Positions 1 through 64,000 of a stretch of DNA of 64,000 nt are shown in pieces. The DNA lies in the NCBI GenBank assembly GCA_019912965.1, contig JAIOHM010000039.1, positions 1 to 64,000 on the forward strand. Direction: 5' to 3'. Positions within the stretch are counted from its first letter, which is position 1. Every line of letters starts with the position of its first letter. Below the pieces are notes generated by a model. The model was given only the letters and a program-made list of their open reading frames with translations. It made no database searches and was not told the DNA's origin. A program made the position numbers and the translations under genes. This DNA comes from Anaerolineae bacterium. Its GTDB lineage: Bacteria > Chloroflexota > Anaerolineae > Aggregatilineales > Phototrophicaceae.

Positions 1-1572
1 TCACTGATTGCTTTTTTCCCGCCCCCGACTGAAGCCCTAACTTTTATAGATATTAACTTGCCCGCCATAAGACAAATATCAACTGAATTATGGGCATCAT
101 GCGATGGCGGCATGGCCGGGGTATTTTCTACCGACGGTGAACATATCGTAATCGCTCAACAAGATCAAACATTGGTTTTGGTCAATTTCAAAACAGGCCA
201 ATCCCGTGTCATTACAGATGCTCAAGGTGTTCCTATTCAAAAGCTGTATGGGTTTGATTTTGACATCTCACCAGATGGAAGAACTTTGGTGTATACGAAA
301 GGAAAAGATTTATGGGTTATAGATATTTTTAGTGGTGAAAATAGGCTGCTCCTTGCTTCTCCAACGGGTAATGAACTTATTAATCCCAATTGGTCGCCCG
401 ATGGTTCACATATTGCTTTTCACTTTGGCTATATTTTTGAAAGTGTAACTGAATTTGGCATTGTCTCGGCTGATGACTCTCGCCTCTCCAGATGGGGAGA
501 TGTATTCGTAAATTACGGTTTCTATGACTGGTCGCCCGATGGAAGATATATTGTTTTTTCGGACATAGATTACATATCCAACCAAGCATCGCTTTACATT
601 GCCAACCTTAACGGGTCTATTGCGCGCACACTCACAAGTGTTTCAAGCACTTTTCCATTATCCCCCCGCTGGTCTCGTAACGGCCAATATATAGCGTTCA
701 ACATGATGTCGCCGAATAACACACAGCCATCAGGCTCATTATGGATAATTAGCCCTGATGGGACAAATCTCAAACAACTTCCTCTATCACCAGCACAACA
801 ATCAGGCGAGTACGTCACACTAGAAGCGTGGTCACCAGACAGTAGAAATCTGCTTGTGGCCGTAGATTTCACTCAGCTATACATCCTGCCGATCAACGGG
901 GATTCACCAACATTTATAGGAAATGCTACCTGCCCGACATGGCAACCGCCGCCCAATCCAAGCAATCTCGTCATCACAATTGTAAGAAATAACTATGAAA
1001 TCTATCTTGACGCTATTTTCGACGCAGCCAACCAGCGATATGTCATCCAGGGCGGTGCATATCTCATCATTCTGGAAATTCAAAATCTCATTGAAAGGAT
1101 GCATAGCACAGGTGATAGATCATTAGCTGTAGATTACTTCATGGAAAACATTGGAGGGGTTGAAGAGTTACGCAACATCGTCGAAACCACTGTGTGTGGA
1201 CAAAAACTAATTTGCAGGGAAAGTTTGCGGTATAAGATTGGCTCTCGTCTAATGGACACATCAGGATTGGGAAATATAGCCTTTGGCTACATAATGACAA
1301 GCGAATTTACCTCTATCCAAGATAGAGAGGACTTCATAGCTAATATGGCTCAACGGATTAATCGAGAAACGAGAGAGGAAGCCTTCACTACATGCCAAAA
1401 TAACCTCATTTGCGTCGCCGAATTGCTCAGACTTGTCGTAGACAACCCTGATGACCAAAGGCAGAGGGAGGTAGGGAGAGCATTAGCACTTGCGGTGCGT
1501 GAAAATAATGACGAAATTGGCATTGAATATGTTGATACACTTGAGGACTTGGCAGATCAACTAGAAATGTAG
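1..1572 (+). CDS. TolB/PD40-type beta-propeller protein, 5'-partial
   Basis: The frame is open to the first base of the window, so the N-terminus is missing; the TTG at 58 is only the first start-like codon. The N-terminal two thirds carry at least five TolB/PD40 blade motifs of the form WSPDG plus hydrophobic strand (ISPDGRTLVY, WSPDGSHIAF, WSPDGRYIVF, WSRNGQYIAF, WSPDSRNLLV), which fold as a beta-propeller. The last ~180 residues are helical with two paired-cysteine motifs (VCGQKLIC, TCQNNLIC). PD40 propellers bind ligands or proteins and are often extracytoplasmic, but no signal is visible because the start is absent. It lies in the cargo part of the integrated element, convergent with a small membrane protein. 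Function unknown. Confidence 0.75.
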   Translation, partial: SLIAFFPPPTEALTFIDINLPAIRQISTELWASCDGGMAGVFSTDGEHIVIAQQDQTLVLVNFKTGQSRVITDAQGVPIQKLYGFDFDISPDGRTLVYTKGKDLWVIDIFSGENRLLLASPTGNELINPNWSPDGSHIAFHFGYIFESVTEFGIVSADDSRLSRWGDVFVNYGFYDWSPDGRYIVFSDIDYISNQASLYIANLNGSIARTLTSVSSTFPLSPRWSRNGQYIAFNMMSPNNTQPSGSLWIISPDGTNLKQLPLSPAQQSGEYVTLEAWSPDSRNLLVAVDFTQLYILPINGDSPTFIGNATCPTWQPPPNPSNLVITIVRNNYEIYLDAIFDAANQRYVIQGGAYLIILEIQNLIERMHSTGDRSLAVDYFMENIGGVEELRNIVETTVCGQKLICRESLRYKIGSRLMDTSGLGNIAFGYIMTSEFTSIQDREDFIANMAQRINRETREEAFTTCQNNLICVAELLRLVVDNPDDQRQREVGRALALAVRENNDEIGIEYVDTLEDLADQLEM

Positions 1573-1592
1573 TTTTTCATTCACTATCGCAT

Positions 1593-2000
1593 TCACCAAT
1601 AATCACTCATAAACAGACTCACGAATAACTGGTCAAATCGAACAATCCAAAGTGCAATCACTATACACAAAATCAGAAGCAACGCAGAAAGGCCATTGCT
1701 CACTATTAGCAACAACTGCGTACTCCACACCATATGCCTATGTTTTAGTAAAACAAGAAATGCCGTCATCGCAAGTAAGCAAACTATCCATAACATCCAA
1801 TAGTAATAAATTATAGCGACAGTAATGACAAATACAGAAAGCAACGTTCCAATCAGCGGCCAATTCGAAAAGTAAATAACGTTGAACAAGGGAATAATAA
1901 TACACAGCAACAACATTCCCATAGACCAAAGGGCAAAGAATAGTCCTACAGCAGAAATACCATATTTGAAGCAAGAATCGTATTTTTTTATAAATTGCAC
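1593..2000 (-). CDS. small four-helix membrane protein
   Basis: A 135-residue protein almost wholly made of hydrophobic segments: about four predicted membrane helices separated by short loops, with a charged N-terminus (MQFIKKYDS) and a few Lys/Arg/His residues in the middle. I recognise no family motif. It is convergent with the propeller gene (20 bp between stops) and its upstream side is an A+T-rich gap of about 200 bp before the primase gene, which would hold both promoters. The A+T-rich coding sequence differs from the chromosome to the right, as expected for cargo of a mobile element. The hydrophobic pattern supports a real gene, but homology was not testable. Confidence 0.5.
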   Translation of the reverse strand: MQFIKKYDSCFKYGISAVGLFFALWSMGMLLLCIIIPLFNVIYFSNWPLIGTLLSVFVITVAIIYYYWMLWIVCLLAMTAFLVLLKHRHMVWSTQLLLIVSNGLSALLLILCIVIALWIVRFDQLFVSLFMSDYW

Positions 2001-2208
2001 ACTGCTTATGAATTATGATGTGCTAAGTCTTTAGAATCGAGTTCCCACCGATGAATTAGTAAAAAATAAAATCGACTAACTAATGGCAAGAAATATCTCA
2101 TACTTAAAATAATGAATTTTTCAAATAATACTAATGTTATTATATCAAAATTAACTGGAATTCGATTTATATCTTAATTTTATCTTTATCAGTTGTTACT
2201 CTAAAGGC

Positions 2209-3183
2209 ATGAATAAGCGGATTGAGCGACGGGAAATGGAAATTGACCGTGACATCCTCGTGGGCTACACCAAAACCTTTATCAACCGCTACAATTGCTA
2301 TCCGCAGCAGCAGGCAGACGGTCACTACTTCAAAGCTCCCCGCCAGTTGACCTTTGAACTGGTTGAGGAACACCTCAAAGGCACTATCACACTTGGCGCA
2401 TATGCCCTCAATGACCAGAACTACGCCAAATGGATTTGTCTGGATGCGGATGATGCTATTGAGTGGTATGGACTCATGGGTATTGCCCGCCAGTTTGCCG
2501 AGCAGCAGATGACCACCTATCTTGAGCCATCGCGCCGAGGTGGACATCTGTGGCTGTTTGTAGACCCGCTCCCCGGCAAAGATGCTCGCCGTTTTGCCAA
2601 ATACCTGTTGGCACAGCACAAACTTGAGGGTTTGGAGGTCTATCCCAAACAAGATGTGTTGAGAACCGGAGTGGGTTCGCTGGTTCGCCTACCACTCGGC
2701 ATTCACCGTAAAGCTGTCCCACCCCGACGATTTACCTTCAAGACGCTAGATGGAGACGATCTCGCACCAACAATACGAGAACAAATGGCAATCCTCGCCC
2801 ATCCTCAGAAGGTTTCCGCAGATTACGTTCGATCCGTGCTTGCGGCTATTCCAGAGTCGAAACAGGTCTTCCCTACTCCCACCTTCAAGCCGGGACAGGT
2901 GATCGATTTAGATCAACCTGTCTCAGAACGGATTAAGGGAGCGATGTCAGTACGGGATTTCGTCGGTCAGTATGTTGACCTTGACCGCTCTAATCGCGGG
3001 TTATGTCCGTTCCACGATGACCATCGCCAAAGTTTCAGTGTGAGCGAGGATGGGAATTACTGGCATTGCTTCGCTGGCTGCGGTGGTGGCTCAATAATAG
3101 ACTTCTACATGAAATTGGAGGCCAAAGACTTTAAGCAGGCGGTTTCAGATTTAGCCCGTCTGTTGTTGCCGCCGCTGTTTTAA
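2209..3183 (+). CDS. AEP-type primase with C-terminal CHC2 zinc finger
   Basis: A 324-residue predicted replication protein. Residues ~15-200 resemble the archaeo-eukaryotic primase (AEP) domain seen in plasmid and TOTE-type primases: the metal-binding DxD is in WICLDADD (D79, D81), followed by SRRGGH (108-113) and LPLGIHRK (His167). Residues ~245-320 are a DnaG-type CHC2 zinc finger with C266, H269, C287 and C291 (CPFHDDHRQSFSV and WHCFAGCGGG). Family knowledge: AEP domains synthesise primers; CHC2 fingers contact template DNA. In DnaG the finger is N-terminal, so this order is unusual. It sits directly before parA and the origin-like region, which supports a role in element replication. MNK is used as start; an internal Met10 is possible. 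Confidence 0.8.
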   Translation: MNKRIERREMEIDRDILVGYTKTFINRYNCYPQQQADGHYFKAPRQLTFELVEEHLKGTITLGAYALNDQNYAKWICLDADDAIEWYGLMGIARQFAEQQMTTYLEPSRRGGHLWLFVDPLPGKDARRFAKYLLAQHKLEGLEVYPKQDVLRTGVGSLVRLPLGIHRKAVPPRRFTFKTLDGDDLAPTIREQMAILAHPQKVSADYVRSVLAAIPESKQVFPTPTFKPGQVIDLDQPVSERIKGAMSVRDFVGQYVDLDRSNRGLCPFHDDHRQSFSVSEDGNYWHCFAGCGGGSIIDFYMKLEAKDFKQAVSDLARLLLPPLF

Positions 3184-3206
3184 CACTGCTCCCCTATTTT
3201 GACCGC

Positions 3207-3235
3207 TTGACTGCATATTTTCGGTAGGCTATTGT
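3207..3235 (+). promoter_or_regulatory. sigma70-like promoter for the parA operon
   Basis: TTGACT (3207-3212), a 17-bp spacer and TATTGT (3230-3235) lie between the primase stop and parA. The -10 box overlaps an in-frame TTG, which rules that codon out as the parA start and supports ATG 3298. Confidence 0.55.
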
Positions 3236-3297
3236 GGGTATACAAGTGTAGAAATTCGCTTAAAAACCCAGTCATTGGCTTTAAGCAAATTGACCTT

Positions 3298-4050
3298 ATG
3301 ATAGTCGCAGTAGCTTCACAAAAAGGCGGTACCGGTAAAACCACGACCTCCATTTCGCTTGCCGCAGGGATAGCCAGAAGCGGAAAAAAGACCCTTTTAG
3401 TGGATACGGACAGTCAAGCGAATTCTTCTAAGGTGTTGTTAGCGAATTACCCCAAAATCCCGGTTACTGAAACCATACATGCAACGATCCTTGAGCGTAA
3501 AGCGCTCCCCATTCATAAAACCTCCGTCCCCAATCTGGATATAGTCCCCTCTCACATTCTGCTTTCCAATACCGATGTTGAACTCACGACTGCTAAAGAT
3601 CATCGTGAGGCACGGCTAAAGATTGAACTGGATAAGGTCAAACAGAATTACGAGCATGTGTTTATTGATTGTCCCCCGGCGCTATCGTGGCTCACGGTGA
3701 ACGCTTTTACGGCAGCCGATCAGGCGCTCATTGTGGTTTCACCGGGTTATTTTGAACTGGATAGCTTGGTGCAAATCAGTAAATCGATTGCCGAGGTCAA
3801 CGAGCTGTTTAATCCCAATCTGAAGCTGCTTGGCTTTTTGTTTACGATGAGTGACACCACCATCAATACACAGACCTCGTTACAACTGCTACGGCAGGCC
3901 TATACTGGAAAAGTGATTGAAACCATCATTCCGCGAAACACAGATATTCGGGATGCTCATATGAACAGGCAGGATATTTTTGCGTTTAATCGAAATGCCA
4001 AGAGTGCCTACGCCTATTTGAAACTGATCCACGAATTATTTCCTGTATGA
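3298..4050 (+). CDS. parA: ParA-family partition ATPase
   Basis: A ParA/Soj/MinD-type P-loop ATPase of 250 residues. The deviant Walker A motif KGGTGKTT is at residues 9-16, VDTDSQAN gives the A' region, and FIDCPPAL the Walker B/switch region. Such proteins bind nucleoid DNA in an ATP-dependent way and move plasmid copies apart with a DNA-binding partner. ATG 3298 is chosen because it starts MIVAVASQKGG, the usual ParA N-terminus, and the 22 upstream in-frame codons overlap a good promoter. The next gene starts inside its stop (ATGA overlap), the usual layout of a parA-partner operon. Its presence means the integrated element behaves, or once behaved, as a low-copy replicon. Confidence 0.92.
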   Translation: MIVAVASQKGGTGKTTTSISLAAGIARSGKKTLLVDTDSQANSSKVLLANYPKIPVTETIHATILERKALPIHKTSVPNLDIVPSHILLSNTDVELTTAKDHREARLKIELDKVKQNYEHVFIDCPPALSWLTVNAFTAADQALIVVSPGYFELDSLVQISKSIAEVNELFNPNLKLLGFLFTMSDTTINTQTSLQLLRQAYTGKVIETIIPRNTDIRDAHMNRQDIFAFNRNAKSAYAYLKLIHELFPV

Positions 4051-4463
4051 ATAAGAAGCATTTAGATACCTCAGCGCTTGCAAATGAGTTAAAGGGAGCT
4101 TCTGCGTTTTTTAAGCAGGCATCAGAGCCAGAAAATACAACCATTCAGAAGCAGCCACCTAGCCCACCTAAAGATACGATTTCGATCCCAGAAATCCCCT
4201 CAAAATCAGTTGCTCAGAATTCCGCTCAAAAAGTTGAGCAACCCTTTGAGCAAGTGAGCAGGAACTTGAGCAGTGAGATTATTGAAAACCTCGCCTTTCG
4301 ATTGCGGAAGGTGTCCAAAAATAAGGTGAATACCGAAGTGCCGATAGAGTGGAAAGAGAAATTGGACGATCTGGCACACGAGTTAGGGGTAGGGAAGTAT
4401 GAACTGCTGATGTACATCATTGGCCTGTTTTTAGGGGAGGTTGAAACCCCGGAAGCCAAATAG
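4047..4463 (+). CDS. putative partition partner of ParA
   Basis: A 138-residue protein overlapping parA by 4 bp (ATGA), so translation is probably coupled. Residues ~1-80 are polar and disordered-looking with Pro/Gln/Ser runs; residues ~90-130 contain a conserved-looking helical part (IEWKEKLDDLAHELGVGKYELLMYI) resembling the helix-turn of small ribbon-helix-helix or ParB-like centromere-binding proteins. No ParB nuclease or KorB motif is visible. Position next to parA is the main argument for a partition role; the fold is an inference. Confidence 0.6.
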   Translation: MNKKHLDTSALANELKGASAFFKQASEPENTTIQKQPPSPPKDTISIPEIPSKSVAQNSAQKVEQPFEQVSRNLSSEIIENLAFRLRKVSKNKVNTEVPIEWKEKLDDLAHELGVGKYELLMYIIGLFLGEVETPEAK

Positions 4464-4470
4464 TCTGCTT

Positions 4471-4830
4471 ATGGAGAAACTGTCCGATCTAGGCCATTTC
4501 AAAGCCCGACAGAACATTATTTTAGAAGGGTTTGACCCCGTATCATCCGGGGGATTCACTCAAGTACCCAATTTCATTCTAAACAACAATAAACTGACCT
4601 CTAATGCAAAGGTGGTCTATGCCAAATTGCTCTCGTATGCATGGCACAATGATCGCGTATTTCCCGGTCAGGAACGTATGGCCGAGGATATAGGTATATC
4701 CCAACAGACGGTTAGCAGGGCGATTATAGAACTTGAAACCATCGGTTACTTAGAAATTCAGAGACGAGGACAGGGATTAACAAACCGATACGTACTGCGT
4801 CATACCGTAAAGCAGAAGATCAAAAAATGA
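4471..4830 (+). CDS. helix-turn-helix Rep-like protein
   Basis: A 119-residue protein with the winged-helix domain typical of plasmid replication initiators and phage replisome organisers: FTQVPNFILNN, then LTSNAKVVYAKLLSYAW, FPGQERMAEDIGISQQTVSRAI and IGYLEIQRRGQG. The recognition helix is ISQQTVSRAIIEL. The gene ends five bases before a set of 22-bp direct repeats, the usual relation between a Rep gene and its iterons. ATG 4471 is preferred; a TTG at 4441 overlaps the preceding gene and is one base from a GGGGAGG sequence. It is short for a full RepA, so it could be only the DNA-binding part or a regulator of replication. Confidence 0.65.
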   Translation: MEKLSDLGHFKARQNIILEGFDPVSSGGFTQVPNFILNNNKLTSNAKVVYAKLLSYAWHNDRVFPGQERMAEDIGISQQTVSRAIIELETIGYLEIQRRGQGLTNRYVLRHTVKQKIKK

Positions 4831-4835
4831 AGCTG

Positions 4836-4900
4836 TTACTCACCCGTGAGTATCTGGTTACTCATCCATAGGTATCTAGTTATCCACCCATGAGTATCAG
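4836..4900 (+). repeat. 22-bp direct repeats (iterons)
   Basis: Two full units (4846-4867 and 4868-4889) plus a half unit on each side (4836-4845 and 4890-4900). Shared elements are GTATCT(G/A)GTTA at the unit centre and TCAC/TCATCC/TCCACCC at the end. The third unit contains TTATCCACC, one mismatch from a DnaA box. Spacing equals two helical turns, as in iteron-type origins. Confidence 0.6.
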
Positions 4901-5000
4901 AACGAGGCTATTTTGAGGCTAACCAATAATATGAAGTATAAATATACACAGAATAATAATACAAAGGTAGGACGGATTTAAAAATCTCCTGTGGATAACT
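4901..5000. other. A+T-rich stretch with perfect DnaA box (origin-like)
   Basis: Directly after the iterons comes an A+T-rich tract and then TGTGGATAA (4990-4998), which is the exact reverse complement of the DnaA box TTATCCACA. Rep-like gene, iterons, A+T-rich unwinding candidate and DnaA box together are the normal components of a theta-type plasmid origin. Confidence 0.55.
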
Positions 5001-5306
5001 TTATGGTTGTGATAGCTCATTCAGGTTATTCCGAGTTGAACTGGTGTTCATTCTTTTCACAGGGTTTTCACGAGGATATTTTGTACTCGAACACATTTTG
5101 TGGGTAGGGGAGAACCCCAACATTTACCTCGTCATAGAGTCCAGCAAAGAGAATGCCGCCCCGCAAATACCAGTGGTTCTTCTCATGCCCCTCGTTCTGG
5201 CTAGGCTTGCTTTAGCCGATGAATCGGGCTAAACCTGCACCCTAGACGGCGAAGAGGGACAATCGGCAAACCACACCCCTTGTCGGCCTTGCCTCGTCGC
5301 GTTGCG

Positions 5307-5512
5307 CCTTTGTCAAGCCCGACTACAGCCATTGTCGCACCCCAAAAACCCCTTTTCACTTCGTGAAACCCTGACGACGCTACCGCTTGTCAGGGACGGG
5401 GCTTTTGGGGTGTACCCTCATCGCTGCGCTCTTCGGCGAACGCTTGCGCGCACTGGGCTGAAGCCCAGGCACGCAAACTCAATGGCTGTAGTCGGCCTCC
5501 GGCTCGACAAGG
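5307..5512. ncRNA. multi-branched structured element, candidate ncRNA or DNA structure
   Basis: A nested set of inverted repeats with no credible ORF. The outer arms are 5307-5334 and 5480-5512 (a perfect 16-bp core, CGACTACAGCCATTG against CAATGGCTGTAGTCG, plus a second paired block TTGTC/CGACAA). Inside are 5338-5352 with 5398-5412 (CACCCC...CCCC against GGGG...GGGGTG), which itself encloses hairpins TTTCAC/GTGAAA (5354-5368) and CCCTGAC/GTCAGGG (5369-5395). A further hairpin CTGGGC-TGAA-GCCCAG is at 5453-5468. The layout resembles a folded RNA with a closing stem and several branches, but a single-strand origin, oriT or cruciform is equally possible. Strand unknown. Confidence 0.4.
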
Positions 5513-5602
5513 GGCGGCGGAACGCGCCGCGCGGTATTGCGGGGCGGGGCGGGCACACTCCCAATGTGTCTACACGCTGACAGCCAACAGCGAAACGGCA
5601 AA

Positions 5603-5839
5603 ATGCAGATCGAGGAGTGTGACGGCGAATATTGGGGGGTGGTGTGCGAGACCTATCCAACAGTGGCCTGCCCTGCCCTTTGTCAGACGTCCAGCAGTGG
5701 GGCAGAACAGGCTTTTATGAGACTGGCAGATGCAGTCGCATCTACCAGCCTGCGGCAGAGCCGCCCGCGATGCGGCTGCTATTCAAGTAGTTGTTATCCG
5801 TACCGATCAGTAGCTCGTGCCTTCTCATTGTATCGGTAG
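5603..5839 (+). CDS. doubtful 78-residue ORF, HicB-like pattern
   Basis: The ORF begins MQIEECDGEYWGVVCETYP and contains SGAEQAFMRLADAVAS, a pattern that loosely recalls HicB-type small antitoxin folds (strand, DG-turn, strands, helix). It has no clear ribosome site, overlaps several hairpins of the structured region (AGATGC/GCATCT at 5727-5742; TACCGAT/ATCGGTA at 5801-5838) and degenerates into Cys/Arg/Ser at its end. It may be a chance frame in G+C-rich DNA. Confidence 0.2.
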   Translation: MQIEECDGEYWGVVCETYPTVACPALCQTSSSGAEQAFMRLADAVASTSLRQSRPRCGCYSSSCYPYRSVARAFSLYR

Positions 5840-5848
5840 ACAAGGGCA

Positions 5849-5911
5849 GTCAAGGCCAAGCAAGTTGCCCGCTTTTTCAGATGGGGAAGTGGTGGCGGGA
5901 CAAGCCTTGAC
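5849..5911. repeat. inverted repeat / long hairpin
   Basis: GTCAAGGC (5849-5856) pairs with GCCTTGAC (5904-5911), and inside it GCCCGC (5867-5872) pairs with GCGGG (5895-5899). It closes the palindrome-rich block that starts near 5300 and precedes the small-ORF cluster. Confidence 0.45.
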
Positions 5912-6010
5912 AGCCCCGTGATCTCGCAGTGAACCCACTGAAGCAGGCATGGGCACGAGCTACTTGTGGCTCATGTGCCGGAAAGGAGGTGAAGGCGAGA
6001 GCCAAAATGT

Positions 6011-6166
6011 ATGAACAATATCCAAAAGACCAATCCAAGCGCACCAGCACGACCGCGCCGCAGTTTCGCGGATGATCTGGGCGTGATGCGAAAGCATTTG
6101 GCGGCATTGTATGCCATCTTGCGGAAATGGGAACAGGCAATGGAGCAGCGGAAAAACCAAGCCTAA
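6011..6166 (+). CDS. small basic protein, 51 residues
   Basis: A short frame too small for routine gene calling: begins MNNIQKTNPSAPARPRRSF and continues as a basic amphipathic helix ending EQAMEQRKNQA. A strong ribosome site AAAGGAGGTG lies at 5982-5991, but 20 bp from the ATG, which is long; a stop in frame at 5990 bars a start closer to it. The next small gene has the same AAAGGAGGTG sequence. Function unknown; it may be an element-encoded small regulator or simply a leader peptide. Confidence 0.35.
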   Translation: MNNIQKTNPSAPARPRRSFADDLGVMRKHLAALYAILRKWEQAMEQRKNQA

Positions 6167-6195
6167 ATCCCATTGAGCGAAAGGAGGTGAAAATC

Positions 6196-6345
6196 GTGAA
6201 ATTTAGCGACCGGGAAGCAGCCTTGTTTCGAGACATAGCTGACCGATGTACCATGATCTATCAGCTTGAGGAGATCATTTCAGTGCTTGAGATGATGAAC
6301 CGCGATGCGGTACAGGAACTTGAACGCATCGGACAAACTGAGTAG
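6196..6345 (+). CDS. small acidic helical protein, 49 residues
   Basis: GTG start at 6196 with AAGGAGGT seven bases upstream. The protein (VKFSDREAALFRDIADR then LEEIISVLEMMNRDAVQELERIGQTE) is almost all charged amphipathic helix, suggesting a dimerising coiled coil. An in-frame extension to 6127 exists but the ribosome site decides for 6196. A 9-bp terminator hairpin follows the stop. It is the second of three short ORFs with strong ribosome sites between the origin-like region and the first cargo gene. No family recognised. Confidence 0.55.
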   Translation: MKFSDREAALFRDIADRCTMIYQLEEIISVLEMMNRDAVQELERIGQTE

Positions 6346-6350
6346 TTGAG

Positions 6351-6390
6351 ACTGAGGGAGTGACTAGCCATCATTCCCTCAGTTTTCTAT
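6351..6390 (+). terminator. intrinsic terminator
   Basis: ACTGAGGGA (6351-6359) pairs with TCCCTCAGT (6375-6383), followed by TTTCTAT. It ends the 6196-6345 transcript. Confidence 0.6.
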
Positions 6391-6416
6391 TGTAACACAC
6401 CGAAGAAAGGAGGCTT

Positions 6417-6596
6417 ATGGAGATCAAAATCAAACTGGGAGTAGTCATCGTGAAGGACGAGGAAACCGGAGCAGCATTTCAGGTGAAGACGCTACGCAGC
6501 GCTGAGGAGATTGCTCACGAGGTTGAGGAAAATGAGAAGGAGATCATCCGGGAGCGGGTCGAAGCTGTGGTATGCGAGGCATACCGTCAAGAATAG
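6417..6596 (+). CDS. small acidic protein, 59 residues
   Basis: ATG 6417 is preceded by AAAGGAGG with ideal spacing. The product starts MEIKIKLGVVIVKDEETGA (a beta-strand pair) and continues with a Glu-rich helix (RSAEEIAHEVEENEKEIIRERVEAVV). The codon pattern, strong ribosome site and a textbook terminator 13 bp after the stop make it a convincing gene although under 60 codons. No family recognised; the strand-strand-helix outline would suit a small DNA- or protein-binding factor of the element. Confidence 0.65.
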   Translation: MEIKIKLGVVIVKDEETGAAFQVKTLRSAEEIAHEVEENEKEIIRERVEAVVCEAYRQE

Positions 6597-6608
6597 CCAT
6601 CCAGACTT

Positions 6609-6640
6609 GAGGGCGGGGAGCAATCCCTGCCCTCTTTTTT
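6609..6640 (+). terminator. strong intrinsic terminator
   Basis: An 11-bp stem, GAGGGCGGGGA (6609-6619) with TCCCTGCCCTC (6624-6634), one G-T pair, GCAA tetraloop, then six T. It ends the 6417-6596 gene. Confidence 0.85.
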
Positions 6641-6743
6641 GCTCGCAACTTAACGGAGTTGGCTGTTTGCGGGCGCGGCGCACGAGCGACGGTGTGCTAT
6701 TTCAGGGATTTTCGCCGCGCCTTCTAAAGGAGATTGTATTGAT

Positions 6744-7301
6744 GTGATATACTATCCCTGTTATTTGTGTAATCAATGCTGCCAACATCCAAGTTGTCCT
6801 ATGCCAACAGAAAAAGATTTACGATCTCGTGACGATTTATATTTAAATACCTCATTTCCCGCGCAAGACGTTGAGAAGCATCATGAATTAGGTATCGAAC
6901 AACCCAATATTGATTTGTTTGCCCCATCAGGGGCAAAAGACTGGTTCGCCCAAAGGAAATCCGCAAAAAAGATGAGGGAACTTGAGTTGGCATGGAAAGT
7001 CGATATACAAAAAGCGAACTGGATTCATTGGGGAGGCGAAGAGTGGCAGATATATCTTGATTATAATCAAGCTCAGCGGGAATCAGAAGGAAACACATAC
7101 ATGCCTCATGCGTATGAAAACATTATGCTCACCTATGCGGATTGGCGCATTGGTCATCCTGAGGCAAGTAATTTTCTCTGCTTGCATGTAATTGATAGCA
7201 TCTATCGAACAGCCTACATGAATTACTGGATATTTGGATTAGATGCTCCACATGAACTTGCTAATCAGTTGCCGAAAGGAGTTGTTTTGCGTAAGCTCTA
7301 A
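6744..7301 (+). CDS. cysteine-rich N-terminus protein, unknown function
   Basis: 185 residues from GTG 6744; AAAGGAGA lies about ten bases upstream and an ATG three bases earlier is followed at once by a stop. The N-terminus has five cysteines in CYLCNQCCQHPSCP, which could bind zinc or an Fe-S cluster. The rest is soluble, with aromatic-rich segments (WIHWGGEEWQIYLDY, YMNYWIFGLD). No family recognised. It overlaps the 3' end of the convergent HTH regulator by 41 bp, so read-through of either gene would give antisense RNA to the other. Confidence 0.55.
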   Translation: MIYYPCYLCNQCCQHPSCPMPTEKDLRSRDDLYLNTSFPAQDVEKHHELGIEQPNIDLFAPSGAKDWFAQRKSAKKMRELELAWKVDIQKANWIHWGGEEWQIYLDYNQAQRESEGNTYMPHAYENIMLTYADWRIGHPEASNFLCLHVIDSIYRTAYMNYWIFGLDAPHELANQLPKGVVLRKL

Positions 7302-8520
7302 CGTTTTGAGATGGATAGCGCATTAACTCATTTGGGAGATATTCTTGGGCATGGCGGTTGTAGCAGTGCTGTTGTGCAAATTTCCAAAATCCCTTAGCAA
7401 ATATTAAAACTTCGTCTGCGGAATAATCAAGATTACGAGACTTAACCACTAGCTCTGAGCGAATACACTCCATTTTACCCATCGTTCCCAAGTAATTATT
7501 CCCATCTTTTGCCAAGTTGAGATAGTATTGTGCCTCATCATGTTTACCAAGAACTGCATAAGCCCGAGCCAGCCCAGCAAAAACCTCTGCCTTAGCCCGC
7601 TTGCTGATTTTCCGCTCGTCAAAGACCTTAAATACTCTTTCTTCAAGACGCTTTATCCTGTTTAGCCTTTCTGTTTGTTCCGATTTGCTCACTACATGCT
7701 GCCATAAGGATACGCCTGCCAAAATATCGATTTGGTCTGCAATGCTCTCTGACCAAATCCAGTCAGTTTGGGCTTGTTGTTCGGCAACTTCCAGCATCGG
7801 CAACGCCATTGTGTAATCAAAACAGATTTTATGGGATACAGCGTAGACGATAGGTGTACAACATAAATCGTAAGTTTGGAGGTCTTGACAATTGGTGGGA
7901 TTGATAGTCGCTAGGAGCGATGCTTTCTCATTAAGCCAGTCACTATCTTCCTGTATTGCTTCAAAAAGTGTGTCTGTGAGTTCAACTTGAATTAAAGCAA
8001 TCCGCCTAAGATTTCGATAGGAGATTTCTACGCGATTGACCCACTCATCATTACTCTTGAAATTTGTACACAGTTGGTCAATGGCCTGATTGGCTAACTG
8101 AACAACAACATGTGGCTCACCGACTACGGAATAGTGATGCCATGCCGTGCTGATTCCCACTTCAAGTTCAAGGAGACTGCAAACGTGTCTATCTTTTGCC
8201 CATTGATCGTGGCGGGCTGCGACCTGAAGTTCATTACACACTTCTTGGGAAAGTCCAACATTTTCACACAACTTCCAACACTGCTGATCTGTAAGCAGTC
8301 TTTCACCACTTAAGACTCGTGACAGAAGACTGGAATCAATATCGGCTTCGATTGCGAATTCATTTTGACTAAGTTGACTTAGCTCATCTTCAGAGGTGAG
8401 TACTTCAAACCAGAGTGGAGCACTGGGATTAGCACGTGGTAAGGTGCAGTACCTGAGGATTACTTCTCGTTGTTTGCTGTATTGGTAAGTTAGAGTTTTC
8501 TTGCTTTTTTTTCCTTTCAT
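7261..8520 (-). CDS. XRE-type HTH regulator with TPR-like C-terminus
   Basis: 419 residues. Residues ~45-105 contain a helix-turn-helix of the XRE class (LSQNEFAIEADIDSSLLSRVLSGERLLT). The remaining ~300 residues are helical repeats with TPR-like pairs, for example AEVFAGLARAYAVLGKHDEAQYYLNLAK. This is the architecture of RRNPP-type and Rgg-like regulators that sense a peptide through the TPR part, though many such proteins have no known ligand. AGGAGGTG precedes the ATG with five-base spacing. It is divergent from the MFS transporter gene, sharing a ~180-bp intergenic region with two hairpins, so it most likely controls that transporter or itself. Confidence 0.7.
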   Translation of the reverse strand: MKGKKSKKTLTYQYSKQREVILRYCTLPRANPSAPLWFEVLTSEDELSQLSQNEFAIEADIDSSLLSRVLSGERLLTDQQCWKLCENVGLSQEVCNELQVAARHDQWAKDRHVCSLLELEVGISTAWHHYSVVGEPHVVVQLANQAIDQLCTNFKSNDEWVNRVEISYRNLRRIALIQVELTDTLFEAIQEDSDWLNEKASLLATINPTNCQDLQTYDLCCTPIVYAVSHKICFDYTMALPMLEVAEQQAQTDWIWSESIADQIDILAGVSLWQHVVSKSEQTERLNRIKRLEERVFKVFDERKISKRAKAEVFAGLARAYAVLGKHDEAQYYLNLAKDGNNYLGTMGKMECIRSELVVKSRNLDYSADEVLIFAKGFWKFAQQHCYNRHAQEYLPNELMRYPSQNVRAYAKQLLSATD

Positions 8521-8545
8521 CAGCGCACCTCCTAGAACACAACTA

Positions 8546-8659
8546 TTGACAACCTAATGTCATTGCTAGGGTAAAACGGTTGCCCTACCCTGAGTGTTTA
8601 AGAGCGCCGAATAAGGTAAGCGGAAGCTCATCTCCCCAGTATCGTCCTCGATGCTGGGG
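8546..8659 (+). promoter_or_regulatory. divergent control region with two hairpins
   Basis: Between the regulator and the MFS gene: TTGACA (8546-8551) without a good -10 at 17 bp, an inverted repeat AGGGTA (8568-8573)/TACCCT (8586-8591), and an 11-bp hairpin CCCCAG-T-ATCG/CGAT-G-CTGGGG (8634-8659, loop TCCT) followed by a weak T-rich tract 40 bp before the MFS start. The second could be an attenuator in the MFS leader. Confidence 0.45.
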
Positions 8660-8701
8660 AACCTATTTTCATTATATGCAAATTTTTAGAAAGGTAAACC
8701 A

Positions 8702-9859
8702 ATGCCCAAAAAACAGCTTCTAGCTTTATTTGTGTGTAGCCTTTCGCCTTGGACAGTTGCCTATGCTCTATTTTATTCGCTTCCGATATTAGCCACAAAA
8801 CTGGGGGCAAGTTCAACACAAACGGGGGCTTATTTAGCATCTTGTTTTGCGTCATTGGCTGGGGGTTCCTTGACGGCTGGTTGGCTGGGGGATAGGTTCA
8901 GATGCCGCAAATCCTTACTCATTTTTGTGGGTATGGTGAGTATCCCCATCACCTTGCTCATCAATCAAACTGCTGACCTGATCCAATTAATGTTGGTAAC
9001 TGTACCGATTTGGTTCTCCCTTGGCACATCTTTTGCCCTTCTAGAAGCATTGGTTGGACTCTCTATTACCTCGTCTGAACGAGGGCATTTCTTCAGCATT
9101 ATTTCAATCTCGGTTTCGTTAGGTGCAATTCTTGCTGGGATTACAGGGACTATCGTAGGCCATTTCGGTGTTCTACTGCTTTTTCCAGTAATCGGCTTAT
9201 TTTGGGTTATTCAACCATTAGCTGGCTTGTTTCTTACCGAAGCGATTGTCGCAGATGTGCCAACGCCATCTTCTCCCTTACCGATGAAAAATCATGCAAC
9301 CCTTAGTCATGTATTTCACTTGATCTTGGTCGCTAACTTTCTGTACTGGATTGCCTCATCTGTGGCCGGAATTGGCAGACCCCTAGTGATGCATTCGCTT
9401 AATTTTGGGATTGCTCCCATATTGAGTGCTTCGGCATTTGGGGGGCTAGTAACACTTCCCTTACGATTGGTGTTTGGTCGTGTTGCAGATCGTATCAGCC
9501 ATAAACTGGCAATCCCTGCATTCTATTCTTTAGCCATATTGAGTCTGCTTATCCTCACATTTTCTCTTTCCGCATGGCAATTTTGGCTGGCGACGACCCT
9601 TGCATTTATTGCAGACACCAATCGCAGTGTTATCGGTTCTGCGTGGATTTCGAAGTTGACACCAAGAGCAGCATTGGGAAAGCGCCTAGCTTGGTACAGT
9701 GCTACGAGTTGGGTAGGCCAGATCATTGGCTTCGCGTGTGCAGGCTATGCCTTTCAAGGGCTTGGAACAATCACATTTGTAATCACGGCATTACTTCCAT
9801 TGATTGCCATTATTGTTCTTTTGCCAGTCATCCGCTTGGAACAGCCTCTCCTTAACTAA
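8702..9859 (+). CDS. MFS transporter, 12 TM
   Basis: 385 residues with about twelve membrane helices. The loop between helices 2 and 3 has the MFS motif A (GWLGDRFRCRKSLLI), and a related motif appears in the second half (GRVADRISHK). Proton-driven efflux of a small molecule is the usual role of this size class (drug:H+ antiporter-like), but the substrate cannot be read from the sequence. AAAGG lies six bases before the ATG. It is divergent from an HTH/TPR regulator, the classic pairing for an inducible exporter. As element cargo it could give the host resistance to a compound or export a peptide signal for that regulator. Confidence 0.8.
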   Translation: MPKKQLLALFVCSLSPWTVAYALFYSLPILATKLGASSTQTGAYLASCFASLAGGSLTAGWLGDRFRCRKSLLIFVGMVSIPITLLINQTADLIQLMLVTVPIWFSLGTSFALLEALVGLSITSSERGHFFSIISISVSLGAILAGITGTIVGHFGVLLLFPVIGLFWVIQPLAGLFLTEAIVADVPTPSSPLPMKNHATLSHVFHLILVANFLYWIASSVAGIGRPLVMHSLNFGIAPILSASAFGGLVTLPLRLVFGRVADRISHKLAIPAFYSLAILSLLILTFSLSAWQFWLATTLAFIADTNRSVIGSAWISKLTPRAALGKRLAWYSATSWVGQIIGFACAGYAFQGLGTITFVITALLPLIAIIVLLPVIRLEQPLLN

Positions 9860-9960
9860 GTTAGGGACTCTCGAATAAAAAGTTTTGGATAGTTTCTCCA
9901 AATGAATAGAAAGGAGTGAGTGATTAGATCAATCGTTTAAGTTTAGGAATGGAGTAAAAC

Positions 9961-10506
9961 ATGGCGAAGTCAGACGATTTCTCAAAGATTTTCGTGAGTG
10001 CAGACAACGGCCAGGGCAAGAATGATAGCTCTGGGAAGCGGTACGGCAAGGTGTTCACCGAAGCCCATCGTCGAGAGATGCGAGGTGTCGTGGAACGGGA
10101 AACCAGCCTCGTGTTGTCCGGCAAGGATGAGAACGCGCTGTTCATTACGGCACTCTGCAACAATTGGAGCGCCGACAAAGTACGGGCGGTTGCCAAGCAG
10201 CGTGGGATGAACTGGCGGTTCGCTGCTGCACTCAGCGACCAAATCCTGCGGATTGAAGGCTGGGCAATTCTGGCGATGCAGGCACAGGCGGTTGGCGCGG
10301 ATCTTATCACCTACCTCGTTCAGAAAGCCGGATTGACCATCAGCAAAATCAATCAACTCGCGGCCAGTTACGAACGACAGGACGAGATGGATAACCATCT
10401 CGCTCAAATTCTGGAAGAAGCCAAAGACGATCTGGTCGAACTGACCCGCGCGAGCCGTCAATCCTATCTGGATGACATCAAACGCATCCTGTCCGGCAAT
10501 GGGTAA
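9961..10506 (+). CDS. helical protein preceding the transfer module
   Basis: 181 residues from ATG 9961 with a good GGAG ribosome site. It is soluble, charged, and mostly helical, with a disordered N-terminus (residues 1-30) and a C-terminal coiled-coil-like part (EMDNHLAQILEEAKDDLVELTRASRQSY). No catalytic motif or known family is visible. A 14-bp hairpin follows the stop and directly precedes the transfer operon, so it is probably its own transcription unit or the attenuated first gene of that operon. A role as relaxosome accessory or regulator is only a guess from position. Confidence 0.55.
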   Translation: MAKSDDFSKIFVSADNGQGKNDSSGKRYGKVFTEAHRREMRGVVERETSLVLSGKDENALFITALCNNWSADKVRAVAKQRGMNWRFAAALSDQILRIEGWAILAMQAQAVGADLITYLVQKAGLTISKINQLAASYERQDEMDNHLAQILEEAKDDLVELTRASRQSYLDDIKRILSGNG

Positions 10507-10521
10507 TCTGTTTAGTCAAGC

Positions 10522-10563
10522 GAGGCTGGGTGAACGGTGATGTTCATCCAGCCTCTTGTGTTT
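10522..10563 (+). terminator. terminator or attenuator before the transfer operon
   Basis: GAGGCTGGGTGAAC (10522-10535) pairs over 14 bp (one G-T) with GTTCATCCAGCCTC (10542-10555), followed by TTGTGTTT. The next gene's AGGAGG lies immediately after, so partial read-through would set the level of the ATPase operon. Confidence 0.65.
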
Positions 10564-10576
10564 AGGAGGAGCAAGT

Positions 10577-11611
10577 ATGTCAAGGATGGAGCGTGTGAGT
10601 TTCTGGATCGTTGGGATCGTTACCCTCCCCTTCTGGTTGAGTGCGTGGGGAGTGCTGTTTGTGTGCCGCAATCTGGTGGTGTGGCATTGGCCGCAGGGAT
10701 TAGGTATCGGGTGGCAACGGGCAGCATTGGTTAGTTGGTTGACGGTCGTCCCTGTTGGAATAGCGGTGGCATGGTGGCTGGGGATGGACTGGTTCATGTT
10801 TACTTTGCTGGGTGTACAGGAAGTTGTATTGCAGGTTATGGCAGCAGCTTTGGGCGTTGGGAGTTACTACTACCTGTACTTTGTCAAACCCTTTCGGTGT
10901 GGGCAATGGATTGTATTTCTGGGAGAACAGCATCGTTTGTGGCATCACATTCGAGAGGCAACCGTGATTGGGAAGCTGGAACTTCGCATCTGGTGGTGGA
11001 AAACCAAGCCGGAGTTGAAACGACAAGGACAGCACTACAGCAAATTGATGCAGGAAGGAGATTGGCAAACGATGGCGGATGAAATGGGCGAAGGGATTGC
11101 AGGTGCAGCAGTGGCGCTTATTCTCGTGGTGATGGGGGTGTTTTTAATGGTGTTCATTGGCGGACTGGTGCTGATGGGTATCTTGCTGCGGAATATGTTT
11201 GGCAGCACCCAATCACCATTGAAGCGGGGCAAAACATTGCCAAAATCGGCGGATATGCGCTGGTTTCACGCCCCCAGTGACGGCAACTGGATCGAAGCCT
11301 ACGATTATTGGCTGTATCAGATTGAGAACAGCACGGGGCTGAGTTTGACGACCTCACCACTGCGGCTGTACAGCGGAGCATTGCTGGTCTCATTAGTGCC
11401 AGCCGTTGGGATTGGACTGGTATGGGCAGTGTTTGCGCCAGCGACGGTTGGGAGTGGCTTGCTGGGACTGCTAATCGTGGGCGGTGTGCTTGGCGCAATT
11501 ACAGGGCGAAAACTAAGCCAACCTGCGGGGAACTGGTTCACCTTTGATGAGGATGAACCCGCCACCTCCAAGCATGTAGTGACACTCGGCGAGTGGATGG
11601 GCGACGAGTAA
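10577..11611 (+). CDS. membrane protein of the transfer module
   Basis: 344 residues from ATG 10577 (AGGAGGA seven bases upstream; the earlier TTG at 10556 lies in the terminator tail). Hydrophobic segments at residues ~10-35, ~50-75, ~80-105, ~195-220 and a pair at ~275-320 give five to six membrane helices, with soluble parts between. The last codon overlaps the start of the ATPase gene (TAATG), so the two are translationally coupled. This matches membrane anchor subunits paired with VirD4/TraG- or HerA-like ATPases in integrative elements. No sequence family recognised; the role is inferred from coupling. Confidence 0.65.
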   Translation: MSRMERVSFWIVGIVTLPFWLSAWGVLFVCRNLVVWHWPQGLGIGWQRAALVSWLTVVPVGIAVAWWLGMDWFMFTLLGVQEVVLQVMAAALGVGSYYYLYFVKPFRCGQWIVFLGEQHRLWHHIREATVIGKLELRIWWWKTKPELKRQGQHYSKLMQEGDWQTMADEMGEGIAGAAVALILVVMGVFLMVFIGGLVLMGILLRNMFGSTQSPLKRGKTLPKSADMRWFHAPSDGNWIEAYDYWLYQIENSTGLSLTTSPLRLYSGALLVSLVPAVGIGLVWAVFAPATVGSGLLGLLIVGGVLGAITGRKLSQPAGNWFTFDEDEPATSKHVVTLGEWMGDE

Positions 11612-13020
11612 TGCAACTGGGACTGACGATTCCCGACCTGCTGCGTCACCTCTATGTAATAGGCGGCACAGGGGTTGGGAAAAGCCGACTGCTCGAATCA
11701 CTGGTACTGGCTTTAGTGCAGCAGGGTTATGGCGTTGCCGTAATTGATCCGCATGGCGAACTGTACCACAACCTGCTGGCACGGCTGGCGCTTCTGGGGA
11801 AACAGCTCTGGAAGCGGGTTGTCCTCATCAACCCGCTTCAGACGGAATTCATCGTGAGCATGAATCCGTTGGAACTGCTGTCGGGCGAGATGGCTGAGCG
11901 GCGGGCACTGTTTCTGGCAGGAGTCATTAGTAATTTATTTGCAATCGATGATTTAGTTGCCGCAAGAATGTCCAGAGTGATGTACCACGCTTTCTGGCTG
12001 TTGATCGAATCCAAACTGACCTTGTTGGAGTTTGCGCCGCTACTCACGGATGCAGGTTTTCGCAGCGATTTGCTGGTGAACCTCCCGGCTACCCACAAAC
12101 TCTGGCGCTATTGGATACACGAATTTCCCCATGAGCATGATCGTTTGGTGGCTGAGTGGACGCAGAGCAGCTTGAACAAAGTGGATGAGCTTGTGACCGA
12201 TCCAGATATTGCGCTGATGTTCGGGCAGCAGCACAGCACGCTGGATTTTGAGCAAATGATGGATACTGGGAAGATTGTGCTGGTGAATTTATCCAAAGGG
12301 CAATTGGTTTCTAAGAATAGTTATTTGCTTGGCGGCTTCATTTTTGCCCAGTTTCAGTTAGCCGCCTTCACCCGCAGCCGCCGTCCTTATTCTAAACACA
12401 CGCCATTTATGATTGTTGCCGACGAATTCCAGAATTTTGTTACAGAATCTATCCACGAACTGCTGGCTGAAAGTCGCAAATATGGGTTGGGACTCGTGCT
12501 GGCACACCAATTTTATGCTCAGTTGCGCGATCAGCCCAAATTACAACAAGCGGTACTCAACACCGTCGGTCATCTCGCTCTTTTTCGCATTGGAGCGAGT
12601 GATGCTGATCTATTTGTGCGCGATATGTTCCAACCAAAGATTGACCGGATCAAGGATACCCGCAAGCGGGTGCTGCCGACAGGCATCCAGTGGTTTCCGT
12701 TCGTTTATGAGGATGAACCCGTGTACCGCCCCCTTGAGGAGACATGGGAAATGGAGGTACGCCGCCTGACCAGCCTCCCCGCACGGGAATATTGGTTCAA
12801 ACAGCGGGGCAGTCAACATGCGGTGAAACTGCGGACACCAGATATGCCCGATGTGGTACGCACCAAGCAGCGTGAACACGCCATTGCCCAGATGACAGCA
12901 GTTGCGGCTCAGTGGGGACGCAGCCGAGCGGAAGTGGAGCGGGAGATTGCCCAACGCCACGCCGCGTTGTTCGGGCGTGGCACAGCCGGAAGTAGCTCAC
13001 CAGAAGATATATATGAGTAA
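11611..13020 (+). CDS. VirD4/TraG/FtsK-type DNA-transfer ATPase
   Basis: 469 residues from ATG 11611, in the TAATG overlap with the membrane-protein stop. Walker A is GGTGVGKS (residues 18-25), directly after a short N-terminus; DPHGELYHNLL follows, typical for HerA/TraD/VirD4-like coupling proteins; Walker B is FMIVADEFQNF near residue 265, then SRKYGLGLVLAHQ, the conserved Q-bearing segment of this class. It lacks its own membrane helices, which the upstream gene supplies. Such hexameric ATPases pump DNA or nucleoprotein through a membrane channel during conjugation. A C-terminal extension of ~150 residues carries the Arg-rich helical tail. No VirB4 or other type IV secretion gene is visible in the window. 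Confidence 0.85.
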   Translation: MQLGLTIPDLLRHLYVIGGTGVGKSRLLESLVLALVQQGYGVAVIDPHGELYHNLLARLALLGKQLWKRVVLINPLQTEFIVSMNPLELLSGEMAERRALFLAGVISNLFAIDDLVAARMSRVMYHAFWLLIESKLTLLEFAPLLTDAGFRSDLLVNLPATHKLWRYWIHEFPHEHDRLVAEWTQSSLNKVDELVTDPDIALMFGQQHSTLDFEQMMDTGKIVLVNLSKGQLVSKNSYLLGGFIFAQFQLAAFTRSRRPYSKHTPFMIVADEFQNFVTESIHELLAESRKYGLGLVLAHQFYAQLRDQPKLQQAVLNTVGHLALFRIGASDADLFVRDMFQPKIDRIKDTRKRVLPTGIQWFPFVYEDEPVYRPLEETWEMEVRRLTSLPAREYWFKQRGSQHAVKLRTPDMPDVVRTKQREHAIAQMTAVAAQWGRSRAEVEREIAQRHAALFGRGTAGSSSPEDIYE

Positions 13021-13071
13021 GTTTGCATCTGCTATAGTGACCTTATGCAGCTACAAGGAACAGAACCTAAG

Positions 13072-13959
13072 ATGAACCAGCGATTACCGCATTTCAAACC
13101 CGCTGAACATCCCCCTGCTCTGCAACTCACCCAACGAGATGGACGGCTGATGGAGACGATTTATCACTATGAAGGGGTGTTGTCTGCCGACCAGATCGAA
13201 CGGCTGTTTTTCACCAGTCACAGGCGGATGCAGGCACGCCTCAGCACGCTGTATCACAACCGCTATGTAGACCGCACCAATCTTCAGGAACAGAGTGCTT
13301 TGGGTTTTGTGGCCTACTTTCTGGCTGAGAAAGGGATTGCCTATCTGTGTGGCTTATGGGGAATATCCCCCAAAGAACTCAACCCCCGTGAGAAAGGGGA
13401 GCGGATGTCGCTTGTTCGGCATGATGTCCGGCTCAATGAGGTACGGATGGCGGTGATGGATGCCCTTCGTCAGTTGCCACAGAGCGAACTGAAAGTTTGG
13501 GTCAATAGCCGCAGCTTTTACGCTGATAACGACACAATCTGGTACTTGGATGGCAAGCAACGCAAACACAAACGCGCCATCCGACCGGATGCTTACTTTT
13601 ATGTGGTCAGTCCGGGGGTTGAGACGGCTCGCCACAGCCATTTCTTGCTCGAACTGGACATGCGAACGGAACACAATGCGCGGTTTGTGGATGAGAAAAT
13701 CCGTCCCGGCTTGGCTTATTTTGAGAGCGAAGCCTACCGAAACCGCTTTGGAGTCAATGCCGGACGCTATCTGGTGGTGACGACGGGGGAAACCCGCCTG
13801 AAAAATATGAAACAACAGGCTGAGACCGTTGGTAAGGCCGCCGAACGCTTTTACTTCACCACCTTTGAAGCCGCTACAGCAAATGGTGCTTTTTTCACCC
13901 AACCGATCTGGTGGCGACCGACCCATGACACGCCTGTGGCGTTGTTCAGCGGTGTTTGA
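13072..13959 (+). CDS. replication-relaxation family protein
   Basis: 295 residues from ATG 13072 (AAGGAA about eleven bases upstream; ATG 13045 in the same frame is possible but lies next to a TATAGT -10-like box and has no ribosome site). The N-terminal part is a winged helix (LTQRDGRLMETIYHYEGVLSADQI then SHRRMQARLSTLYHNRYVDR), followed by a conserved acidic region (RPDAYFYV, HFLLELDMRTE), the pattern of the Pfam Replic_Relax family. These proteins occur beside TraD-like ATPases in Gram-positive and Chloroflexi integrative elements and have been suggested to act in DNA processing at the transfer origin. It follows the ATPase by ~50 bp and is probably in the same operon. Confidence 0.75.
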   Translation: MNQRLPHFKPAEHPPALQLTQRDGRLMETIYHYEGVLSADQIERLFFTSHRRMQARLSTLYHNRYVDRTNLQEQSALGFVAYFLAEKGIAYLCGLWGISPKELNPREKGERMSLVRHDVRLNEVRMAVMDALRQLPQSELKVWVNSRSFYADNDTIWYLDGKQRKHKRAIRPDAYFYVVSPGVETARHSHFLLELDMRTEHNARFVDEKIRPGLAYFESEAYRNRFGVNAGRYLVVTTGETRLKNMKQQAETVGKAAERFYFTTFEAATANGAFFTQPIWWRPTHDTPVALFSGV

Positions 13960-14185
13960 GACGCATTGAAGATGAGGGAGGTGGTTTGCTATGCTGAGGA
14001 TACCGTGTGAGGAGGTGGCTCTGGTTCCCCGGTCAGCAAGCGGTGTACATCAGTCTGGGGTGAGCCTGCTCCCAGAGCATGTCAGCCACCCAAGATGTGG
14101 CAGGCACATCGCAACCAACCTTCCTCGGAAGAGGGGTATCTGGCATGTGAGCTACCCTTACACGGGAAATAGAATTTTGAACAGT

Positions 14186-14593
14186 ATGGCATGGTACAAC
14201 AAAGAATCGGTAACACGATTGGACGAAATCCCTGTCGAGGGCGTGTTCTTTCTGGACAGCGATCTCGCTGCCAAGAAGCTACCACTGTTTCACCTGCTGG
14301 GGATGAAATGCCCGATGATTGCCTTTCCCTCTGGTGAAGCCTGTCCGATTGCATGGGAGCGTGAGAACAGTCCATACGTGTATCTGTTTCCGGGTATGGA
14401 TTTGCCGCTCTTTGACACCTATCCCCACGCATTACAGCGGGCACTGGAACAAGCCGAGGATGCATGGTTCACGGTGTTTGGAAACGGTGAAAACCAACTC
14501 GAACTGTGGTCGCATCTGGGCGAAGAAGTGTTTTTTGTGACCTATGACAATGTGCAGAGGCGTATGGTTGATCTTGAAATCTATGCAGCCTGA
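14186..14593 (+). CDS. hypothetical protein of the element
   Basis: The frame is open from 13991, but the first 65 residues look like non-coding DNA (Arg/His/Ser/Gly-rich, two other short frames compete). From ATG 14186 the product is 135 residues starting MAWYNKESVTRLDEIPVEG, with a mixed alpha/beta pattern and a C-terminal part WSHLGEEVFFVTYDNVQRRMVDLEIYAA. No family recognised. It is soluble and sits between the replication-relaxation gene and two small membrane peptides. The region 13960-14185 holds several ribosome-site-like GGAGGT sequences and may carry one or two minimal peptides. Confidence 0.45.
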   Translation: MAWYNKESVTRLDEIPVEGVFFLDSDLAAKKLPLFHLLGMKCPMIAFPSGEACPIAWERENSPYVYLFPGMDLPLFDTYPHALQRALEQAEDAWFTVFGNGENQLELWSHLGEEVFFVTYDNVQRRMVDLEIYAA

Positions 14594-14629
14594 GAGGGGA
14601 TTGAACAGATGTGCTATGCTGTAGGAGCT

Positions 14630-14824
14630 ATGGCAAAAAAGTTGAAACCAGATGATCTTGCCCGAATTGCGGAAAAGCTCATGGAGTTAGCGAATCTGAC
14701 GATTGCGGCCTTGGGCATTGGACAAATCCTGAGCGGTCACGCCAATCTTTTAGCGGCAATCGCCGGAATTGTGGTGTTTCTTGGGTTGTATTACAGCGCG
14801 TTTCAAGTTCTGAAAGGGAGGTGA
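14630..14824 (+). CDS. small two-TM membrane protein
   Basis: 64 residues (71 if ATG 14609 with an AGAGGGGA site is used). MAKKLKPDDLARIAEKLMEL forms an amphipathic helix, followed by two hydrophobic segments (NLTIAALGIGQIL and ANLLAAIAGIVVFLGLYYSAF). It is six bases from the next, even smaller membrane peptide, and both lie at the end of the transfer-like operon. Small bitopic proteins are common in conjugation modules. Function unknown. Confidence 0.6.
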   Translation: MAKKLKPDDLARIAEKLMELANLTIAALGIGQILSGHANLLAAIAGIVVFLGLYYSAFQVLKGR

Positions 14825-14830
14825 GTCGAT

Positions 14831-14926
14831 ATGAATATCGGACTACTGGTTTTGTTGGGCGGAGTATTGCTGGCAGGGGCGTTGATTGCCTATATCGCCA
14901 TCCGCGATAGTGAACACCAGAAATAA
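14831..14926 (+). CDS. single-TM micropeptide, 31 residues
   Basis: ATG 14831 with GGGAGGTGA nine bases upstream. The peptide is one membrane helix (MNIGLLVLLGGVLLAGALI) followed by a polar tail IRDSEHQK. Ribosome site, spacing from the preceding gene, and clean transmembrane composition make it credible in spite of its size. It may be a small subunit of the membrane transfer complex. Confidence 0.55.
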   Translation: MNIGLLVLLGGVLLAGALIAYIAIRDSEHQK

Positions 14927-15024
14927 CCCATAGCGTTTAAGCCTATTTTTCGATACTACAGGGCTAGTTGGCTCACATCGGGTTGCTTCATTTCCACACT
15001 TATATTCGCCGTTCTTAGGATTTC

Positions 15025-15042
15025 CGAGGCTGGTTAGCCTCG
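15025..15042. other. hairpin in the 14,927-15,144 gap
   Basis: CGAGGCT (15025-15031) and AGCCTCG (15036-15042) with GGTT loop; no T-run, so a terminator only in a loose sense. The same gap has ACGTTAT (15072-15078)/ATAACGT (15103-15109), an inverted repeat upstream of the next small gene that could be an operator. Nothing else was found in this 218-bp gap. Confidence 0.4.
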
Positions 15043-15144
15043 AAACAGGTACACACAATCTACATTGTGCGACGTTATGTGTAGATAATTACATGCTAAT
15101 AAATAACGTGATTGAGCTTATAGTGGTGGGATGGGGGAGCGATT

Positions 15145-15306
15145 ATGAAAGAAGATCAGGATAAGACTGAGGAGCAGGCTTCATCTACGATCTCGACTAA
15201 CCTGTTGGTGGCGACACGATTGCTTGTTGCATGGTTGAGTGGGAAAGGTACTATGCAGAATGGACAGAAGCAACCTCAGTCGAATCGTCGTGTGAAAAAG
15301 AAATGA
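15145..15306 (+). CDS. small polar protein, 53 residues
   Basis: ATG 15145 with GGGGGAG seven bases upstream. The product begins MKEDQDKTEEQASSTISTN, has a short hydrophobic patch (LLVATRLLVAWLSG) and ends in a basic tail (QSNRRVKKK). It lies between the transfer module and the excisionase/integrase pair. No family recognised. A membrane-associated or regulatory peptide is possible. Confidence 0.45.
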   Translation: MKEDQDKTEEQASSTISTNLLVATRLLVAWLSGKGTMQNGQKQPQSNRRVKKK

Positions 15307-15379
15307 GATTTATCTGGTTGGCATTCTATGTTTCTCAGTTTCAGGAAAGATGTTAGCCTTTTATCACCTAACTTGACTT

Positions 15380-15399
15380 CGTAGGATGTTTGTCCTACG
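15380..15399. promoter_or_regulatory. inverted repeat, candidate operator of the excisionase-integrase unit
   Basis: CGTAGGA (15380-15386) and TCCTACG (15393-15399) around a 6-bp centre, 20 bp before the excisionase start. A perfect 7+7 dyad just upstream of a DNA-binding protein gene suggests autoregulation. Confidence 0.45.
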
Positions 15400-15418
15400 A
15401 TAAAGGATGTTACAGACG

Positions 15419-15649
15419 ATGAATGATTTAGATGATCTCATTTCCTTGTCGGAGGCTGCCAAGCAGGCAGGGGTTGCACGGAATACCATGCACCTTGCTG
15501 CAAAAGGTGGACACATAAAGGCTACTCGGATAGGGCGACACTGGTATATCTACGCAAGTGACATTGAACGATGGAAACGAGAAAACTATCGTCCAGATAT
15601 GGCAAAAATTCGCCGCTCCCGCAAGAGAAGCGATCAATCTGATTATTGA
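15419..15649 (+). CDS. MerR/excisionase-type HTH protein
   Basis: 76 residues from ATG 15419 (AAAGGA at suitable spacing; ATG 15407 would be too near it). MNDLDDLISLSEAAKQAGVARNTMHLAAKGGHIKATRIGRHWYIYASDIERW is the HTH_17/excisionase winged-helix pattern: ISLSEAA, turn, helix with basic residues, and the IGRHW-Y wing. The C-terminus is Arg/Lys-rich. Proteins of this class act as recombination directionality factors or local repressors. Position just upstream of the serine recombinase, 38 bp apart, supports control of excision. Whether it is the true directionality factor cannot be read from the sequence. Confidence 0.75.
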   Translation: MNDLDDLISLSEAAKQAGVARNTMHLAAKGGHIKATRIGRHWYIYASDIERWKRENYRPDMAKIRRSRKRSDQSDY

Positions 15650-15687
15650 CCCGAATTGAGCGTCCGAGCTTATGGAGGATATTCCTC

Positions 15688-17451
15688 ATGGCTAACCCAG
15701 AATTCTTCAAGGCTAATTTTGATCTTCTCGCAGTAGATGGCTGCATTGGTGACCCGAATGGTGAATATGCCTATGGCTATTTGCGAGTGTCAGGCGACGA
15801 TCAGGCTGATGAAGGACGATCAGGATTACCGAGACAAATTGCACATCTGCATGAGGCTGGATGTAAACATGGATACAAGATTCCATGGGAATTTGTCTTT
15901 GCTGATGATTATACAGGGTTTGAATTTGAGGGACGCCCGCAGTTGAAAGAGTTGAGACGGGAGTTGCATAGTCCAAATCGTCGGGCAAAAGCGGTCGTGA
16001 TGGAGCATCTTGATCGGCTCTCGCGCAATGCAGACTGGCATCAGGGCTTTTTGCTTGATGAGATGAATCGACTTGGCGTTGCTTCCGTTTTTTGGAAGGA
16101 GTTTTACAGCCGGATCGAACGAGTTGTGTTAGGGGCAATCGCACAGGAGGGGATGGAAGCCGAGAAACAGCGGATGATGGAGGGGAATCTTCACAAAGCG
16201 CGTTCAGGGCGAGTAACCGCTCGAGTCCCTGCTTACGGATATAGGCTGGTAGATGCAAACGGCAATGAAAGTCCGTTAGCTAAAAAGGAAACATATTACG
16301 GCATTTATGAGGAAGAGGCAATTATCATCAGGCTTATTTTCCGTCGAATCATAGCTGGTGATGCTATGCGAAAGATTGCACTTGACCTAGAGATGTCTGG
16401 GATTAAGCCGCCCAAGCAATATAAGCATTGGGAACAGACCCAAATCCGGCTATTTATTAAAAGTGAGGTCTACAAAGGTGAGTTGTATGCTCATCGTTGG
16501 TTGCATACCGTTCTACAGAAACCATCTAAAGATGGATTTTCAACTCGACCAGTGAAATGCAAAATTGAACGTCCGCGTGAGGAGTGGATTCTTATTCCTG
16601 TTCCCGCGATTATTTCTTCTGAGGAATGGGATGCCGCTAATCGAATGTTGGAGCAAAATCAAAAAATGGCTCGACGCAATGCGAAAGAGCCGTATTTGCT
16701 GACTGGCCTTGTGCGCTGTGCTCATTGTGGATACACATACGTTGGTACGAGCAAAAGGTATGGAAAAAATGGGGAGCTTCGCAAAAATCCATATCGTGGC
16801 TATCGTTGCCCCTACACTGGTATCCGGCCAAAATACGTTCCTACATCGGATGAGTGCAAGAATAGTCATGTTCCCTGTACTGTTTTGGATACTGCGGTTT
16901 GGAATATCGTGTGTCAGGCTTTACTTGAACCTAAGATGCTTATTGATGCACTGGATGGAGATGCGACAAGTGAACATAATCGCCAGCTTGAAGCACAAAT
17001 TGCTTTCTTAGAACGTGAGCTTTCGGGTAAAGACAAAGATGACGAAAAACTTTTACGTGCATATATGGCTGGGGCATTCGATGAACATGAATACGCCGCC
17101 CGCCGTCGGCTTTTGAAAGAAGAAGCAACTCGGCTCAACGAAGAGCTTGTACGACTGCGAGGAGATGTGCTATCCCCGCAGCAACTAGCGGAGCGCAAAA
17201 CTGCGATTACAACAATGTCAGCACAATTACGTGCTCAAAATATTCCTATTGATCCGCCTTTTGATCTCAAACAGCGGATCATAAAGTTGGTTGTCGATGA
17301 AATCACATTGGATGTGGGTAGTGGTTGGTTGCGAGTTGACGGCGCGATACGCGGTACATTTCCGATTGAGACTACCCCTGCGGACATGGGTTTAATGCAC
17401 CGATCAGCAAGAAATTCGCGGGAAAGGTCAGGCTGCCTTTGGCGCGGCTGA
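15688..17451 (+). CDS. large serine recombinase (integrase)
   Basis: 587 residues from ATG 15688 (ATGGAGGA eight bases upstream; the TTG at 15646 overlaps the preceding stop). The N-terminal resolvase domain carries [10 protein letters not shown] with catalytic Ser35, then [17 protein letters not shown] and [13 protein letters not shown]. The Recombinase domain spans ~180-310, a zinc ribbon (CAHCG ... YRCPYTG) follows at ~350, and a coiled coil lies near 440-500. The protein inserts and, with a directionality factor, excises the element at an attP/attB pair. Its last ~25 codons lie beyond the element boundary, inside chromosomal yifB sequence read on the opposite strand, so the C-terminus must differ in the excised circle. 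Confidence 0.93.
17366..17400. other. attachment site junction (attR) in yifB
   Basis: Reading the minus strand, intact yifB homology runs to ALNPCP (codon ends near 17381) and then diverges, with a stop at 17372-17374, where family members continue NPCPCGY. The crossover therefore lies about 17,375-17,385. The serine recombinase gene covers this point on the plus strand. The matching attL and the 3' part of yifB must lie left of the window. Confidence 0.7.
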
Positions 17452-18451
17452 TGGTGACGATTTTGTCCTCAATCGGCTGGCGCAGGACTTCCAGCGATCT
17501 TTGCCCCATTTCCACGATCTCATCCAAGAAAATCACGCCGCGATGGGCGAGGCTTATTTCGCCGGGTTTGGGTACTGATCCGCCACCGACCAAGCCCGCT
17601 TGTGAAATGGTGTGATGTGGGGCACGGAATGGGCGTGATTTAACCAATGGATGATCGCCCTGAAGCAAGTCGGCTACTGAATAAATCCGGGTAACTTCCA
17701 GGGCTTCTTCGAGCGATAGTTTGGGGAGGATGCCGGGGATGGCACGGGCGAGCAGGGTTTTGCCGACGCCGGGTGACCCCGTGAGCAGGGCATTATGATT
17801 GCCGCCTGCCGCGATTTCCAGCGCCCGTTTGACAATTTGCTGCCCTTTAATGTCGGCAAAATCCACGACCCCTTCAGGGAGAGAATCGTCAGCGTGAATG
17901 GAGGGCGGTTCGGGCGTATAGGGCGGGATAGGATTCATGCCGTAGAGATGTTCGACAAGCTGACCGAGGGATTCTACCGGGATGATCTGAATCCCATTAA
18001 CCAATCCGGCTTGCGGTGCATCTTCGGCGGCGACATAGATGGTTTCAATCCCCTGTTGATAGGCGGTGTAGGCCATCGGCATGACGCCTTTGACGTGGCG
18101 GACGCTGCCATCCAGAGAGAGTTCACCAATGAACAGGCTGTTTTCCAATGCTGGGAGCGGAATCTGATCGGTTGCGGCGAGGGCACCAACCGCAATAGCG
18201 AGGTCGTAGGCCGGGCCGTGTTTGGGCAGGTCTGCTGGTGAGAGGTTGACGACATAGACTTTATTGGGAAAACTTAAATTACTGTTTTTTATGGCAGCCC
18301 GGACGCGCTCACGACTTTCTTTTACGGCGCTATCGGGCAGGCCAACGATATTAAAAGCGGGAATTCCCGCGCGGGGGTTGAAATCAACTTCGACATCAAC
18401 CAAACAGCCGTCCAAACCAATGAGCGCGCAGGCACGAACAATTGCCAGCAT
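17372..18451 (-). pseudogene. yifB: YifB/ComM-type AAA+ ATPase, 3'-truncated by integration
   Basis: 359 codons from ATG 18451 (GAGG upstream; the earlier in-frame ATG adds 22 poorly supported residues). [45 protein letters not shown] and [14 protein letters not shown] are the N-terminal ChlI domain; [19 protein letters not shown] is Walker A and [11 protein letters not shown] Walker B. Family members have ~500 residues; the sensor-2 region and C-terminal Mg-chelatase domain are missing because the element inserted at the NPCPCG motif. ComM promotes branch migration in natural transformation, so the insertion should inactivate it unless the element excises. Confidence 0.88.
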
Positions 18452-18586
18452 AGAGCAAACAACCTCTTTAAATCTTTCAACGTTCAGTATAGACGGAGAT
18501 GCTGAAGTACGCCGCATTAAGATTCCGGGTGGTTTTCAAAGCTATGTGAAATGGGTATAATCGGTAGGCTATAAAGGGAGTGGGGG

Positions 18587-18868
18587 ATGAGCGAAAACCT
18601 CCAGCGAATACATGCAATTGTATATGGGCGTGTACAAGGCGTTAGCTTTCGTTACTACACCACATTAAAAGCATCAGGCCTTGGCGCAACTGGCTGGGTA
18701 CAAAACCGGGAAGATGGTTCGGTGGAAGTGATGGCGGAGGGCACTTCTGAACAGCTTGATCTTCTGGTGGATTTTCTCCGTATTGGCCCTTCCAGCGCAC
18801 AGGTTATCCGGGTTGAGTTGATTGAACTTGAGGCAAATGGCGAGTTCAGCGATTTTCAGGTTCGCTGA
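18587..18868 (+). CDS. acyP: acylphosphatase
   Basis: 93 residues, the family's normal length. GRVQGVSFRYYT contains the phosphate-binding loop and the catalytic Arg, and GWVQNREDGSVEVMAEG contains the catalytic Asn. It hydrolyses the carboxyl-phosphate bond of acyl phosphates in the cytosol. A GGAGTGGGGG stretch precedes the ATG. It lies 28 bp before the PHAX-domain gene and is probably co-transcribed with it; TATAAT at 18554-18559 may be the -10 box. No unusual residue is seen. Confidence 0.93.
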   Translation: MSENLQRIHAIVYGRVQGVSFRYYTTLKASGLGATGWVQNREDGSVEVMAEGTSEQLDLLVDFLRIGPSSAQVIRVELIELEANGEFSDFQVR

Positions 18869-18895
18869 CCCATTTGTAGTTTAGAAAGGCGAAAC

Positions 18896-19924
18896 GTGTC
18901 AGACGACGATATAAGGGCACTTGCCAAAGAATATGCCAGAGAGCTGGGTGAGTTTGAAAATGTACCGCGCGCCCAGATTAGATCGATTATACAGATTTGC
19001 GGGGTTGATTTCGCCAAGCAGATCTTTGAAAGGGTTCTGGAAATCGAGGCACAGGGCGGTACACTGGTGCCCGATAATTCGCGCCGTCGAACAATAGGTG
19101 GGCTATTTCTCTATCTGGTGCGCCACGAAGCTACTGATGAGCAAAGACTTGCTATTTTCCCCCTTTACAAGCATAAGAAAAAGGCGGCGGGTGATGGCAC
19201 AGAGCCACCACAACAGCAGCCGAGCTTTCCTTCACTAATCTGGGAGGAACGGGCTGCGATTATTCAAAGGCTGCTGGATGAAAAAGGAGAAGCAAGCACC
19301 GTGAAAGTTACTTTAATCGGACGCCCCGGCAAAATGGAAATGCGTAAGGATGTGGTGGTTACCACGATGCAGCATACGGCCAAAACCGGAACCTTCCCAA
19401 AAGGCATACCCGTTGCGCCGGAAGACCCGACGCTGTACACCGTTTATATCGCGGCCAAACAGTGGCGCAAAATTGAAGAATCGCTGACCGACCCGGAAGA
19501 TGCCATGATTATTGAAGGCAGTTGCGCTTATGACCCGGAAGTCGGCGGGATGGTCGTGTACACCCAGAGCGTGACTACCAAACTGATTGAAGCGCAGAAA
19601 CGGCAGGCGCAAAAAGAAGCTGCTGCCGCCGAGAAGGGTGAAGAAGCCCCTAAACCGCCCAAGCAACCGCCGCAGCCGAAGCCACAAAAACCTGCCGAAC
19701 CGCCCAAACCTGTTTCCAGAGTGTTTGCGCCGCCGTCGGATATTCCACATGATGTGTCGCAAAAACTGAACGAGCTTTATGCTTCTGCGGCTCTCTTCCG
19801 GCAGAAAATCAGCACGATTCAAGCCAAACCTGCTGGACAGCAGTTTGGGTTGGAAATGACACAAAAACTATTGAAGAATGTTGAAGATGAGATTGCCGGT
19901 CTGGAAAGCAAATACGTCAAGTAA
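18896..19924 (+). CDS. PHAX RNA-binding domain protein
   Basis: 342 residues from GTG 18896 (GAAAGGC upstream). Residues ~15-95 match the PHAX RNA-binding domain: VPRAQIRSIIQICGVDFAK, FERVLEIEAQGGTLVPD, SRRRTIGGLFLYLVRH. In animals this domain binds RNA in the snRNA export adaptor; bacterial members exist but their role is not settled. Residues ~120-220 form a second globular part (VKVTLIGRPGKMEMRKDVV, YIAAKQWRKIEESL). Residues ~225-275 are a Lys/Ala/Pro linker rich in KPPKQPPQPKPQKP, and the last ~60 residues look coiled coil. A cytosolic RNA-binding role is likely; the RNA target is unknown. Confidence 0.75.
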   Translation: MSDDDIRALAKEYARELGEFENVPRAQIRSIIQICGVDFAKQIFERVLEIEAQGGTLVPDNSRRRTIGGLFLYLVRHEATDEQRLAIFPLYKHKKKAAGDGTEPPQQQPSFPSLIWEERAAIIQRLLDEKGEASTVKVTLIGRPGKMEMRKDVVVTTMQHTAKTGTFPKGIPVAPEDPTLYTVYIAAKQWRKIEESLTDPEDAMIIEGSCAYDPEVGGMVVYTQSVTTKLIEAQKRQAQKEAAAAEKGEEAPKPPKQPPQPKPQKPAEPPKPVSRVFAPPSDIPHDVSQKLNELYASAALFRQKISTIQAKPAGQQFGLEMTQKLLKNVEDEIAGLESKYVK

Positions 19925-19927
19925 AGA

Positions 19928-21250
19928 TCAGATTGGCTTTTTGACCAGCAACCGCTGATAGGTTTGCACCAAATCCCGCATTTCTTCGTCAATGGTTTTG
20001 ACGCTGGGAATGCCACTACGCAGTTTTTCCAACAAGCCGGGTTCGGTCAGCAGACGTTTGATCTGATCATGCAGATCATCTACGTCATTGAGTGTAAAGA
20101 CCAACCCGGTTTTTTCATGCTCAACTAATTCTGACATACCGCCGAGATTGGTTACAATGACTGGAACCTGCATTTCGTAGGCTTCCAGAATTACATTGGG
20201 ACTGTTTTCGTACCAGCGCGACGGCACTACCAACGCATCTACCCCAGCCAGCACATCCCAGACTTTTGCACCTGTATAACGCCCATTCCAGCGAATAGAG
20301 GGATGGGGTGCACTGCGTTCCTGAAGCATGGCTGTGTATTCCGGCGCTTCGGTTTCTGAACCCCATAGATCGAGTGCAACCTGATGCCCATTTTCCAACA
20401 AGCTAATCACCGCATCCACGATCAAATCAACGCCCTTATGGGGCTTTATTTGTCCGATATAGCCCAAACGCAAGCTGCCAGAGGGGGATGGAGTGGCGCG
20501 CGGTTTTTCGCCGGGCAGGGTGTTTAATCCCTGTCGCATGAAGGTGTAATTTTCGGTATTGAAACCAAATTCCGCAAATTTGGCAATGAGGTAACGTGAT
20601 GGGCAGATGACCAGATCAGCGGCATCCAGCGCGTGGTGCAGCGTTTGACGGCGTTCGATAACCGCTTCGGTCATCTGGGTGGAAAAAGGCATATAGCGAG
20701 CCAACCCCCAGAATGCATCCATCAAACGCGGGGCGACCTGTGCAGGCAGGCGGTAGCGGCGCTGATCTTCCAATAGGCAGCGCATACATTTTTCGTCACT
20801 TTCCGGCCCAGTACAGAGTGCGCCAGTGGCTTGAATCAAATTCAGACGGGCGCACATGAACCAGTATTCAGTCAGTGTGATAATTAGTGGCAGTCCGGCA
20901 TCACGGGCGGTGTGAATGACCTGCCCGCCAAGCAAATAGCCACTGACGAGGTGTACCAGATCGAATGTATTTTGCTGGATGATGTTGCTGAATGCCTCGC
21001 CAACACCGGGATGATCATATAGATTGCGGAAGAAATCCCCCTCTTTGACATCATAGTGCAGGCGGTGGATGGTGAAGCCATCCTGCTGCCGCGTATCGAC
21101 GCGAAAGCCCGGTTCGTTCAGGCTTTCGACCGCGAAGACGCTGACCGTATGCCCATTGGCAACCAGCCAGCGTGCCATTCGTTCGGCGCGTCGTTCAGCA
21201 CCGGCGGAGTGGGTTGGGGGGAATCCATGAACTGCAATCAATATTCGCAT
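19928..21250 (-). CDS. glycosyltransferase family 4
   Basis: 440 residues of GT-B fold. MRILIAVHGFPPTHSAGAER is the N-terminal nucleotide-sugar acceptor-side motif, LRLGYIGQIKPHKGVDLI marks the linker to the donor domain, and SRWYENSPNVILEAYEM has the E-x7-E signature of GT4 enzymes (retaining). It has one paralogue immediately upstream with the same cysteine cluster (CARLNLIQATGALCTGPES, KCMRCL), which probably binds zinc. Together with the flippase next in line it belongs to a cell-surface glycan cluster. Donor and acceptor are unknown. Converges with the PHAX gene, three bases between stops. Confidence 0.88.
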   Translation of the reverse strand: MRILIAVHGFPPTHSAGAERRAERMARWLVANGHTVSVFAVESLNEPGFRVDTRQQDGFTIHRLHYDVKEGDFFRNLYDHPGVGEAFSNIIQQNTFDLVHLVSGYLLGGQVIHTARDAGLPLIITLTEYWFMCARLNLIQATGALCTGPESDEKCMRCLLEDQRRYRLPAQVAPRLMDAFWGLARYMPFSTQMTEAVIERRQTLHHALDAADLVICPSRYLIAKFAEFGFNTENYTFMRQGLNTLPGEKPRATPSPSGSLRLGYIGQIKPHKGVDLIVDAVISLLENGHQVALDLWGSETEAPEYTAMLQERSAPHPSIRWNGRYTGAKVWDVLAGVDALVVPSRWYENSPNVILEAYEMQVPVIVTNLGGMSELVEHEKTGLVFTLNDVDDLHDQIKRLLTEPGLLEKLRSGIPSVKTIDEEMRDLVQTYQRLLVKKPI

Positions 21251-21294
21251 AATGGTTACTATACATTCCGCTCGACAGCACGATTTGCACTGTT

Positions 21295-22605
21295 TTAGAT
21301 CAGGTCGGTGTAGACGGCGCTGAGTTCCTGCATTTCCTCTTCTATGGTTTTGACGTGCGGAATACCTGCACGTAGTTTATCCACTAATCCGGGTTCGGTG
21401 ACCATGCGGGCAAGCTGCTGGTAGAGGTCTTGTACATCGTTGAGTGTAAAGACTAACCCTGATTTTTCATGTTCGACCAATTCTGCCATGCCACCAAGCC
21501 GTGTCGCTACCACAGGTAAACCCATCTCGTAGGCTTCCAGTATGACAGTAGGGCTGTTTTCGTACCAGCGGGATGGACATAGCAACACATCAACTCCAGC
21601 TAATACATCCCAGACCTTTGACCCGGTGTAACGACCGTTCCAGTGAATGTTCGGATATGGAGCAGAACGTGCTTTCAGCATGGCAACATAATCTGGCGCT
21701 TCTGTTTCCGACCCCCATAAGTCCAGACTGACATTGTGCCCGGCCTGTAAAAGTCGTATCACGGCATCGATAATCAAGTCAACACCCTTATGGTACTTGA
21801 TTTGACCAATGTAACCGAAACGCAGGATTTTATCCTCGGTCTTTTGTCTGATTGGTTTGTCACCAGCAGGTGTAATTAAACCCTGACGAATGAATATGTA
21901 GCGGGCGGTATCGAAACCAAATTCAGTGAATTTGTCGATTAGATAACGCGACGGACTGACTACCAGATCGGCAGCATCAATGGCCTGACGCAGGATGTGA
22001 CGGCGTTCGGCTACCGCATGGGTCATATCGTTGGCGAACGGGAGATGCTGCGCCATATTCCAGAAAGCATCCATCAGATGCGGTGAGGCCTGTGCCGGTA
22101 GACGGAAGCGCCGTTTGTCTTCCATGAGGCAACGCATACATTTTTCGTCGGTTTCCGGGCCGCTGCACAGCGCACCTGTTGGCTGTATCAGGTTCAGACG
22201 AGTACACATGAACCAGTATTCGGTCAGGGTGATAACGACAGGTACACCAGCCGCCTGCGCGGTATGAACAACCTGTCCGCCGAACAGATAGCCACTGACG
22301 AGGTGCAGCAGATCGAAGTGCCGTTCGGCAAGAATCTGCTGAAGGGCGGTCCCGACCTGTGGGTTATCGTACCCTTTGCGGAATGGATCGCTGCCTTCTT
22401 TGACATCATAATAGAGGCGATGTACAGCCATACCATCCTGAGTGGTGGTTTTCATCTCAAATCCCGGCTGGCTGACGGTTTCTACGGTAAAAATTTCGAC
22501 CTCATGCCCGTTACGTGCTAACCAGAGGGCGGTACGCTCGGCCTGCCTTTCAGCCCCGGCAGAATGGGTGGGAGGGTAACCATGAACTGCTATCAGAATT
22601 CGCAA
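21295..22605 (-). CDS. glycosyltransferase family 4, paralogue of the downstream gene
   Basis: 436 residues from a TTG at 22605 (AAGGAAAC upstream). It aligns along its whole length with the 19,928-21,250 gene: same MRILIAVHGYPPTHSAGAER start, same Cys cluster (CTRLNLIQPTGALCSGPET, KCMRCLMEDKRRFRLPAQ), same SRWYENSPTVILEAYEM donor signature. The two arose by tandem duplication and remain in one operon with the flippase, so they may add two successive sugars to the same acceptor. Enzyme specificity unknown. Confidence 0.88.
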   Translation of the reverse strand: MRILIAVHGYPPTHSAGAERQAERTALWLARNGHEVEIFTVETVSQPGFEMKTTTQDGMAVHRLYYDVKEGSDPFRKGYDNPQVGTALQQILAERHFDLLHLVSGYLFGGQVVHTAQAAGVPVVITLTEYWFMCTRLNLIQPTGALCSGPETDEKCMRCLMEDKRRFRLPAQASPHLMDAFWNMAQHLPFANDMTHAVAERRHILRQAIDAADLVVSPSRYLIDKFTEFGFDTARYIFIRQGLITPAGDKPIRQKTEDKILRFGYIGQIKYHKGVDLIIDAVIRLLQAGHNVSLDLWGSETEAPDYVAMLKARSAPYPNIHWNGRYTGSKVWDVLAGVDVLLCPSRWYENSPTVILEAYEMGLPVVATRLGGMAELVEHEKSGLVFTLNDVQDLYQQLARMVTEPGLVDKLRAGIPHVKTIEEEMQELSAVYTDLI

Positions 22606-22634
22606 AACGTTGTTTCCTTACACGTGATGATGAA

Positions 22635-24119
22635 TCAAGAAGCTGTCTGTCTACGCAGACGGCGGCGAACGAACCCTAAAAGCCGGGTACGTTCTTCCAG
22701 ACTGAACGCGCCAGAAATCCAGACAAGCGTGAGATAAACTGCGCCACTGAGCGAGATAATCAACAGGAGATTCCAGTTAATCACCACGAAAATAATCGCG
22801 CCCATTGCCACCGCAGCCAGACCGATTCGCGCCAAACGGGTGAAGCCTAAACCTGCGCCGAATTCGTGGCGGAAGAGGAGATAAAACTGTGTCGCGCCGA
22901 TCACATCTGTCAATACAGTTGAAAAGGCTGCGCCAATGATGCCAAAGCGCGGAACGAGCAGCAGGTTGAGGATGATGTTCACAACACCCAAACTGCCGTA
23001 GATTCGTGCTGCACCTTTTTCCCGTTTGATCGAGGTTGTCATGTTGCCACAGAAAGAGTGATACATGACAAAGGGAATATCCCAAACGAGGATGGCAAGG
23101 GCAACTGCTGCTGGAGCAATTTCGGGTCTATAGAGCACATCAACAATTTTATCGGCAGTCAACATGCCACCGACCGCAATCGGAAGGCCGATAAGCAGCA
23201 TGATCTTGACCGATTGATAGTACCAGGGGCGAACCGACTCTGGATTGTTGGCATGTTCGCGTGCCAGCGTTGGCAGGATGGCATCGTTGAAACTGCGGGT
23301 AATGGTGAGCAGGGTGAGCGTGAGATTGTAGGCGACGTTGTACCAGCCGATTTGTTCCTCGGATACCTTGAATTGGTTAAGCAAAATAGTATCGACACGG
23401 AAGGCGAAGGACAGCGATAGCTGGATGAAGGCAAAGGGCAGCCCTGCCTTGAATACTGTCCACCACATTTCCCGGTTGATCTTGAAGCGCGGCGGACTGA
23501 GCTTGTTGCGGCGGATAGACCAGATATGCAGCACGGTCACAATGGGTAGATTGATGACCGAGGCGATAACCAGCCAGACAAAATCCAACCGCATCAGCAG
23601 GAATATGGTCGCAAAAACCATGAATAATACCTGAGTAATGACTGTCATTATCGAGGCAATATCAACCCGTTCGTTGCCCGTCAGGATGCTGCCCAGTGGG
23701 GCAAGGATGGCTTGCAGGAAGTAGCTGGATGTATAAATGGCGATGGCAAGCACCAGTTCGCCGTCGTAGCCATTCAATGCTGCGCCGAGCGTGGTGATGA
23801 GCGCGGCGATCAGCGCCAGCATAAAACGCAGCGATACCGTATCCCAGAACAGATCATTGACTTTGCTGCGGTCACGGGCGATTTCACGGGCGAGGTACTG
23901 GTTGATGCCCATGTCCCCAATGACGGAGAATAATCCCGCCCAAGCCAGGACAATCGAGTAACGACCAAATTCTTGTCCACCAAGACTGTTGACAACAAAA
24001 ATCTGGAAAACGAAACTGGCGATTCGCAAGGCGAATTGCGCGCCTACGCCAAAGATCGTGTTACGGGCAATGATGCGCCCAGCGCTTTTTTGAGGTGGTG
24101 TTGGAGGGCTTTCGCTCAC
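22635..24119 (-). CDS. polysaccharide flippase (MOP superfamily)
   Basis: 494 residues from GTG 24119 (AAGGAAACA upstream; the longer frame lacks a ribosome site). Twelve to fourteen membrane helices beginning RIIARNTIFGVGAQFALRIASF, with GQEFGRYSIVLAW and GDMGINQYLAREIARD, the N-terminal pattern of Wzx/MurJ-like lipid-linked oligosaccharide flippases. Such proteins translocate undecaprenyl-linked glycans across the membrane. It leads the minus-strand operon flippase-GT4-GT4 and is divergent from the asparagine-synthetase-like gene, which together make up a surface polysaccharide or glycoconjugate locus. Confidence 0.85.
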   Translation of the reverse strand: MSESPPTPPQKSAGRIIARNTIFGVGAQFALRIASFVFQIFVVNSLGGQEFGRYSIVLAWAGLFSVIGDMGINQYLAREIARDRSKVNDLFWDTVSLRFMLALIAALITTLGAALNGYDGELVLAIAIYTSSYFLQAILAPLGSILTGNERVDIASIMTVITQVLFMVFATIFLLMRLDFVWLVIASVINLPIVTVLHIWSIRRNKLSPPRFKINREMWWTVFKAGLPFAFIQLSLSFAFRVDTILLNQFKVSEEQIGWYNVAYNLTLTLLTITRSFNDAILPTLAREHANNPESVRPWYYQSVKIMLLIGLPIAVGGMLTADKIVDVLYRPEIAPAAVALAILVWDIPFVMYHSFCGNMTTSIKREKGAARIYGSLGVVNIILNLLLVPRFGIIGAAFSTVLTDVIGATQFYLLFRHEFGAGLGFTRLARIGLAAVAMGAIIFVVINWNLLLIISLSGAVYLTLVWISGAFSLEERTRLLGFVRRRLRRQTAS

Positions 24120-24301
24120 ATTGTTTCCTTCATGTGCAAGTGGTGAAACACAAAACACTTCACCGTCAAGCCAGTTGATAAACCTAGTGTAGCTTTTGAG
24201 TATGCCACTGGTTACTTAAGATGGCCTTGCAGCCAGTTTTACATCTGTATGAAATCGAGTAGAGTAGGGTATACGCGATTTTCACCATCAGGATAATCAA
24301 C

Positions 24302-26149
24302 ATGCCGGGACTTTTCGGTCTTTTGGACAGCCACTATACCGCCGATATTGATGCGTATCTTGACCAGACGCAGGCGGCGATTTCGCATTTTGAATGGTAC
24401 ACGACTGATCGCTGGCGTTCGTCGGATGCACCGATTGGGTTAGGCCGTTCCACCATTGGTATCTTTAACCGCGAGGCACAGCCTGTTATTTCGGCAGATG
24501 GCAACCTTGTCCTTTTTATGGCAGGGGAATTATACCGCACTGGTGGATTACGCAAGCAGCTCGGCGCGCTGGAAGCGTCTCATGCGGAATTGGCACTGTT
24601 GGCTTATCAGGCTTTCGGCGCAGATTTCGCGGGTAAGCTGGAAGGTGCATTCATTATTGCCGTTTATGACCAGACGTTAAAACGTTTGGTGCTGACGAAT
24701 GACCGCTTTGGGCAGTATCCCACTTATGTTTATTGTCAGGGCGGGCGGCTGGTTTTCGCGCCGGAAGTAAAAGGGGTGTTGTGTGCGCCATTTGTGCCGC
24801 GTAAGCTGAACATCACGGCGGCGGCAGAATACCTGCGGTTTCAGCAGCTATTGGAAACCAAGACCTTTCATGAAGGCATAGAGCAATTTCCATATGCCAG
24901 CGTGGGCGAGTTTGATCTAGCCAATGGTGAATGGACAGTGCGGCGCTATTGGGATTGGGATCATATTCCGCAGCGTTTGGAGATGACCTTCGAGGAGGGG
25001 GTTATCGAAGGCGGACGTTTGCTGCGGGAGGCTGTACAGGAACTTGCGGCGGATGATTTGCGTCCGGGTGTTTTTCTGAGTGGTGGTCTGGATTCGCGGG
25101 CAATTGTGGGCTTTTTGACTCCGCGCACACCGCCACCCCTTACAGCCGCTTTTGGTCAGGCGAACAGCCGGGATGTGTACTATGCCGGAAAAATCGCGCA
25201 GGCGGTCGGCAGCCAGCACCACTGGTTTGATCTGAAGGATGGACGGTGGGTAGCGGATAATGTTGACCTGCATCTAAAACTAACGGAAGGTTTTACGAGT
25301 TGGCTGCATATGCACAGCATCAGTATGCTGCCGCAGCTACGCGGTTTGATGGATTACAACCTGACGGGCTGGGATGGCGGAACGGTGATGGGACATCGCC
25401 AGCAAATCCGCCCGCATTTAAATTCCCCTGTTGATGATACCGCGCTGACGGTGACATTATTTCAGGAATTCGTCAATCTTTATACATGGCCGGGGATGAA
25501 CGAAGCCGAAGAACGACTGATCTATACACCGGAGACAGGTAAAGAGGCGATTGGGCGGGCGTTTGAGTCGCTCGCGCATGAGTTCAAGCGGTATAAGGCT
25601 TATCGTGTGGATAACCGCGCTGAATATTTTTACATCCGTAATCACTGTTTTCGGCAGACCCAAAACATGGTGACAACCGCGCGGTCACATGTTGAGATGC
25701 GGTTTCCCTTCTGGGATTATCGACTGATTGAATTTGAATATGCGGTCAGGCCAGAAATCCGCGATGACCAGATGATGTATCGTCATATTTTAACGCGGGA
25801 AATGCCCACTTTGGCAAATATCCCCTACGATAAACAGGAATTTTTGCCGACGGTTGAATCGCTCCGTCATAAGGTGCAGGCGCTTTCGGTACGGGCGCGG
25901 CGACGCTTGAAAATGTTCCCGAACCGTTCGACACTGTATGCGGATTACGAGAATTATCTACGGAAAGAACTGCGCGGTTGGGCGGAGGGCATTCTGTATG
26001 ACAAACGGACGCGGGAGCGCGGCATCCTGAACGTCGATTTTGTGCGAACCTTGATGGAGCGGCATCTTTCTGGCTATGAGGAGTGGACGATTGGGAAGAT
26101 CGCCCCGCTGATTACCTTCGAGATGATGATGCGGCAGTATTTTGATTAG
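24302..26149 (+). CDS. asparagine-synthetase-like protein without glutaminase Cys
   Basis: 615 residues with the two-domain layout of AsnB. The N-terminal Ntn-like domain starts MPGLFGLLD instead of MCGIxG, so the nucleophile Cys2 is replaced by Pro and glutamine cannot be hydrolysed there. The C-terminal domain keeps the PP-loop FLSGGLDSRAIVGF near residue 260, so ATP-dependent adenylation of a carboxylate is plausible, with ammonia or another amine as partner. Similar proteins occur in exopolysaccharide and in peptide or beta-lactam-type clusters. Divergent from the flippase operon, which suggests an amide or amine modification of the same glycan. Function not established. Confidence 0.8.
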   Translation: MPGLFGLLDSHYTADIDAYLDQTQAAISHFEWYTTDRWRSSDAPIGLGRSTIGIFNREAQPVISADGNLVLFMAGELYRTGGLRKQLGALEASHAELALLAYQAFGADFAGKLEGAFIIAVYDQTLKRLVLTNDRFGQYPTYVYCQGGRLVFAPEVKGVLCAPFVPRKLNITAAAEYLRFQQLLETKTFHEGIEQFPYASVGEFDLANGEWTVRRYWDWDHIPQRLEMTFEEGVIEGGRLLREAVQELAADDLRPGVFLSGGLDSRAIVGFLTPRTPPPLTAAFGQANSRDVYYAGKIAQAVGSQHHWFDLKDGRWVADNVDLHLKLTEGFTSWLHMHSISMLPQLRGLMDYNLTGWDGGTVMGHRQQIRPHLNSPVDDTALTVTLFQEFVNLYTWPGMNEAEERLIYTPETGKEAIGRAFESLAHEFKRYKAYRVDNRAEYFYIRNHCFRQTQNMVTTARSHVEMRFPFWDYRLIEFEYAVRPEIRDDQMMYRHILTREMPTLANIPYDKQEFLPTVESLRHKVQALSVRARRRLKMFPNRSTLYADYENYLRKELRGWAEGILYDKRTRERGILNVDFVRTLMERHLSGYEEWTIGKIAPLITFEMMMRQYFD

Positions 26150-26161
26150 GCTATCCTGACA

Positions 26162-26190
26162 TTGACTTCCCTCCCGACGGACTTTATAAT
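26162..26190 (+). promoter_or_regulatory. strong sigma70-type promoter for rpmF
   Basis: TTGACT (26162-26167), 17-bp spacer, consensus TATAAT (26185-26190), 40 bp before the rpmF start. Confidence 0.8.
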
Positions 26191-26230
26191 CCGTTGACTT
26201 TGCTGAGCAAGTATATTAGGAGATCAGGCC

Positions 26231-26416
26231 GTGGGTCCGCTACCAAAACGCAGACAATCCCGCACTCGCCGCGACAAGCGCCGTGCACATGACGCGCTGA
26301 CGCTGAATCACCTTGTGGTATGCGAGAACTGCGGTGAATACCATGTCGCCCACCGTGTTTGCCAGAAATGTGGCACATACCGGGGTGAAACGGTTATCGA
26401 AGTCGGTCAAGCATAG
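26231..26416 (+). CDS. rpmF: 50S ribosomal protein L32
   Basis: 61 residues from GTG 26231 (TTAGGAGAT upstream). GPLPKRRQSRTRRDKRRAHDAL is the basic N-terminal tail of L32, and the zinc ribbon is CENC ... CQKC, the four-cysteine form. Part of the large ribosomal subunit near the peptidyl transferase exit. Promoter and terminator enclose it as a single-gene unit. In many bacteria rpmF is followed by plsX/fab genes; here a relic of fabD follows, which fits an ancestral rpmF-fab neighbourhood. Confidence 0.95.
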   Translation: MGPLPKRRQSRTRRDKRRAHDALTLNHLVVCENCGEYHVAHRVCQKCGTYRGETVIEVGQA

Positions 26417-26443
26417 ACCGATTGAAGTTGACAATTGATGAAG

Positions 26444-26475
26444 CCGCACTGCGTAAAACCAGCGCGGTTTTTATT
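26444..26475 (+). terminator. rpmF terminator
   Basis: CCGCACTG (26444-26451) pairs with CAGCGCGG (26460-26467), one A-C mismatch, followed by TTTTTATTT. Confidence 0.75.
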
Positions 26476-26516
26476 TACATCATTATTGAACCGCCCGGAA
26501 AATTAAGAGGAATATT

Positions 26517-26611
26517 ATGGACTGAGTAAAGGTTGCTTTTGTTTTCCCCGGTCAGGGATCGCAGAGTGTGGGGATGAGGCAGTGCAAAAGTTTGTGCAGG
26601 AAAGTCAATAA
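26517..26611 (+). pseudogene. fabD: fabD relic (malonyl-CoA:ACP transacylase), internal deletion
   Basis: After an AAGAGGA ribosome site and ATG 26517 comes a stop in codon 3, then VKVAFVFPGQGSQSVGM, which is the exact N-terminal signature of FabD (conserved PGQGSQ). Immediately after, in another frame, AVQKFVQESQ and a stop (26609-26611) resembles a FabD C-terminus. Nearly the whole ~300-codon gene is missing between them. Both ends being recognisable and adjacent points to one internal deletion plus a nonsense change. The cell must make malonyl-ACP from a gene elsewhere. Confidence 0.75.
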
Positions 26612-26657
26612 TGGTTGGATGACAGGGGCATGACGCATCATACCCCTGTGAAATTGT

Positions 26658-27974
26658 TTACTTGAGGGCGTTCAGACCTTCCAGCATCCGTTTGAAGGCT
26701 TTCTCGGTCTTTTCCGGTGGGAGGGCATAGGAGAAGCGCACCCAATTCGCCCCGGCCTGCGAGAAATATACTCCGGCCACAACTGCCACTCCATATTGTT
26801 CAGCCAGATAAGTCATCAAACCTTCCGAGTCGCCTAAATTACCTGCCTGTATGTAGGGTGTGCAGTCAATGAAGGCGTAGTAACCATCACCCATGATGTT
26901 GTTGATGCCTGCTGCGGCCAGTTCACGGCGGAGAATCTGACGGCTTTGCTTTGCAGGTTCGATGATGCTGGCGGCGGCTTGTGCGAAACCCATTTCGTAA
27001 GCGGCAATAGCGACAGCCTGCGCGTAGTAGCTGGGTACAACCCCATGCGATGCCTGACTGGTGATATAGGTGCAGACTTCTTTGCCCGCTACGAGGTGGG
27101 CACTGCGAATATTGGAAGCACCGAGGCTCTTGGTAATGCCATCCAGGAAAATCAGACGTTCACGCTGCTCTGGGGGGAAGGCCATCAGAACCGTGTTGAT
27201 GTCCGACGGGCCGTTGTCCGTAACCCAGTGGTAAATCCAGTCGAACAGGACATAAGAATAGCCACTTTCCAGCGCGGCACGGGCTAACTCGATCTGTTCC
27301 TCAACCGGGATGGTGCGTCCGGTGGGGTTATCGGGCGAAGTGATGACAATTCCAGCGACTTTACGACCTTCGCGGGCGGCGAATTCTGCCGTCGCCTTGA
27401 TGCTTTCCGGGGTGTAGCGCCAGCCATCTTCCGGGTGTCCGGGGGCAAGCAGCACATTCAGGCCGACAGCATATGGCCCCCAGTTATAGCTAATCCAGGG
27501 GACGCGGGAAACAACCAGTGCTGCGCCAACCTCATGGCTGCCGAGGGCGACCATCGCGCTGTAGGCTTTTTGCAAGCCATCGCGCCCACCCTGTACGAAC
27601 ATGATGTTTTCCTGACCCCATCCGGTTTCAGGTTTGAGTCCCCAATAATTTTCGGCAGCAGCCTTGCGGAACTGCGGCGTGCCCCACGGTTGGTTATAAG
27701 CCGTACCCTGCTTGATCTGGAGTTCATTAGCGCGATTGAGGATTTCAACCGGGACGCCGGGCAGGCTTGCACCGCCGTCGCCTTGTGAGGCGTCATAGGT
27801 TGGGGCGTCTTTCCCAGCCTTTTCCTTGTATTTATTCAATGCTTCCCGGATCAGGAACATGCGTGACGGCGGAATAATCGCCATGTCTGCCGGATACAAC
27901 AGCGACGGAATGCGGTTAGCCTCCGGGACGACAAATTCCGGTGTATCCAGATCGACAATTAGTTGCGTGACCAA
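26658..27974 (-). CDS. PLP-dependent aminotransferase, class I/II
   Basis: 438 residues from TTG 27974, chosen because AGGAGG lies five bases upstream and no ATG or GTG is nearby. Fold type I: GTAYNQPWGTPQFRKAAAENYWG, ITSPDNPTGRTIP (substrate/PLP contact), YVLFDWIYHW and the PLP lysine in FLDGITKSLGASNIRSAHLVA. It transfers an amino group between an amino acid and a 2-oxo acid; the substrate is not evident. The gene is preceded by an attenuator-like leader with two short ORFs, which suggests control by amino-acid supply or translation. Confidence 0.88.
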   Translation of the reverse strand: MVTQLIVDLDTPEFVVPEANRIPSLLYPADMAIIPPSRMFLIREALNKYKEKAGKDAPTYDASQGDGGASLPGVPVEILNRANELQIKQGTAYNQPWGTPQFRKAAAENYWGLKPETGWGQENIMFVQGGRDGLQKAYSAMVALGSHEVGAALVVSRVPWISYNWGPYAVGLNVLLAPGHPEDGWRYTPESIKATAEFAAREGRKVAGIVITSPDNPTGRTIPVEEQIELARAALESGYSYVLFDWIYHWVTDNGPSDINTVLMAFPPEQRERLIFLDGITKSLGASNIRSAHLVAGKEVCTYITSQASHGVVPSYYAQAVAIAAYEMGFAQAAASIIEPAKQSRQILRRELAAAGINNIMGDGYYAFIDCTPYIQAGNLGDSEGLMTYLAEQYGVAVVAGVYFSQAGANWVRFSYALPPEKTEKAFKRMLEGLNALK

Positions 27975-27984
27975 TATGGCCTCC

Positions 27985-28053
27985 TCAATAAAACGAAAAC
28001 ACCCCGTTGTGGGGTGCTGTGCCAGTGAATGCGCAAACAGGACAAGCCCCCAT
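27985..28053 (-). CDS. leader ORF 2 of the aminotransferase (22 residues)
   Basis: Starts in a TGATG overlap with leader ORF 1 and stops inside the aminotransferase ribosome site. The peptide has CPVC and TGTAPHNG. It spans the terminator hairpin, so ribosomes on it would melt the hairpin. Reality of the product is uncertain; the layout is what argues for it. Confidence 0.35.
   Translation of the reverse strand: MGACPVCAFTGTAPHNGVFSFY
27988..28016 (-). terminator. attenuator hairpin in the aminotransferase leader
   Basis: On the minus strand GCACCCC-ACAA-CGGGGTG is followed by TTTTCGTTTTATT, a good intrinsic terminator, yet it lies upstream of the coding region and ends three bases before the ribosome site. 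This position is that of an attenuator, not of a gene end. Confidence 0.65.
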
Positions 28054-28100
28054 CAGGGTGTTGTCAGGTCATTAGTGGTGTCGGTCATGATGATGAACAT
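28053..28100 (-). CDS. leader ORF 1 of the aminotransferase (15 residues)
   Basis: MFIIMTDTTNDLTTP, five of fifteen residues Thr, after an AGGA ribosome site. Its stop overlaps the start of leader ORF 2 (TGATG). Thr-rich leader peptides are known from threonine/isoleucine attenuators, but the length is short and the link to threonine is inference. GTCATG/CATGAC inside it can form a pause hairpin. Confidence 0.35.
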   Translation of the reverse strand: MFIIMTDTTNDLTTP

Positions 28101-28131
28101 GACGTGTCCTGTCAATTCGGAATTGTCAAGC

Positions 28132-28160
28132 ATTGTGACACGTTGACAAATGACTGTCAA
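28132..28160 (-). promoter_or_regulatory. promoter of the aminotransferase leader
   Basis: On the minus strand: TTGACA (28160-28155), 17-bp spacer, CACAAT (28137-28132), about 30 bp before leader ORF 1. A second TTGACA lies just downstream. Confidence 0.55.
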
Positions 28161-28238
28161 TGTGCAAGGACGTTGAACAGAATCGACAAACGCTTGTGCA
28201 AAGTGCCATAGTGGGCGGCTTATAAACCGCCCGTTGGT

Positions 28239-31200
28239 TTATTCGGGTACATCGACCACAAAGCTATCTATACTCCACATCCCCGGCAACCCGACCCCGT
28301 TCAAAGCAGCAACCCGCCAATAGTACATACCATCACCTAGCGGCGGATCAACCTGCCACTCAGTTTCGGTTAGCGTATTGTGGGTGCGGATGATGTTGGT
28401 AAAGTTCAAATCAGTGGCGATCTGAATACGGTAGCCTATCGCCCAACTGATGCGCCCCCAAGTGAGCAGCGGTGTGCCTGTCGTATCGAAGTTACGCAGC
28501 GGTGGGGCGTTGCCGGGTGTTTGGACGGTGAAGGCCTGGATATTGCTCCACGCGGAAGCATTGCTGTTGGCATCTACTGCCCGGATGCGCCAGAAGTAGC
28601 TGCCAAGCGAGAGGGTGGTTGTATAACTGGTTGTGCCGCCGGGAATGTTGATGGGGGTTGTGGTCAGCGGATCGGTGGTATCCAGTTGTAATTCGTAGTG
28701 ATCGACATTGAACGTCAGGCTGCTATCCCAGCGGAAGTTAACCGGGGTAGTCGGTACTGAGGTGGCTACGATTTGGCCGTTGGTTGGCGTAATGGGCTGC
28801 GGGGTCAGCGGGTTTGTGGGTGTGCCGTAGACGATGATTTGCCAACTGACGAGTGAGCCATTGTCGAATGCAGATTTGCGGTCAACTACATTAAGCGTCC
28901 AGCTTCCTGCGCTATGTTCACCCCAGTTGTGGACGGTCATGAACTTCCAACCGTTGAAATTAGGGCTGGTATCGTTGGAACGCGCGGTCATAAGCTGGCT
29001 GGTTGTGCCGCCGGGAGAGGTTAGCGAGACTTCAAGATCACCGCGTCTGCCATGAATGGCACTGAAAATGACTTCAACATGCTCAACTTTGATGTTTGCT
29101 GGAATGACAAAACTGCGGTTGACGCCACCGCCAGTCGGGGCGTAGGGGATAGGCTGGTTGACAGTCTGAACGGGTGAAGTGTAGTTGATCTCTGGCGCAA
29201 CATTCGTCCATGTTTGCGCCAGCGTGACGGCTGCATCCGCATTTACAAGACCAAAACCGTAATCATGATTGATCGCATAACCGGCATCGTTGGTTGTCCA
29301 TTGGGCGTCGCCCGGATTATTCTGAGTCGCGGTTTCGACCAAAATATGCTGCACATCGCGCCATGTCAGGTTAGGATTGGCTTGCAGCATCAAAGCGACC
29401 ACGCCCGCGACCATTGGCGTTGCAGCCGATGTGCCGCCGAAGCCATCGGTGCAGCCTTGCAGGTCAGGATTATTAGCCCAGCCGTTGTATCCTACAGCGC
29501 CGAGCAGATCAGTGGTTGCAACACTCTCATTATTGCTGTTGCTGGGAGCAGTGACCAGCATGGCTGCGCCGGGTTCGCTGTAGTAGGCAGCATTACCACT
29601 GTAGTCAGTCGCGCCGACTGCGATCACATAGCGCGAATTGGCATAACCATCGGCGTTGACATTATCATACGATTGACGACCATTTCCAGCAGCCCATACA
29701 TAGATGCTGCCGAGGCCGTTACGACCGTTGGTGACACCATCAAGTAGTGCTGCTGCGGTCAAAGTGCCAGGACCGCGCAGGGTACCACCATCGTCAGACG
29801 GCCCCCAACTATTGCTGTAGATGTCATTAAGTCCGTACTCGTAGGTTAAAGCTTCAGCTTCTTCCCAATCTTCGGACGAATCGGCAATGAGACGAATTCC
29901 AGCCAGATTTGCGCTGTACGCCACGCCAACGCCACAATAGTTATTGTCCTGCGGGAATGTTACAGGCGGGTTATTATCAGCAGCGGCGGCAACTCCAGCG
30001 GCGGATGTTCCATGACAATCATTTGTGTTGCAATTGATGCCACCAGTGTAGGGTGATGGATCAGGGTCGTTACCGTTGAAGTCGTAACTGCCTGTCGCGT
30101 TGTAATTGGGCTGCAAATCCGGGTGGGTGTGCTGCAAGCCGTCATCCACAATGGCGATTTGTACACCTGAACCCGTAAAGCCGTTTGTCCATGCTGGTCG
30201 CACATTGAGGTTCACCCAGTAGGAGGGTAAATCCGCATAACCCAGATGCCATTGGGCATGGTTGCCTGCTGGATCATTAATCGGATCGTCGTTTGGGTCA
30301 CGTTTGGATTGACGGTAGGCGAACTGCTGCTCGAAGCGCACAACCTGAGCATTGGCCTGAAAAGTGGCTGTAACCATGCCTGCTGCTTGCGGTTCTCCAC
30401 TGCCGCTTACGCGGAACAGATAGGTGTCCGGCAGATGAGCAATCTGACCGAGATTTTCATAGCCTAACTGCACAGCAATGACATTTGGGTTTTGGCCCGA
30501 GGATAAGACGACAGCCCAATTATCGGTTGGAACCGGGATTTCATCGGGGTTCAAAGGGAGTTGTGGTTGACCGTTAGTGTCGGTTGGGATGACAGTCGGT
30601 ACTGCAACATAAGGTGGATTCCCTCCGCTGGCGGCGACGATGCCTCCGGTTAATTCCAGTGTTCGACCTCGTGCCAGTTCCAGCGCGGCTACACCAGCGA
30701 CCTGTGGTGCGGCGAATGATGTTCCTGAAATCAGGGTATAGCCACCGTTCGGGCTGGTGGTGAGAATATCGCGCCCCGGAGCCAGTAAATCAACCTGCGG
30801 GCCGTAACTGCTGAAACTACTCAGTTGCAAATTCTGGTCAACCGAGGCCACTGCAACTACTGATGGGTAGGCGGCAGGATATAAAACGCTGCCCCCTGTG
30901 TTCCCCGAAGCAGCGATGACCAGCACCCCATGAGCGACCGCATAATTGACGGCATTTTCCAATGTGGTTGACGGTACAGAACCACCCAAACTCAGGTTAA
31001 TGATAGCCGCACCGTTATCGACGGCATAAACCATCGCAGCAGCCACATCGGAATAGGTACCCAAACCCTGAGCATCCAGCACACGCAGGGGCAGAATTCT
31101 GGCATGAGCAGCAATACCGGCCATACCGATATTGTTATTGGCATTTGCGGCAATGATTCCGGCTACTCCGCAGCCATGCCCGGAGGCATCCTGTGGGATA

Positions 31201-31898
31201 AGGTCATCTTCTACGAAGTCGTATCCCGGCAGAATATCGCCTTGTAAATCCGGGTGATCGGCGCAAATGCCACTGTCGATCACCGCGATTGCAATCGGCG
31301 CGGTATCTGGTGTGAGCGTTGCCCAGGCCTCAGGTGCTTTGATGACCGGGAGTGCCCACTGCTGCCCATAGTAAGGGTCGTTGGTGGTTTGCGCCCTGAC
31401 GTAATAATCTGGTTCGGTTTGCGCGACGACGGATGAGTTGGGGAGGGATTGGGCAGCGACCGATGAAACATTGACCACAACTGTATTGAGGGCGTCAATC
31501 TCCTGGGTGATGCTGCCGCCAATCTGCTGAATGTAAGCAGATCGCTGCTCTGGTGGTGTTCCGGTTTCAAAACGGATAACGATTTGATCCGGAACAGGCT
31601 GCCCCGGTGGGCTGATAGGCTGTGGTTCGGCAGTCTGAATCGTAAGTGATGGTGCTGATGTTGCGCTTGGCGTTATGGTTGGAAGCAGCGGGGTATTGGT
31701 CAACGTTGGGAGCAGCACAATCAGGCTGGCTTCGGATGGTGCGTTGGTTGGCGAAATACTCGTCGGCAGTGCCAGCAGGGTTGGAATCGCGGTAGATGAT
31801 GATTCAATCGGGCGCAAACCACTGATGATGAAGCCTGCTCCGAGCAAAATAATACAAAGCAGACCAATTTTGGAGATCAGCCGGGGAGATTCAGACAT
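28239..31898 (-). CDS. secreted tandem subtilisin-family protease with P domain
   Basis: 1219 residues. An N-terminal signal anchor (KIGLLCIILLGAGFIISGL) and Pro/Thr linker are followed by two complete S8 catalytic domains. Domain 1 (~190-425): AVIDSGICADHPDL (Asp), GHGCGVAGIIAAN (His), SGTSFAAPQVAG (Ser). Domain 2 (~570-880): AIVDDGLQHTHPDL (Asp), CHGTSAAGVAAA (His), GTSAATPMVAGVVALML (Ser). A proprotein-convertase P domain follows (~905-1025, GDLEVSLTSPGGTTSQL, WTLNVVDRKS), then two fibronectin-like modules (YYWRVAALN). All six catalytic residues are present. Extracellular proteolysis or maturation of surface proteins is likely; the giant repeat protein encoded just upstream is a possible substrate. 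Confidence 0.9.
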   Translation of the reverse strand: MSESPRLISKIGLLCIILLGAGFIISGLRPIESSSTAIPTLLALPTSISPTNAPSEASLIVLLPTLTNTPLLPTITPSATSAPSLTIQTAEPQPISPPGQPVPDQIVIRFETGTPPEQRSAYIQQIGGSITQEIDALNTVVVNVSSVAAQSLPNSSVVAQTEPDYYVRAQTTNDPYYGQQWALPVIKAPEAWATLTPDTAPIAIAVIDSGICADHPDLQGDILPGYDFVEDDLIPQDASGHGCGVAGIIAANANNNIGMAGIAAHARILPLRVLDAQGLGTYSDVAAAMVYAVDNGAAIINLSLGGSVPSTTLENAVNYAVAHGVLVIAASGNTGGSVLYPAAYPSVVAVASVDQNLQLSSFSSYGPQVDLLAPGRDILTTSPNGGYTLISGTSFAAPQVAGVAALELARGRTLELTGGIVAASGGNPPYVAVPTVIPTDTNGQPQLPLNPDEIPVPTDNWAVVLSSGQNPNVIAVQLGYENLGQIAHLPDTYLFRVSGSGEPQAAGMVTATFQANAQVVRFEQQFAYRQSKRDPNDDPINDPAGNHAQWHLGYADLPSYWVNLNVRPAWTNGFTGSGVQIAIVDDGLQHTHPDLQPNYNATGSYDFNGNDPDPSPYTGGINCNTNDCHGTSAAGVAAAADNNPPVTFPQDNNYCGVGVAYSANLAGIRLIADSSEDWEEAEALTYEYGLNDIYSNSWGPSDDGGTLRGPGTLTAAALLDGVTNGRNGLGSIYVWAAGNGRQSYDNVNADGYANSRYVIAVGATDYSGNAAYYSEPGAAMLVTAPSNSNNESVATTDLLGAVGYNGWANNPDLQGCTDGFGGTSAATPMVAGVVALMLQANPNLTWRDVQHILVETATQNNPGDAQWTTNDAGYAINHDYGFGLVNADAAVTLAQTWTNVAPEINYTSPVQTVNQPIPYAPTGGGVNRSFVIPANIKVEHVEVIFSAIHGRRGDLEVSLTSPGGTTSQLMTARSNDTSPNFNGWKFMTVHNWGEHSAGSWTLNVVDRKSAFDNGSLVSWQIIVYGTPTNPLTPQPITPTNGQIVATSVPTTPVNFRWDSSLTFNVDHYELQLDTTDPLTTTPINIPGGTTSYTTTLSLGSYFWRIRAVDANSNASAWSNIQAFTVQTPGNAPPLRNFDTTGTPLLTWGRISWAIGYRIQIATDLNFTNIIRTHNTLTETEWQVDPPLGDGMYYWRVAALNGVGLPGMWSIDSFVVDVPE

Positions 31899-31936
31899 GA
31901 GTTAGCTCGTTTACACTGATGAGACATAGAGGGGGA

Positions 31937-31961
31937 GGGGGTGAAGTTGAGCCTCACCCCC
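31937..31961 (-). terminator. hairpin between the two giant genes
   Basis: GGGGGTGA (31937-31944) pairs with TCACCCCC (31954-31961). It lies 15 bp after the stop of the 1606-residue gene and before the protease start; without a T-run it may only slow transcription. Confidence 0.45.
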
Positions 31962-31976
31962 TGACAAGTTCTGAAT

Positions 31977-34900
31977 TTACGGTTGTTGTGTTTCGATTAC
32001 GAAGGTGCCGAGAGTACTCCAATCACCGCAAGCATTGGATGGGTCGCAGGCACGCACTCGCCAGTACCAGGTGCCATCAGCCAGCGCTGAAGTGGTTACA
32101 CTGGTGGCCGGATTTGCAATGTTGTTATTGTTATATTCCGGGCTGGGGAAGTTGTTGCTGACAAGTTTATTGTTGTCAACCTGAACTTCGTAATGTCCTC
32201 CGCCTGCTGTCCAGCTAATCGGTGCCCAGGTCAGCGTTGGTGTGCTGGTGGTGTAGCGATTCAGGATGGGTACACCATTAGCCGCCGAAGTGATCTTTAC
32301 ACTGCGGATGACGCTCCATGGGCCATTATTGCCTGCTAGATCGACCGCACGTACCTGCCAGTAGAAGGTGTTGTTGGGCAACGGTGATGACGGTATGTAC
32401 CTGGGAGTTGTTACCATGTAACTGCCTCCCGGTGGTGTACTGGTCGGTGGGTTGGCCGGGCTGATAACGATCTCGTATTTGGCTGCACCGGCAACTGCAC
32501 TCCATGTGAAGGCGGGCAACCCCGTCGTCAGCGTAGCATTGTTTGCTGGCAGCAGTAAATTGGGCGCAACATTTGGCACAATCTTGAAGGGTTTCGCTGC
32601 CGAGAATTTCCCCGGTGCGCCAAGTGCATTGACCGTTTGCATCCGCCAGTAGTATTGACGATTGAGAGTCAGTGTGGACGGATTCAACTCGTAGGGCGAT
32701 GTGGTCAAACCCGAAATCGTGATGACTTCCGCCCCCGTAAAGGCACTCGTCGGAGCGATCTGAAGAATATAGGTGAACGGCCCACCAGCAGTTGAAACCG
32801 TTGGTGTCCAGGCAAAGACCGGCGTGGTATCGAAAGTCAAAGCTCCCGGTTGGATGGCAGATAGCACAGGCGGCAGTGGCAGCGGTTGGCTGACCGTGAA
32901 TATGCGGCAGGGTGGCACTGCTGGCACGAAGCCTGCCCCAGTATTAACCTGAACGCTCCATGAATACTTGCCTGCTCCCAGCGGAAGGATTTTGGTGACC
33001 GCAGTCTGATCGTAGTTGGTCGGGCTGGCGCAGGTGTCATTGTTGGATACCTGAAGCCGATAGCTCGTGGTTCCAACCCCATTGAAAGGTACTGCTGACC
33101 ACTTGAAAGTGATGTTAGCAGTGGTCGCTGCGCCAACCAACGGGAATACCTGATTGGACAGGGGCGTGACCATGAAGTTGAGGTTCAGGGTACGGGTCAG
33201 TGAAGTGAACACATTGCCGAGTGCATCCGTTGTCCGAACACGCCAGTACCATGTTCCTTGTGGTATGGACTGGTTGGCGATGACCGAAACACCTGTTGCT
33301 ACAGCAGGGGTGAACGTATAGTCCACACTGCCGAAACCGGGATCATTATCAACCTGAACCTGATAGGTTGCTTTCGGATAGGCAATCCATCTGAAAGTTG
33401 GACGAGGTAGTGCCAGGGTTGCATTATCCACCGGGGCGCTTTGTACCGGGGGTGCCGTGCGTACCATGAAGGTACGGGCTGCGCTGAAAGCACCAAGTGC
33501 ACCATGTGTATTGATGGTACGAACGCGCCAGTAGTAGGTCTTGGCCGCGCCGTTTACGCCAGCAACCAAATCAGGTGTTGTATCCGTTAGGCCAGCCACT
33601 GTATTGGTATAGATCAGCGGCAGGGTGAAGGTGGCAGTGTCATCTACCTGAAGTTCGTAGGTAAAGGGTGTTCCTGCTGTGCTGGTTGAGCCGTTCCATG
33701 ATAGCTGAACAGTAGTATCAATGGTGGTTGTGGCGGTGGCTGGCAAAGTCAGAACCGGAGCTACTGGAGCCGCAGGGCTGACGAAGAATATCCAACCGGG
33801 GCCATTCACCGGGTTAAAGCCTGAACCTGTATCAGCCTGAACGCGCCAGTAGTATTTACCTGCCGGTCGGTTGCTAAGCGTGAGCGTTAGCGCATTGGCC
33901 GGGGTGGGGTTGAGGTTTTCTGGCGATGTGAAAGTTTCATTGTCGTCAATCTGAATCTGATAGTTGACCGCGCCTGTAACAGCCACCCATTTCAAGATGA
34001 CATTGGCAGTAGTCGCCGCGCCCACTAACGGAATAATCTGATTGTTGACAGGTGTAGCCATCAAGGCGGTGCGGACGGTAAAAGCGCGCACTGCTGGGAA
34101 TGGGCCGAAAACGCCATGCGTATTCTGTGTCCGAACGCGCCAGTAGTAGACCTTCGGCGCACCATTTGTGCCAGCGGGCAGATCAGCCGGAGGTGTGTAG
34201 TTTAGGGCTGCACCATCAAACTGTTCATGCACAATGGAAGCTGGGGTACAAGTATTGACGGTGCAAATCTGGATGTGATAGTCGAACGGCCCGCCTGCGG
34301 GTGCGGCGGTCGTGTTCCAGGTGAAGGTTGGAGTCTGGTCAGCCAGAATTGCTGATGCGACCGGGCCAGTCATCAGCGGCGCAGCGGGTGCTGGTGGGCT
34401 GATGGTGAATTTGCGGAATGGCGGGTTGGCAGGCGCTAAACCGGAACCCGGATTAACTTTCACACGCCAGTAGTAATTGCCGGCTGTTTGTCCTGTCAGA
34501 ACACAGTTCGCAGTCGTTCCTGCCGCTGGAACATTGACCGGCGCACAGGTAGTTGGGGTGCTAAAGGTATCGTTATCGTCGATTTCAACCTGATAAACTG
34601 TCGTGCCGACACCGTTATAGAGTACTTTCTGCCAGGTGAGGGTGACGTTGATTGTCGTGGCTACCCCTGCCAGTTTGAACATCTGGTTATTGGCTGGCAA
34701 AGTGAGCAGGCTGATGTTGAAGCTGCGAACAGCCGAGAAACTCTCGCCACCAAGAACATCGGTTGCGCGGATGCGCCAGTGCCATGTCCCTTGTGGGATG
34801 GACAGGTTTGCAACTACCGAAACGCCAGTTGGAACCGCAGGTGTGAAGTTGAAATCAATGCTGCCGAAGTTCACGTCATCATCGACCTGAACCTGATAAG

Positions 34901-36797
34901 TTGCTTTTGGATAGGCGACCCATGTGAACGTTGGACGTGCGGTGATGAGGTTCGCGTTGGCAGCGGGCAAACGTTGTGCTGGCCCGGCAGTGCGAATCAT
35001 GAATGTGCGAGCGACTGTAAAAGCGCCGGGTACACCATTGATATTCTTGGCACGAACTCGCCAGTAGTAGGTCTTGGCCGCACCGTTTACACCCGCAGCC
35101 AGTGCAGGGGTTGTTTCGGTTGTGCCGATCACATTGGCGTTGGTATAGACCAACGGCAGTGTAAAGGTTGCTGAGTCATCAACCTGAAGTTCGTAACTCG
35201 TACCTGTACCCGTCCACGAGAGTTGAACAGTAGTATCGGCAGTGGTGGTGGCAGTAATAGGTGTAGTCAGAACAGGAAGCGCTGGTAGCGCGATACCTGC
35301 CTGTTCCACCCGGAATTGGAAGTTGCCATAGCGCCCATTGTAACCACCAACCTGAATGATGTAGGGTGTACCAGCCGTCAAGTTGAGGTTGAGCGAGGAA
35401 GTCAGCACAGTTGCATTGGCATCGTCGTTGCAGCCACCAGTAACCTGAGACAGTGATCCTAAAGCTGCGCCCGTGTAGACGCTGACCACTGTATCAAAGC
35501 TGCTGCCTGCGGTCGAAATCACATAATTGCTGGTGACGCCTGGTGTGAACTCATACCAGAAGCTGTAGCGCACATTGAAGCCGCAAGTTGGGGTGGGTTC
35601 GGTTGCTTCAGTGCTATCGTTGCCCGTACTATCACCAGAGTTGGTGTAGGGAGCGAACGGACTGGCGACCGGGACAAGGAGGCGATTAGCGAAGTCATCA
35701 TTGCTGGTTGCCTGAATGCCAATCAACTGCTCGGCAGAAGGCGGCGGGAATGCGCTGGTATCTTTGCCCTCTATGACTGGCGCTTCGACCGTTACTTCCG
35801 GCGGAGGCTCTGCCGTCACTTCTGGTGAAGGTTCTGCTGTAACTTCGACAATCGGTTCAACTGTTGGTATTTCTTCGGTAGGGGCAGGAGTGATCTGAAC
35901 GACTGGCGGATACAAACCGATTTCAGCAGTCGGCACCCACAGGAAGAAGTCTTCGACCAGCAGGCTGCCTGCAATCTGAAGGCCATCTGCTCCAATCGGG
36001 AAGGCCGCGGAAAGGGTCACATCGCCCGGAGGCAGTGATGCCGTATCGCCAAAGGCAATAACTTCCAGCTCATCGACATTAACGCGGACAACATTATCCA
36101 TTGCCGAAATACGCAGTGTGCGCCAGGTTGTGCCTGCGGCTGCCGGGAGGGAAGCCGTTTGCACCAGTACGCCTGCGCGGAATAACTGCACCGTTCCAGC
36201 AGCGTCCAGCGAGGCAGTGTAATTGCCAGCGGGGCTGTTACGCAGGCTGATCTGGGCGCTGCCTGCGCCAATGAAGAAACGCGCCTGTGCGGCGACATTA
36301 TAGAATGTAGCGGTAAGGAGTTGAGCAGGTTGATTGCTAGTGGTCTGGAATGCGCTTCCGGTTTCATTTGGAACCAGCGACCAGCTTGCATCATGCTGCC
36401 AGAATGCAGGGTTAATCTCATCGAAAAGATCGCGCACCAGCAGGCTCAACGGCGGTTCAGGACTAAACGCCGGGCTGGTAGTGGGCAAGGGTGTTTCGGT
36501 TGGTTGTTCAGTGCTGCCGGGATCCGTTGTTACTTCTGCCGTAATTTCTTCGGTAGGTAACGGGACTTCGGTTGGTGTCTCGACAGGAGTAACCTCTGTT
36601 GGTATCTCGGTCGGAACGTCTGTTGGTGTTTCAGTTGGTGCTGGTGGCGGTGTCTCGGTTGGAATTTCTGTTGGTATATCGGTTGGCGTTTCAGTAGGAA
36701 TTTCATCCTGTGCCAGGATGACCACCCCGTTGAAGGCCAACAGCGCAATCAGAATTAACACCGGCCTCAATAACCATTTTGACCATAATTGCTGCAT
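31977..36797 (-). CDS. giant secreted repeat protein (PPC plus fibronectin-like modules)
   Basis: 1606 residues. Signal peptide LLRPVLILIALLAFNGVVILAQ at the N-terminus, then a ~90-residue (P/E)TPT(E/D) linker. Residues ~125-300 look like a jellyroll (LLVRDLFDEINPAFWQHDASW). After a second acidic Pro linker comes a PPC-like domain (~375-505, FDTVVSVYTGAALG, GTPYIIQVGGYNG). The rest is about ten ~95-residue modules each ending in a YYWRVR-type strand (WQVRAVDLAGN, YYWRVRTQNTHG), fibronectin-III-like and partly near-identical, indicating repeated internal duplication. No anchor is visible at the C-terminus. It is likely an adhesin or matrix protein. It is followed at 78 bp by the tandem protease. 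Confidence 0.85.
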   Translation of the reverse strand: MQQLWSKWLLRPVLILIALLAFNGVVILAQDEIPTETPTDIPTEIPTETPPPAPTETPTDVPTEIPTEVTPVETPTEVPLPTEEITAEVTTDPGSTEQPTETPLPTTSPAFSPEPPLSLLVRDLFDEINPAFWQHDASWSLVPNETGSAFQTTSNQPAQLLTATFYNVAAQARFFIGAGSAQISLRNSPAGNYTASLDAAGTVQLFRAGVLVQTASLPAAAGTTWRTLRISAMDNVVRVNVDELEVIAFGDTASLPPGDVTLSAAFPIGADGLQIAGSLLVEDFFLWVPTAEIGLYPPVVQITPAPTEEIPTVEPIVEVTAEPSPEVTAEPPPEVTVEAPVIEGKDTSAFPPPSAEQLIGIQATSNDDFANRLLVPVASPFAPYTNSGDSTGNDSTEATEPTPTCGFNVRYSFWYEFTPGVTSNYVISTAGSSFDTVVSVYTGAALGSLSQVTGGCNDDANATVLTSSLNLNLTAGTPYIIQVGGYNGRYGNFQFRVEQAGIALPALPVLTTPITATTTADTTVQLSWTGTGTSYELQVDDSATFTLPLVYTNANVIGTTETTPALAAGVNGAAKTYYWRVRAKNINGVPGAFTVARTFMIRTAGPAQRLPAANANLITARPTFTWVAYPKATYQVQVDDDVNFGSIDFNFTPAVPTGVSVVANLSIPQGTWHWRIRATDVLGGESFSAVRSFNISLLTLPANNQMFKLAGVATTINVTLTWQKVLYNGVGTTVYQVEIDDNDTFSTPTTCAPVNVPAAGTTANCVLTGQTAGNYYWRVKVNPGSGLAPANPPFRKFTISPPAPAAPLMTGPVASAILADQTPTFTWNTTAAPAGGPFDYHIQICTVNTCTPASIVHEQFDGAALNYTPPADLPAGTNGAPKVYYWRVRTQNTHGVFGPFPAVRAFTVRTALMATPVNNQIIPLVGAATTANVILKWVAVTGAVNYQIQIDDNETFTSPENLNPTPANALTLTLSNRPAGKYYWRVQADTGSGFNPVNGPGWIFFVSPAAPVAPVLTLPATATTTIDTTVQLSWNGSTSTAGTPFTYELQVDDTATFTLPLIYTNTVAGLTDTTPDLVAGVNGAAKTYYWRVRTINTHGALGAFSAARTFMVRTAPPVQSAPVDNATLALPRPTFRWIAYPKATYQVQVDNDPGFGSVDYTFTPAVATGVSVIANQSIPQGTWYWRVRTTDALGNVFTSLTRTLNLNFMVTPLSNQVFPLVGAATTANITFKWSAVPFNGVGTTSYRLQVSNNDTCASPTNYDQTAVTKILPLGAGKYSWSVQVNTGAGFVPAVPPCRIFTVSQPLPLPPVLSAIQPGALTFDTTPVFAWTPTVSTAGGPFTYILQIAPTSAFTGAEVITISGLTTSPYELNPSTLTLNRQYYWRMQTVNALGAPGKFSAAKPFKIVPNVAPNLLLPANNATLTTGLPAFTWSAVAGAAKYEIVISPANPPTSTPPGGSYMVTTPRYIPSSPLPNNTFYWQVRAVDLAGNNGPWSVIRSVKITSAANGVPILNRYTTSTPTLTWAPISWTAGGGHYEVQVDNNKLVSNNFPSPEYNNNNIANPATSVTTSALADGTWYWRVRACDPSNACGDWSTLGTFVIETQQP

Positions 36798-37241
36798 GTT
36801 GATTGACCTTTTCCTCAGTATTCCCTTGAGGCAGCTTTTAAGCAGGGCTAAAGCCCTCTATATTGCTTATGACTTCTTATCGATTATATATCAAATCGAC
36901 AAATACTTGCATAGCACTAAACGTAAATAATGCCATTTACAAACGCCAGGTAACTATTTGCATTATGACCCCGTAGCGATTATATGCAATAGCTCATCTG
37001 GCCTAATTCAAATGGTACTCCAAAGCAGGCTTATTCGGGCTTAAGATTGTGGAGGCGAAAGGTCAGAGAATTATTTGCTTCAATAAAGCCAACTTCACTC
37101 TGTGGATGTTTTCGGATAGTCAACATAGAATTTTGACGATCCAGACCTCCCCTATACCGGTACAGAAGTTACGCGGTTGATGTGTAGAATGGGCTTCGAC
37201 TATCTGTATTTTGCACAAATTCATCTTGTCACCAGATTAGA
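36798..37241. other. intergenic, no gene seen
   Basis: A+T-rich region of ~440 bp upstream of the giant repeat protein gene. It must contain that gene's promoter (minus strand), but no box pair stands out. No ORF, repeat or RNA structure of note. Confidence 0.4.
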
Positions 37242-37284
37242 AACAGACTCTGAAAGGTGACAATCGTCCGTTTCAGAGTCTGTT
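37242..37284 (-). terminator. glmS terminator
   Basis: A perfect 14-bp inverted repeat, AACAGACTCTGAAA (37242-37255) and TTTCAGAGTCTGTT (37271-37284), 40 bp beyond the glmS stop; on the minus strand it is followed by TTCTAAT. Confidence 0.65.
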
Positions 37285-37323
37285 GTCTCTACACGCAACT
37301 CCTGATAGAACAGGTTGATGAAT

Positions 37324-39171
37324 TTATTCGACGGTGACGCTTTTTGCAAGATTGCGTGGTTGATCGACATCTGCGCCGCGCCAGACGGCGATGTGATACG
37401 CCAGCATTTGCAGCGGGATAACAGCCACCACCGGACTCAAGAGTGGGGCGGTTTCAGGTACATACAGAACGTGATCGGCTTTGGTCTGGATGAAGGTATC
37501 CCCTTCAGTAGCGATAGCGATGACCACCCCGCCGCGCGCTTTAGCCTGCTCAATCTGGCTAATCATCTTTTCGTACAGGTTGTCCTTGAGTGCGATGCAG
37601 ACGACGGGCATATCTTCGTCAATCAGCGCAATCGGGCCGTGTTTCATTTCACCTGCTGGATAACCTTCGGCATGGATGTAGCTGATTTCCTTGAGCTTCA
37701 GCGCCCCTTCCAGCGCAATCGGGTAATTGATGCCGCGCCCCAAAAACAGGAAATCAGTGTAATGATAAAGCTGTCCCGCTAAGGCCTTGATTTTTGGCTC
37801 GGCTTCCAGTGTCCGTCCCACCAGATCAGGCAGGCGGCCTAAATCATAGGCATACTGACGGCGCTGCTCTAGCGTCAGTGTCCCGCGTAGCTGCCCCAAA
37901 TACAGCCCCAGCAAATACTGGTCAACGATGCTGGCGGTGAAGGCTTTGGTGGATGCTACACCGATTTCCGGCCCGGCGTTCATCGTCAGATAACCGTCGC
38001 TAATCCGCATGGCTTGGCTGCCCATTGAATTCACAATGCTCCAAAGAGTCGCCTGCTTCTGATGCGCCTCTTCCATAGCGGCCAATGTGTCCACCGTTTC
38101 GCCGCTTTGGGTGATTGCCAGTACGGCACTGCGTTCATCAATAATTGGATCACGGTAGCGGTATTCACTGCCATAATCCACTTCGACATTCAGCCGCGCC
38201 ATATGCTCGATATAGAACTTGCCGACCAGTCCGCTGTAGTAGCTTGTGCCGCAGGCCACTGTCACCAAACGGGTGAGTGCCTGTGCTTTTTCCGGTGTTA
38301 GATTCAGATCAGCCAACAGCGCCTCACCACGCTCGAAATCTACCCGTCCGCGAATCGTATCGGTGATACTGCGTGCCTGCTCGAAAATCTCCTTCTGCAT
38401 GAAGTGTTTGAATTCGCCCTTCGCCGCGCTGACCGGATCCCAGGCGATGTCGTGAATTTCCGGCTGAAGGGGTTGCCCATCCAGCGTTTGTACGCGGTAA
38501 GCAGTGGCGCTGACGGTTGCCATCTGGCGCGTTTCGAGGAAGATCATGCGCCGCGTGTGTTCCAGAATCGCGGGAATATCTGAAGCGACAAAGTTCTCGC
38601 CTTCACCGAGTCCCAATGCCACACCCCCCGCATTGCCGATCCGTACCGCCACCAATTCATCCGGCTGGCGGCGGCTCATAACCACGATGGCGTGTGCGCC
38701 ACGCAGCAGTTGAACGGCTTTGCGCGTGGCTTCCGTCAGATTATGATTTGCGCCGTTTTGGGCGAAGCGTTCAATCAGATGGACAATCACCTCAGTGTCG
38801 GTTTCAGATTTGAATTCGACCCCTTCGGCAGCCAATTCATCTTTCAGTTCGAGATAATTTTCGACGATGCCGTTGTGGACGACGACATATTCGCCATCCA
38901 TGCTGATGTGGGGGTGAGCGTTGCGTTCGGCAGGGACGCCGTGCGTTGCCCAGCGGGTATGCCCAATGCCAATAGAACCATAAATCGGGTCGGCCTCGAC
39001 GCGGCGACGCAGGTTGATAAGTTTGCCAACATCCCGGCGCAGGCTGATCTGTCCGTCATGAATGACCGCTACCCCTGCCGAATCGTAACCGCGATATTCC
39101 AGACGACCAAGACCATCCAGAATAATAGGTGTCGCGTTCTGTGAACCGATGTATCCAACAATGCCACACAT
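37324..39171 (-). CDS. glmS: glutamine-fructose-6-phosphate aminotransferase
   Basis: 615 residues from ATG 39171, which gives MCGIVGYIG with the glutaminase nucleophile Cys2 exposed after Met removal; GGAGG lies seven bases upstream. The frame is open 109 codons further upstream but that would abolish the Ntn mechanism. The N-terminal glutaminase domain (RWATHGVPAERNAHPH) is followed by two SIS domains (SQSGET-type: ITQSGETVDT, YIHAEGYPAGEMKHGPIAL) and the C-terminal DQPRNLAKSVTVE with the catalytic Lys. It makes glucosamine-6-phosphate, first step towards UDP-GlcNAc for peptidoglycan and glycans. The leader is ~390 nt if the promoter at 39,575-39,603 is used. Confidence 0.96.
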   Translation of the reverse strand: MCGIVGYIGSQNATPIILDGLGRLEYRGYDSAGVAVIHDGQISLRRDVGKLINLRRRVEADPIYGSIGIGHTRWATHGVPAERNAHPHISMDGEYVVVHNGIVENYLELKDELAAEGVEFKSETDTEVIVHLIERFAQNGANHNLTEATRKAVQLLRGAHAIVVMSRRQPDELVAVRIGNAGGVALGLGEGENFVASDIPAILEHTRRMIFLETRQMATVSATAYRVQTLDGQPLQPEIHDIAWDPVSAAKGEFKHFMQKEIFEQARSITDTIRGRVDFERGEALLADLNLTPEKAQALTRLVTVACGTSYYSGLVGKFYIEHMARLNVEVDYGSEYRYRDPIIDERSAVLAITQSGETVDTLAAMEEAHQKQATLWSIVNSMGSQAMRISDGYLTMNAGPEIGVASTKAFTASIVDQYLLGLYLGQLRGTLTLEQRRQYAYDLGRLPDLVGRTLEAEPKIKALAGQLYHYTDFLFLGRGINYPIALEGALKLKEISYIHAEGYPAGEMKHGPIALIDEDMPVVCIALKDNLYEKMISQIEQAKARGGVVIAIATEGDTFIQTKADHVLYVPETAPLLSPVVAVIPLQMLAYHIAVWRGADVDQPRNLAKSVTVE

Positions 39172-39603
39172 GGGGAATCCTCCGTTTGTAGATGCGTTGA
39201 GAACAAACGCATTCCAGCTGTGCGGCGCAGGCGCAGCCAGATTGCAAGAACCAACAGCCTGTTGGATAGCAGTGATTAACGAATCCATACTGTAAAGGCT
39301 GGTTCTTTGTTCCACACGCTGCCACTTGTCCCGGCAGTTGTCCCGCCGGATTTCGTGGATCGCTTTTACTATACGGAGGAAAAAGACAAGGGATGGTGGA
39401 AACACCCCGGCGGCATCCGCTGATCTTTCGATTTTCTCCCCATTGTTGGGGATTAGGCTCATGGTGAAATGAGCAACCGCCACCTCGTCACCCTGCATTA
39501 CTGCCGGGTCATGCGCTGTCTACGCCCCCGATCGGTTCGCGTTGAGTCCTCCTGTTATGCTCGACATTGATAAGATCATAGCGGGTTATCCTTGCGGCGA
39601 CAA
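39172..39603 (-). promoter_or_regulatory. glmS promoter and long leader
   Basis: On the minus strand TTGTCG (39603-39598), 17-bp spacer, TATGAT (39580-39575). The ~400-nt leader has two inverted repeats: ATGCGTT (39192-39198)/AACGCAT (39206-39212), next to the ribosome site, and AACCA-GCCT around 39250 pairing with AGGCTGGTT near 39300. I do not recognise the glmS ribozyme core, so the mechanism, if any, is unknown. Confidence 0.4.
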
Positions 39604-39615
39604 TACAGACTTTGG

Positions 39616-40344
39616 TTACTTGATAAATTCGAGGTAATCGGTGGTGGCTTTGCTCACATCGCTGTAAAAGCCGCGCCGCGTTTCGTCTTTGACAGCTAAC
39701 GCCAGTTGATACATTGCCTCGTGTGACATGGTCGAAAGTGCCTCACGAGGTACGCGGTCTTTGCCCTCGGTCTTGAATCGGAACGGTCGCCCAAAGTGAA
39801 TGTTGATGTGTGGACGCTGGAGTCGTTTCATTTTGTCGTTCCATCCCACTGCGCCGGTGATACCCGTTGGGATGATTACGGCATTCGCTTTAGTTGCCAC
39901 ATAAGCCAGCCCGTCTTTAGCTTCCGCCAGTCCTTCCGGGTGGCGTGTGCCCTCTGGGGCAATCAAAATCATCTGCCCATTTTTAATGAGTTCGATGGAA
40001 TTGACCAGTGCTTTGCGATCAACCTCGTTGCGGTTGATGGTGTACGACCCCCACCACCACACGAAGAACCCGAAAAACCAATTTTGAGCATTCTCGATTT
40101 TAGTCATGGGAATCACGAAACGATTGGTGATCGCACCCATGCACAGAACGGGGTCGATAGCCGAAATGTGGTTCATCATGATGATGGCTGGGCCGCTGTC
40201 TGGGATATTTTCTGCCCCGGTGACATTTACATCCCAGAGCACGCGAAAGCCAAGCATTCGAATAAAGCCACGAAGCAAATTGCGTCGCCATGTCAAACTT
40301 GGCTGCCGCGCGATGTAGTCCTGTACTGAAGCTGAAAGGGTCAT
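39616..40344 (-). CDS. plsC: 1-acyl-sn-glycerol-3-phosphate acyltransferase family
   Basis: 242 residues. PlsC block I NHISAIDPV has the catalytic His and Asp; block III is APEGTRHPEG; both are needed for acyl transfer. A hydrophobic N-terminal part (LLRGFIRMLGFRVLWDV) anchors it to the membrane. The usual reaction makes phosphatidic acid from lysophosphatidic acid; other acceptors are possible in this broad family. Its ATG overlaps the stop of the upstream pseudouridine synthase gene by 4 bp (ATGA) and AAAGGAG precedes it, so both are co-translated. Confidence 0.88.
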   Translation of the reverse strand: MTLSASVQDYIARQPSLTWRRNLLRGFIRMLGFRVLWDVNVTGAENIPDSGPAIIMMNHISAIDPVLCMGAITNRFVIPMTKIENAQNWFFGFFVWWWGSYTINRNEVDRKALVNSIELIKNGQMILIAPEGTRHPEGLAEAKDGLAYVATKANAVIIPTGITGAVGWNDKMKRLQRPHINIHFGRPFRFKTEGKDRVPREALSTMSHEAMYQLALAVKDETRRGFYSDVSKATTDYLEFIK

Positions 40345-41306
40345 CGGTCTCCTTTCCGCGTGTTGCGTCGGGTAGTGGGTTTGCCCGTCGGGCGGGCAGG
40401 GCGGTTGTTGGTGTCGGGTTTGCGCCGGGTGGTTGGTTTTCCCGATTTGCGACCAGATTTATCGTCCAAATCCGATTTGCTGCGTGGGGCGAGTTTGCTG
40501 CGCTCCGGTTGTTCGTCACCTTCCGGTTTACGGCGTGGGGCGCGCGATGACTGCCGCTTGGGTGGACGGAAGTCGGCAGATGGAGTCGTTAGTTGTTTGA
40601 TGTCTTTTGGGTTCAGTTCGCGCCATTCACCCGAACGAAGTTCACCGAGGGGCAGTCCCCCAATATGGGTGCGGATGAGCGACCGCACGGTATGCCCCAG
40701 CAGCGAAGCGACTCGGCGAATCTGCCGTTTTTTGCCTTCGGTCATCATGATTCGCAGCGTGGTTTCTTTCCCGCCGTCTATCACTTTCACGGTGCAGGGC
40801 GCAGTAGTGAAACTATCTCCGGTTTCTTCATCCAGCAGGGTAATGCCTTTTTCCCAACGGGCGATAGTTTCCGCCGAGGGCAGGCCGCTGACGACCACTT
40901 TATAGGTTTTGGTGTGGCGATAGCGCGGATGAGTCAGGCGGTTTGCCAGATCACCATCGTTGGTCAGCACCATCAACCCCTCGCTGTCCGCATCCAGACG
41001 TCCAACATTGAACAGATGCCCTTCATGTGGGATGAATTCGCGCACAGTACGGCGGTTATCATCCTCGTGCGGATCATCCGTCGAAAGCACATAGCGCGGC
41101 TTGTTGAAGGCAATATAGATTTTGCGATCAGGGAAGGCCAGTTTCGTCCCATCAACCTCGATAATGTCGGCCTGTGGGTCGGCTTGGTCACCTAACTTGA
41201 TGACCTGACCGTTGACTCGCACACGCCCCTGACTGATGATTTCTTCACAAGCACGGCGCGACCCGATGTTGGCCTGCGCCATGAGTTTTTGTACACGTTC
41301 TTTCAC
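40341..41306 (-). CDS. RluB/RsuA-type pseudouridine synthase
   Basis: 321 residues. An S4 RNA-binding domain is at the N-terminus (VQKLMAQANIGSRRACEEIISQGRVRVNG), then the catalytic GRLDADSEGLMVLTNDGDLANRLTHP with the essential Asp and conserved RLT, and EGKKRQIRRVASLLGH. Members convert uridines in 23S or 16S rRNA. The last ~75 residues are a low-complexity basic tail (RAPRRKPEGDEQPERSKLA, SGKPTTRRK), probably RNA-binding and disordered. Overlaps plsC by 4 bp. Whether the target is 23S U2605 (RluB) or 16S (RsuA) cannot be told. Confidence 0.9.
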   Translation of the reverse strand: MKERVQKLMAQANIGSRRACEEIISQGRVRVNGQVIKLGDQADPQADIIEVDGTKLAFPDRKIYIAFNKPRYVLSTDDPHEDDNRRTVREFIPHEGHLFNVGRLDADSEGLMVLTNDGDLANRLTHPRYRHTKTYKVVVSGLPSAETIARWEKGITLLDEETGDSFTTAPCTVKVIDGGKETTLRIMMTEGKKRQIRRVASLLGHTVRSLIRTHIGGLPLGELRSGEWRELNPKDIKQLTTPSADFRPPKRQSSRAPRRKPEGDEQPERSKLAPRSKSDLDDKSGRKSGKPTTRRKPDTNNRPARPTGKPTTRRNTRKGDR

Positions 41307-41310
41307 AATT

Positions 41311-41616
41311 TTACTCGTTCTGCTTGCCCTGCTGTCGGGCCTCTAATCGTTCGATTAATTCATCCGCTGAAATGCCATGTTCACGAACATAAAATTCTGC
41401 TTCGCGGAATTCCTGTTCTATCGCTTCCTGATTGTCGTAATAGTAAGCCAGTGCAGCATGAATTTCGGCGCGTGTCAGGCCAAATTCTTCCATGATCCAT
41501 TCAACGGATGAATTGGCGTTGACAATCATACTGGCGATGATTTTGGCTTTAAACTGTCTACGAATCATCGCCTTACCATTGATGATTTCGATATGATTGA
41601 CGGGGGCAGTATCCAT
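41311..41616 (-). CDS. DUF433-type antitoxin-like protein
   Basis: 101 residues. IIASMIVNANSSVEWIMEEFGLTRAEIHAALAYYYDN is the DUF433 helix-turn-helix pattern (SVEWIxxEFgLtxaeI-aaLaYY). DUF433 proteins commonly pair with DUF5615 PIN-like proteins as putative toxin-antitoxin units; here it follows the DUF5615 gene at 11 bp and precedes the pseudouridine synthase by 4 bp. The N-terminus (NHIEIINGKAMIRRQFKAK) differs a little from the usual GrPvIrGTRI consensus. It probably binds DNA and the partner protein. Confidence 0.8.
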   Translation of the reverse strand: MDTAPVNHIEIINGKAMIRRQFKAKIIASMIVNANSSVEWIMEEFGLTRAEIHAALAYYYDNQEAIEQEFREAEFYVREHGISADELIERLEARQQGKQNE

Positions 41617-41627
41617 AATTGCCTCTT

Positions 41628-42014
41628 CTAACTCACGTAGATAACCTGATTTGCAATGCTGGTTTCAATTGTCGATGTGTTGTTTGCAACGTTATCTACG
41701 ATTTGAATGCACTTTTTGACGATAATACCAATGGCTGCCTCGCCCTGAACGTGTGTTAAGCAAAACATGATACCACTGTGGTTTTTGTTAGCCTTTGCCC
41801 ACTCTTGAGCTAGAACAATGAAATCATCATCGCAGGTAATGACAACGCGATTTTCTTGGACTGCATACTCTAAATGCTCAATATCTTTGGCTTCCGCCAT
41901 GCCAATTTCTTCACAGCGCACTACATCAATTCCACGATTTCGCAGTTGCGCGGCAACAGCTTTAGCGATATGGGTATCGGTATAGAATTTGATTGATGCT
42001 GGTTTATCGCTCAT
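41628..42014 (-). CDS. DUF5615 PIN-like protein, putative toxin
   Basis: 128 residues. IKFYTDTHIAKAVAAQLRNRGIDVVRCEEIGMAEAKDIEHLEYAVQENRVVITCDDDFI is the DUF5615 pattern: an N-terminal Asp, the central E/D patch, and ITCDDDF, the acidic metal-site motif of PIN-like nucleases. In this family the first motif is usually DENl or DAhl; here D-T-H-I is compatible. It lies upstream of its DUF433 partner, the reverse of the more common antitoxin-first order. Toxicity is inferred from family pairing only. Confidence 0.8.
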   Translation of the reverse strand: MSDKPASIKFYTDTHIAKAVAAQLRNRGIDVVRCEEIGMAEAKDIEHLEYAVQENRVVITCDDDFIVLAQEWAKANKNHSGIMFCLTHVQGEAAIGIIVKKCIQIVDNVANNTSTIETSIANQVIYVS

Positions 42015-42056
42015 TTTATGATTGCATTATAGCACAAGGCTGCTGTTGCTCATTGG

Positions 42057-43016
42057 TTACCATGCAGGCGGATCGCTGGCCGGGAAGGATTCCTTTGAGG
42101 CTTCCTCGACTGGATCAGGTTGGCGCAGCGGTTCGCTTAATTTCACATTGGCTAACTGCTCGTAAATGGTGATGACCGCGCTGTTATCCAGATCACGGTT
42201 GCCCTGTTCCAGCATCGCTGTGTACAACTGCTGGATAACAGCCGTCAGCGGCAGCGGGATGCCATACGTTTTGCCCGTATCCAGCACGATACCCAAATCC
42301 TTGTGCTGCATATGCGCTTTGAAACCCGGATTACGATTGCCCGCGAACAGGCGCGGCGGTTTTACATCCAGTGTCCACATCTGAGCAGCACCACCTTTGA
42401 TGGCTTCGACCACCCGACTGGGATCAACACCTGCTTTTTGTGCGGTGATGAGTGCCTCCGCCAATGCAGCCATTTGCGCCCCGACGATAATCTGGTTGCA
42501 GACTTTGGCGATCTGCCCCGCGCCGCTGTCACCGACCAACACCCATGCTTTGCCCATCGCCTGAAATAGTGGAACAGCTTTGTCGAAGGCTTCCTGTTCG
42601 CCACCAACCATAATCGTCAGTGTGCCGTTTTTCGCGCCCACATCGCCGCCGCTGACCGGGGCGTCCAGCGCAGCGATACCCACTTCTCCCAGTTTAGCCG
42701 CCAACATGCGAGCAGTTTCCGGTTTGATGGTGCTGTTGTCGATATAAATCAGGCCATCATGTGCGCCTTCAATGATGCCGTTTGTGCCCAATACAACCTT
42801 TTCCACATCTGGCGAATCGGGCAAATTGGTGAAGACGAATTCGACCTGTGTCGCCACATCTTTAGGTGACGCCGCCGCTTTAGCCCCTTCGCCCACCAAT
42901 TCCTGCACAATTTTCTGGCTGCGGTTATGCACAACCAGTTCATGACCCGCTTTCATCAGGTTTCGGGCGATAGCTGCGCCCATGATGCCGAGGCCGATAT
43001 AGCCGATTTTTGCCAT
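42057..43016 (-). CDS. NAD(P)-dependent beta-hydroxyacid dehydrogenase
   Basis: 319 residues of the 3-hydroxyisobutyrate dehydrogenase family. [23 protein letters not shown] is the Rossmann dinucleotide site; [24 protein letters not shown] is the substrate signature and [20 protein letters not shown] contains the catalytic Lys. Likely substrates are 3-hydroxyisobutyrate, tartronate semialdehyde or a related succinic semialdehyde. The C-terminal ~30 residues are an added tail ending [13 protein letters not shown], a motif seen at the C-terminus of otherwise unrelated bacterial proteins. ATG 43016 is followed by MAKIGYIG, the usual start. Confidence 0.9.
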
Positions 43017-43040
43017 GATGATGGTCTCCTTGTGGTTAAT

Positions 43041-44681
43041 CTAAATCTTCTTGCTCACTTTAAAGCGCAGCGGGATACCCATCAACAATCGGGTTTGGGC
43101 TTGCAGCGTGGGTACGGCCACGAAAATCAGCGTCAAAATGGGCAGCAGCGGAAAACTTAACACGGTCATTATCCGTTCATAGAGCGTCTGACGTTGGCTG
43201 CGGGGGGGGCGCACAATCACATCCTGATACCAAAACACGATACCTAAAACGGACACCAACAGGAATGAGATTTGCAGCAGGAGATAGGATGGATTGTTTA
43301 ATCCTTCTTGCACAACCTGTCCTAGCAGCGGTGGGTTAAAAATAAATGGAAGCTGTGCGCCCATCGTCAGGATAACCCAACCCGCGCCCGCCAGTAAAAT
43401 ATCGTGTGCAACGCGAAACAACAGCTTGAATGAGGTGTGAAACTCAACTTCAGGATGCTCCAGCATTTTGGCGACGATGAACCCAACTTCTTTACTGCCC
43501 CATGCATGACGCAACGTTTGCTGGTAGCGATTGTTGATAGCCTGCCACAGGGTTTCACCCGTTACAGCAGTGGCCGAGAAGGGCAGGAATAATCGATCCA
43601 GCATTACTGCACCTTCGCGGGCGAAATAAGCCTTGATGAACATATGCCATTCGTCAGCAATCACATCGGTATCCCAGTAACCACTGGTATCCAGCAATTT
43701 CAGACTCAGTGAATAGGACGACATCGGCATCGGAATCCACCACGGCGCAGCCAGATACGCCAGTTCAAACGCGGTTGAGTAGGCATTTACAATTCGCAGT
43801 AACGGATTAATTTCCCAGATGTTGGTATGATAGCGAATCGGTGCTTGCCAGAATCGCAGCCAACGCGCTGGGTTGATGGCGAACAGGTAAGTGAGCGCGT
43901 AGAAATGATCTTTGTGCCACAGGGTATCGGCATCTTGGGTGGTAACGACAATATGTTCGATGTTGTAGCCAAGTTGATCGACCAGCTTACGTTTGGCCCA
44001 TCTGCTCGCCCATGCTTGATTGGCGGATTTGCACTGCATTTCCCCCGGTAAACCGCGTGGATGAACCGTAAAATATAAATGCTCGAAACACGATTCGTAG
44101 AGGGCTACCAACCGTTCAGCTTTTTCGACGCAGCCTTCTTCCCCGGCCTCCATCGCCAGCATCACCGTCATGCGCTGCTTGGCCTGATACTGCGCCGCCA
44201 GATTGTCTAATGTGCGCGTCAGGATTTCAAATGGTTCTTTGTAATTGGGGATGATGACAATGTGTTTGACAACATTCCAATCCAGCGTCTCTGAGGTCGA
44301 TTCAGCCTGATAACGTTCGTACCACTTGGTGGCTTCCCATTGTTTGATGTAGCGTAAGCCCATCACATTAGCGATGCCCGCGAACAAAAACCGAACAGCG
44401 GAATAAAAGCCGAGCAGTGCGGCGATCAGCAGCAGCGCGCGGGGGAAAGCGATGGCACAGATAATCGAAAAAAGCAGCGCCAGCCACGCCACACATCCGG
44501 GGATACCATCTAAAGTGCGTTCGGGGATGGCTGGCGGTGGCGCACCCGCCCAAACCGAACGTCCGACACCGAGTTGAACGTTGTTACGACGACCACCAGA
44601 AGATTGATAGGGCACAATGGATTCCAACACATTTACAGTACAACTTATGGCGCATAAGGATAGCACAACCCGATATTGCAC
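43041..44681 (-). CDS. membrane glycosyltransferase family 2-like
   Basis: 546 residues. After a hydrophobic pair (~60-110) comes a cytosolic GT2-like domain: HIVIIPNYKEPFEILTRTLDNL, VTTQDADTLWHKDHFYALT (DAD metal site) and TDVIADEWHMFIKAYFAREG (ED/EW acceptor-like site), then three to four membrane helices at the C-terminus. It resembles processive or membrane polysaccharide synthases. The N-terminus is uncertain: the first 14 residues lack a ribosome site, and a GTG at about residue 18 may be the true start. It is not next to other glycan genes. Product unknown. Confidence 0.8.
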   Translation of the reverse strand: MQYRVVLSLCAISCTVNVLESIVPYQSSGGRRNNVQLGVGRSVWAGAPPPAIPERTLDGIPGCVAWLALLFSIICAIAFPRALLLIAALLGFYSAVRFLFAGIANVMGLRYIKQWEATKWYERYQAESTSETLDWNVVKHIVIIPNYKEPFEILTRTLDNLAAQYQAKQRMTVMLAMEAGEEGCVEKAERLVALYESCFEHLYFTVHPRGLPGEMQCKSANQAWASRWAKRKLVDQLGYNIEHIVVTTQDADTLWHKDHFYALTYLFAINPARWLRFWQAPIRYHTNIWEINPLLRIVNAYSTAFELAYLAAPWWIPMPMSSYSLSLKLLDTSGYWDTDVIADEWHMFIKAYFAREGAVMLDRLFLPFSATAVTGETLWQAINNRYQQTLRHAWGSKEVGFIVAKMLEHPEVEFHTSFKLLFRVAHDILLAGAGWVILTMGAQLPFIFNPPLLGQVVQEGLNNPSYLLLQISFLLVSVLGIVFWYQDVIVRPPRSQRQTLYERIMTVLSFPLLPILTLIFVAVPTLQAQTRLLMGIPLRFKVSKKI

Positions 44682-44762
44682 CCAAGCACGAATGTGTTAC
44701 CAGATTACGCAAGTCAATGGTACAATGACAGGCATGTTTGGGAAGAGTTTGTTTGGTAGCTT

Positions 44763-45470
44763 ATGACCACGCGAATTTTAGTGATCGAAGATGATAGAGA
44801 AATGTCTCGCCTGCTCCAGCTTGATCTTCAGCGGAACGGTTACGAGGCCATTATTGGCAACAATGGGTTAGAGGGTTTGCGCCTGTTTCATGACACCCGG
44901 CCTGATTTGGTGGTGCTGGATGTTGCCATGCCGCTGATGGATGGTATTACTGTCTGCCAGCGCATTCGTGAACTTTCCGATGTTCCCATTTTGATGATGA
45001 CCGCCCACGCTGTCACCGAGGAACAAATCGCGGAAGGGCTGGATATGGGCGCGGATGAGTTCATGCTCAAGCCTTTACGGAAGATTGAATTCCAGGCACG
45101 GGTGAAGGCCTTGCTGCGGCGCGCTAAACCGTTTGATGGCGATGATAAAGATGAGGTCAAGCATTACACCGATGAGTACCTTTCGGTCGATTTGGACGCG
45201 CGGCGGGTTCATGTGCATGGCGAAGAAATACGCCTGACGCCGACCGAATTTAGGCTTTTGGCAACCTTCATCAAACGGCGGGGACAGGTACTTACTTTTC
45301 AGCAGTTGTTGGAACAGGTGTGGGGGTTCGAGTACACCCGCGAACATCATTATCCGCGCATCTATGTTTCACATCTGCGCCGCAAAATTGAGCCGGATTT
45401 TAAAGCCCCGACCTATATTCAGAATGAATATGGCATTGGCTACCGCTTTGTTGGGCAGCCCCCGAAGTGA
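44763..45470 (+). CDS. OmpR/PhoB-type response regulator
   Basis: 235 residues. The receiver domain has the acidic pocket EDD (10-12), phosphoacceptor Asp53 in VVLDVAMPLMDG, the switch Thr in ILMMTAHA and Lys in MLKPLR. The C-terminal winged helix (~135-230) has the usual LTPTEFRLLATFIKRRGQVLTFQQLLEQVWG and YPRIYVSHLRRKIE. It binds DNA as a phosphorylated dimer. No sensor kinase lies in the window next to it, so it is an orphan here. Divergent from the GT2 gene; a strong bidirectional terminator follows. Confidence 0.93.
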   Translation: MTTRILVIEDDREMSRLLQLDLQRNGYEAIIGNNGLEGLRLFHDTRPDLVVLDVAMPLMDGITVCQRIRELSDVPILMMTAHAVTEEQIAEGLDMGADEFMLKPLRKIEFQARVKALLRRAKPFDGDDKDEVKHYTDEYLSVDLDARRVHVHGEEIRLTPTEFRLLATFIKRRGQVLTFQQLLEQVWGFEYTREHHYPRIYVSHLRRKIEPDFKAPTYIQNEYGIGYRFVGQPPK

Positions 45471-45476
45471 GGATTT

Positions 45477-45501
45477 AGGGGAAGGCTCCAAGCCTTCCCC
45501 T
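45477..45501. terminator. bidirectional terminator
   Basis: AGGGGAAGGCT (45477-45487) and AGCCTTCCCCT (45491-45501), perfect 11-bp stem, 3-base loop, between the convergent response regulator and lipoprotein genes. Confidence 0.7.
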
Positions 45502-45505
45502 GTGG

Positions 45506-47401
45506 TTAATTCTCGCGTTCAATCGTCAGTGTGAAATCGCCACTGGTGAGTCCCACATCTTCCTGGAATCGGGTCGCCACAATCGTATAAGTGCCAGCAT
45601 TCAGGGGCAGACCATTAATGGCTGCGTCGCGTGTATTCCCGAATGGGTCATCATCATTCCCTGCGACTTGAACCCCATTTTCATCAAGAACAATCAGCAG
45701 TGCATCCAGATCGCCAGACGCCCGACGCATCTGAATGGTAACGACATCGCCGTCATTGGCTGTCAGAGTATAACGGACGCGCGCAGCCGTTCCGCCAATC
45801 GTTCCTTCTATCGTGTCACCAATCGCAATCGGTATTCCGCCTCCCGTCAGCCCGCCATCCCCTGGACGGACGAGTTCAAGCGTCAGCGTATAGTCACCGC
45901 TGCTGGTGCCTGTGGTTTCCTGGAAGCGGGTCGCAAGCACGGTGTATGTTCCCGTTGCTGGAAGTACATAATCCCGCAGATAGGCGTCGCGGTTAAAACC
46001 TTGGGGATCATCATCATTTTCAATCAGCGTGGTTCCATTCGCATCCAGTAGAATCAGATACGGATCAAGATCGCCGGAGGTCTTGGTCATCCGAATGCCA
46101 ACGAAATCCCCTTGCCGACCGTCAAATGTGAAATATGCCCCGGATGCCGAGTCGTCGATTGTGCCATTTACGGTATCACCATAACTGATTTCACGCGGCG
46201 CGAGTGCTTGGTTGAAGGGTGAAGTTTCCAGCGTCCAAATCCATGCATCCTCAAATACGCAGTTGGTTTCGTCGCTTTCGTCATAAGTACCCGCTAACAG
46301 GGCGACTTCTCCGCTTGGCAGGGTATCATCGATCAGTTCCCCAGCGAATTCCCCATTAAGATATACCGAAAAAGTATTGCCCACAGCGATCAAGACCAGT
46401 TGATTGGTATCATCCTGATCGGTATTGATATTTCTGCCGTCGCCTTCAACAATTTCCTGCCATTCATTATCCAGCTTGTACTCAAAGTACAACCCGCCAT
46501 CACGATCAATATCGACGATATACAGGTTTTCAGTACCCGCACCCCGGAAGCGGAAACCGCAGTAATCTTCCTCTGCTCCCGGCCCCCAATGGATAGTAGC
46601 GCTGACGACGAAATCGCTGAACTCACCCTCAAACGATTCCCAACGCAGCAGATCATCTTCACCTGTCAGATCAACTGTCGTCTCTTCGACAAAATCAGCT
46701 TCTTCCCCGTTATCTTCTGCGATTCCAAAACTCGCCAATATTGCCGCTTGGTCATCAGTGTTGATGCTGTCGGGGCGAGCATTAGGCGTCTCGATAGGAC
46801 GAGGCGTAGCAGTAGGAGTCGCGGTGGGTGTGTCAGTCGGTGTATGGGTCGGCGTAGCAGTGGGTGTCGGTGTTGCCGTTTCTGTGGGTGTGCTGGTTGG
46901 TGTATCGGTTGCGGTCGGCGTAAAGGTTGGTGTATCAGTTGGCGCAAGTGCCACCTCGATAACCCGCAGATCACCGAAGGTTTCGACTTGTGTAGTCGCG
47001 GCTGTCACCCAACCGAAGGTGCCATCTTCAAGCTGTACCTGATACCAGTTCCCGTCCTCGCTGATGCCAACGATGGGCAGTTGCGCGTTGGCTTCCAGTG
47101 TGCCCATAACCGGATAATTGGATGCTGGCCCTACCCGAATCGAAATCGCTCGGATAGCCTGTGCAACCGGTATGGAAGGCGTTGGAGAAGCCGTTGGTGT
47201 CGGTGTATCCGTATTGGTCGGTGTCAGCGTTGGGGTGCTGGTTTCAACCGTTGGCGTTGCCGTGTTGGTCGGGGCGCGGGTAGGGACTTTCGCGCCCTCA
47301 GTCGGTGATGGAACGAATGAAACCACTTCCGGCGTTGGTTCGCCGCCGCAGGCTGCCAGCATGAGGGCGATTATCAACAGAATGCAGATTCGCAAAGTCA
47401 C
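45506..47401 (-). CDS. lipoprotein with SH3b and PPC domains
   Basis: 631 residues from GTG 47401. Signal peptide with lipobox LMLAACGG, so lipid-anchored outside the membrane. A Thr/Pro linker ([17 protein letters not shown]) is followed by a bacterial SH3 domain (~85-145, [32 protein letters not shown]), a second T/P linker with TPT periodicity, a LamG-like or galactose-binding-like part (~235-385, [17 protein letters not shown]) and two pre-peptidase C-terminal (PPC) domains (~400-505, ~525-630, both ending in GTYT(V/I)(L/V)ATRFQE). SH3b domains often bind peptidoglycan; PPC domains are common in secreted proteins. No catalytic domain seen. Probably a cell-wall binding protein. Confidence 0.88.
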
Positions 47402-47493
47402 AGCCCATCTCCCGGTTCCGTTGGGGCTTTAAGAACGCCCGGAAAAGTTCATCTTCGAATAATTGTAGTGCAGTCTCTAAATTACGCTAATGT

Positions 47494-48705
47494 TCAGTTT
47501 GTGCTGCGAACGCTGGTTTTGCTGCCTTTGACGCCTTTTAACCCGCGCTGCGCCGTCAATTCGACCAGATTCGTCCGGTAATCGTAGGTGTTGCGCCGCT
47601 TTTCGGCGTGTGCTTCTTTGGCGATTTCCACCAATTGATGCACCAGATCGCGCGGCGACATACCTCCATCTTGCCATAAATAAAATGCGATTGACCCCGG
47701 CATGGTGTTAATCTCATTCAGATAAATCTGGCTGCCATCCGTCTTGAGCAAAAAGTCGATTCGGGCTGTGCCGCGTCCTTCAATCGCCCGGAACGCCTGA
47801 ATCGCCATATTTTTGATCTGCTCGGTTTGCTCGGCGGAGATTGGCGCAGGGATAATGCGTTCGGCGCTTTTCATACCTTCGCCGCCACGCATATATTTTT
47901 CCTCATACGTCAAAAATTGATCCCACGACACCGGTTGTTCCAGCACTGAGGCGCGGATGTTCATGCCGCTGCCCAGCACCGCGCAGTTGATTTCGACGGC
48001 GTTTTCGACTGCTTTTTCGATCAGCACCCGGCTGTCCAGATTCGCTGCCACTTCGATAGATGCCCGCAGCAGGTTTTCATCCGCCGCCTTGCCGATGCCG
48101 ATGCTCGACCCTAAGGTAGCGGGTTTGACGAACACCGGATAACCCAATTCATGCACAATATGGCTGATGACTTTATCCGGCGCTTCCAGCCATTCCGCGC
48201 GGCTGAACGAAACACCCTCAACGATGCTCACCCCTTGCTGGCTGAGGACGATTTTGCCCATGATTTTGTCGTTGGCGATGGCTGAGGCCAGCACACCGCA
48301 GCCCACATACGCGATGTCCGCCAGTTCCAGCAAACCTTGTATCGTGCCATCTTCGCCATGCGTCCCATGAATCGCCGGGAACACCACGTCCAGCCGGATA
48401 ATCTGACTTTTTTCAAAACGTCCTGATGTGGGATTAACAATCAAACCATGATGCTGGGCGCTGGGGGAGATAATCGCGCTTTCCACCCCTTTGAAACTGA
48501 TGACCTCATCCTTGAAATTTTTCAGTTCCTTAAGCGGCTCACCCGTGAACCACTTGCCCTGACGATCAATATAAATCGGCACGACTTCGTAGCGTTCGGG
48601 GTCGAAGGCGCGCATAACCTGATGTCCGGTGATGATCGAAACATCATGCTCAACACTCCGCCCGCCAAAAACCACGCCCACAACCGTTTTGCGTTTTGCA
48701 CTCAT
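47494..48705 (-). CDS. ddl: D-alanine--D-alanine ligase
   Basis: 403 residues with ATP-grasp fold. VVFGGRSVEHDVSIITG is the N-terminal signature, FPAIHGTHGEDGTIQGLLEL the Ddl active-site loop, PVFVKPATLGSSIGIGKA the ATP-binding Lys segment, and YLNEINTMPGSI the metal/substrate site. It makes D-Ala-D-Ala for MurF. The C-terminal 25 residues (YDYRTNLVELTAQRGLKGV and on) extend a little beyond typical Ddl. GAGG seven bases upstream of ATG. It is far from the Mur-like genes near 56-60 kb. Confidence 0.93.
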   Translation of the reverse strand: MSAKRKTVVGVVFGGRSVEHDVSIITGHQVMRAFDPERYEVVPIYIDRQGKWFTGEPLKELKNFKDEVISFKGVESAIISPSAQHHGLIVNPTSGRFEKSQIIRLDVVFPAIHGTHGEDGTIQGLLELADIAYVGCGVLASAIANDKIMGKIVLSQQGVSIVEGVSFSRAEWLEAPDKVISHIVHELGYPVFVKPATLGSSIGIGKAADENLLRASIEVAANLDSRVLIEKAVENAVEINCAVLGSGMNIRASVLEQPVSWDQFLTYEEKYMRGGEGMKSAERIIPAPISAEQTEQIKNMAIQAFRAIEGRGTARIDFLLKTDGSQIYLNEINTMPGSIAFYLWQDGGMSPRDLVHQLVEIAKEAHAEKRRNTYDYRTNLVELTAQRGLKGVKGSKTSVRSTN

Positions 48706-48789
48706 GAATAATCCTCAGTTTTCAGTTTTCAGTTCACCGTTATCACAGGATTATTCGCCAGTTTCACTACCCCGCCTGTTTTCTGAATT

Positions 48790-48824
48790 CCCCTCTCCGG
48801 GACGGGGAGGGGTAGGGGTGGGGT
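48790..48824. repeat. short palindromic repeat, copy 1
   Basis: CCCCTCTCC ... GGGGAGGGG followed by TAGGGGTGGGGT. A second, diverged copy is at 52183-52220 (CCCTCTCC ... GGAGAAAGG-CTAGGGGTGAGGT). Dispersed REP-like element of intergenic regions, one before ddl and one before the aldehyde dehydrogenase gene. Confidence 0.55.
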
Positions 48825-48912
48825 AAACTGAGTCGTCAATATTCCTAACGAATCGCCCAAAACTGATTAATCGCTAACCACTAAATGCTAACCGCTGGCT
48901 TTCGACCAGCGA

Positions 48913-49422
48913 CTAGGAACTCCCTGCTGTCAACAGGCTGACGAAGAACGTCACCGCGATGGCAACGCTGGCAGCCAGTTCAACCACGTAACTCAGGATG
49001 AACATTTTAGCGGCGGATTGCCCTGCCTGTAAAGCCTTGCGAATTTCGCGGAAGCGTGCCAGCTCGAACAGCAGCGCTCCCAACACGCAGCCAATCAGCG
49101 TGCCGACCACCGGAATCGGGATGAGGAAGGTGCACAAAAACCCGCCTGCGAAACTGCCAATCGTCGCCATGCACGACATACCTCCCGTCTTGATGCCGAA
49201 GATTGCCAGCCACCAATCGCAGGTGACACCGATCAGCATGAGTATGGTTGTGATGATTGCGGCAGCAGGGGAGAGATACTGGAATCCATCCAAAACGCCA
49301 AAGATAATCGCCACCGCCCACACCAGCACCGGGCCGGGCAGCAGCGGGATAAACGCTAATACCAGCGCCACCACCATCATCACACTGGCCGTCGCAATAA
49401 GGAGCGATTGAGCGATGGTCAT
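48913..49422 (-). CDS. DUF456-family membrane protein
   Basis: 169 residues, four membrane helices. LAFIPLLPGPVLVWAVAIIFG, DWWLAIFGIKTGGMSCMATIGSFAGGF and PVVGTLIGCVLGALLFEL are the DUF456 pattern with many glycines. Function of the family is unknown. The start ATGA overlaps the stop of the upstream gene, now split by an insertion sequence, so expression of this gene may also have been changed by the insertion. Confidence 0.85.
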   Translation of the reverse strand: MTIAQSLLIATASVMMVVALVLAFIPLLPGPVLVWAVAIIFGVLDGFQYLSPAAAIITTILMLIGVTCDWWLAIFGIKTGGMSCMATIGSFAGGFLCTFLIPIPVVGTLIGCVLGALLFELARFREIRKALQAGQSAAKMFILSYVVELAASVAIAVTFFVSLLTAGSS

Positions 49423-49768
49423 TGATTCTTCTCAATACGATTTGATCCGATCCATTCTGCCGACAAAATTATTTTCGAAAATGGAGTATAGAAAACACAA
49501 TATATTTCACCTTCTTTAAACCCTCTGAATGAATCACCAAACCCATGTGAGATGAATTGGGCTTTGCCGATTTGCATTATTACTCCGTTTCTTCCCATGT
49601 CTCTAAAAGCGACCCTTCCTTTCTCAAAAGTTATATCTCCTTTTTGTAAATCATTATTTAGAGCTTGGTATGTCCGTAAACATTTGAATAGAACCAATTC
49701 TCCTAGTGTGAGAATCAGTAGGCAATTCCCAAACCTGCTTGCCATCGTATTGTATGCACCTTGATAAA

Positions 49769-50608
49769 TTAAGATGGTAAAAGGCCAACATAATTGAGCA
49801 GGTCCAAAGAGGGAGTGGCAAAACGAGCCATAAAGTCGTGAACGCGCTGCTTGAGTGCCAGCCAGTCGTCACTAAAGCGATGCAAATGGAGGACATCGTG
49901 CCGCACCCAGCGCCAGAGTTGTTCAATCGGGTTGAGCCAAGGGGAATAGGTTGGCAGAAAAATGAGTTGGATGGGAAGGGTGTCGCGAACGGCGCGAGGA
50001 CGGGGTTGGGTCGGCCAGTTAGCCGGTGGTGACGGCCAGAAAGGCGAATGCTGGGGTTGCAAGCGTGCCAAGACATCGGGATGAACATGAACCGGCCAGT
50101 TATCCTGAACCACAAAGATACACTCCGCCCAGCTATAATCGTCCACCAGATGGTGGTAGAAATGCGACAAGCGGGGCAGGGTAATTTTGCTGTGCTGTTC
50201 GTAGGTGAGTTGCCCGGTGAGGGCATTGAGCGCGCCAATCCCTCGACACTGAGTGTTGCTGCGACAACTGCGCCGGGCTAAGGGGAAATTGCTTCCTCGT
50301 TGGCTGTAGGCCCAACTGAGGCTCGGTTGGCGTTCAAAGCCGAATTCATCCAAATACACCAACACATAACGCTCCGGTGCGTCTAAAGTCTGCTGCAAAC
50401 ACTGCTGGAGATAAGCGACTTTTTCTCTGTATTCTCGGTCAGGGCTGTGCAGATAATCGCGTGCCCGCTTGTAACTGATTTTCAGCCGATCTAACAGTCG
50501 CCACAACCCCGATTCCGAGTGCAGTCGCAGCCATTCACAACTCTGCAATAGCCCCTTGAGCGACCAACGGCTCTGGGGTTGTCCAAAGGCTTCCGGTACT
50601 TGATGCAA
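49769..50608 (-). CDS. IS630 transposase, catalytic part (ORF B)
   Basis: The frame has DDE residues in VLVYLDEFGFER (first Asp), CIFVVQDNWPVHVHPDV (second Asp) and LPTYSPWLNPIEQLWRWV (Glu), the IS630 order. The likely full protein is a fusion with ORF A: the B frame is open to the A stop (ECENAATAKARLLDRLHQV upstream of the TTG at 50608), so a +1 shift near 50652 would give ~386 residues, the family's size. The TTG has no good ribosome site, which also favours a fusion. Confidence 0.85.
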   Translation of the reverse strand: MHQVPEAFGQPQSRWSLKGLLQSCEWLRLHSESGLWRLLDRLKISYKRARDYLHSPDREYREKVAYLQQCLQQTLDAPERYVLVYLDEFGFERQPSLSWAYSQRGSNFPLARRSCRSNTQCRGIGALNALTGQLTYEQHSKITLPRLSHFYHHLVDDYSWAECIFVVQDNWPVHVHPDVLARLQPQHSPFWPSPPANWPTQPRPRAVRDTLPIQLIFLPTYSPWLNPIEQLWRWVRHDVLHLHRFSDDWLALKQRVHDFMARFATPSLDLLNYVGLLPS

Positions 50609-50651
50609 CCTGTCCAGTAACCGCGCTTTAGCGGTGGCGGCGTTCTCACAC

Positions 50652-50927
50652 TCAGGGGGAAAAGGACGGTTTTCGCCCGCGCCCTTGCTTCACCACTAAT
50701 CCAGCTATCCCTTCCGTTTGCCAGTTTTTCAACCAGCGATAAACCACGTCCGGGTCATGCTTTTTGAGTAATCCATTTTCCGCTACCTGCGCCGCCACTG
50801 CTCCGTCAGCAATTTTGAGTAGGGCTGCTGCCTTCTCTCTCATATATGGGCGTGGATCGCGATTCCGTATCTGCGCTAGTTCCTCTCGCTCGCTTTCGCT
50901 CATCTCTAGTCGGATTAGCTTCGGCAT
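50652..50927 (-). CDS. IS630 transposase, DNA-binding part (ORF A)
   Basis: 91 residues with an N-terminal helix-turn-helix of the IS630 type (YMREKAAALLKIADGAVAAQVAENG, then DPDVVYRWLKNWQTEGIAGLV, GRGRKPSFSP). It binds the terminal repeats. The frame ends TTT TCC CCC TGA; the catalytic part continues in the +1 frame. AGGAGG precedes the ATG by seven bases, so translation starts here. Confidence 0.85.
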   Translation of the reverse strand: MPKLIRLEMSESEREELAQIRNRDPRPYMREKAAALLKIADGAVAAQVAENGLLKKHDPDVVYRWLKNWQTEGIAGLVVKQGRGRKPSFSP

Positions 50928-51373
50928 GACTTCTCCCTCCTGTTTTCCTCCTTTTTACCACATTATTTTGTAAAGATGCATTTAATACGATTTCCATCCC
51001 ATAGCGTCGCTGCGATTGCAAAAGGAACAACGAGCACCATTAACCAGACTAAAAATTGCCGGAAGGCTCGTCTTTGGCTTAGTTCAGAGCGTTGTCTTTT
51101 GCTCATATATCCATTTTGATTTGCTGTAAAGTCATCTTCTGTGAAATTCTGGGTATGCATTAGTAGCAGGAGATTTTGGCGTTTTAGGGTTTTCTGGGTT
51201 GTTACCTCGTTATAGTATCTCATTACATAGACAGCCATTTTAGATACCTAATCGACGCTGCCATATTACCACAGCATAAAACGACCCGCTCAGCTTTGAA
51301 TGGCTGTGTAATCACGAACTAAGTGAACAGGTAGGTTAGTTATAGGGTGTGTGAGGATGCTTTTCTGTGCCAG

Positions 51374-51532
51374 CTACTTTCTGGAAATCGCAATGCTGAT
51401 CAGACCCAGCACCCCAATCGCAATAGCGCCAGCCGTCGCGTAGTCTGTTCGGGCAAAGAACAGCAGAACGGCGACCACCACCAAAATCAAACCAACGATG
51501 AGACGTGATTGGCTTAACTGTGAGCTAGTCAT
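51374..51532 (-). CDS. small two-TM membrane protein, 52 residues
   Basis: MTSSQLSQSRLIVGLILVVV opens the first hydrophobic helix; a second is AGAIAIGVLGLISIAI, ending SRK. AGGAGGTC lies five bases before ATG 51532, a near perfect ribosome site. The longer frame start 14 codons upstream is not needed. Single gene in an otherwise empty region. Function unknown. Confidence 0.65.
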   Translation of the reverse strand: MTSSQLSQSRLIVGLILVVVAVLLFFARTDYATAGAIAIGVLGLISIAISRK

Positions 51533-52262
51533 GGTTGACCTCCTGCATAGATTCGAACCTTCAGCAGTCAGCACCCATCCCTATAACGCTATACGCATAG
51601 GACAAAACACAGGTTGTGGGAAATATCACACAGCAGCCATGCCACCCGGTTCACCCCATTTTCAAACCCAACTCGAACGCTCAAAACAGAATTTATGTGC
51701 TATGATGGAGTGTGGCGGCAATCGCAAAACGCACCTTACCAACTACCAAGAACTAAAAACCAATAACTGACAAAGACGACGACACCGACGACAATCCCAT
51801 CCCAAAGATTCGCAAGATTCACAAAAACCACCTGCGAATTTGACGAATTTGAAGAATCTTGCGAAATTTGCGAATCATCCTCGTCTTTTTCGGGTAACTA
51901 AAAACCAAAAACCGCATCTATGGCAAACATGGCGGCGGCAGAGGTCGATGACATTGCCGCCATAAAACCTATTCTTCAAGATTCACAAAATGCAAAAAAT
52001 GGGGTGTTGCAATTGCAGAATTTTACGAAATTTCCCCGTAGCGATTTGCGCGCAAACACAATTTTGCAATCGCAATCGCCGCAAATCTCGCAAACTGCTT
52101 CTGAATTTAACTGTGAACTGATAGCCGATGTGGCGGCGGAAACCATTTTTCGCCAATGACATCGCCGCCGCCATCGCCGCCATTTCCCTCTCCAATTTGG
52201 AGAAAGGCTAGGGGTGAGGTGAATTTTCTGGAAACTGGCAACTCGTAACTGGAAACTCCATC
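51533..52262. repeat. intergenic region with low-complexity repeats
   Basis: No convincing gene. It holds a 12-bp perfect inverted repeat TTCGCAAGATTC (51809-51820)/GAATCTTGCGAA (51854-51865), many copies of a degenerate GCGAA-TTTGC-like word, GCC-rich runs around 51930-52180 (ATGGCGGCGGC, GCCGCCGCC), and the second REP-like copy at 52183-52220. An ORF at 51920-52159 is composed of these words and was rejected. Confidence 0.5.
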
Positions 52263-53714
52263 TCAATCATTAGCAATGAACACCGATTTGTACTCACTGT
52301 AATGTTCCAGCGCGGTCATACCCTGTTCGCGCCCCAAACCGCTTTCCTTCATCCCACCAAACGGCGCTTCAATATGGACACTGCTGCTGCTGTTGACCGA
52401 AAGCATCCCGGTTTCGACCGCCCGTGCCACCCGCAGCGCCCGCCCGATGTCCCGTGTCCACAACGACCCCGAAAGGCCGTAGGCACTGTCGTTAGCGAAT
52501 TGAATAGCTTCCGTCTCGCCGTCGAAAGGCATAATGCACACCACTGGCCCAAAGATTTCTTCCTGCATAATTCGCATCCCGCTGTTCACGTTCACGTAAA
52601 CCGCCGGAGTCAGGTAATTCCCCTCTGCCAGATCACCACCGGGGATTTCACCCCCGCACAACCGTTTTGCCCCTTCGCCGTCCCCAATGTTCATGTAATT
52701 GATCACCGACTCGCGGTGCTGCGGGGTAATCAGCGGCCCCATCTCGGTCTGCTCATCCGCCGGATTGCCCACTTTCATCGTCTTGGTGCGGTTCACGAAA
52801 CGCTCAACGAATTCATCAAAAATCGGGCGCTCTACGAGGAAACGGCTGCGTGAACAACAGTCCTGACCAGCATTGTCATAGACCGAAAACAGCGAGGACT
52901 CAATGCAGGTATCCAGATTCGCATCCCCGAAAATGATATTGGCCGATTTCCCACCGAGTTCCAGCGATACCCGTTTAATGCTCCCTGCTGCCTGCTGCAT
53001 CACGCCCACACCGACTTCCGTCGAACCCGTGAACGAAATCTTGCGGACGAGCGGATGTGTAACCAAAGCCTTACCCGCCACACTTCCCGACCCAGTGATG
53101 ACGTTGAACGCCCCTTCTGGCAGTCCCGCTTCTAGGGCTAAATCAGCCAAAGCCAGTGCGCTCAATGGGGTCACGCTGGCGGGTTTCACAATCACTGTGT
53201 TGCCCATCGCCAGCGCCGGAGCAATTTTCCAACCCGCGATCACCAACGGGAAGTTCCACGGAACAATCAGAGCGCATACGCCCAATGCCTCGCGGAAGGT
53301 CATCAACGTCCCATTCGCGTTACCGGGAATCGTCTGCCCATGAATTTTATTGACCGCGCCCGCATAGTATTCAAATGTGTTGGCAACCGCACCGATTTCA
53401 CCCCGCGCCGCGCTGATCGGTTTGCCCCCATTTTTTGACTCGATCTGCGCCAGCATTTCAGCCTTTTCGCGGATCAGGTTAGCGATACGCTGGAGGATTT
53501 GCCCGCGTTCACGGGTTCGCATCTGCTTCCATTTGCCATCGCTGAACCGAGCATGAGCCGTTTTAACAGCCTTATCAACATCTGCCGCTGTCGCCTGGGC
53601 AACCTGTGCCAGAATCTCGCCCGTTGCCGGTTCGTATACGGGGGCGGTTTTTCCGTCAGCGCTGGCGATGCGCTGCCCGCCAATTGCTAATCCTTCAAAT
53701 GCTACTGTAGCCAT
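52263..53714 (-). CDS. NAD(P)-dependent aldehyde dehydrogenase
   Basis: 483 residues. The ALDH superfamily residues are present: PWNFPLVIAGWKIAPALAMGN, ISFTGSTEVG, LELGGKSANIIF (catalytic Glu) and the nucleophile in NAGQDCCSRSRF. It oxidises an aldehyde to its acid. It is downstream of an SDR and a glutamine-synthetase-like gene with gaps of 9 and 30 bp, an operon that recalls gamma-glutamyl-amine or amino-alcohol catabolism, in which the synthetase shields the amine, a dehydrogenase makes the aldehyde and this enzyme the acid. The substrate is not determined by sequence. Confidence 0.9.
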   Translation of the reverse strand: MATVAFEGLAIGGQRIASADGKTAPVYEPATGEILAQVAQATAADVDKAVKTAHARFSDGKWKQMRTRERGQILQRIANLIREKAEMLAQIESKNGGKPISAARGEIGAVANTFEYYAGAVNKIHGQTIPGNANGTLMTFREALGVCALIVPWNFPLVIAGWKIAPALAMGNTVIVKPASVTPLSALALADLALEAGLPEGAFNVITGSGSVAGKALVTHPLVRKISFTGSTEVGVGVMQQAAGSIKRVSLELGGKSANIIFGDANLDTCIESSLFSVYDNAGQDCCSRSRFLVERPIFDEFVERFVNRTKTMKVGNPADEQTEMGPLITPQHRESVINYMNIGDGEGAKRLCGGEIPGGDLAEGNYLTPAVYVNVNSGMRIMQEEIFGPVVCIMPFDGETEAIQFANDSAYGLSGSLWTRDIGRALRVARAVETGMLSVNSSSSVHIEAPFGGMKESGLGREQGMTALEHYSEYKSVFIAND

Positions 53715-53723
53715 AAGTGTGAT

Positions 53724-54497
53724 TTACTCCGGGGTTACGTAAGCAGCGGTGATACCACCGTCTACCAGAAATTCAGTGCCAGTCACATACGAGGATTCAT
53801 CAGATGCCAGATACAGCGCGGCGTAAGCAATCTCTTTGGCCTCACCAAACCGCCCCATCGGTACATGCACCAGACGACGCTGTTTCTTTTCCTCAGTATT
53901 GAGGAAGTTCATCAGCAGTTCCGTCCGCAGTGGGCCGGGACACAGCGCATTCACCCGAATATTCTCCCGCGCATGAATGACCGCCAATTCGCGTGTCATT
54001 GCCAGAACGCCGCCCTTGCTCGCCGTATAAGCAATTTGTGGTGTAGCGGCTCCCAACAGCGCGACGAATGAAGCCGTATTGATAATCGAACCACCGCCCG
54101 CCCGTTTCAGCGCCGGAATACCATATTTGCAGCCGAAGAAAACGCCCTTCAGGTTGATTGCCATCGTCAAATCCCAAATGGCTTCCTCGGTGGTTACAGC
54201 GTTATCATCATCGCCGTGCATGATGCCCGCATTGTTGAACAGCACATTCAGCTTGCCAAAGGTCTTTTCAGCCACTTGCACCATATTTTCGCTGTCAGCC
54301 GTTTTGGAGACATCGGCATGAACATAAACAGCCTGACCACCCGCCGCTTTGATGTCCGCAGCCGTTTTCTCACCTGCTGCATCCACGACATCCGCGACGA
54401 CCACCGCTGCGCCTTCCTGTGCGAACAGCAGGGCCGTTTCCCGCCCGATGCCGTTTCCAGCGCCTGTAATGAGCGCCACTTTATCTTTCAAACGCAA
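53724..54497 (-). CDS. short-chain dehydrogenase/reductase
   Basis: 257 residues of the classical SDR type from TTG 54497 (GAGGAGTC upstream). ITGAGNGIGRETALLF is the TGxxxGxG cofactor site with ADV-type Asp favouring NAD; NNAGIMHG is the structural motif; Ser in INTASFVALLG and YTASKGG provide the catalytic S-Y-K. It oxidises an alcohol or reduces a ketone. Nine base pairs separate it from the aldehyde dehydrogenase gene, so the two may act one after the other on one alcohol. Substrate unknown. Confidence 0.9.
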   Translation of the reverse strand: MRLKDKVALITGAGNGIGRETALLFAQEGAAVVVADVVDAAGEKTAADIKAAGGQAVYVHADVSKTADSENMVQVAEKTFGKLNVLFNNAGIMHGDDDNAVTTEEAIWDLTMAINLKGVFFGCKYGIPALKRAGGGSIINTASFVALLGAATPQIAYTASKGGVLAMTRELAVIHARENIRVNALCPGPLRTELLMNFLNTEEKKQRRLVHVPMGRFGEAKEIAYAALYLASDESSYVTGTEFLVDGGITAAYVTPE

Positions 54498-54527
54498 GAT
54501 TGACTCCTCATGAGTGAAATAAAAACC

Positions 54528-55919
54528 TCAAATTTGCTCGAAGTAACGCGCCCGTTCCCAATTGGTCACGGCTTTGTCATAAGCAGCTTGCTCAGTTTTG
54601 AAGAAGTGGAGGTAATGCTCCACTACATCCTCACCAAACGCTTGCCGCGCGAACGCACTTTTCTCCAACTCAGCGATGGCTTCCCGCAGTGTCATGGGTA
54701 CTTTGGGCAGATGTGCTGCCGAGTAAATGTCGCCCTCAAAAATATCCGGCGGTTCGATCTGGTTGCGAATACCATCCAGACCAGAGGCTAATGATGCCGC
54801 GTAAGCCAGATACGGATTGATGTCTGCCCCCGGTACGCGCGATTCGATACGTAGGGAAGAGTCGTGTCCCACTACCCGGAAACCCGCCGTGCGATTATCG
54901 TAGCTCCATGCGAGGCTGGTGGGTGCCCATGAACCCAATTGATACCGCTTATAGGAGTTGATGGTTGGGGCATAGAAAACCATCATTTCGCGGGCATGTT
55001 TAATCCACCCACCGAGAAACCAGCGAAATTCGTCTGAACCTTGCACTGGCCCAAGTTTTTTCTTGCCAGCGAAGATGTTTTTGTTGCCTTTAGTATCCCA
55101 CAAGCTGAGGTGCAAATGACTGCTCGAACCTGCAACACTGGCATCGAATTTTGCCATAAAGGTGACGGCCAACCCCAATTGATGGGCGAGGTCTTTGAAA
55201 CATTGTTTGTAGATCGTGTGGCGGTCGGCCATCGTGCTAATATCCGCATAGTGGATGTTCAGTTCGTGCTGCCCCGGCCCCCATTCGCCCTTGCTGGATT
55301 CGACTGGAACACCGCTGTTGCCCAGATGCTTACGGGCAGCGGCGTTCAGGACTTCCTCGCGTGTGCCCTGCAAAATATGGTAATCCTCGATGTACGCGCC
55401 GAAGTGTTCCAGATTGGTGTAATGTTTTTCGCGGGCGGATTTATAGGTTTCTTCAAAGATGAAATATTCGAGTTCGGAAGACCCCTGCGCCAGATAACCC
55501 ATTTCAGCAGCAGTATTCACCTGTTTATTCAGGATACTGCGTGGCGCGACGCTGACCTGTTGGTGAGTTTTTTCATCGTAAACATTGCAGATGACCAGTG
55601 CCGATTTATCCAGCCATGTTGCTATGCGTAGGGTGTTGAAGTCGGGTACACAGTGAAAATCACCGTAGCCGCGTTCCCAATTGGCATATTTGTAACCGGG
55701 AATAGGCTCCATTGGCATATCAACGGTGAGCAGATAATCGCAGGCGTGCATTCCTGATTTTGCGACCTGATCGAGAAAGAATTCCGCACTGAATCGTTTG
55801 CCCATCTGCCGCCCGTACAGGTCGGTGAACATAGCCACGACCGTTTCGATCTCGCCGGAATCGGCTTTGTGTTTTAATTCTTCGAGTGTCAACATGCCGC
55901 GCAGGCGGTCAGTGGTCAT
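54528..55919 (-). CDS. glutamine-synthetase-family ligase (PuuA/GlnT-like)
   Basis: 463 residues. GS beta-grasp N-terminal part (VVAMFTDLYGRQMGKRFSAEFF) and catalytic part: WGPGQHELNIHYAD (metal Glu/His site), FMAKFDASVAGSSSHLHLSLWD (ATP-site His) and the glutamate-site-like FRVVGHDSSLRIESRVPGAD. Such non-GlnA members attach glutamate to amines (putrescine, ethanolamine, aniline-type or amino acids). No adenylylation site NLYDLPP-like sequence was found, in keeping with a catabolic enzyme. First gene of the minus-strand operon with SDR and ALDH. Confidence 0.85.
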   Translation of the reverse strand: MTTDRLRGMLTLEELKHKADSGEIETVVAMFTDLYGRQMGKRFSAEFFLDQVAKSGMHACDYLLTVDMPMEPIPGYKYANWERGYGDFHCVPDFNTLRIATWLDKSALVICNVYDEKTHQQVSVAPRSILNKQVNTAAEMGYLAQGSSELEYFIFEETYKSAREKHYTNLEHFGAYIEDYHILQGTREEVLNAAARKHLGNSGVPVESSKGEWGPGQHELNIHYADISTMADRHTIYKQCFKDLAHQLGLAVTFMAKFDASVAGSSSHLHLSLWDTKGNKNIFAGKKKLGPVQGSDEFRWFLGGWIKHAREMMVFYAPTINSYKRYQLGSWAPTSLAWSYDNRTAGFRVVGHDSSLRIESRVPGADINPYLAYAASLASGLDGIRNQIEPPDIFEGDIYSAAHLPKVPMTLREAIAELEKSAFARQAFGEDVVEHYLHFFKTEQAAYDKAVTNWERARYFEQI

Positions 55920-56021
55920 GCAAAGTCCCTTTGGTGAATTAGATTTAACATTCTCTTAAACTGGAAAGGGTAAGCATAACGCATCGCGCGGCTGTCTTCA
56001 ATCGGTATCCGTTGTTCCGAA

Positions 56022-57671
56022 TCATGATGAGTAGGTATCAGGCAGATCGTTCAGGAACAGCACCGTATCGCCCGATTTCAGATTAGCTTTGTACCATGTA
56101 ATGGCTTCACCCAGCGTATCAACCACTTGCAGTCGTTCCGTCGGAAAGCCTGCTGTTTGTAACCCTTCTTTCACTGGGGCGGTTTGCTGTGTCCCAACGA
56201 GGATTACATCAGTAGCATGTTGAGCCGCAATTTCGCCCAGTTTACGATTCTCTTGTTCTTGAAGCTGACCCAGTTCGACCATCCCCGGTGTGATGAGGAG
56301 TCGCCGCCCGTTCTGATGTAGGGATAATACCTGTAGTGAACTGATGACCCCTGCCGGATTCGCGCTGTAGGCATCATTAATGATGGTGATGCCTTCAGGT
56401 GTGGACTGCCGAACGAGGCGGCTTTCCGCAGGTTGTAACCCGCGTACCCGCCGCGCAATTTCCTTGAGTGGCATCCCTTCATGAACTGCAACCGCTGTAC
56501 TGAGCAGCACATTGGTGACGTTATGCACCCCCAACAGCGGCGTCTCAAATCGTTCCTGTTCGCCCGTTTGGACATCAGTAACAGTAAAGTGCAGCCCGTT
56601 GAGCGATTCGCTGATTTCCGAAGCGACGAAACGCGGCCCATTAGCAGGTACATTTGTTGGATCAACTTCCCGGCTGACGGCTAACCGATTTTGCGGATAC
56701 CCTTTTGCGTACATCTCGCGCACATAAGGATTATCCCAATTGAATACCCCTAGTCCATCCGGTGGCAGTGCCTTAATGATTTCATATTTGGCGTTTGCCA
56801 CATTTTCCAGACTGCCAAAACGCTCTAAATGTTGTGGCCCAACTTCAACCACGATGCTGATGTTGGGGTGTGTCAGATCGCAAATCGCTTGAATTTCACC
56901 GGGAATATATGCGCCCATCTCGCAGATGAAATAATCAATGCTGTGATCGTCTTTCAGATCGTTGTTGATGGCAAGGCATACACCCATCAATGTGTTATAA
57001 CTCTTGGGGGTGGGGTACGCTTTATAACGCCCGTTCAGAATATGGGTTAAGTAGGCTTTGGTGCTGGTTTTACCGTAGCTACCTGTGATGCCAATCACAG
57101 TTGGATTGACTTCTGTCAGCACACCCCGCGCTCTATTGATAAATCGCTGCCGGAAAAAAGCCTCAACCGGGGTCATCAGCCAGTTGCCCGTGATCAGGAT
57201 GAACGGGGCAGTTAGGAACAAAAACAGGTCAATGAACGAAACAACTGCGTATCGTACTTCGCCTACTTCGGGTACAGGTAAACGGCTGAAGATGAACAGA
57301 TACAGTGCCAGATCAAAAACAGCCACCCCGAACGATGCACCCAAAAGCCGCTTTGCGCGGGGTGTTGGACGAAACACCTTTTTGATTTCGCCTTCATCCG
57401 GCGGCCAAATAGCTATAATTGCGGTCACAATGCCGATCAGCGTCAGCATGAAACTGCCGGGTGCTTCGGTCAGCACGAAGCCCAGAACCACGCCTACATT
57501 CCATGCCACAATCGGGCGTTTGGGCAGCCAGCGTTCACGCCGCGCGAATGTCCAGCGCAGGTAACGGCGGCTCATGTATTCTTCGATCTGGTAAAACCGC
57601 GCTTGCCGATAAACGCGAATCCATGTTCCAATGAGCCAGATAATACTAATGAGTGCGATTTCGTAGTTCAT
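56022..57671 (-). CDS. membrane-anchored Mur ligase family protein (MurF-like)
   Basis: 549 residues. An N-terminal ~175 residues hold about four membrane helices (IALISIIWLIGTWIRVY, WNVGVVLGFVLTEAPG, FDLALYLFIFSRL, FLTAPFILITGNWLM), which MurF lacks. The ligase core follows: VIGITGSYGKTSTKAYLTHIL (P-loop), ICEMGAYIPGEIQAICDLTHPNI, NWDNPYVREMY and INDAYSANPAGV (ADP/amide site). These enzymes add amino acids or dipeptides to UDP-MurNAc peptides. The anchor suggests a substrate on lipid rather than soluble UDP-sugar. It lies 45 bp from an alpha/beta hydrolase and a MurA-like protein, forming a Mur-related set. Confidence 0.85.
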   Translation of the reverse strand: MNYEIALISIIWLIGTWIRVYRQARFYQIEEYMSRRYLRWTFARRERWLPKRPIVAWNVGVVLGFVLTEAPGSFMLTLIGIVTAIIAIWPPDEGEIKKVFRPTPRAKRLLGASFGVAVFDLALYLFIFSRLPVPEVGEVRYAVVSFIDLFLFLTAPFILITGNWLMTPVEAFFRQRFINRARGVLTEVNPTVIGITGSYGKTSTKAYLTHILNGRYKAYPTPKSYNTLMGVCLAINNDLKDDHSIDYFICEMGAYIPGEIQAICDLTHPNISIVVEVGPQHLERFGSLENVANAKYEIIKALPPDGLGVFNWDNPYVREMYAKGYPQNRLAVSREVDPTNVPANGPRFVASEISESLNGLHFTVTDVQTGEQERFETPLLGVHNVTNVLLSTAVAVHEGMPLKEIARRVRGLQPAESRLVRQSTPEGITIINDAYSANPAGVISSLQVLSLHQNGRRLLITPGMVELGQLQEQENRKLGEIAAQHATDVILVGTQQTAPVKEGLQTAGFPTERLQVVDTLGEAITWYKANLKSGDTVLFLNDLPDTYSS

Positions 57672-57716
57672 GTTTGAGGTTTCAGTTCATCTTTTGAAGC
57701 TGATAACTGGCAGATG

Positions 57717-58499
57717 TCATGTTTTGAAGAAGTGATCCATCACGCGAACAGTATCCGCCAACCTATCCAGATAGCTATAATGGCCTGCGCCTTCCCAAAC
57801 CACGAGTCCAGCATCAGGAATAGTTTTTTCCAGCAGTTGTCCTTGCGATAGCGGGGTATCCGTATCCTGATCGCCCCAGAATAACAGCGTTGAAGGCTTC
57901 ACCACTGTGGCATAGGGCAGCAAATCCTCGTTCACCACCTTGACGAACGTCTCACGCATGATGCCCTGCGCGGCCTTGTAATCTGCCGAGCCATAACGAT
58001 TGCCGTACCATGTCCTCAGCTTTTCAGCTTGTGGTTTTAGGCCAATGGTGTTCAGGCTGTTTAGAACGAAACGATAGAATTTCAGGCGAAGCTGATTTGG
58101 GGCTAATGGTTTTGACCTTACCCCTGCGCTGTCCGCCAATGCCATCTTGATGATTCGGCCGGCATGTTCCGCTCCCAACACCAAACTCAGCCTTCCGCCG
58201 AACGAGTGCCCAAACAAATAGACTTTATCCAATTGGTGATGATCGAGATAATCCACAACGAATTTCACGTAGTCATGGATTGACCATGCAGTTGAGGCTG
58301 GCGGTGTTTGCCCAAAACCAGGCAGATCAAGTGTGTAGACTTTGTAACCCAATGTTGCTAAACGTTCTGCCAGCGGCCAGATCAAGCTGATATTTGCGCC
58401 CCAACCATGCAGCAGAAGAACGGGTTTGCCTTCCCCCACAATGATTTGGGCCGTGTGGATGCCATCAATTTCTACAAAACTGATTGGAGGTTGTGCCAT
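57717..58499 (-). CDS. alpha/beta hydrolase
   Basis: 260 residues. VLLLHGWGANISLIWPLAERL is the oxyanion-hole HG motif, LFGHSFGGRLSLVLGAEHA is the nucleophile elbow (Ser in GHSFGG), and LLFWGDQDTDTPLSQGQ and WEGAGHYSYLDR supply the Asp and His. Substrate unknown; esterases, C-C hydrolases and others share this pattern. It starts immediately after the stop of the MurA-like gene (TAA ATG), so they are translationally linked, an odd partner for a Mur gene, and may act on the same precursor. Confidence 0.9.
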   Translation of the reverse strand: MAQPPISFVEIDGIHTAQIIVGEGKPVLLLHGWGANISLIWPLAERLATLGYKVYTLDLPGFGQTPPASTAWSIHDYVKFVVDYLDHHQLDKVYLFGHSFGGRLSLVLGAEHAGRIIKMALADSAGVRSKPLAPNQLRLKFYRFVLNSLNTIGLKPQAEKLRTWYGNRYGSADYKAAQGIMRETFVKVVNEDLLPYATVVKPSTLLFWGDQDTDTPLSQGQLLEKTIPDAGLVVWEGAGHYSYLDRLADTVRVMDHFFKT

Positions 58500-59765
58500 T
58501 TACGCCTCGACCTTGAGTTTTGCGCCGAGGTTTTGCAGCTTTTTGAGCGTTCCCGCGAATTGGCGTTCGATCACCTGAGCATTGTCAATGACCGATTCAC
58601 CTTCTGCAATCAACGCCGCGCCCAACATGCCTAACCCGGTGCGTACATCCGGGGTATCCATATAGATCGAATGTAGCGGCGTTGCCCCGACTACAATGGC
58701 GCGGTGTGGATCGCAAAGCACAATTTGCGCGCCCATTGCCTTCAGTTTGTCTACGAACAGTAGCCGGTTGTTAAACAGCTTTTCGTGAATGAGTGCTGTG
58801 CCGCGTGCCTGTGTAGCAATAAGCGTAGCAATAGCGATTAGATCGGAAGGGAAGGCAGGCCACGGTGAAGACTCAATCGAGAGATCGGTATCTTCTTCCC
58901 GATTTGAAATTGTCAGCAATTCATGTTTAGGAACGTAAATGACATTTTCATCAGCATCCAGACTGACCCCAAGCTGACGGTAGGTTTTGATAATCATGGG
59001 CATGTCTGCCCGTCGCCCACCGTCAATTTGAACCCGTCCACCGCTGATAGCGACAATTGCCGCGATGCTGGCAGCTTCAATGTGGTCAGCCCCAATGGTA
59101 GCTTCAGCACTATTCACTTCTGTTGGGCTGATAATCCGCAAGACGTTTGAGCCGATGCCCTCGATATGTGCGCCCATTTCGCATAGCAAATTGGCGAGTT
59201 CCTGCACATGGGGTTCGCAGGCAGCATTGTGGATAATGGTTTCTTTACCCAAGCGGGCAGCCAGCATGAGAACAAGGGATGTAGCGGTCACACTGGTCTG
59301 ACTCAGGATGATCTCTTTATGTTCCCACTTCACCGCGCGGCATTCCAGTGCGCCGCTGGTGGTGATGACATCTTGCCCCAAATCGCGCAGGGCTTCCAGA
59401 TGGGCGCGAATGCGGTTTAGCGGAAAATCAAATTCGATGCGGATATGCTGCCGCCGGGTGAGCATAGCAGGCAGAAACAACATCATGCCAACGAGACCGT
59501 TGGTATCGCTGTGTGTCAGTGTTCGTTTGCTGATCTGTTCAGCTTGAATGAGAACGGTTTGATCGTCTGGGTAAGACAATTTTGCTCCCAGCCGTTCAGC
59601 GACCGCCAACATCGTCTGTGTATTGAGGGTATGCGGCATATTCCGCAGTGTTATGGGTTGATCAGTTAGTAAAGCAGCAGCCAGCAAGGCCATCGCCGCA
59701 TTGGTATTGCCCGCTGGATGATAAGTTCCATTAAGCGGGTGTTTGCCTTCCACGCGAATTCGCAT
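58500..59765 (-). CDS. MurA-like EPT-fold protein lacking K22 and C115
   Basis: 421 residues, the length of MurA and with its two-domain repeat (inside-out alpha/beta barrel). Conserved are WPAFPSDLIA (the catalytic-base Asp region, E. coli D305), KLFNNRLLFVDKLKAMGAQI and DVRTGLGMLGAAL (an Arg of the phosphate site). However AGNTNAAMALL replaces SGAKNAALPIL, so Lys22 is Thr21, and the GGCTIGARPVDLH loop with Cys115 is FDFPLNRIRAHLE. Both residues bind PEP or act in addition in MurA. It is thus a paralogue that either uses another reaction or is a binding protein. GGAGGT precedes ATG. Confidence 0.85.
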   Translation of the reverse strand: MRIRVEGKHPLNGTYHPAGNTNAAMALLAAALLTDQPITLRNMPHTLNTQTMLAVAERLGAKLSYPDDQTVLIQAEQISKRTLTHSDTNGLVGMMLFLPAMLTRRQHIRIEFDFPLNRIRAHLEALRDLGQDVITTSGALECRAVKWEHKEIILSQTSVTATSLVLMLAARLGKETIIHNAACEPHVQELANLLCEMGAHIEGIGSNVLRIISPTEVNSAEATIGADHIEAASIAAIVAISGGRVQIDGGRRADMPMIIKTYRQLGVSLDADENVIYVPKHELLTISNREEDTDLSIESSPWPAFPSDLIAIATLIATQARGTALIHEKLFNNRLLFVDKLKAMGAQIVLCDPHRAIVVGATPLHSIYMDTPDVRTGLGMLGAALIAEGESVIDNAQVIERQFAGTLKKLQNLGAKLKVEA

Positions 59766-59830
59766 CAGTACCTCCGAAGTCGCGCGGCATTATAGCAGGA
59801 GTTGCTGGCGGCCTAAATCCCGATTAATGG

Positions 59831-61762
59831 TCAACTCACTAACACTACATTCGGCGCACGTTCACCGTCGCTGCCAGCGCGTTTGCGTTCGTGCATGGGC
59901 TTCACGGGTGGGCATTCCCACGCCATTGCTTCAGTTTCTGAACGCATCTCTTTGAATTTGGGCAGGATGCCACAGGCGAAGCACTTATCGCGGCAGTCCA
60001 CACGTGTCTCACCCTTGATGCTCATCAGATAATCGTCGACCAAAAATTTCTTATGGACGGCAGCATCAATGTGATCCCATGGAAAGACTTCATCAATAGC
60101 GCGTTCGCGGTGGGTATAAAAACGCGGGTCAAGTCCATTTTCGTCCAATGCCTGCAGCCACAGATCATGGTGATGTCCATCCTGCCATGCATCGAATTTG
60201 CAACCAAGTTCCCACGCTCGTTGAATGACGCGTCCCATGCGACGGTCTGCACGGCTCATGATGCCCTCGAAATCGCTTTCGGTGATGTTGTTCCATCGCA
60301 GGTGCAAGCCGTGTCCGCGTAGTTGGTCTTTCAAGAGGCGCAGTTTTTGCTCAACCTGCTCATGGGTATCCTGCGGCACCCACTGAAAAGGAGTGTGCGG
60401 CTTGGGGATGAAGGTACTGACCCCAATGTTGACATTGGCTTTGTTGCCTAAAAGTTTTTGCCCTTCGCGCAGCACCGCTTTGCACAGATTGACAATCGCC
60501 TGAACATCTTCCAGCGTTTCTTCTGGATGGCCAATCATGAAATAGAACTTGATCGTTCGCCAACCGCGTGAGTAGACGGCGCGGGCAGCTTCCAGGACTT
60601 GCTCATCGGAGACATATTTGTTGATGATGTCACGCATTTTTTCAGTGGCGGCTTCAGGAGCGAAAGTGAATCCACCTCGCCGTGTATCACCCAACTTGTC
60701 CAGCAGATCAGCGCTGGTGCTTTCGATTCGCAAGCTCGGTAGACTCAAGCTCAGGCCAGAGTCATGATATTTCTCATGTACCGCGTCGGCTAGTTCATGG
60801 ACGAAAACATAATCCGACGACGATAATGAGAGCAGACTGATTTCCTCAAACCCTGTGTTGGTGATGATCTCGGCAATGGCGTTCATCACTTCTGGAACAG
60901 GCCGTTCGCGTACCGGGCGGGTAATCATCCCAGCATGGCAGAAACGACAGCCGCGTGTGCAGCCGCGCATGATCTCAATCGGGGCGCGGTTATGTACTGT
61001 GTCGATATTGGGCACAAGAAAATGGGTGAACGGTTTGGTCAGTACTGGGACAATACGTTTGAGTACCCGTTTTGGAGCTTCCGGCGTATTGGGTTCGACA
61101 GTGGCAATTGTGCCATCATTGTTATAGGCGACATCATAAAAACGCGGCACATACATACCCTGAATGCGGGCGATGGCGCGTAACTGGTCGTAACGGTTCG
61201 CCCCTCGCATGGCCTGTAGTGTGTGGGCGACTTCAACAATAATTTCTTCGCCCTCACCGATCACGAAAGCGTCGATGAAATCGGCCATTGGTTCCGGATT
61301 GTAACAGGAATGCCCACCAGCGATGACTAAAGGATAGGTTTCATCACGGTCGAGGCTGCGAAGGGGCATACCAGCCAAGTCCAGAAGGTTGAGTACATTG
61401 GTATACAATTGCTCATAAGGCAGGCTGATGCCGAGTAGATCGAAGTCACGAATAGAGTGGCGACTTTCCAGCGAGTACAGTGGAATGTCTTCAGCCCGCA
61501 TATGCTCTTCCATATCCAGCCACGGGCTAAAAATCCGTTCGGCCAGCATATCTGACTGGTTATTGATTTGCTCGTAGAGGATCATGATGCCCAAATTGGA
61601 CATACCGAGATCGTAAATATCGGGGAAGGCGAGAGCGACTTTGAAATCCGTGTTGTCCCAATCTTTGACGATACTGTTATACTCGCCGCCAACGTAACGA
61701 CCCGGTTTGGTGACACGCGGCAGAATGCGCTTGAGCTTACGATCCAGTTTGTTGATTACCAT
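59831..61762 (-). CDS. radical SAM protein, TIGR03960 type
   Basis: 643 residues from ATG 61762 (MVINKLDRKLKRILPRV; the longer frame adds 15 less likely residues). The N-terminal half is B12-binding-like (VALAFPDIYDLGMSNLGIMILYEQIN, VIAGGHSCYNPEPMADFIDAF); the radical SAM site is RGCTRGCRFCHAGMITRP (CxxxCxxC) near residue 290. A C-terminal Cys pair region (CRDKCFACGILPKF) could hold another cluster. Proteins of this type often sit beside DUF2344 and ribosomal or RNase genes, and a role in tRNA or ribosome modification has been suggested; it is unproved. Downstream neighbour is the MurA-like gene. Confidence 0.88.
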   Translation of the reverse strand: MVINKLDRKLKRILPRVTKPGRYVGGEYNSIVKDWDNTDFKVALAFPDIYDLGMSNLGIMILYEQINNQSDMLAERIFSPWLDMEEHMRAEDIPLYSLESRHSIRDFDLLGISLPYEQLYTNVLNLLDLAGMPLRSLDRDETYPLVIAGGHSCYNPEPMADFIDAFVIGEGEEIIVEVAHTLQAMRGANRYDQLRAIARIQGMYVPRFYDVAYNNDGTIATVEPNTPEAPKRVLKRIVPVLTKPFTHFLVPNIDTVHNRAPIEIMRGCTRGCRFCHAGMITRPVRERPVPEVMNAIAEIITNTGFEEISLLSLSSSDYVFVHELADAVHEKYHDSGLSLSLPSLRIESTSADLLDKLGDTRRGGFTFAPEAATEKMRDIINKYVSDEQVLEAARAVYSRGWRTIKFYFMIGHPEETLEDVQAIVNLCKAVLREGQKLLGNKANVNIGVSTFIPKPHTPFQWVPQDTHEQVEQKLRLLKDQLRGHGLHLRWNNITESDFEGIMSRADRRMGRVIQRAWELGCKFDAWQDGHHHDLWLQALDENGLDPRFYTHRERAIDEVFPWDHIDAAVHKKFLVDDYLMSIKGETRVDCRDKCFACGILPKFKEMRSETEAMAWECPPVKPMHERKRAGSDGERAPNVVLVS

Positions 61763-61903
61763 AAAACACATTCCTGTAGTCATTTTTAACGACTTGTTCA
61801 CCGCCATTATAGCGACTGCAAACCGGCAAGGATAGCCAAAATGGGTTTTATGACTGATAAACAGGCTGGAACAGGTGGCGATTAGAAAAGAGGTAGAGTA
61901 AAG

Positions 61904-62977
61904 TTGAAATTGGGTTTATTTGGATTACTTTTTTTGCTGGTATTTTGGCAGCAGGATGCAATACCTGCCGTGATTGGTGCTGCCAATATTGAGCATTTGC
62001 AGTCCATTATGCAGATTGATTTTGCCAGCATGGAGTCAGACCGAATCGAAAATGGCTGGTTTGCCCTCAGCCGGGATGGTGAGCGGATGGCGGTTATCAG
62101 TCGTAACGAACATCTCATCGTGTGGAATGCAGCCGGTGATCTGCTGGATAATTACTTCATCCTTGGTGCAGATGGATTGGCGGCAACTGCTTTGGATGCG
62201 ACCTTCAACCCGGATGGTCATGTGCTGGTTTCGGCGCATACCGATGGGGGAGCACATTACACGGCTTTTCGAGGAATAGGCGCTGATGTTACTGAATATT
62301 ATCGCTTTCCTACTGCTGATGTACCGTTACGTGTTTGGGCGAACGACTTTACATGGCTGGAAATTTCTCCGATTGATTACCTGAAAACCCGCTTTGTGCT
62401 GCAAATAAATCCCACCATTATGAATCGTTTGCGCGTCAACGAAGAACTCTCGGACGCAGAATTATTTGAACTGCCATCCGGCCCTGAAAATGATGCAGAT
62501 GCTTTTTTGCGTATCGGGCGAATTGCACCGCCACTGGCCGTAACTGTAACGCAAGAAGGACTGGTTAAACGCTGGAATCTGGAAAGCGGATTGGTGACGG
62601 CCACAGCGGAGGTTGATGTTATGCCGGGTGCGGGACAGATTACACCAGATGGCCGTTATTTTGCGTGGCGCGATGGTGAGTCTGCGAATTTACATGTGCT
62701 TGATTTTGAAACGGGTGAAGACCGGATCGTGGTTGCGTTAGATGGAGCTTATATTCCATTTCTTTTGCTGACCCCTGATGCCGATGTAGTTATTGGCGTG
62801 GATGTTGGGTTAAAGCCAGTGGTGGTTGCCTGGGATACAGCGACTGGTGAACGCATTGATCTGGGAGAATACCGGGTCTGTAATCGTCAACCGGATATGG
62901 TGCGTCTGAGCCATGATGGTACGACGCTGGTAGTGGGCTGCGATACCGGGCTGGATATTTGGAGAATAGAGGAGTAA
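61904..62977 (+). CDS. secreted WD40/propeller-like protein
   Basis: 357 residues from TTG 61904 (AAGAGG upstream). A short signal-like start (LGLFGLLFLLVFWQQDAIPA) is followed by repeated WD40-like strands: WFALSRDGERMAVISRNEHLIVWNAAG, VTQEGLVKRWNLESGL, LSHDGTTLVVGCDTGLDIW. About six to seven blades fit the length, so one propeller. It binds a partner rather than catalysing. Four bases separate it from the roadblock-domain gene, so both belong to one transcription unit. Function unknown. Confidence 0.7.
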   Translation: MKLGLFGLLFLLVFWQQDAIPAVIGAANIEHLQSIMQIDFASMESDRIENGWFALSRDGERMAVISRNEHLIVWNAAGDLLDNYFILGADGLAATALDATFNPDGHVLVSAHTDGGAHYTAFRGIGADVTEYYRFPTADVPLRVWANDFTWLEISPIDYLKTRFVLQINPTIMNRLRVNEELSDAELFELPSGPENDADAFLRIGRIAPPLAVTVTQEGLVKRWNLESGLVTATAEVDVMPGAGQITPDGRYFAWRDGESANLHVLDFETGEDRIVVALDGAYIPFLLLTPDADVVIGVDVGLKPVVVAWDTATGERIDLGEYRVCNRQPDMVRLSHDGTTLVVGCDTGLDIWRIEE

Positions 62978-62981
62978 TTCT

Positions 62982-63416
62982 ATGGACTGGTTCGAAAGAT
63001 TGGCCGGAAATCGTTATGTTGATGTGGTGATGTTGGCGAATAATCAGGGGCGGCTGTTGCGTTCTTCCCGCAGTGTGAGCAGCGAGGATGAGTTGCTGCC
63101 TTCGATGCTTCAGGCTTTGGAAGTGTTGGCACAAACGCTGGCAGAGGAATTTGGGTGCGGTGCAGCACAGATGGTACAGCTTTCCACTGAACATGGACAT
63201 TTGCTGCTTTTCCCGCTGGCACAGTCTACCCATTATCTGGTGGTACTGGTGGAACGGGCTGCGCCATTGATGCTGATTTTGATTGAGATTGAGCGTACTC
63301 TAAAAAATCTGTCACAGGATGATCTGGCGGCGCTTGACCAGTCACCGGAATTGGATGCTGGTGAACTGATTGAAGCAGTGCGGGAATGGCTGCGGGGTGG
63401 AGGCACAGCAGATTAA
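62982..63416 (+). CDS. roadblock/LC7-like protein
   Basis: 144 residues. VMLANNQGRLLRSSRSVSSEDELLPSMLQALEVLAQTLAEEF then QMVQLSTEHGHLLLFPLAQSTHYLVVLVERAAPLMLILIEIERTL is the roadblock pattern: helix, strand, second long helix. Roadblock proteins such as MglB regulate small GTPases or act as dimer scaffolds. No MglA-like GTPase is in the window. It starts four bases after the propeller gene. The acidic C-terminus (DQSPELDAGELIEAVREW) extends past the usual domain. Confidence 0.7.
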   Translation: MDWFERLAGNRYVDVVMLANNQGRLLRSSRSVSSEDELLPSMLQALEVLAQTLAEEFGCGAAQMVQLSTEHGHLLLFPLAQSTHYLVVLVERAAPLMLILIEIERTLKNLSQDDLAALDQSPELDAGELIEAVREWLRGGGTAD

Positions 63417-63553
63417 TTGTTTAGAAAAATTGATGCCATATTCAGATTTAACCTTAACACTTCTGCGCAATGTTCTGTTATAATCAAGTTAGTATTTCGT
63501 TTCATTGTCGTCAGCAGATTGGCGGTAAACGCATCTTGTCCGAAAAAAATAAC

Positions 63554-63721
63554 ATGCAGCAAAGCAATCAAAACTCCAACCAGGAGGCGAATCCTTCCTG
63601 CCCTTACTGTCAACGTCGTTTCCATTCGTTGGATGAATTAACGCTCCACATTGTGACACGCCATACACAAAGCGGTAAGGTTACACGGCCACCAGCGCAG
63701 GCTGGATCAGGCAGCAAGTAG
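63554..63721 (+). CDS. C2H2 zinc-finger miniprotein
   Basis: 55 residues. A disordered Gln/Asn-rich head is followed by one classical C2H2 finger: C-x2-C-x12-H-x4-H (CPYC...LHIVTRH) with the hydrophobic Phe and Leu positions (RRFHSLDELTLH) in place, then a short polar tail. ATG 63554 starts MQQSNQNSNQEANPSCP; a longer frame to 63470 has no ribosome site. Single C2H2 proteins are rare in bacteria (Ros/MucR type differs). DNA, RNA or protein binding is possible. Confidence 0.65.
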   Translation: MQQSNQNSNQEANPSCPYCQRRFHSLDELTLHIVTRHTQSGKVTRPPAQAGSGSK

Positions 63722-63725
63722 TCGA

Positions 63726-64000
63726 TCAACCATTATTCAGCAGTTTTTGATACCTTTGGTTTCGCTCGGCAAGATCAATTTGTGTTGGGTTTAGTACTCC
63801 TACCCCTTCCAGACAAAATGAAGCGGCTATCGCGCCAGCCGCACCCGCTTCAAACCAATTTTTCCCGGATGTGATACCCCAAAGCAGCCCGCCACAGTAG
63901 GTATTCCCTGCTCCGGTTTGATCGACGATTCTGGAAACCGGAACTGCCGGGATGTAATGCTGTTCTTCCCGGTTGGCGACGATTGACCCTTTTCCCCCCA
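63726..64000 (-). CDS. PfkB-family carbohydrate kinase, 5' end outside the window
   Basis: Only the last 90 codons are present; the frame is open to the right edge. GGKGSIVANREE is the ATP-site GGKG segment, followed by VDQTGAGNTYCGGLLWGI, the second PfkB signature. There the usual DTxGAGD catalytic Asp is Asn (GAGN), as in some Mak32-like members. Sugar or nucleoside kinase function is the family default; with GAGN the phosphoryl transfer residue is changed and activity is uncertain. It converges on the zinc-finger gene, four bases apart. Confidence 0.8.
   Translation of the reverse strand, partial: GGKGSIVANREEQHYIPAVPVSRIVDQTGAGNTYCGGLLWGITSGKNWFEAGAAGAIAASFCLEGVGVLNPTQIDLAERNQRYQKLLNNG

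Follow-up and report, generated by a model that had tools for sequence, protein, structure and literature searches.

Among described systems, the nearest to the locus reported here are integrative and mobilizable elements (IMEs) with VirD4 and a MobC relaxase, which, as far as two accounts describe them (PMC5704250, PMC5357655), share with it a site-specific recombinase, a coupling ATPase, a PF13814 protein and no secretion system found. For growth in tandem at a single gene, the parallel lies in the ssrA islands of Dehalococcoides, from the same phylum, which according to the available parts of their description (PMC3146451) also use a serine recombinase, also stand in tandem and in some cases lack an integration module, but differ in having the tmRNA gene as target and two recombinases, DsiA and DsiB; their integration module encodes a ParBc-domain protein, yet they are described as not self-replicating. 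Tn6164 of Clostridium difficile is likewise a fusion, at one site, of two serine-recombinase elements separated by an att-like joint; its target and cargo are different, and in the portion of that report available its excision as a whole element was shown by PCR (PMC3485107). The target gene itself is shared with the large serine recombinases directed at magnesium-chelatase (comM/yifB) genes (PMC10083194), described there as a frequent target of such enzymes, and with the sr1WO prophages (PMC9203015); in these sources it is the target of 12.4% of predicted site-specific integrases. The carrier here, in contrast to the sr1WO prophages as that source presents them, is plasmid-like and holds an intact yifB.

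We analysed a window of 64,000 nucleotides from an Anaerolineae bacterium (contig JAIOHM010000039.1, positions 1 to 64,000, forward strand), with which contig C207 of the assembly begins, and conclude, with a probability of about 0.87, that an integrative and mobilizable-type element has inserted in yifB, its recombinase end opening the window and its far end, a composite tandem, lying on contig C159. Compared with the IMEs above, as their sources describe them, the element differs in its size, its AEP primase, ParA and iterons, its Anaerolineae host and its composite far end. Its size is at least 58.9 kb plus the gap between the two contigs. It counts against this reading that no sequence joins them and that the assembly is a draft, of 237 contigs, with 5.17% estimated contamination. 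What the DNA shows directly is the two ends, the site, the restored frame, the genes and the modules in tandem, whereas the circle, its replication, excision and transfer, and the way in which the modules came together, are inferred. The features of the window are as follows.

1..1572, + strand: WD40/PD40-like protein, cargo, cut by the contig end
2209..3183, + strand: AEP (TOTE-type) primase with DnaG zinc ribbon (PF22548 5e-21, PF01807 7e-18)
3232..4050, + strand: ParA ATPase (PF13614 1e-45)
4047..4463, + strand: small protein overlapping parA, taken solely from its position as a ParB-like partner of ParA, no family match
4441..4830, + strand: Rep-like winged helix (HTH_36 2e-12; PHROGs 'replication initiation protein' 5e-14)
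4835..4998, no strand: origin candidate with 22-bp iterons at 4835-4898 (2.9 copies) and DnaA boxes
8702..9859, + strand: MFS transporter, cargo (PF07690 2e-27)
10556..11611, + strand: probable membrane protein, its gene preceding that of the VirD4-like ATPase (by position; no family match)
11593..13020, + strand: VirD4/TrwB-like coupling ATPase (PF10412 8e-10)
13045..13959, + strand: Replic_Relax protein, MobC-type relaxase candidate (PF13814 1e-17; PHROGs 'replication initiation by nicking' 2e-9)
15407..15649, + strand: excisionase- or directionality-factor-like protein (HTH_17 2e-10; PHROGs 'excisionase' 2e-8)
15646..17451, + strand: large serine recombinase (alignment A1), its frame crossing the att site into yifB
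17370..17395, no strand: attR, with element arm GACTACCCCTGC, crossover GG at 17382-17383 (CC on the yifB strand), then the yifB half
17384..18517, - strand: 5' part of yifB/comM, cut after NPCP, the 3' part resuming at C159:41497

The original prediction had placed an integrated element at positions 1-17451. An integrated element does lie there, and it is larger and more composite than the window shows. Position 1 is the end of the contig and not of the element, and the other limit falls at 17382-17383 rather than at 17451, the recombinase frame closing with 68 bases of antisense yifB DNA. The rest of yifB, which had been proposed to lie beyond position 1, is an orphan frame at C159:41448-41972, at the other end of the element. 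When the yifB flanks are rejoined (93 nt), an open frame results in which the two parts are in frame, so that, as far as can be read from the DNA, excision would restore the gene, as predicted. The element arms of C207 and C159 form inverted repeats that agree at 16 of 18 positions, equalled in none of 20,000 shuffles, which corresponds to a near-palindromic attP. Split halves and att arms together support the prediction that a large serine recombinase inserted the element at NPCP|CG. This enzyme would join attP (GACTACCCATGC-CC-GCAGGGGTAGTC) to an attB within yifB, CCCATGT-CC-TTGCGG, and so interrupt the gene after NPCP; the neighbouring excisionase-like protein would reverse the reaction. 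An own site-specific recombinase and putative att sites at both ends are as expected of an IME.

A naturally short yifB is not the explanation, the gene being unbroken in 8 of 11 genomes searched, with open frames of 514-552 codons, and in pieces in the other three. When the host halves of yifB were compared among nine relatives, G003 and G015 were the closest (83.5/83.2% and 78.3/79.1%). The empty site that had been suggested as a check is provided by G012, from the same genus, in which an intact yifB is flanked 5' by three homologues of C207 and 3' by two of C159; among the four relatives with flanks read it is the only one in which both sides were seen, G008 having C159 homologues on the 5' side and G003 and G015 giving no flank match. 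Homologous yifB insertions occur in other assemblies, among them a whole 40-kb element inside yifB on a single contig of G024, with an attP palindrome of its own (14/18; 1/20,000 shuffles). A scan of the genome collection with the single recombinase as query found no locus, and a scan with the recombinase alignment found 17, in 11 of which the recombinase adjoins a piece of yifB. Two viral contigs match the recombinase; its matches in plasmid and phage records are all distant, with all 75 and all 51 records below 60% identity and the 10 best of each below 30%.

ParA, primase, Rep-like winged helix, transfer ATPase, replication-relaxation protein, excisionase-like protein and recombinase were all found as the original prediction had named them. 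By similarity, then, the element has the initiator, origin and partition genes of a plasmid, and if it forms a circle, its copying and upkeep would fall to the primase, Rep-like protein, iterons and ParA. The iterons and DnaA box that had been noted are both present (at 4990 an exact box, TTATCCACA, and at 4880 one with a single mismatch), but the window as a whole holds 23 boxes with at most one mismatch against 13.3 expected, a number reached in 1 of 100 shuffles, so that a single box says little about an origin. A protein resembling the small ParA partner by eye is present in the C94 element.

On transfer, the prediction had been that neither VirB4 nor a relaxase of known class is visible, and for the relaxase it is not supported. 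A search of the assembly for VirB4 (PF03135) gave no match (0/1 genome, E <= 0.001; the control matched 1/14 genomes), so that the element would be at best mobilizable; by this search, outside which the gap between the contigs lies, it has no complete secretion system of its own. The Replic_Relax protein, on the other hand, belongs to PF13814, listed as a MobC relaxase family by Coluzzi et al. 2017 (PMC5357655, as far as available). Nothing in 72,556 plasmid records matched it at E <= 0.01, and the MobC label thus rests on one Pfam model and one PHROG. Among the plasmid matches listed for the VirD4-like ATPase, which carry annotations for DNA binding in type IV secretion or for DNA transfer, identity is 24.7-31.1%, and the protein encoded at 10556-11611 is perhaps its membrane partner, judging by eye from position. 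The gene combination had been called uncommon. In the part of a review available, MobC is also present in the few mobilizable plasmids known to have a VirD4 of their own (PMC5704250), so that VirD4 with a MobC-type protein and no secretion system is a known arrangement. Together, the Replic_Relax protein and the ATPase would pass the element through the secretion system of another element.

On C159 the element ends in three modules in tandem, and a common 1.1-kb end repeat with its att arm closes every one of them. The backbone module holds type I restriction genes, an AAA_13 protein and a TIR protein, the second NACHT/HEAT, and the third an intact foreign yifB, a PocR-type kinase and a response regulator; neither the second nor the third has a recombinase among its frames. 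The island carries several defence-gene modules together with an intact foreign copy of the gene it broke, and what is novel is this three-module far end, one module of which carries a complete divergent yifB. The end repeats (C159:24418-25505, 31259-32301 and 40447-41511) are 79-86% identical, with the same att arm ending each; identity climbs as the att site is approached, being 44-82% over the first 180 columns and 93-97% over columns 900-1079, and about 50 bp around the att core are identical between copies. One of the three end genes is broken. The end gene has no match in Pfam or NCBIfam or in the viral contigs, and its modelled product, all-helical with long helices (mean pLDDT 66.5), which we read as a probable membrane protein, gave no match at E <= 0.001 in a PDB fold search.

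For the origin of this tandem we lean towards ordinary accretion, in which a resident element took in related ones at its att sites, two of which later lost their recombinase and transfer genes, leaving cis-mobilizable remnants. With differences of 14-21% the end repeats are not fresh duplicates, and their rising identity towards the att site also fits accretion. There is precedent in the ssrA islands, from the same phylum and with a serine recombinase, 15 of which are without an integration module in the available account (PMC3146451), and in Tn6164, where a copy of the target site lies between the two fused elements, as that source has it (PMC3485107). Accretion predicts, however, that the internal junctions J1 and J2 should carry two attP arms or a yifB half, and in a weight-matrix test with small sets, centres set by eye and the G059 attP arm moved one base by hand, their right halves fell between the classes: at 16 nt they scored log-odds of +2.5 and -0.2, while six attP arms ranged from +9.7 to +19.3 and nine yifB halves from -10.5 to -18.2 (leave-one-out); at 20 nt they scored +2.2 and -5.0, and at 12 nt both scored +0.4, a length at which one of the attP arms itself comes out at -0.3. 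On these scores we took them neither for attP arms nor for remnants of the yifB 3' half, short matches such as GYYNDVKRA notwithstanding; a weak match, PIDFTDISGQK, beside J2 was taken as chance. Two end genes on one contig, moreover, were seen only in the present genome.

A cassette-like system, in which the serine recombinase captures and loses recombinase-less modules singly at J-type sites in the fashion of an integron, we consider unlikely. It would account for three modules with a common end gene and att arm and different cargo, and for J1 and J2 sharing a 12-bp right half (TTAGGGTTATTA) before unrelated DNA, with CC at the centre of all four junctions. Against it, serine integrases normally join attP to attB only, and there is a single array in a single draft genome with one of its three end genes broken. 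An integron proper has a tyrosine integrase, IntI, and attC cassettes; the recombinase here is a large serine recombinase. False joins at the short identical stretch around the att core, conceivable in a draft of this kind, are an improbable source of the J junctions, given that the repeats elsewhere diverge, the modules differ, the outer junctions are independently supported, and homologous insertions occur elsewhere. The repeated pile-ups form a natural record of the growth of serine-recombinase islands, among them a defence island enlarged module by module.

A complete second yifB lies inside an element in three genomes, the present one, G096 and G117, at site ~64 in G096 and at site ~309, on two contigs, in G117; the latter two elements have other recombinases than the one here. 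The second yifB is 69-85% identical to the broken copy, and synonymous sites were saturated in all three dN/dS comparisons made with it. Disruption of comM/yifB has been read, in the available part of one report, as the work of elements blocking transformation that would delete them (PMC4774983); an element that breaks yifB yet supplies an intact foreign copy is at odds with this view. A tentative reading, to which we give rather less than even odds, is that yifB-breaking serine-recombinase elements carry a divergent replacement as dedicated cargo, by which the host would keep the function and the next element would gain a fresh target; among the open-licence PMC papers listed in searches on spare target genes or yifB elements, none reported carriage of this kind. 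Were this true, it would account for accumulations like the 92-kb pile-up in G059, where an element supplies a different yifB 5' end, which a 32-residue linker joins to the host gene in the same reading frame. Paired recombinases at two further loci, L068 and L071, were considered as cases of accretion and set aside, the genes being adjacent in both and closer in appearance to a two-gene operon. Another recombinase family, found in G059 element A, matches 28 of 151 genomes at E <= 1e-100; yifB lies within the flank in 7 of 30 loci and not in the other 23, so that this family also has targets other than yifB.

The window covers bases 1-64000 of contig C207 (118,920 bp, in a source draft genome of 7.76 Mb and 237 contigs; completeness 98.64%, contamination 5.17%). 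Its position 1 proved to be the end of that contig, and so the 3′ part of yifB, which the original prediction had placed beyond that position, was sought in the rest of the genome. A search with the C-terminal part of YifB located, besides a complete yifB on contig C159, an orphan 3′ piece on the same contig, at C159:41487-41954. The boundary there falls at 41497, with the element to the left and chromosome to the right (identified by eye as citrate synthase and other genes). Around a CC centre, the C159 element arm, GACTACCCATGC, mirrors the window arm as an inverted repeat at 16/18 positions, a match equalled by none of 20,000 shuffles, and rejoining the yifB flanks at this centre gives a single open frame. 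When the yifB flanks of four relatives were read, three genes of C207 had homologues on one flank in G012 and two genes of C159 on the opposite flank, and G008 carried C159 homologues on the yifB 5′ side; no flank match was seen in G003 or G015. Among nine relatives compared, G003 and G015 come closest to each half of the broken gene. Judged from the arm repeat, the rejoined frame and the G012 flanks, the orphan end of C159 belongs with the window end, and thus the element, as reconstructed from sequence, runs through C159:1-41496 in reverse, then a gap, then window 1-17383, and measures 58.9 kb or more.

The expectation of a plasmid-like element integrated in yifB is thus borne out, with both ends identified, and its core, that the insertion lies in yifB and that excision would restore the gene, agrees at the sequence level with flanks that rejoin open and in frame. 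The transfer system, which had been considered unusual, did not hold up as such. In the mechanism that we consider most likely, the serine recombinase would integrate the element at yifB, the excisionase-like protein would reverse the reaction, and the Replic_Relax protein and VirD4-like ATPase would serve mobilization, and the genes for replication and partition may maintain the circle for long enough to transfer. The recombinase frame (window 15646-17451) runs across its own att site, and hence its last residues should differ between the circle and the integrated form.

Interest centres on the composite far end and the spare target gene within it. The 1.1-kb repeat bearing the end gene is present in three copies on C159, each terminated by an att arm, with centres starting at 25490, 32288 and 41496. 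The first repeat closes a backbone module with type I restriction genes, a TIR protein and an AAA_13 protein that gives PADLOC matches to the candidate system PDC-S06; the second, whose end gene is broken, closes a NACHT/HEAT module; and the third closes the module that carries the complete yifB together with a PocR-type kinase and a response regulator. The DNA to the right of the first two arms resembles neither the attP arms nor the yifB halves, so that more than one manner of accretion may explain the array. At C159:22843-24357, downstream of TIR and NTPase genes, lies a radical SAM gene whose product gives viperin matches in PADLOC (7e-15).

The spare yifB starts 200 bp from J2, an internal junction between modules, and stops 7.4 kb short of the outer end. 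It is intact, with 511 residues from the likely start and both Walker A and NPCPCGY, and its identity to the two halves of the host gene is 75% and 69%. In the yifB tree it groups with G002 and G052, apart from the host copy, with a support of 92/94, short of the starred level of the tool, which 2 of the 12 inner branches reach. Recombinase, end-gene and yifB searches yielded 11 broken-yifB genomes (G000, the source genome, and G002, G024, G039, G059, G096, G101, G113, G117, G134 and G136), three of which have a complete second yifB inside the element (G000, G096 and G117). The two further copies lie beside the non-recombinase end of their elements (the two ends in G117 being on unjoined contigs):

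G096 C1:355882-357549, spare yifB
G117 C148:19198-20751, spare yifB

One other genome (G134) has a complete yifB on a 23.5-kb contig where the element is not in view, and another (G059) has a yifB 5′ replacement. A second yifB was not found in the remaining 6/11, an absence that is not firm since some are fragmented or incomplete (G002 is in 1030 contigs and 88% complete; from G113 the 3′ part of yifB alone was recovered). Each of nine unbroken-yifB genomes searched (G003, G008, G012, G014, G015, G044, G052, G139 and G133) gave a single copy. Neither the broken nor the unbroken set was sampled randomly, and these counts should not be read as a rate.

A whole homologue is available in G024, where an element of 40 kb, which has a palindromic attP of its own (14/18 positions), lies on a single contig together with both yifB parts:

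C4:55472-55939, yifB 3′ part
C4:56039-56983, end gene
C4:59048-60436, putative MobA/MobL-type relaxase, named by eye from the translation
C4:60749-62215, VirD4-like gene, named by eye from the translation
C4:94196-95908, recombinase
C4:95871-96992, yifB 5′ part

Given the apparent relaxase, elements of one integration family may differ in their mobilization modules. The source genome also has a second related element, at C94:4494-57780, with a copy of the same end gene at one extremity. Its other genes, assigned either on similarity or by eye, encode primase, AAA, HTH, RadC, Replic_Relax and VirD4-like proteins, and the reading frame of its serine recombinase, a different one, terminates within a tRNA-Asp gene (C94:57726-57799).

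Counting the source genome, the window recombinase has matches in 9 of 151 genomes at E ≤ 1e-60, and the end gene likewise in 9/151 at E ≤ 1e-5. A scan of the collection gave 17 named loci with related recombinases, several of them on the same contigs as G002, G024, G059, G136 and G134; 16 come from MAGs of Anaerolineae or other Chloroflexi, the remaining one from Rhodoblastus (24% identity). A yifB piece adjoins the recombinase in 11/17. Six of these use the NPCP site (L065, L066, L067, L068, L071 and L074), four are cut near residue 200 (L072, L073, L079 and L080), and L069 has a less clear site. Elsewhere, the L070 recombinase adjoins an aldo-keto-reductase-like gene, a location shared with G012, L075 is cut by a contig end, and yifB was not seen in the stretch around the recombinase in L076, L077, L078 and L081. 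In G002 and G059 the recombinase adjoins the 3′ part of yifB instead of the 5′ part, so that the element occupies the same site in reverse orientation. That magnesium-chelatase genes are frequent serine recombinase targets is already published (PMC10083194).

G059 has a 92-kb pile-up of serine-recombinase elements in yifB (C1:108665-201000). The gene is cut near residues 64, 309 and 359, its N-terminal sequence is present three times, and next to the cuts stand three recombinases, of which one belongs to the window's family and two to another. An element end there supplies residues 1-59 of a yifB that shares 77% identity with the first part of the host gene, joined in frame to the remaining gene via 32 extra residues; we infer that the two other insertions came later, into a hybrid still whole. 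G136 has four consecutive yifB pieces (C117:16001-82924 and C22:85967), and the three recombinases beside its cuts represent two families. The loci L068:1067-4629 and L071:5227-8818, from Candidatus Desulfolinea nitratireducens and Anaerolineales BB38, each have a pair of adjacent serine recombinase genes of the window's family next to yifB, an arrangement that, by our own comparison, recalls the ccrA/ccrB pairs.
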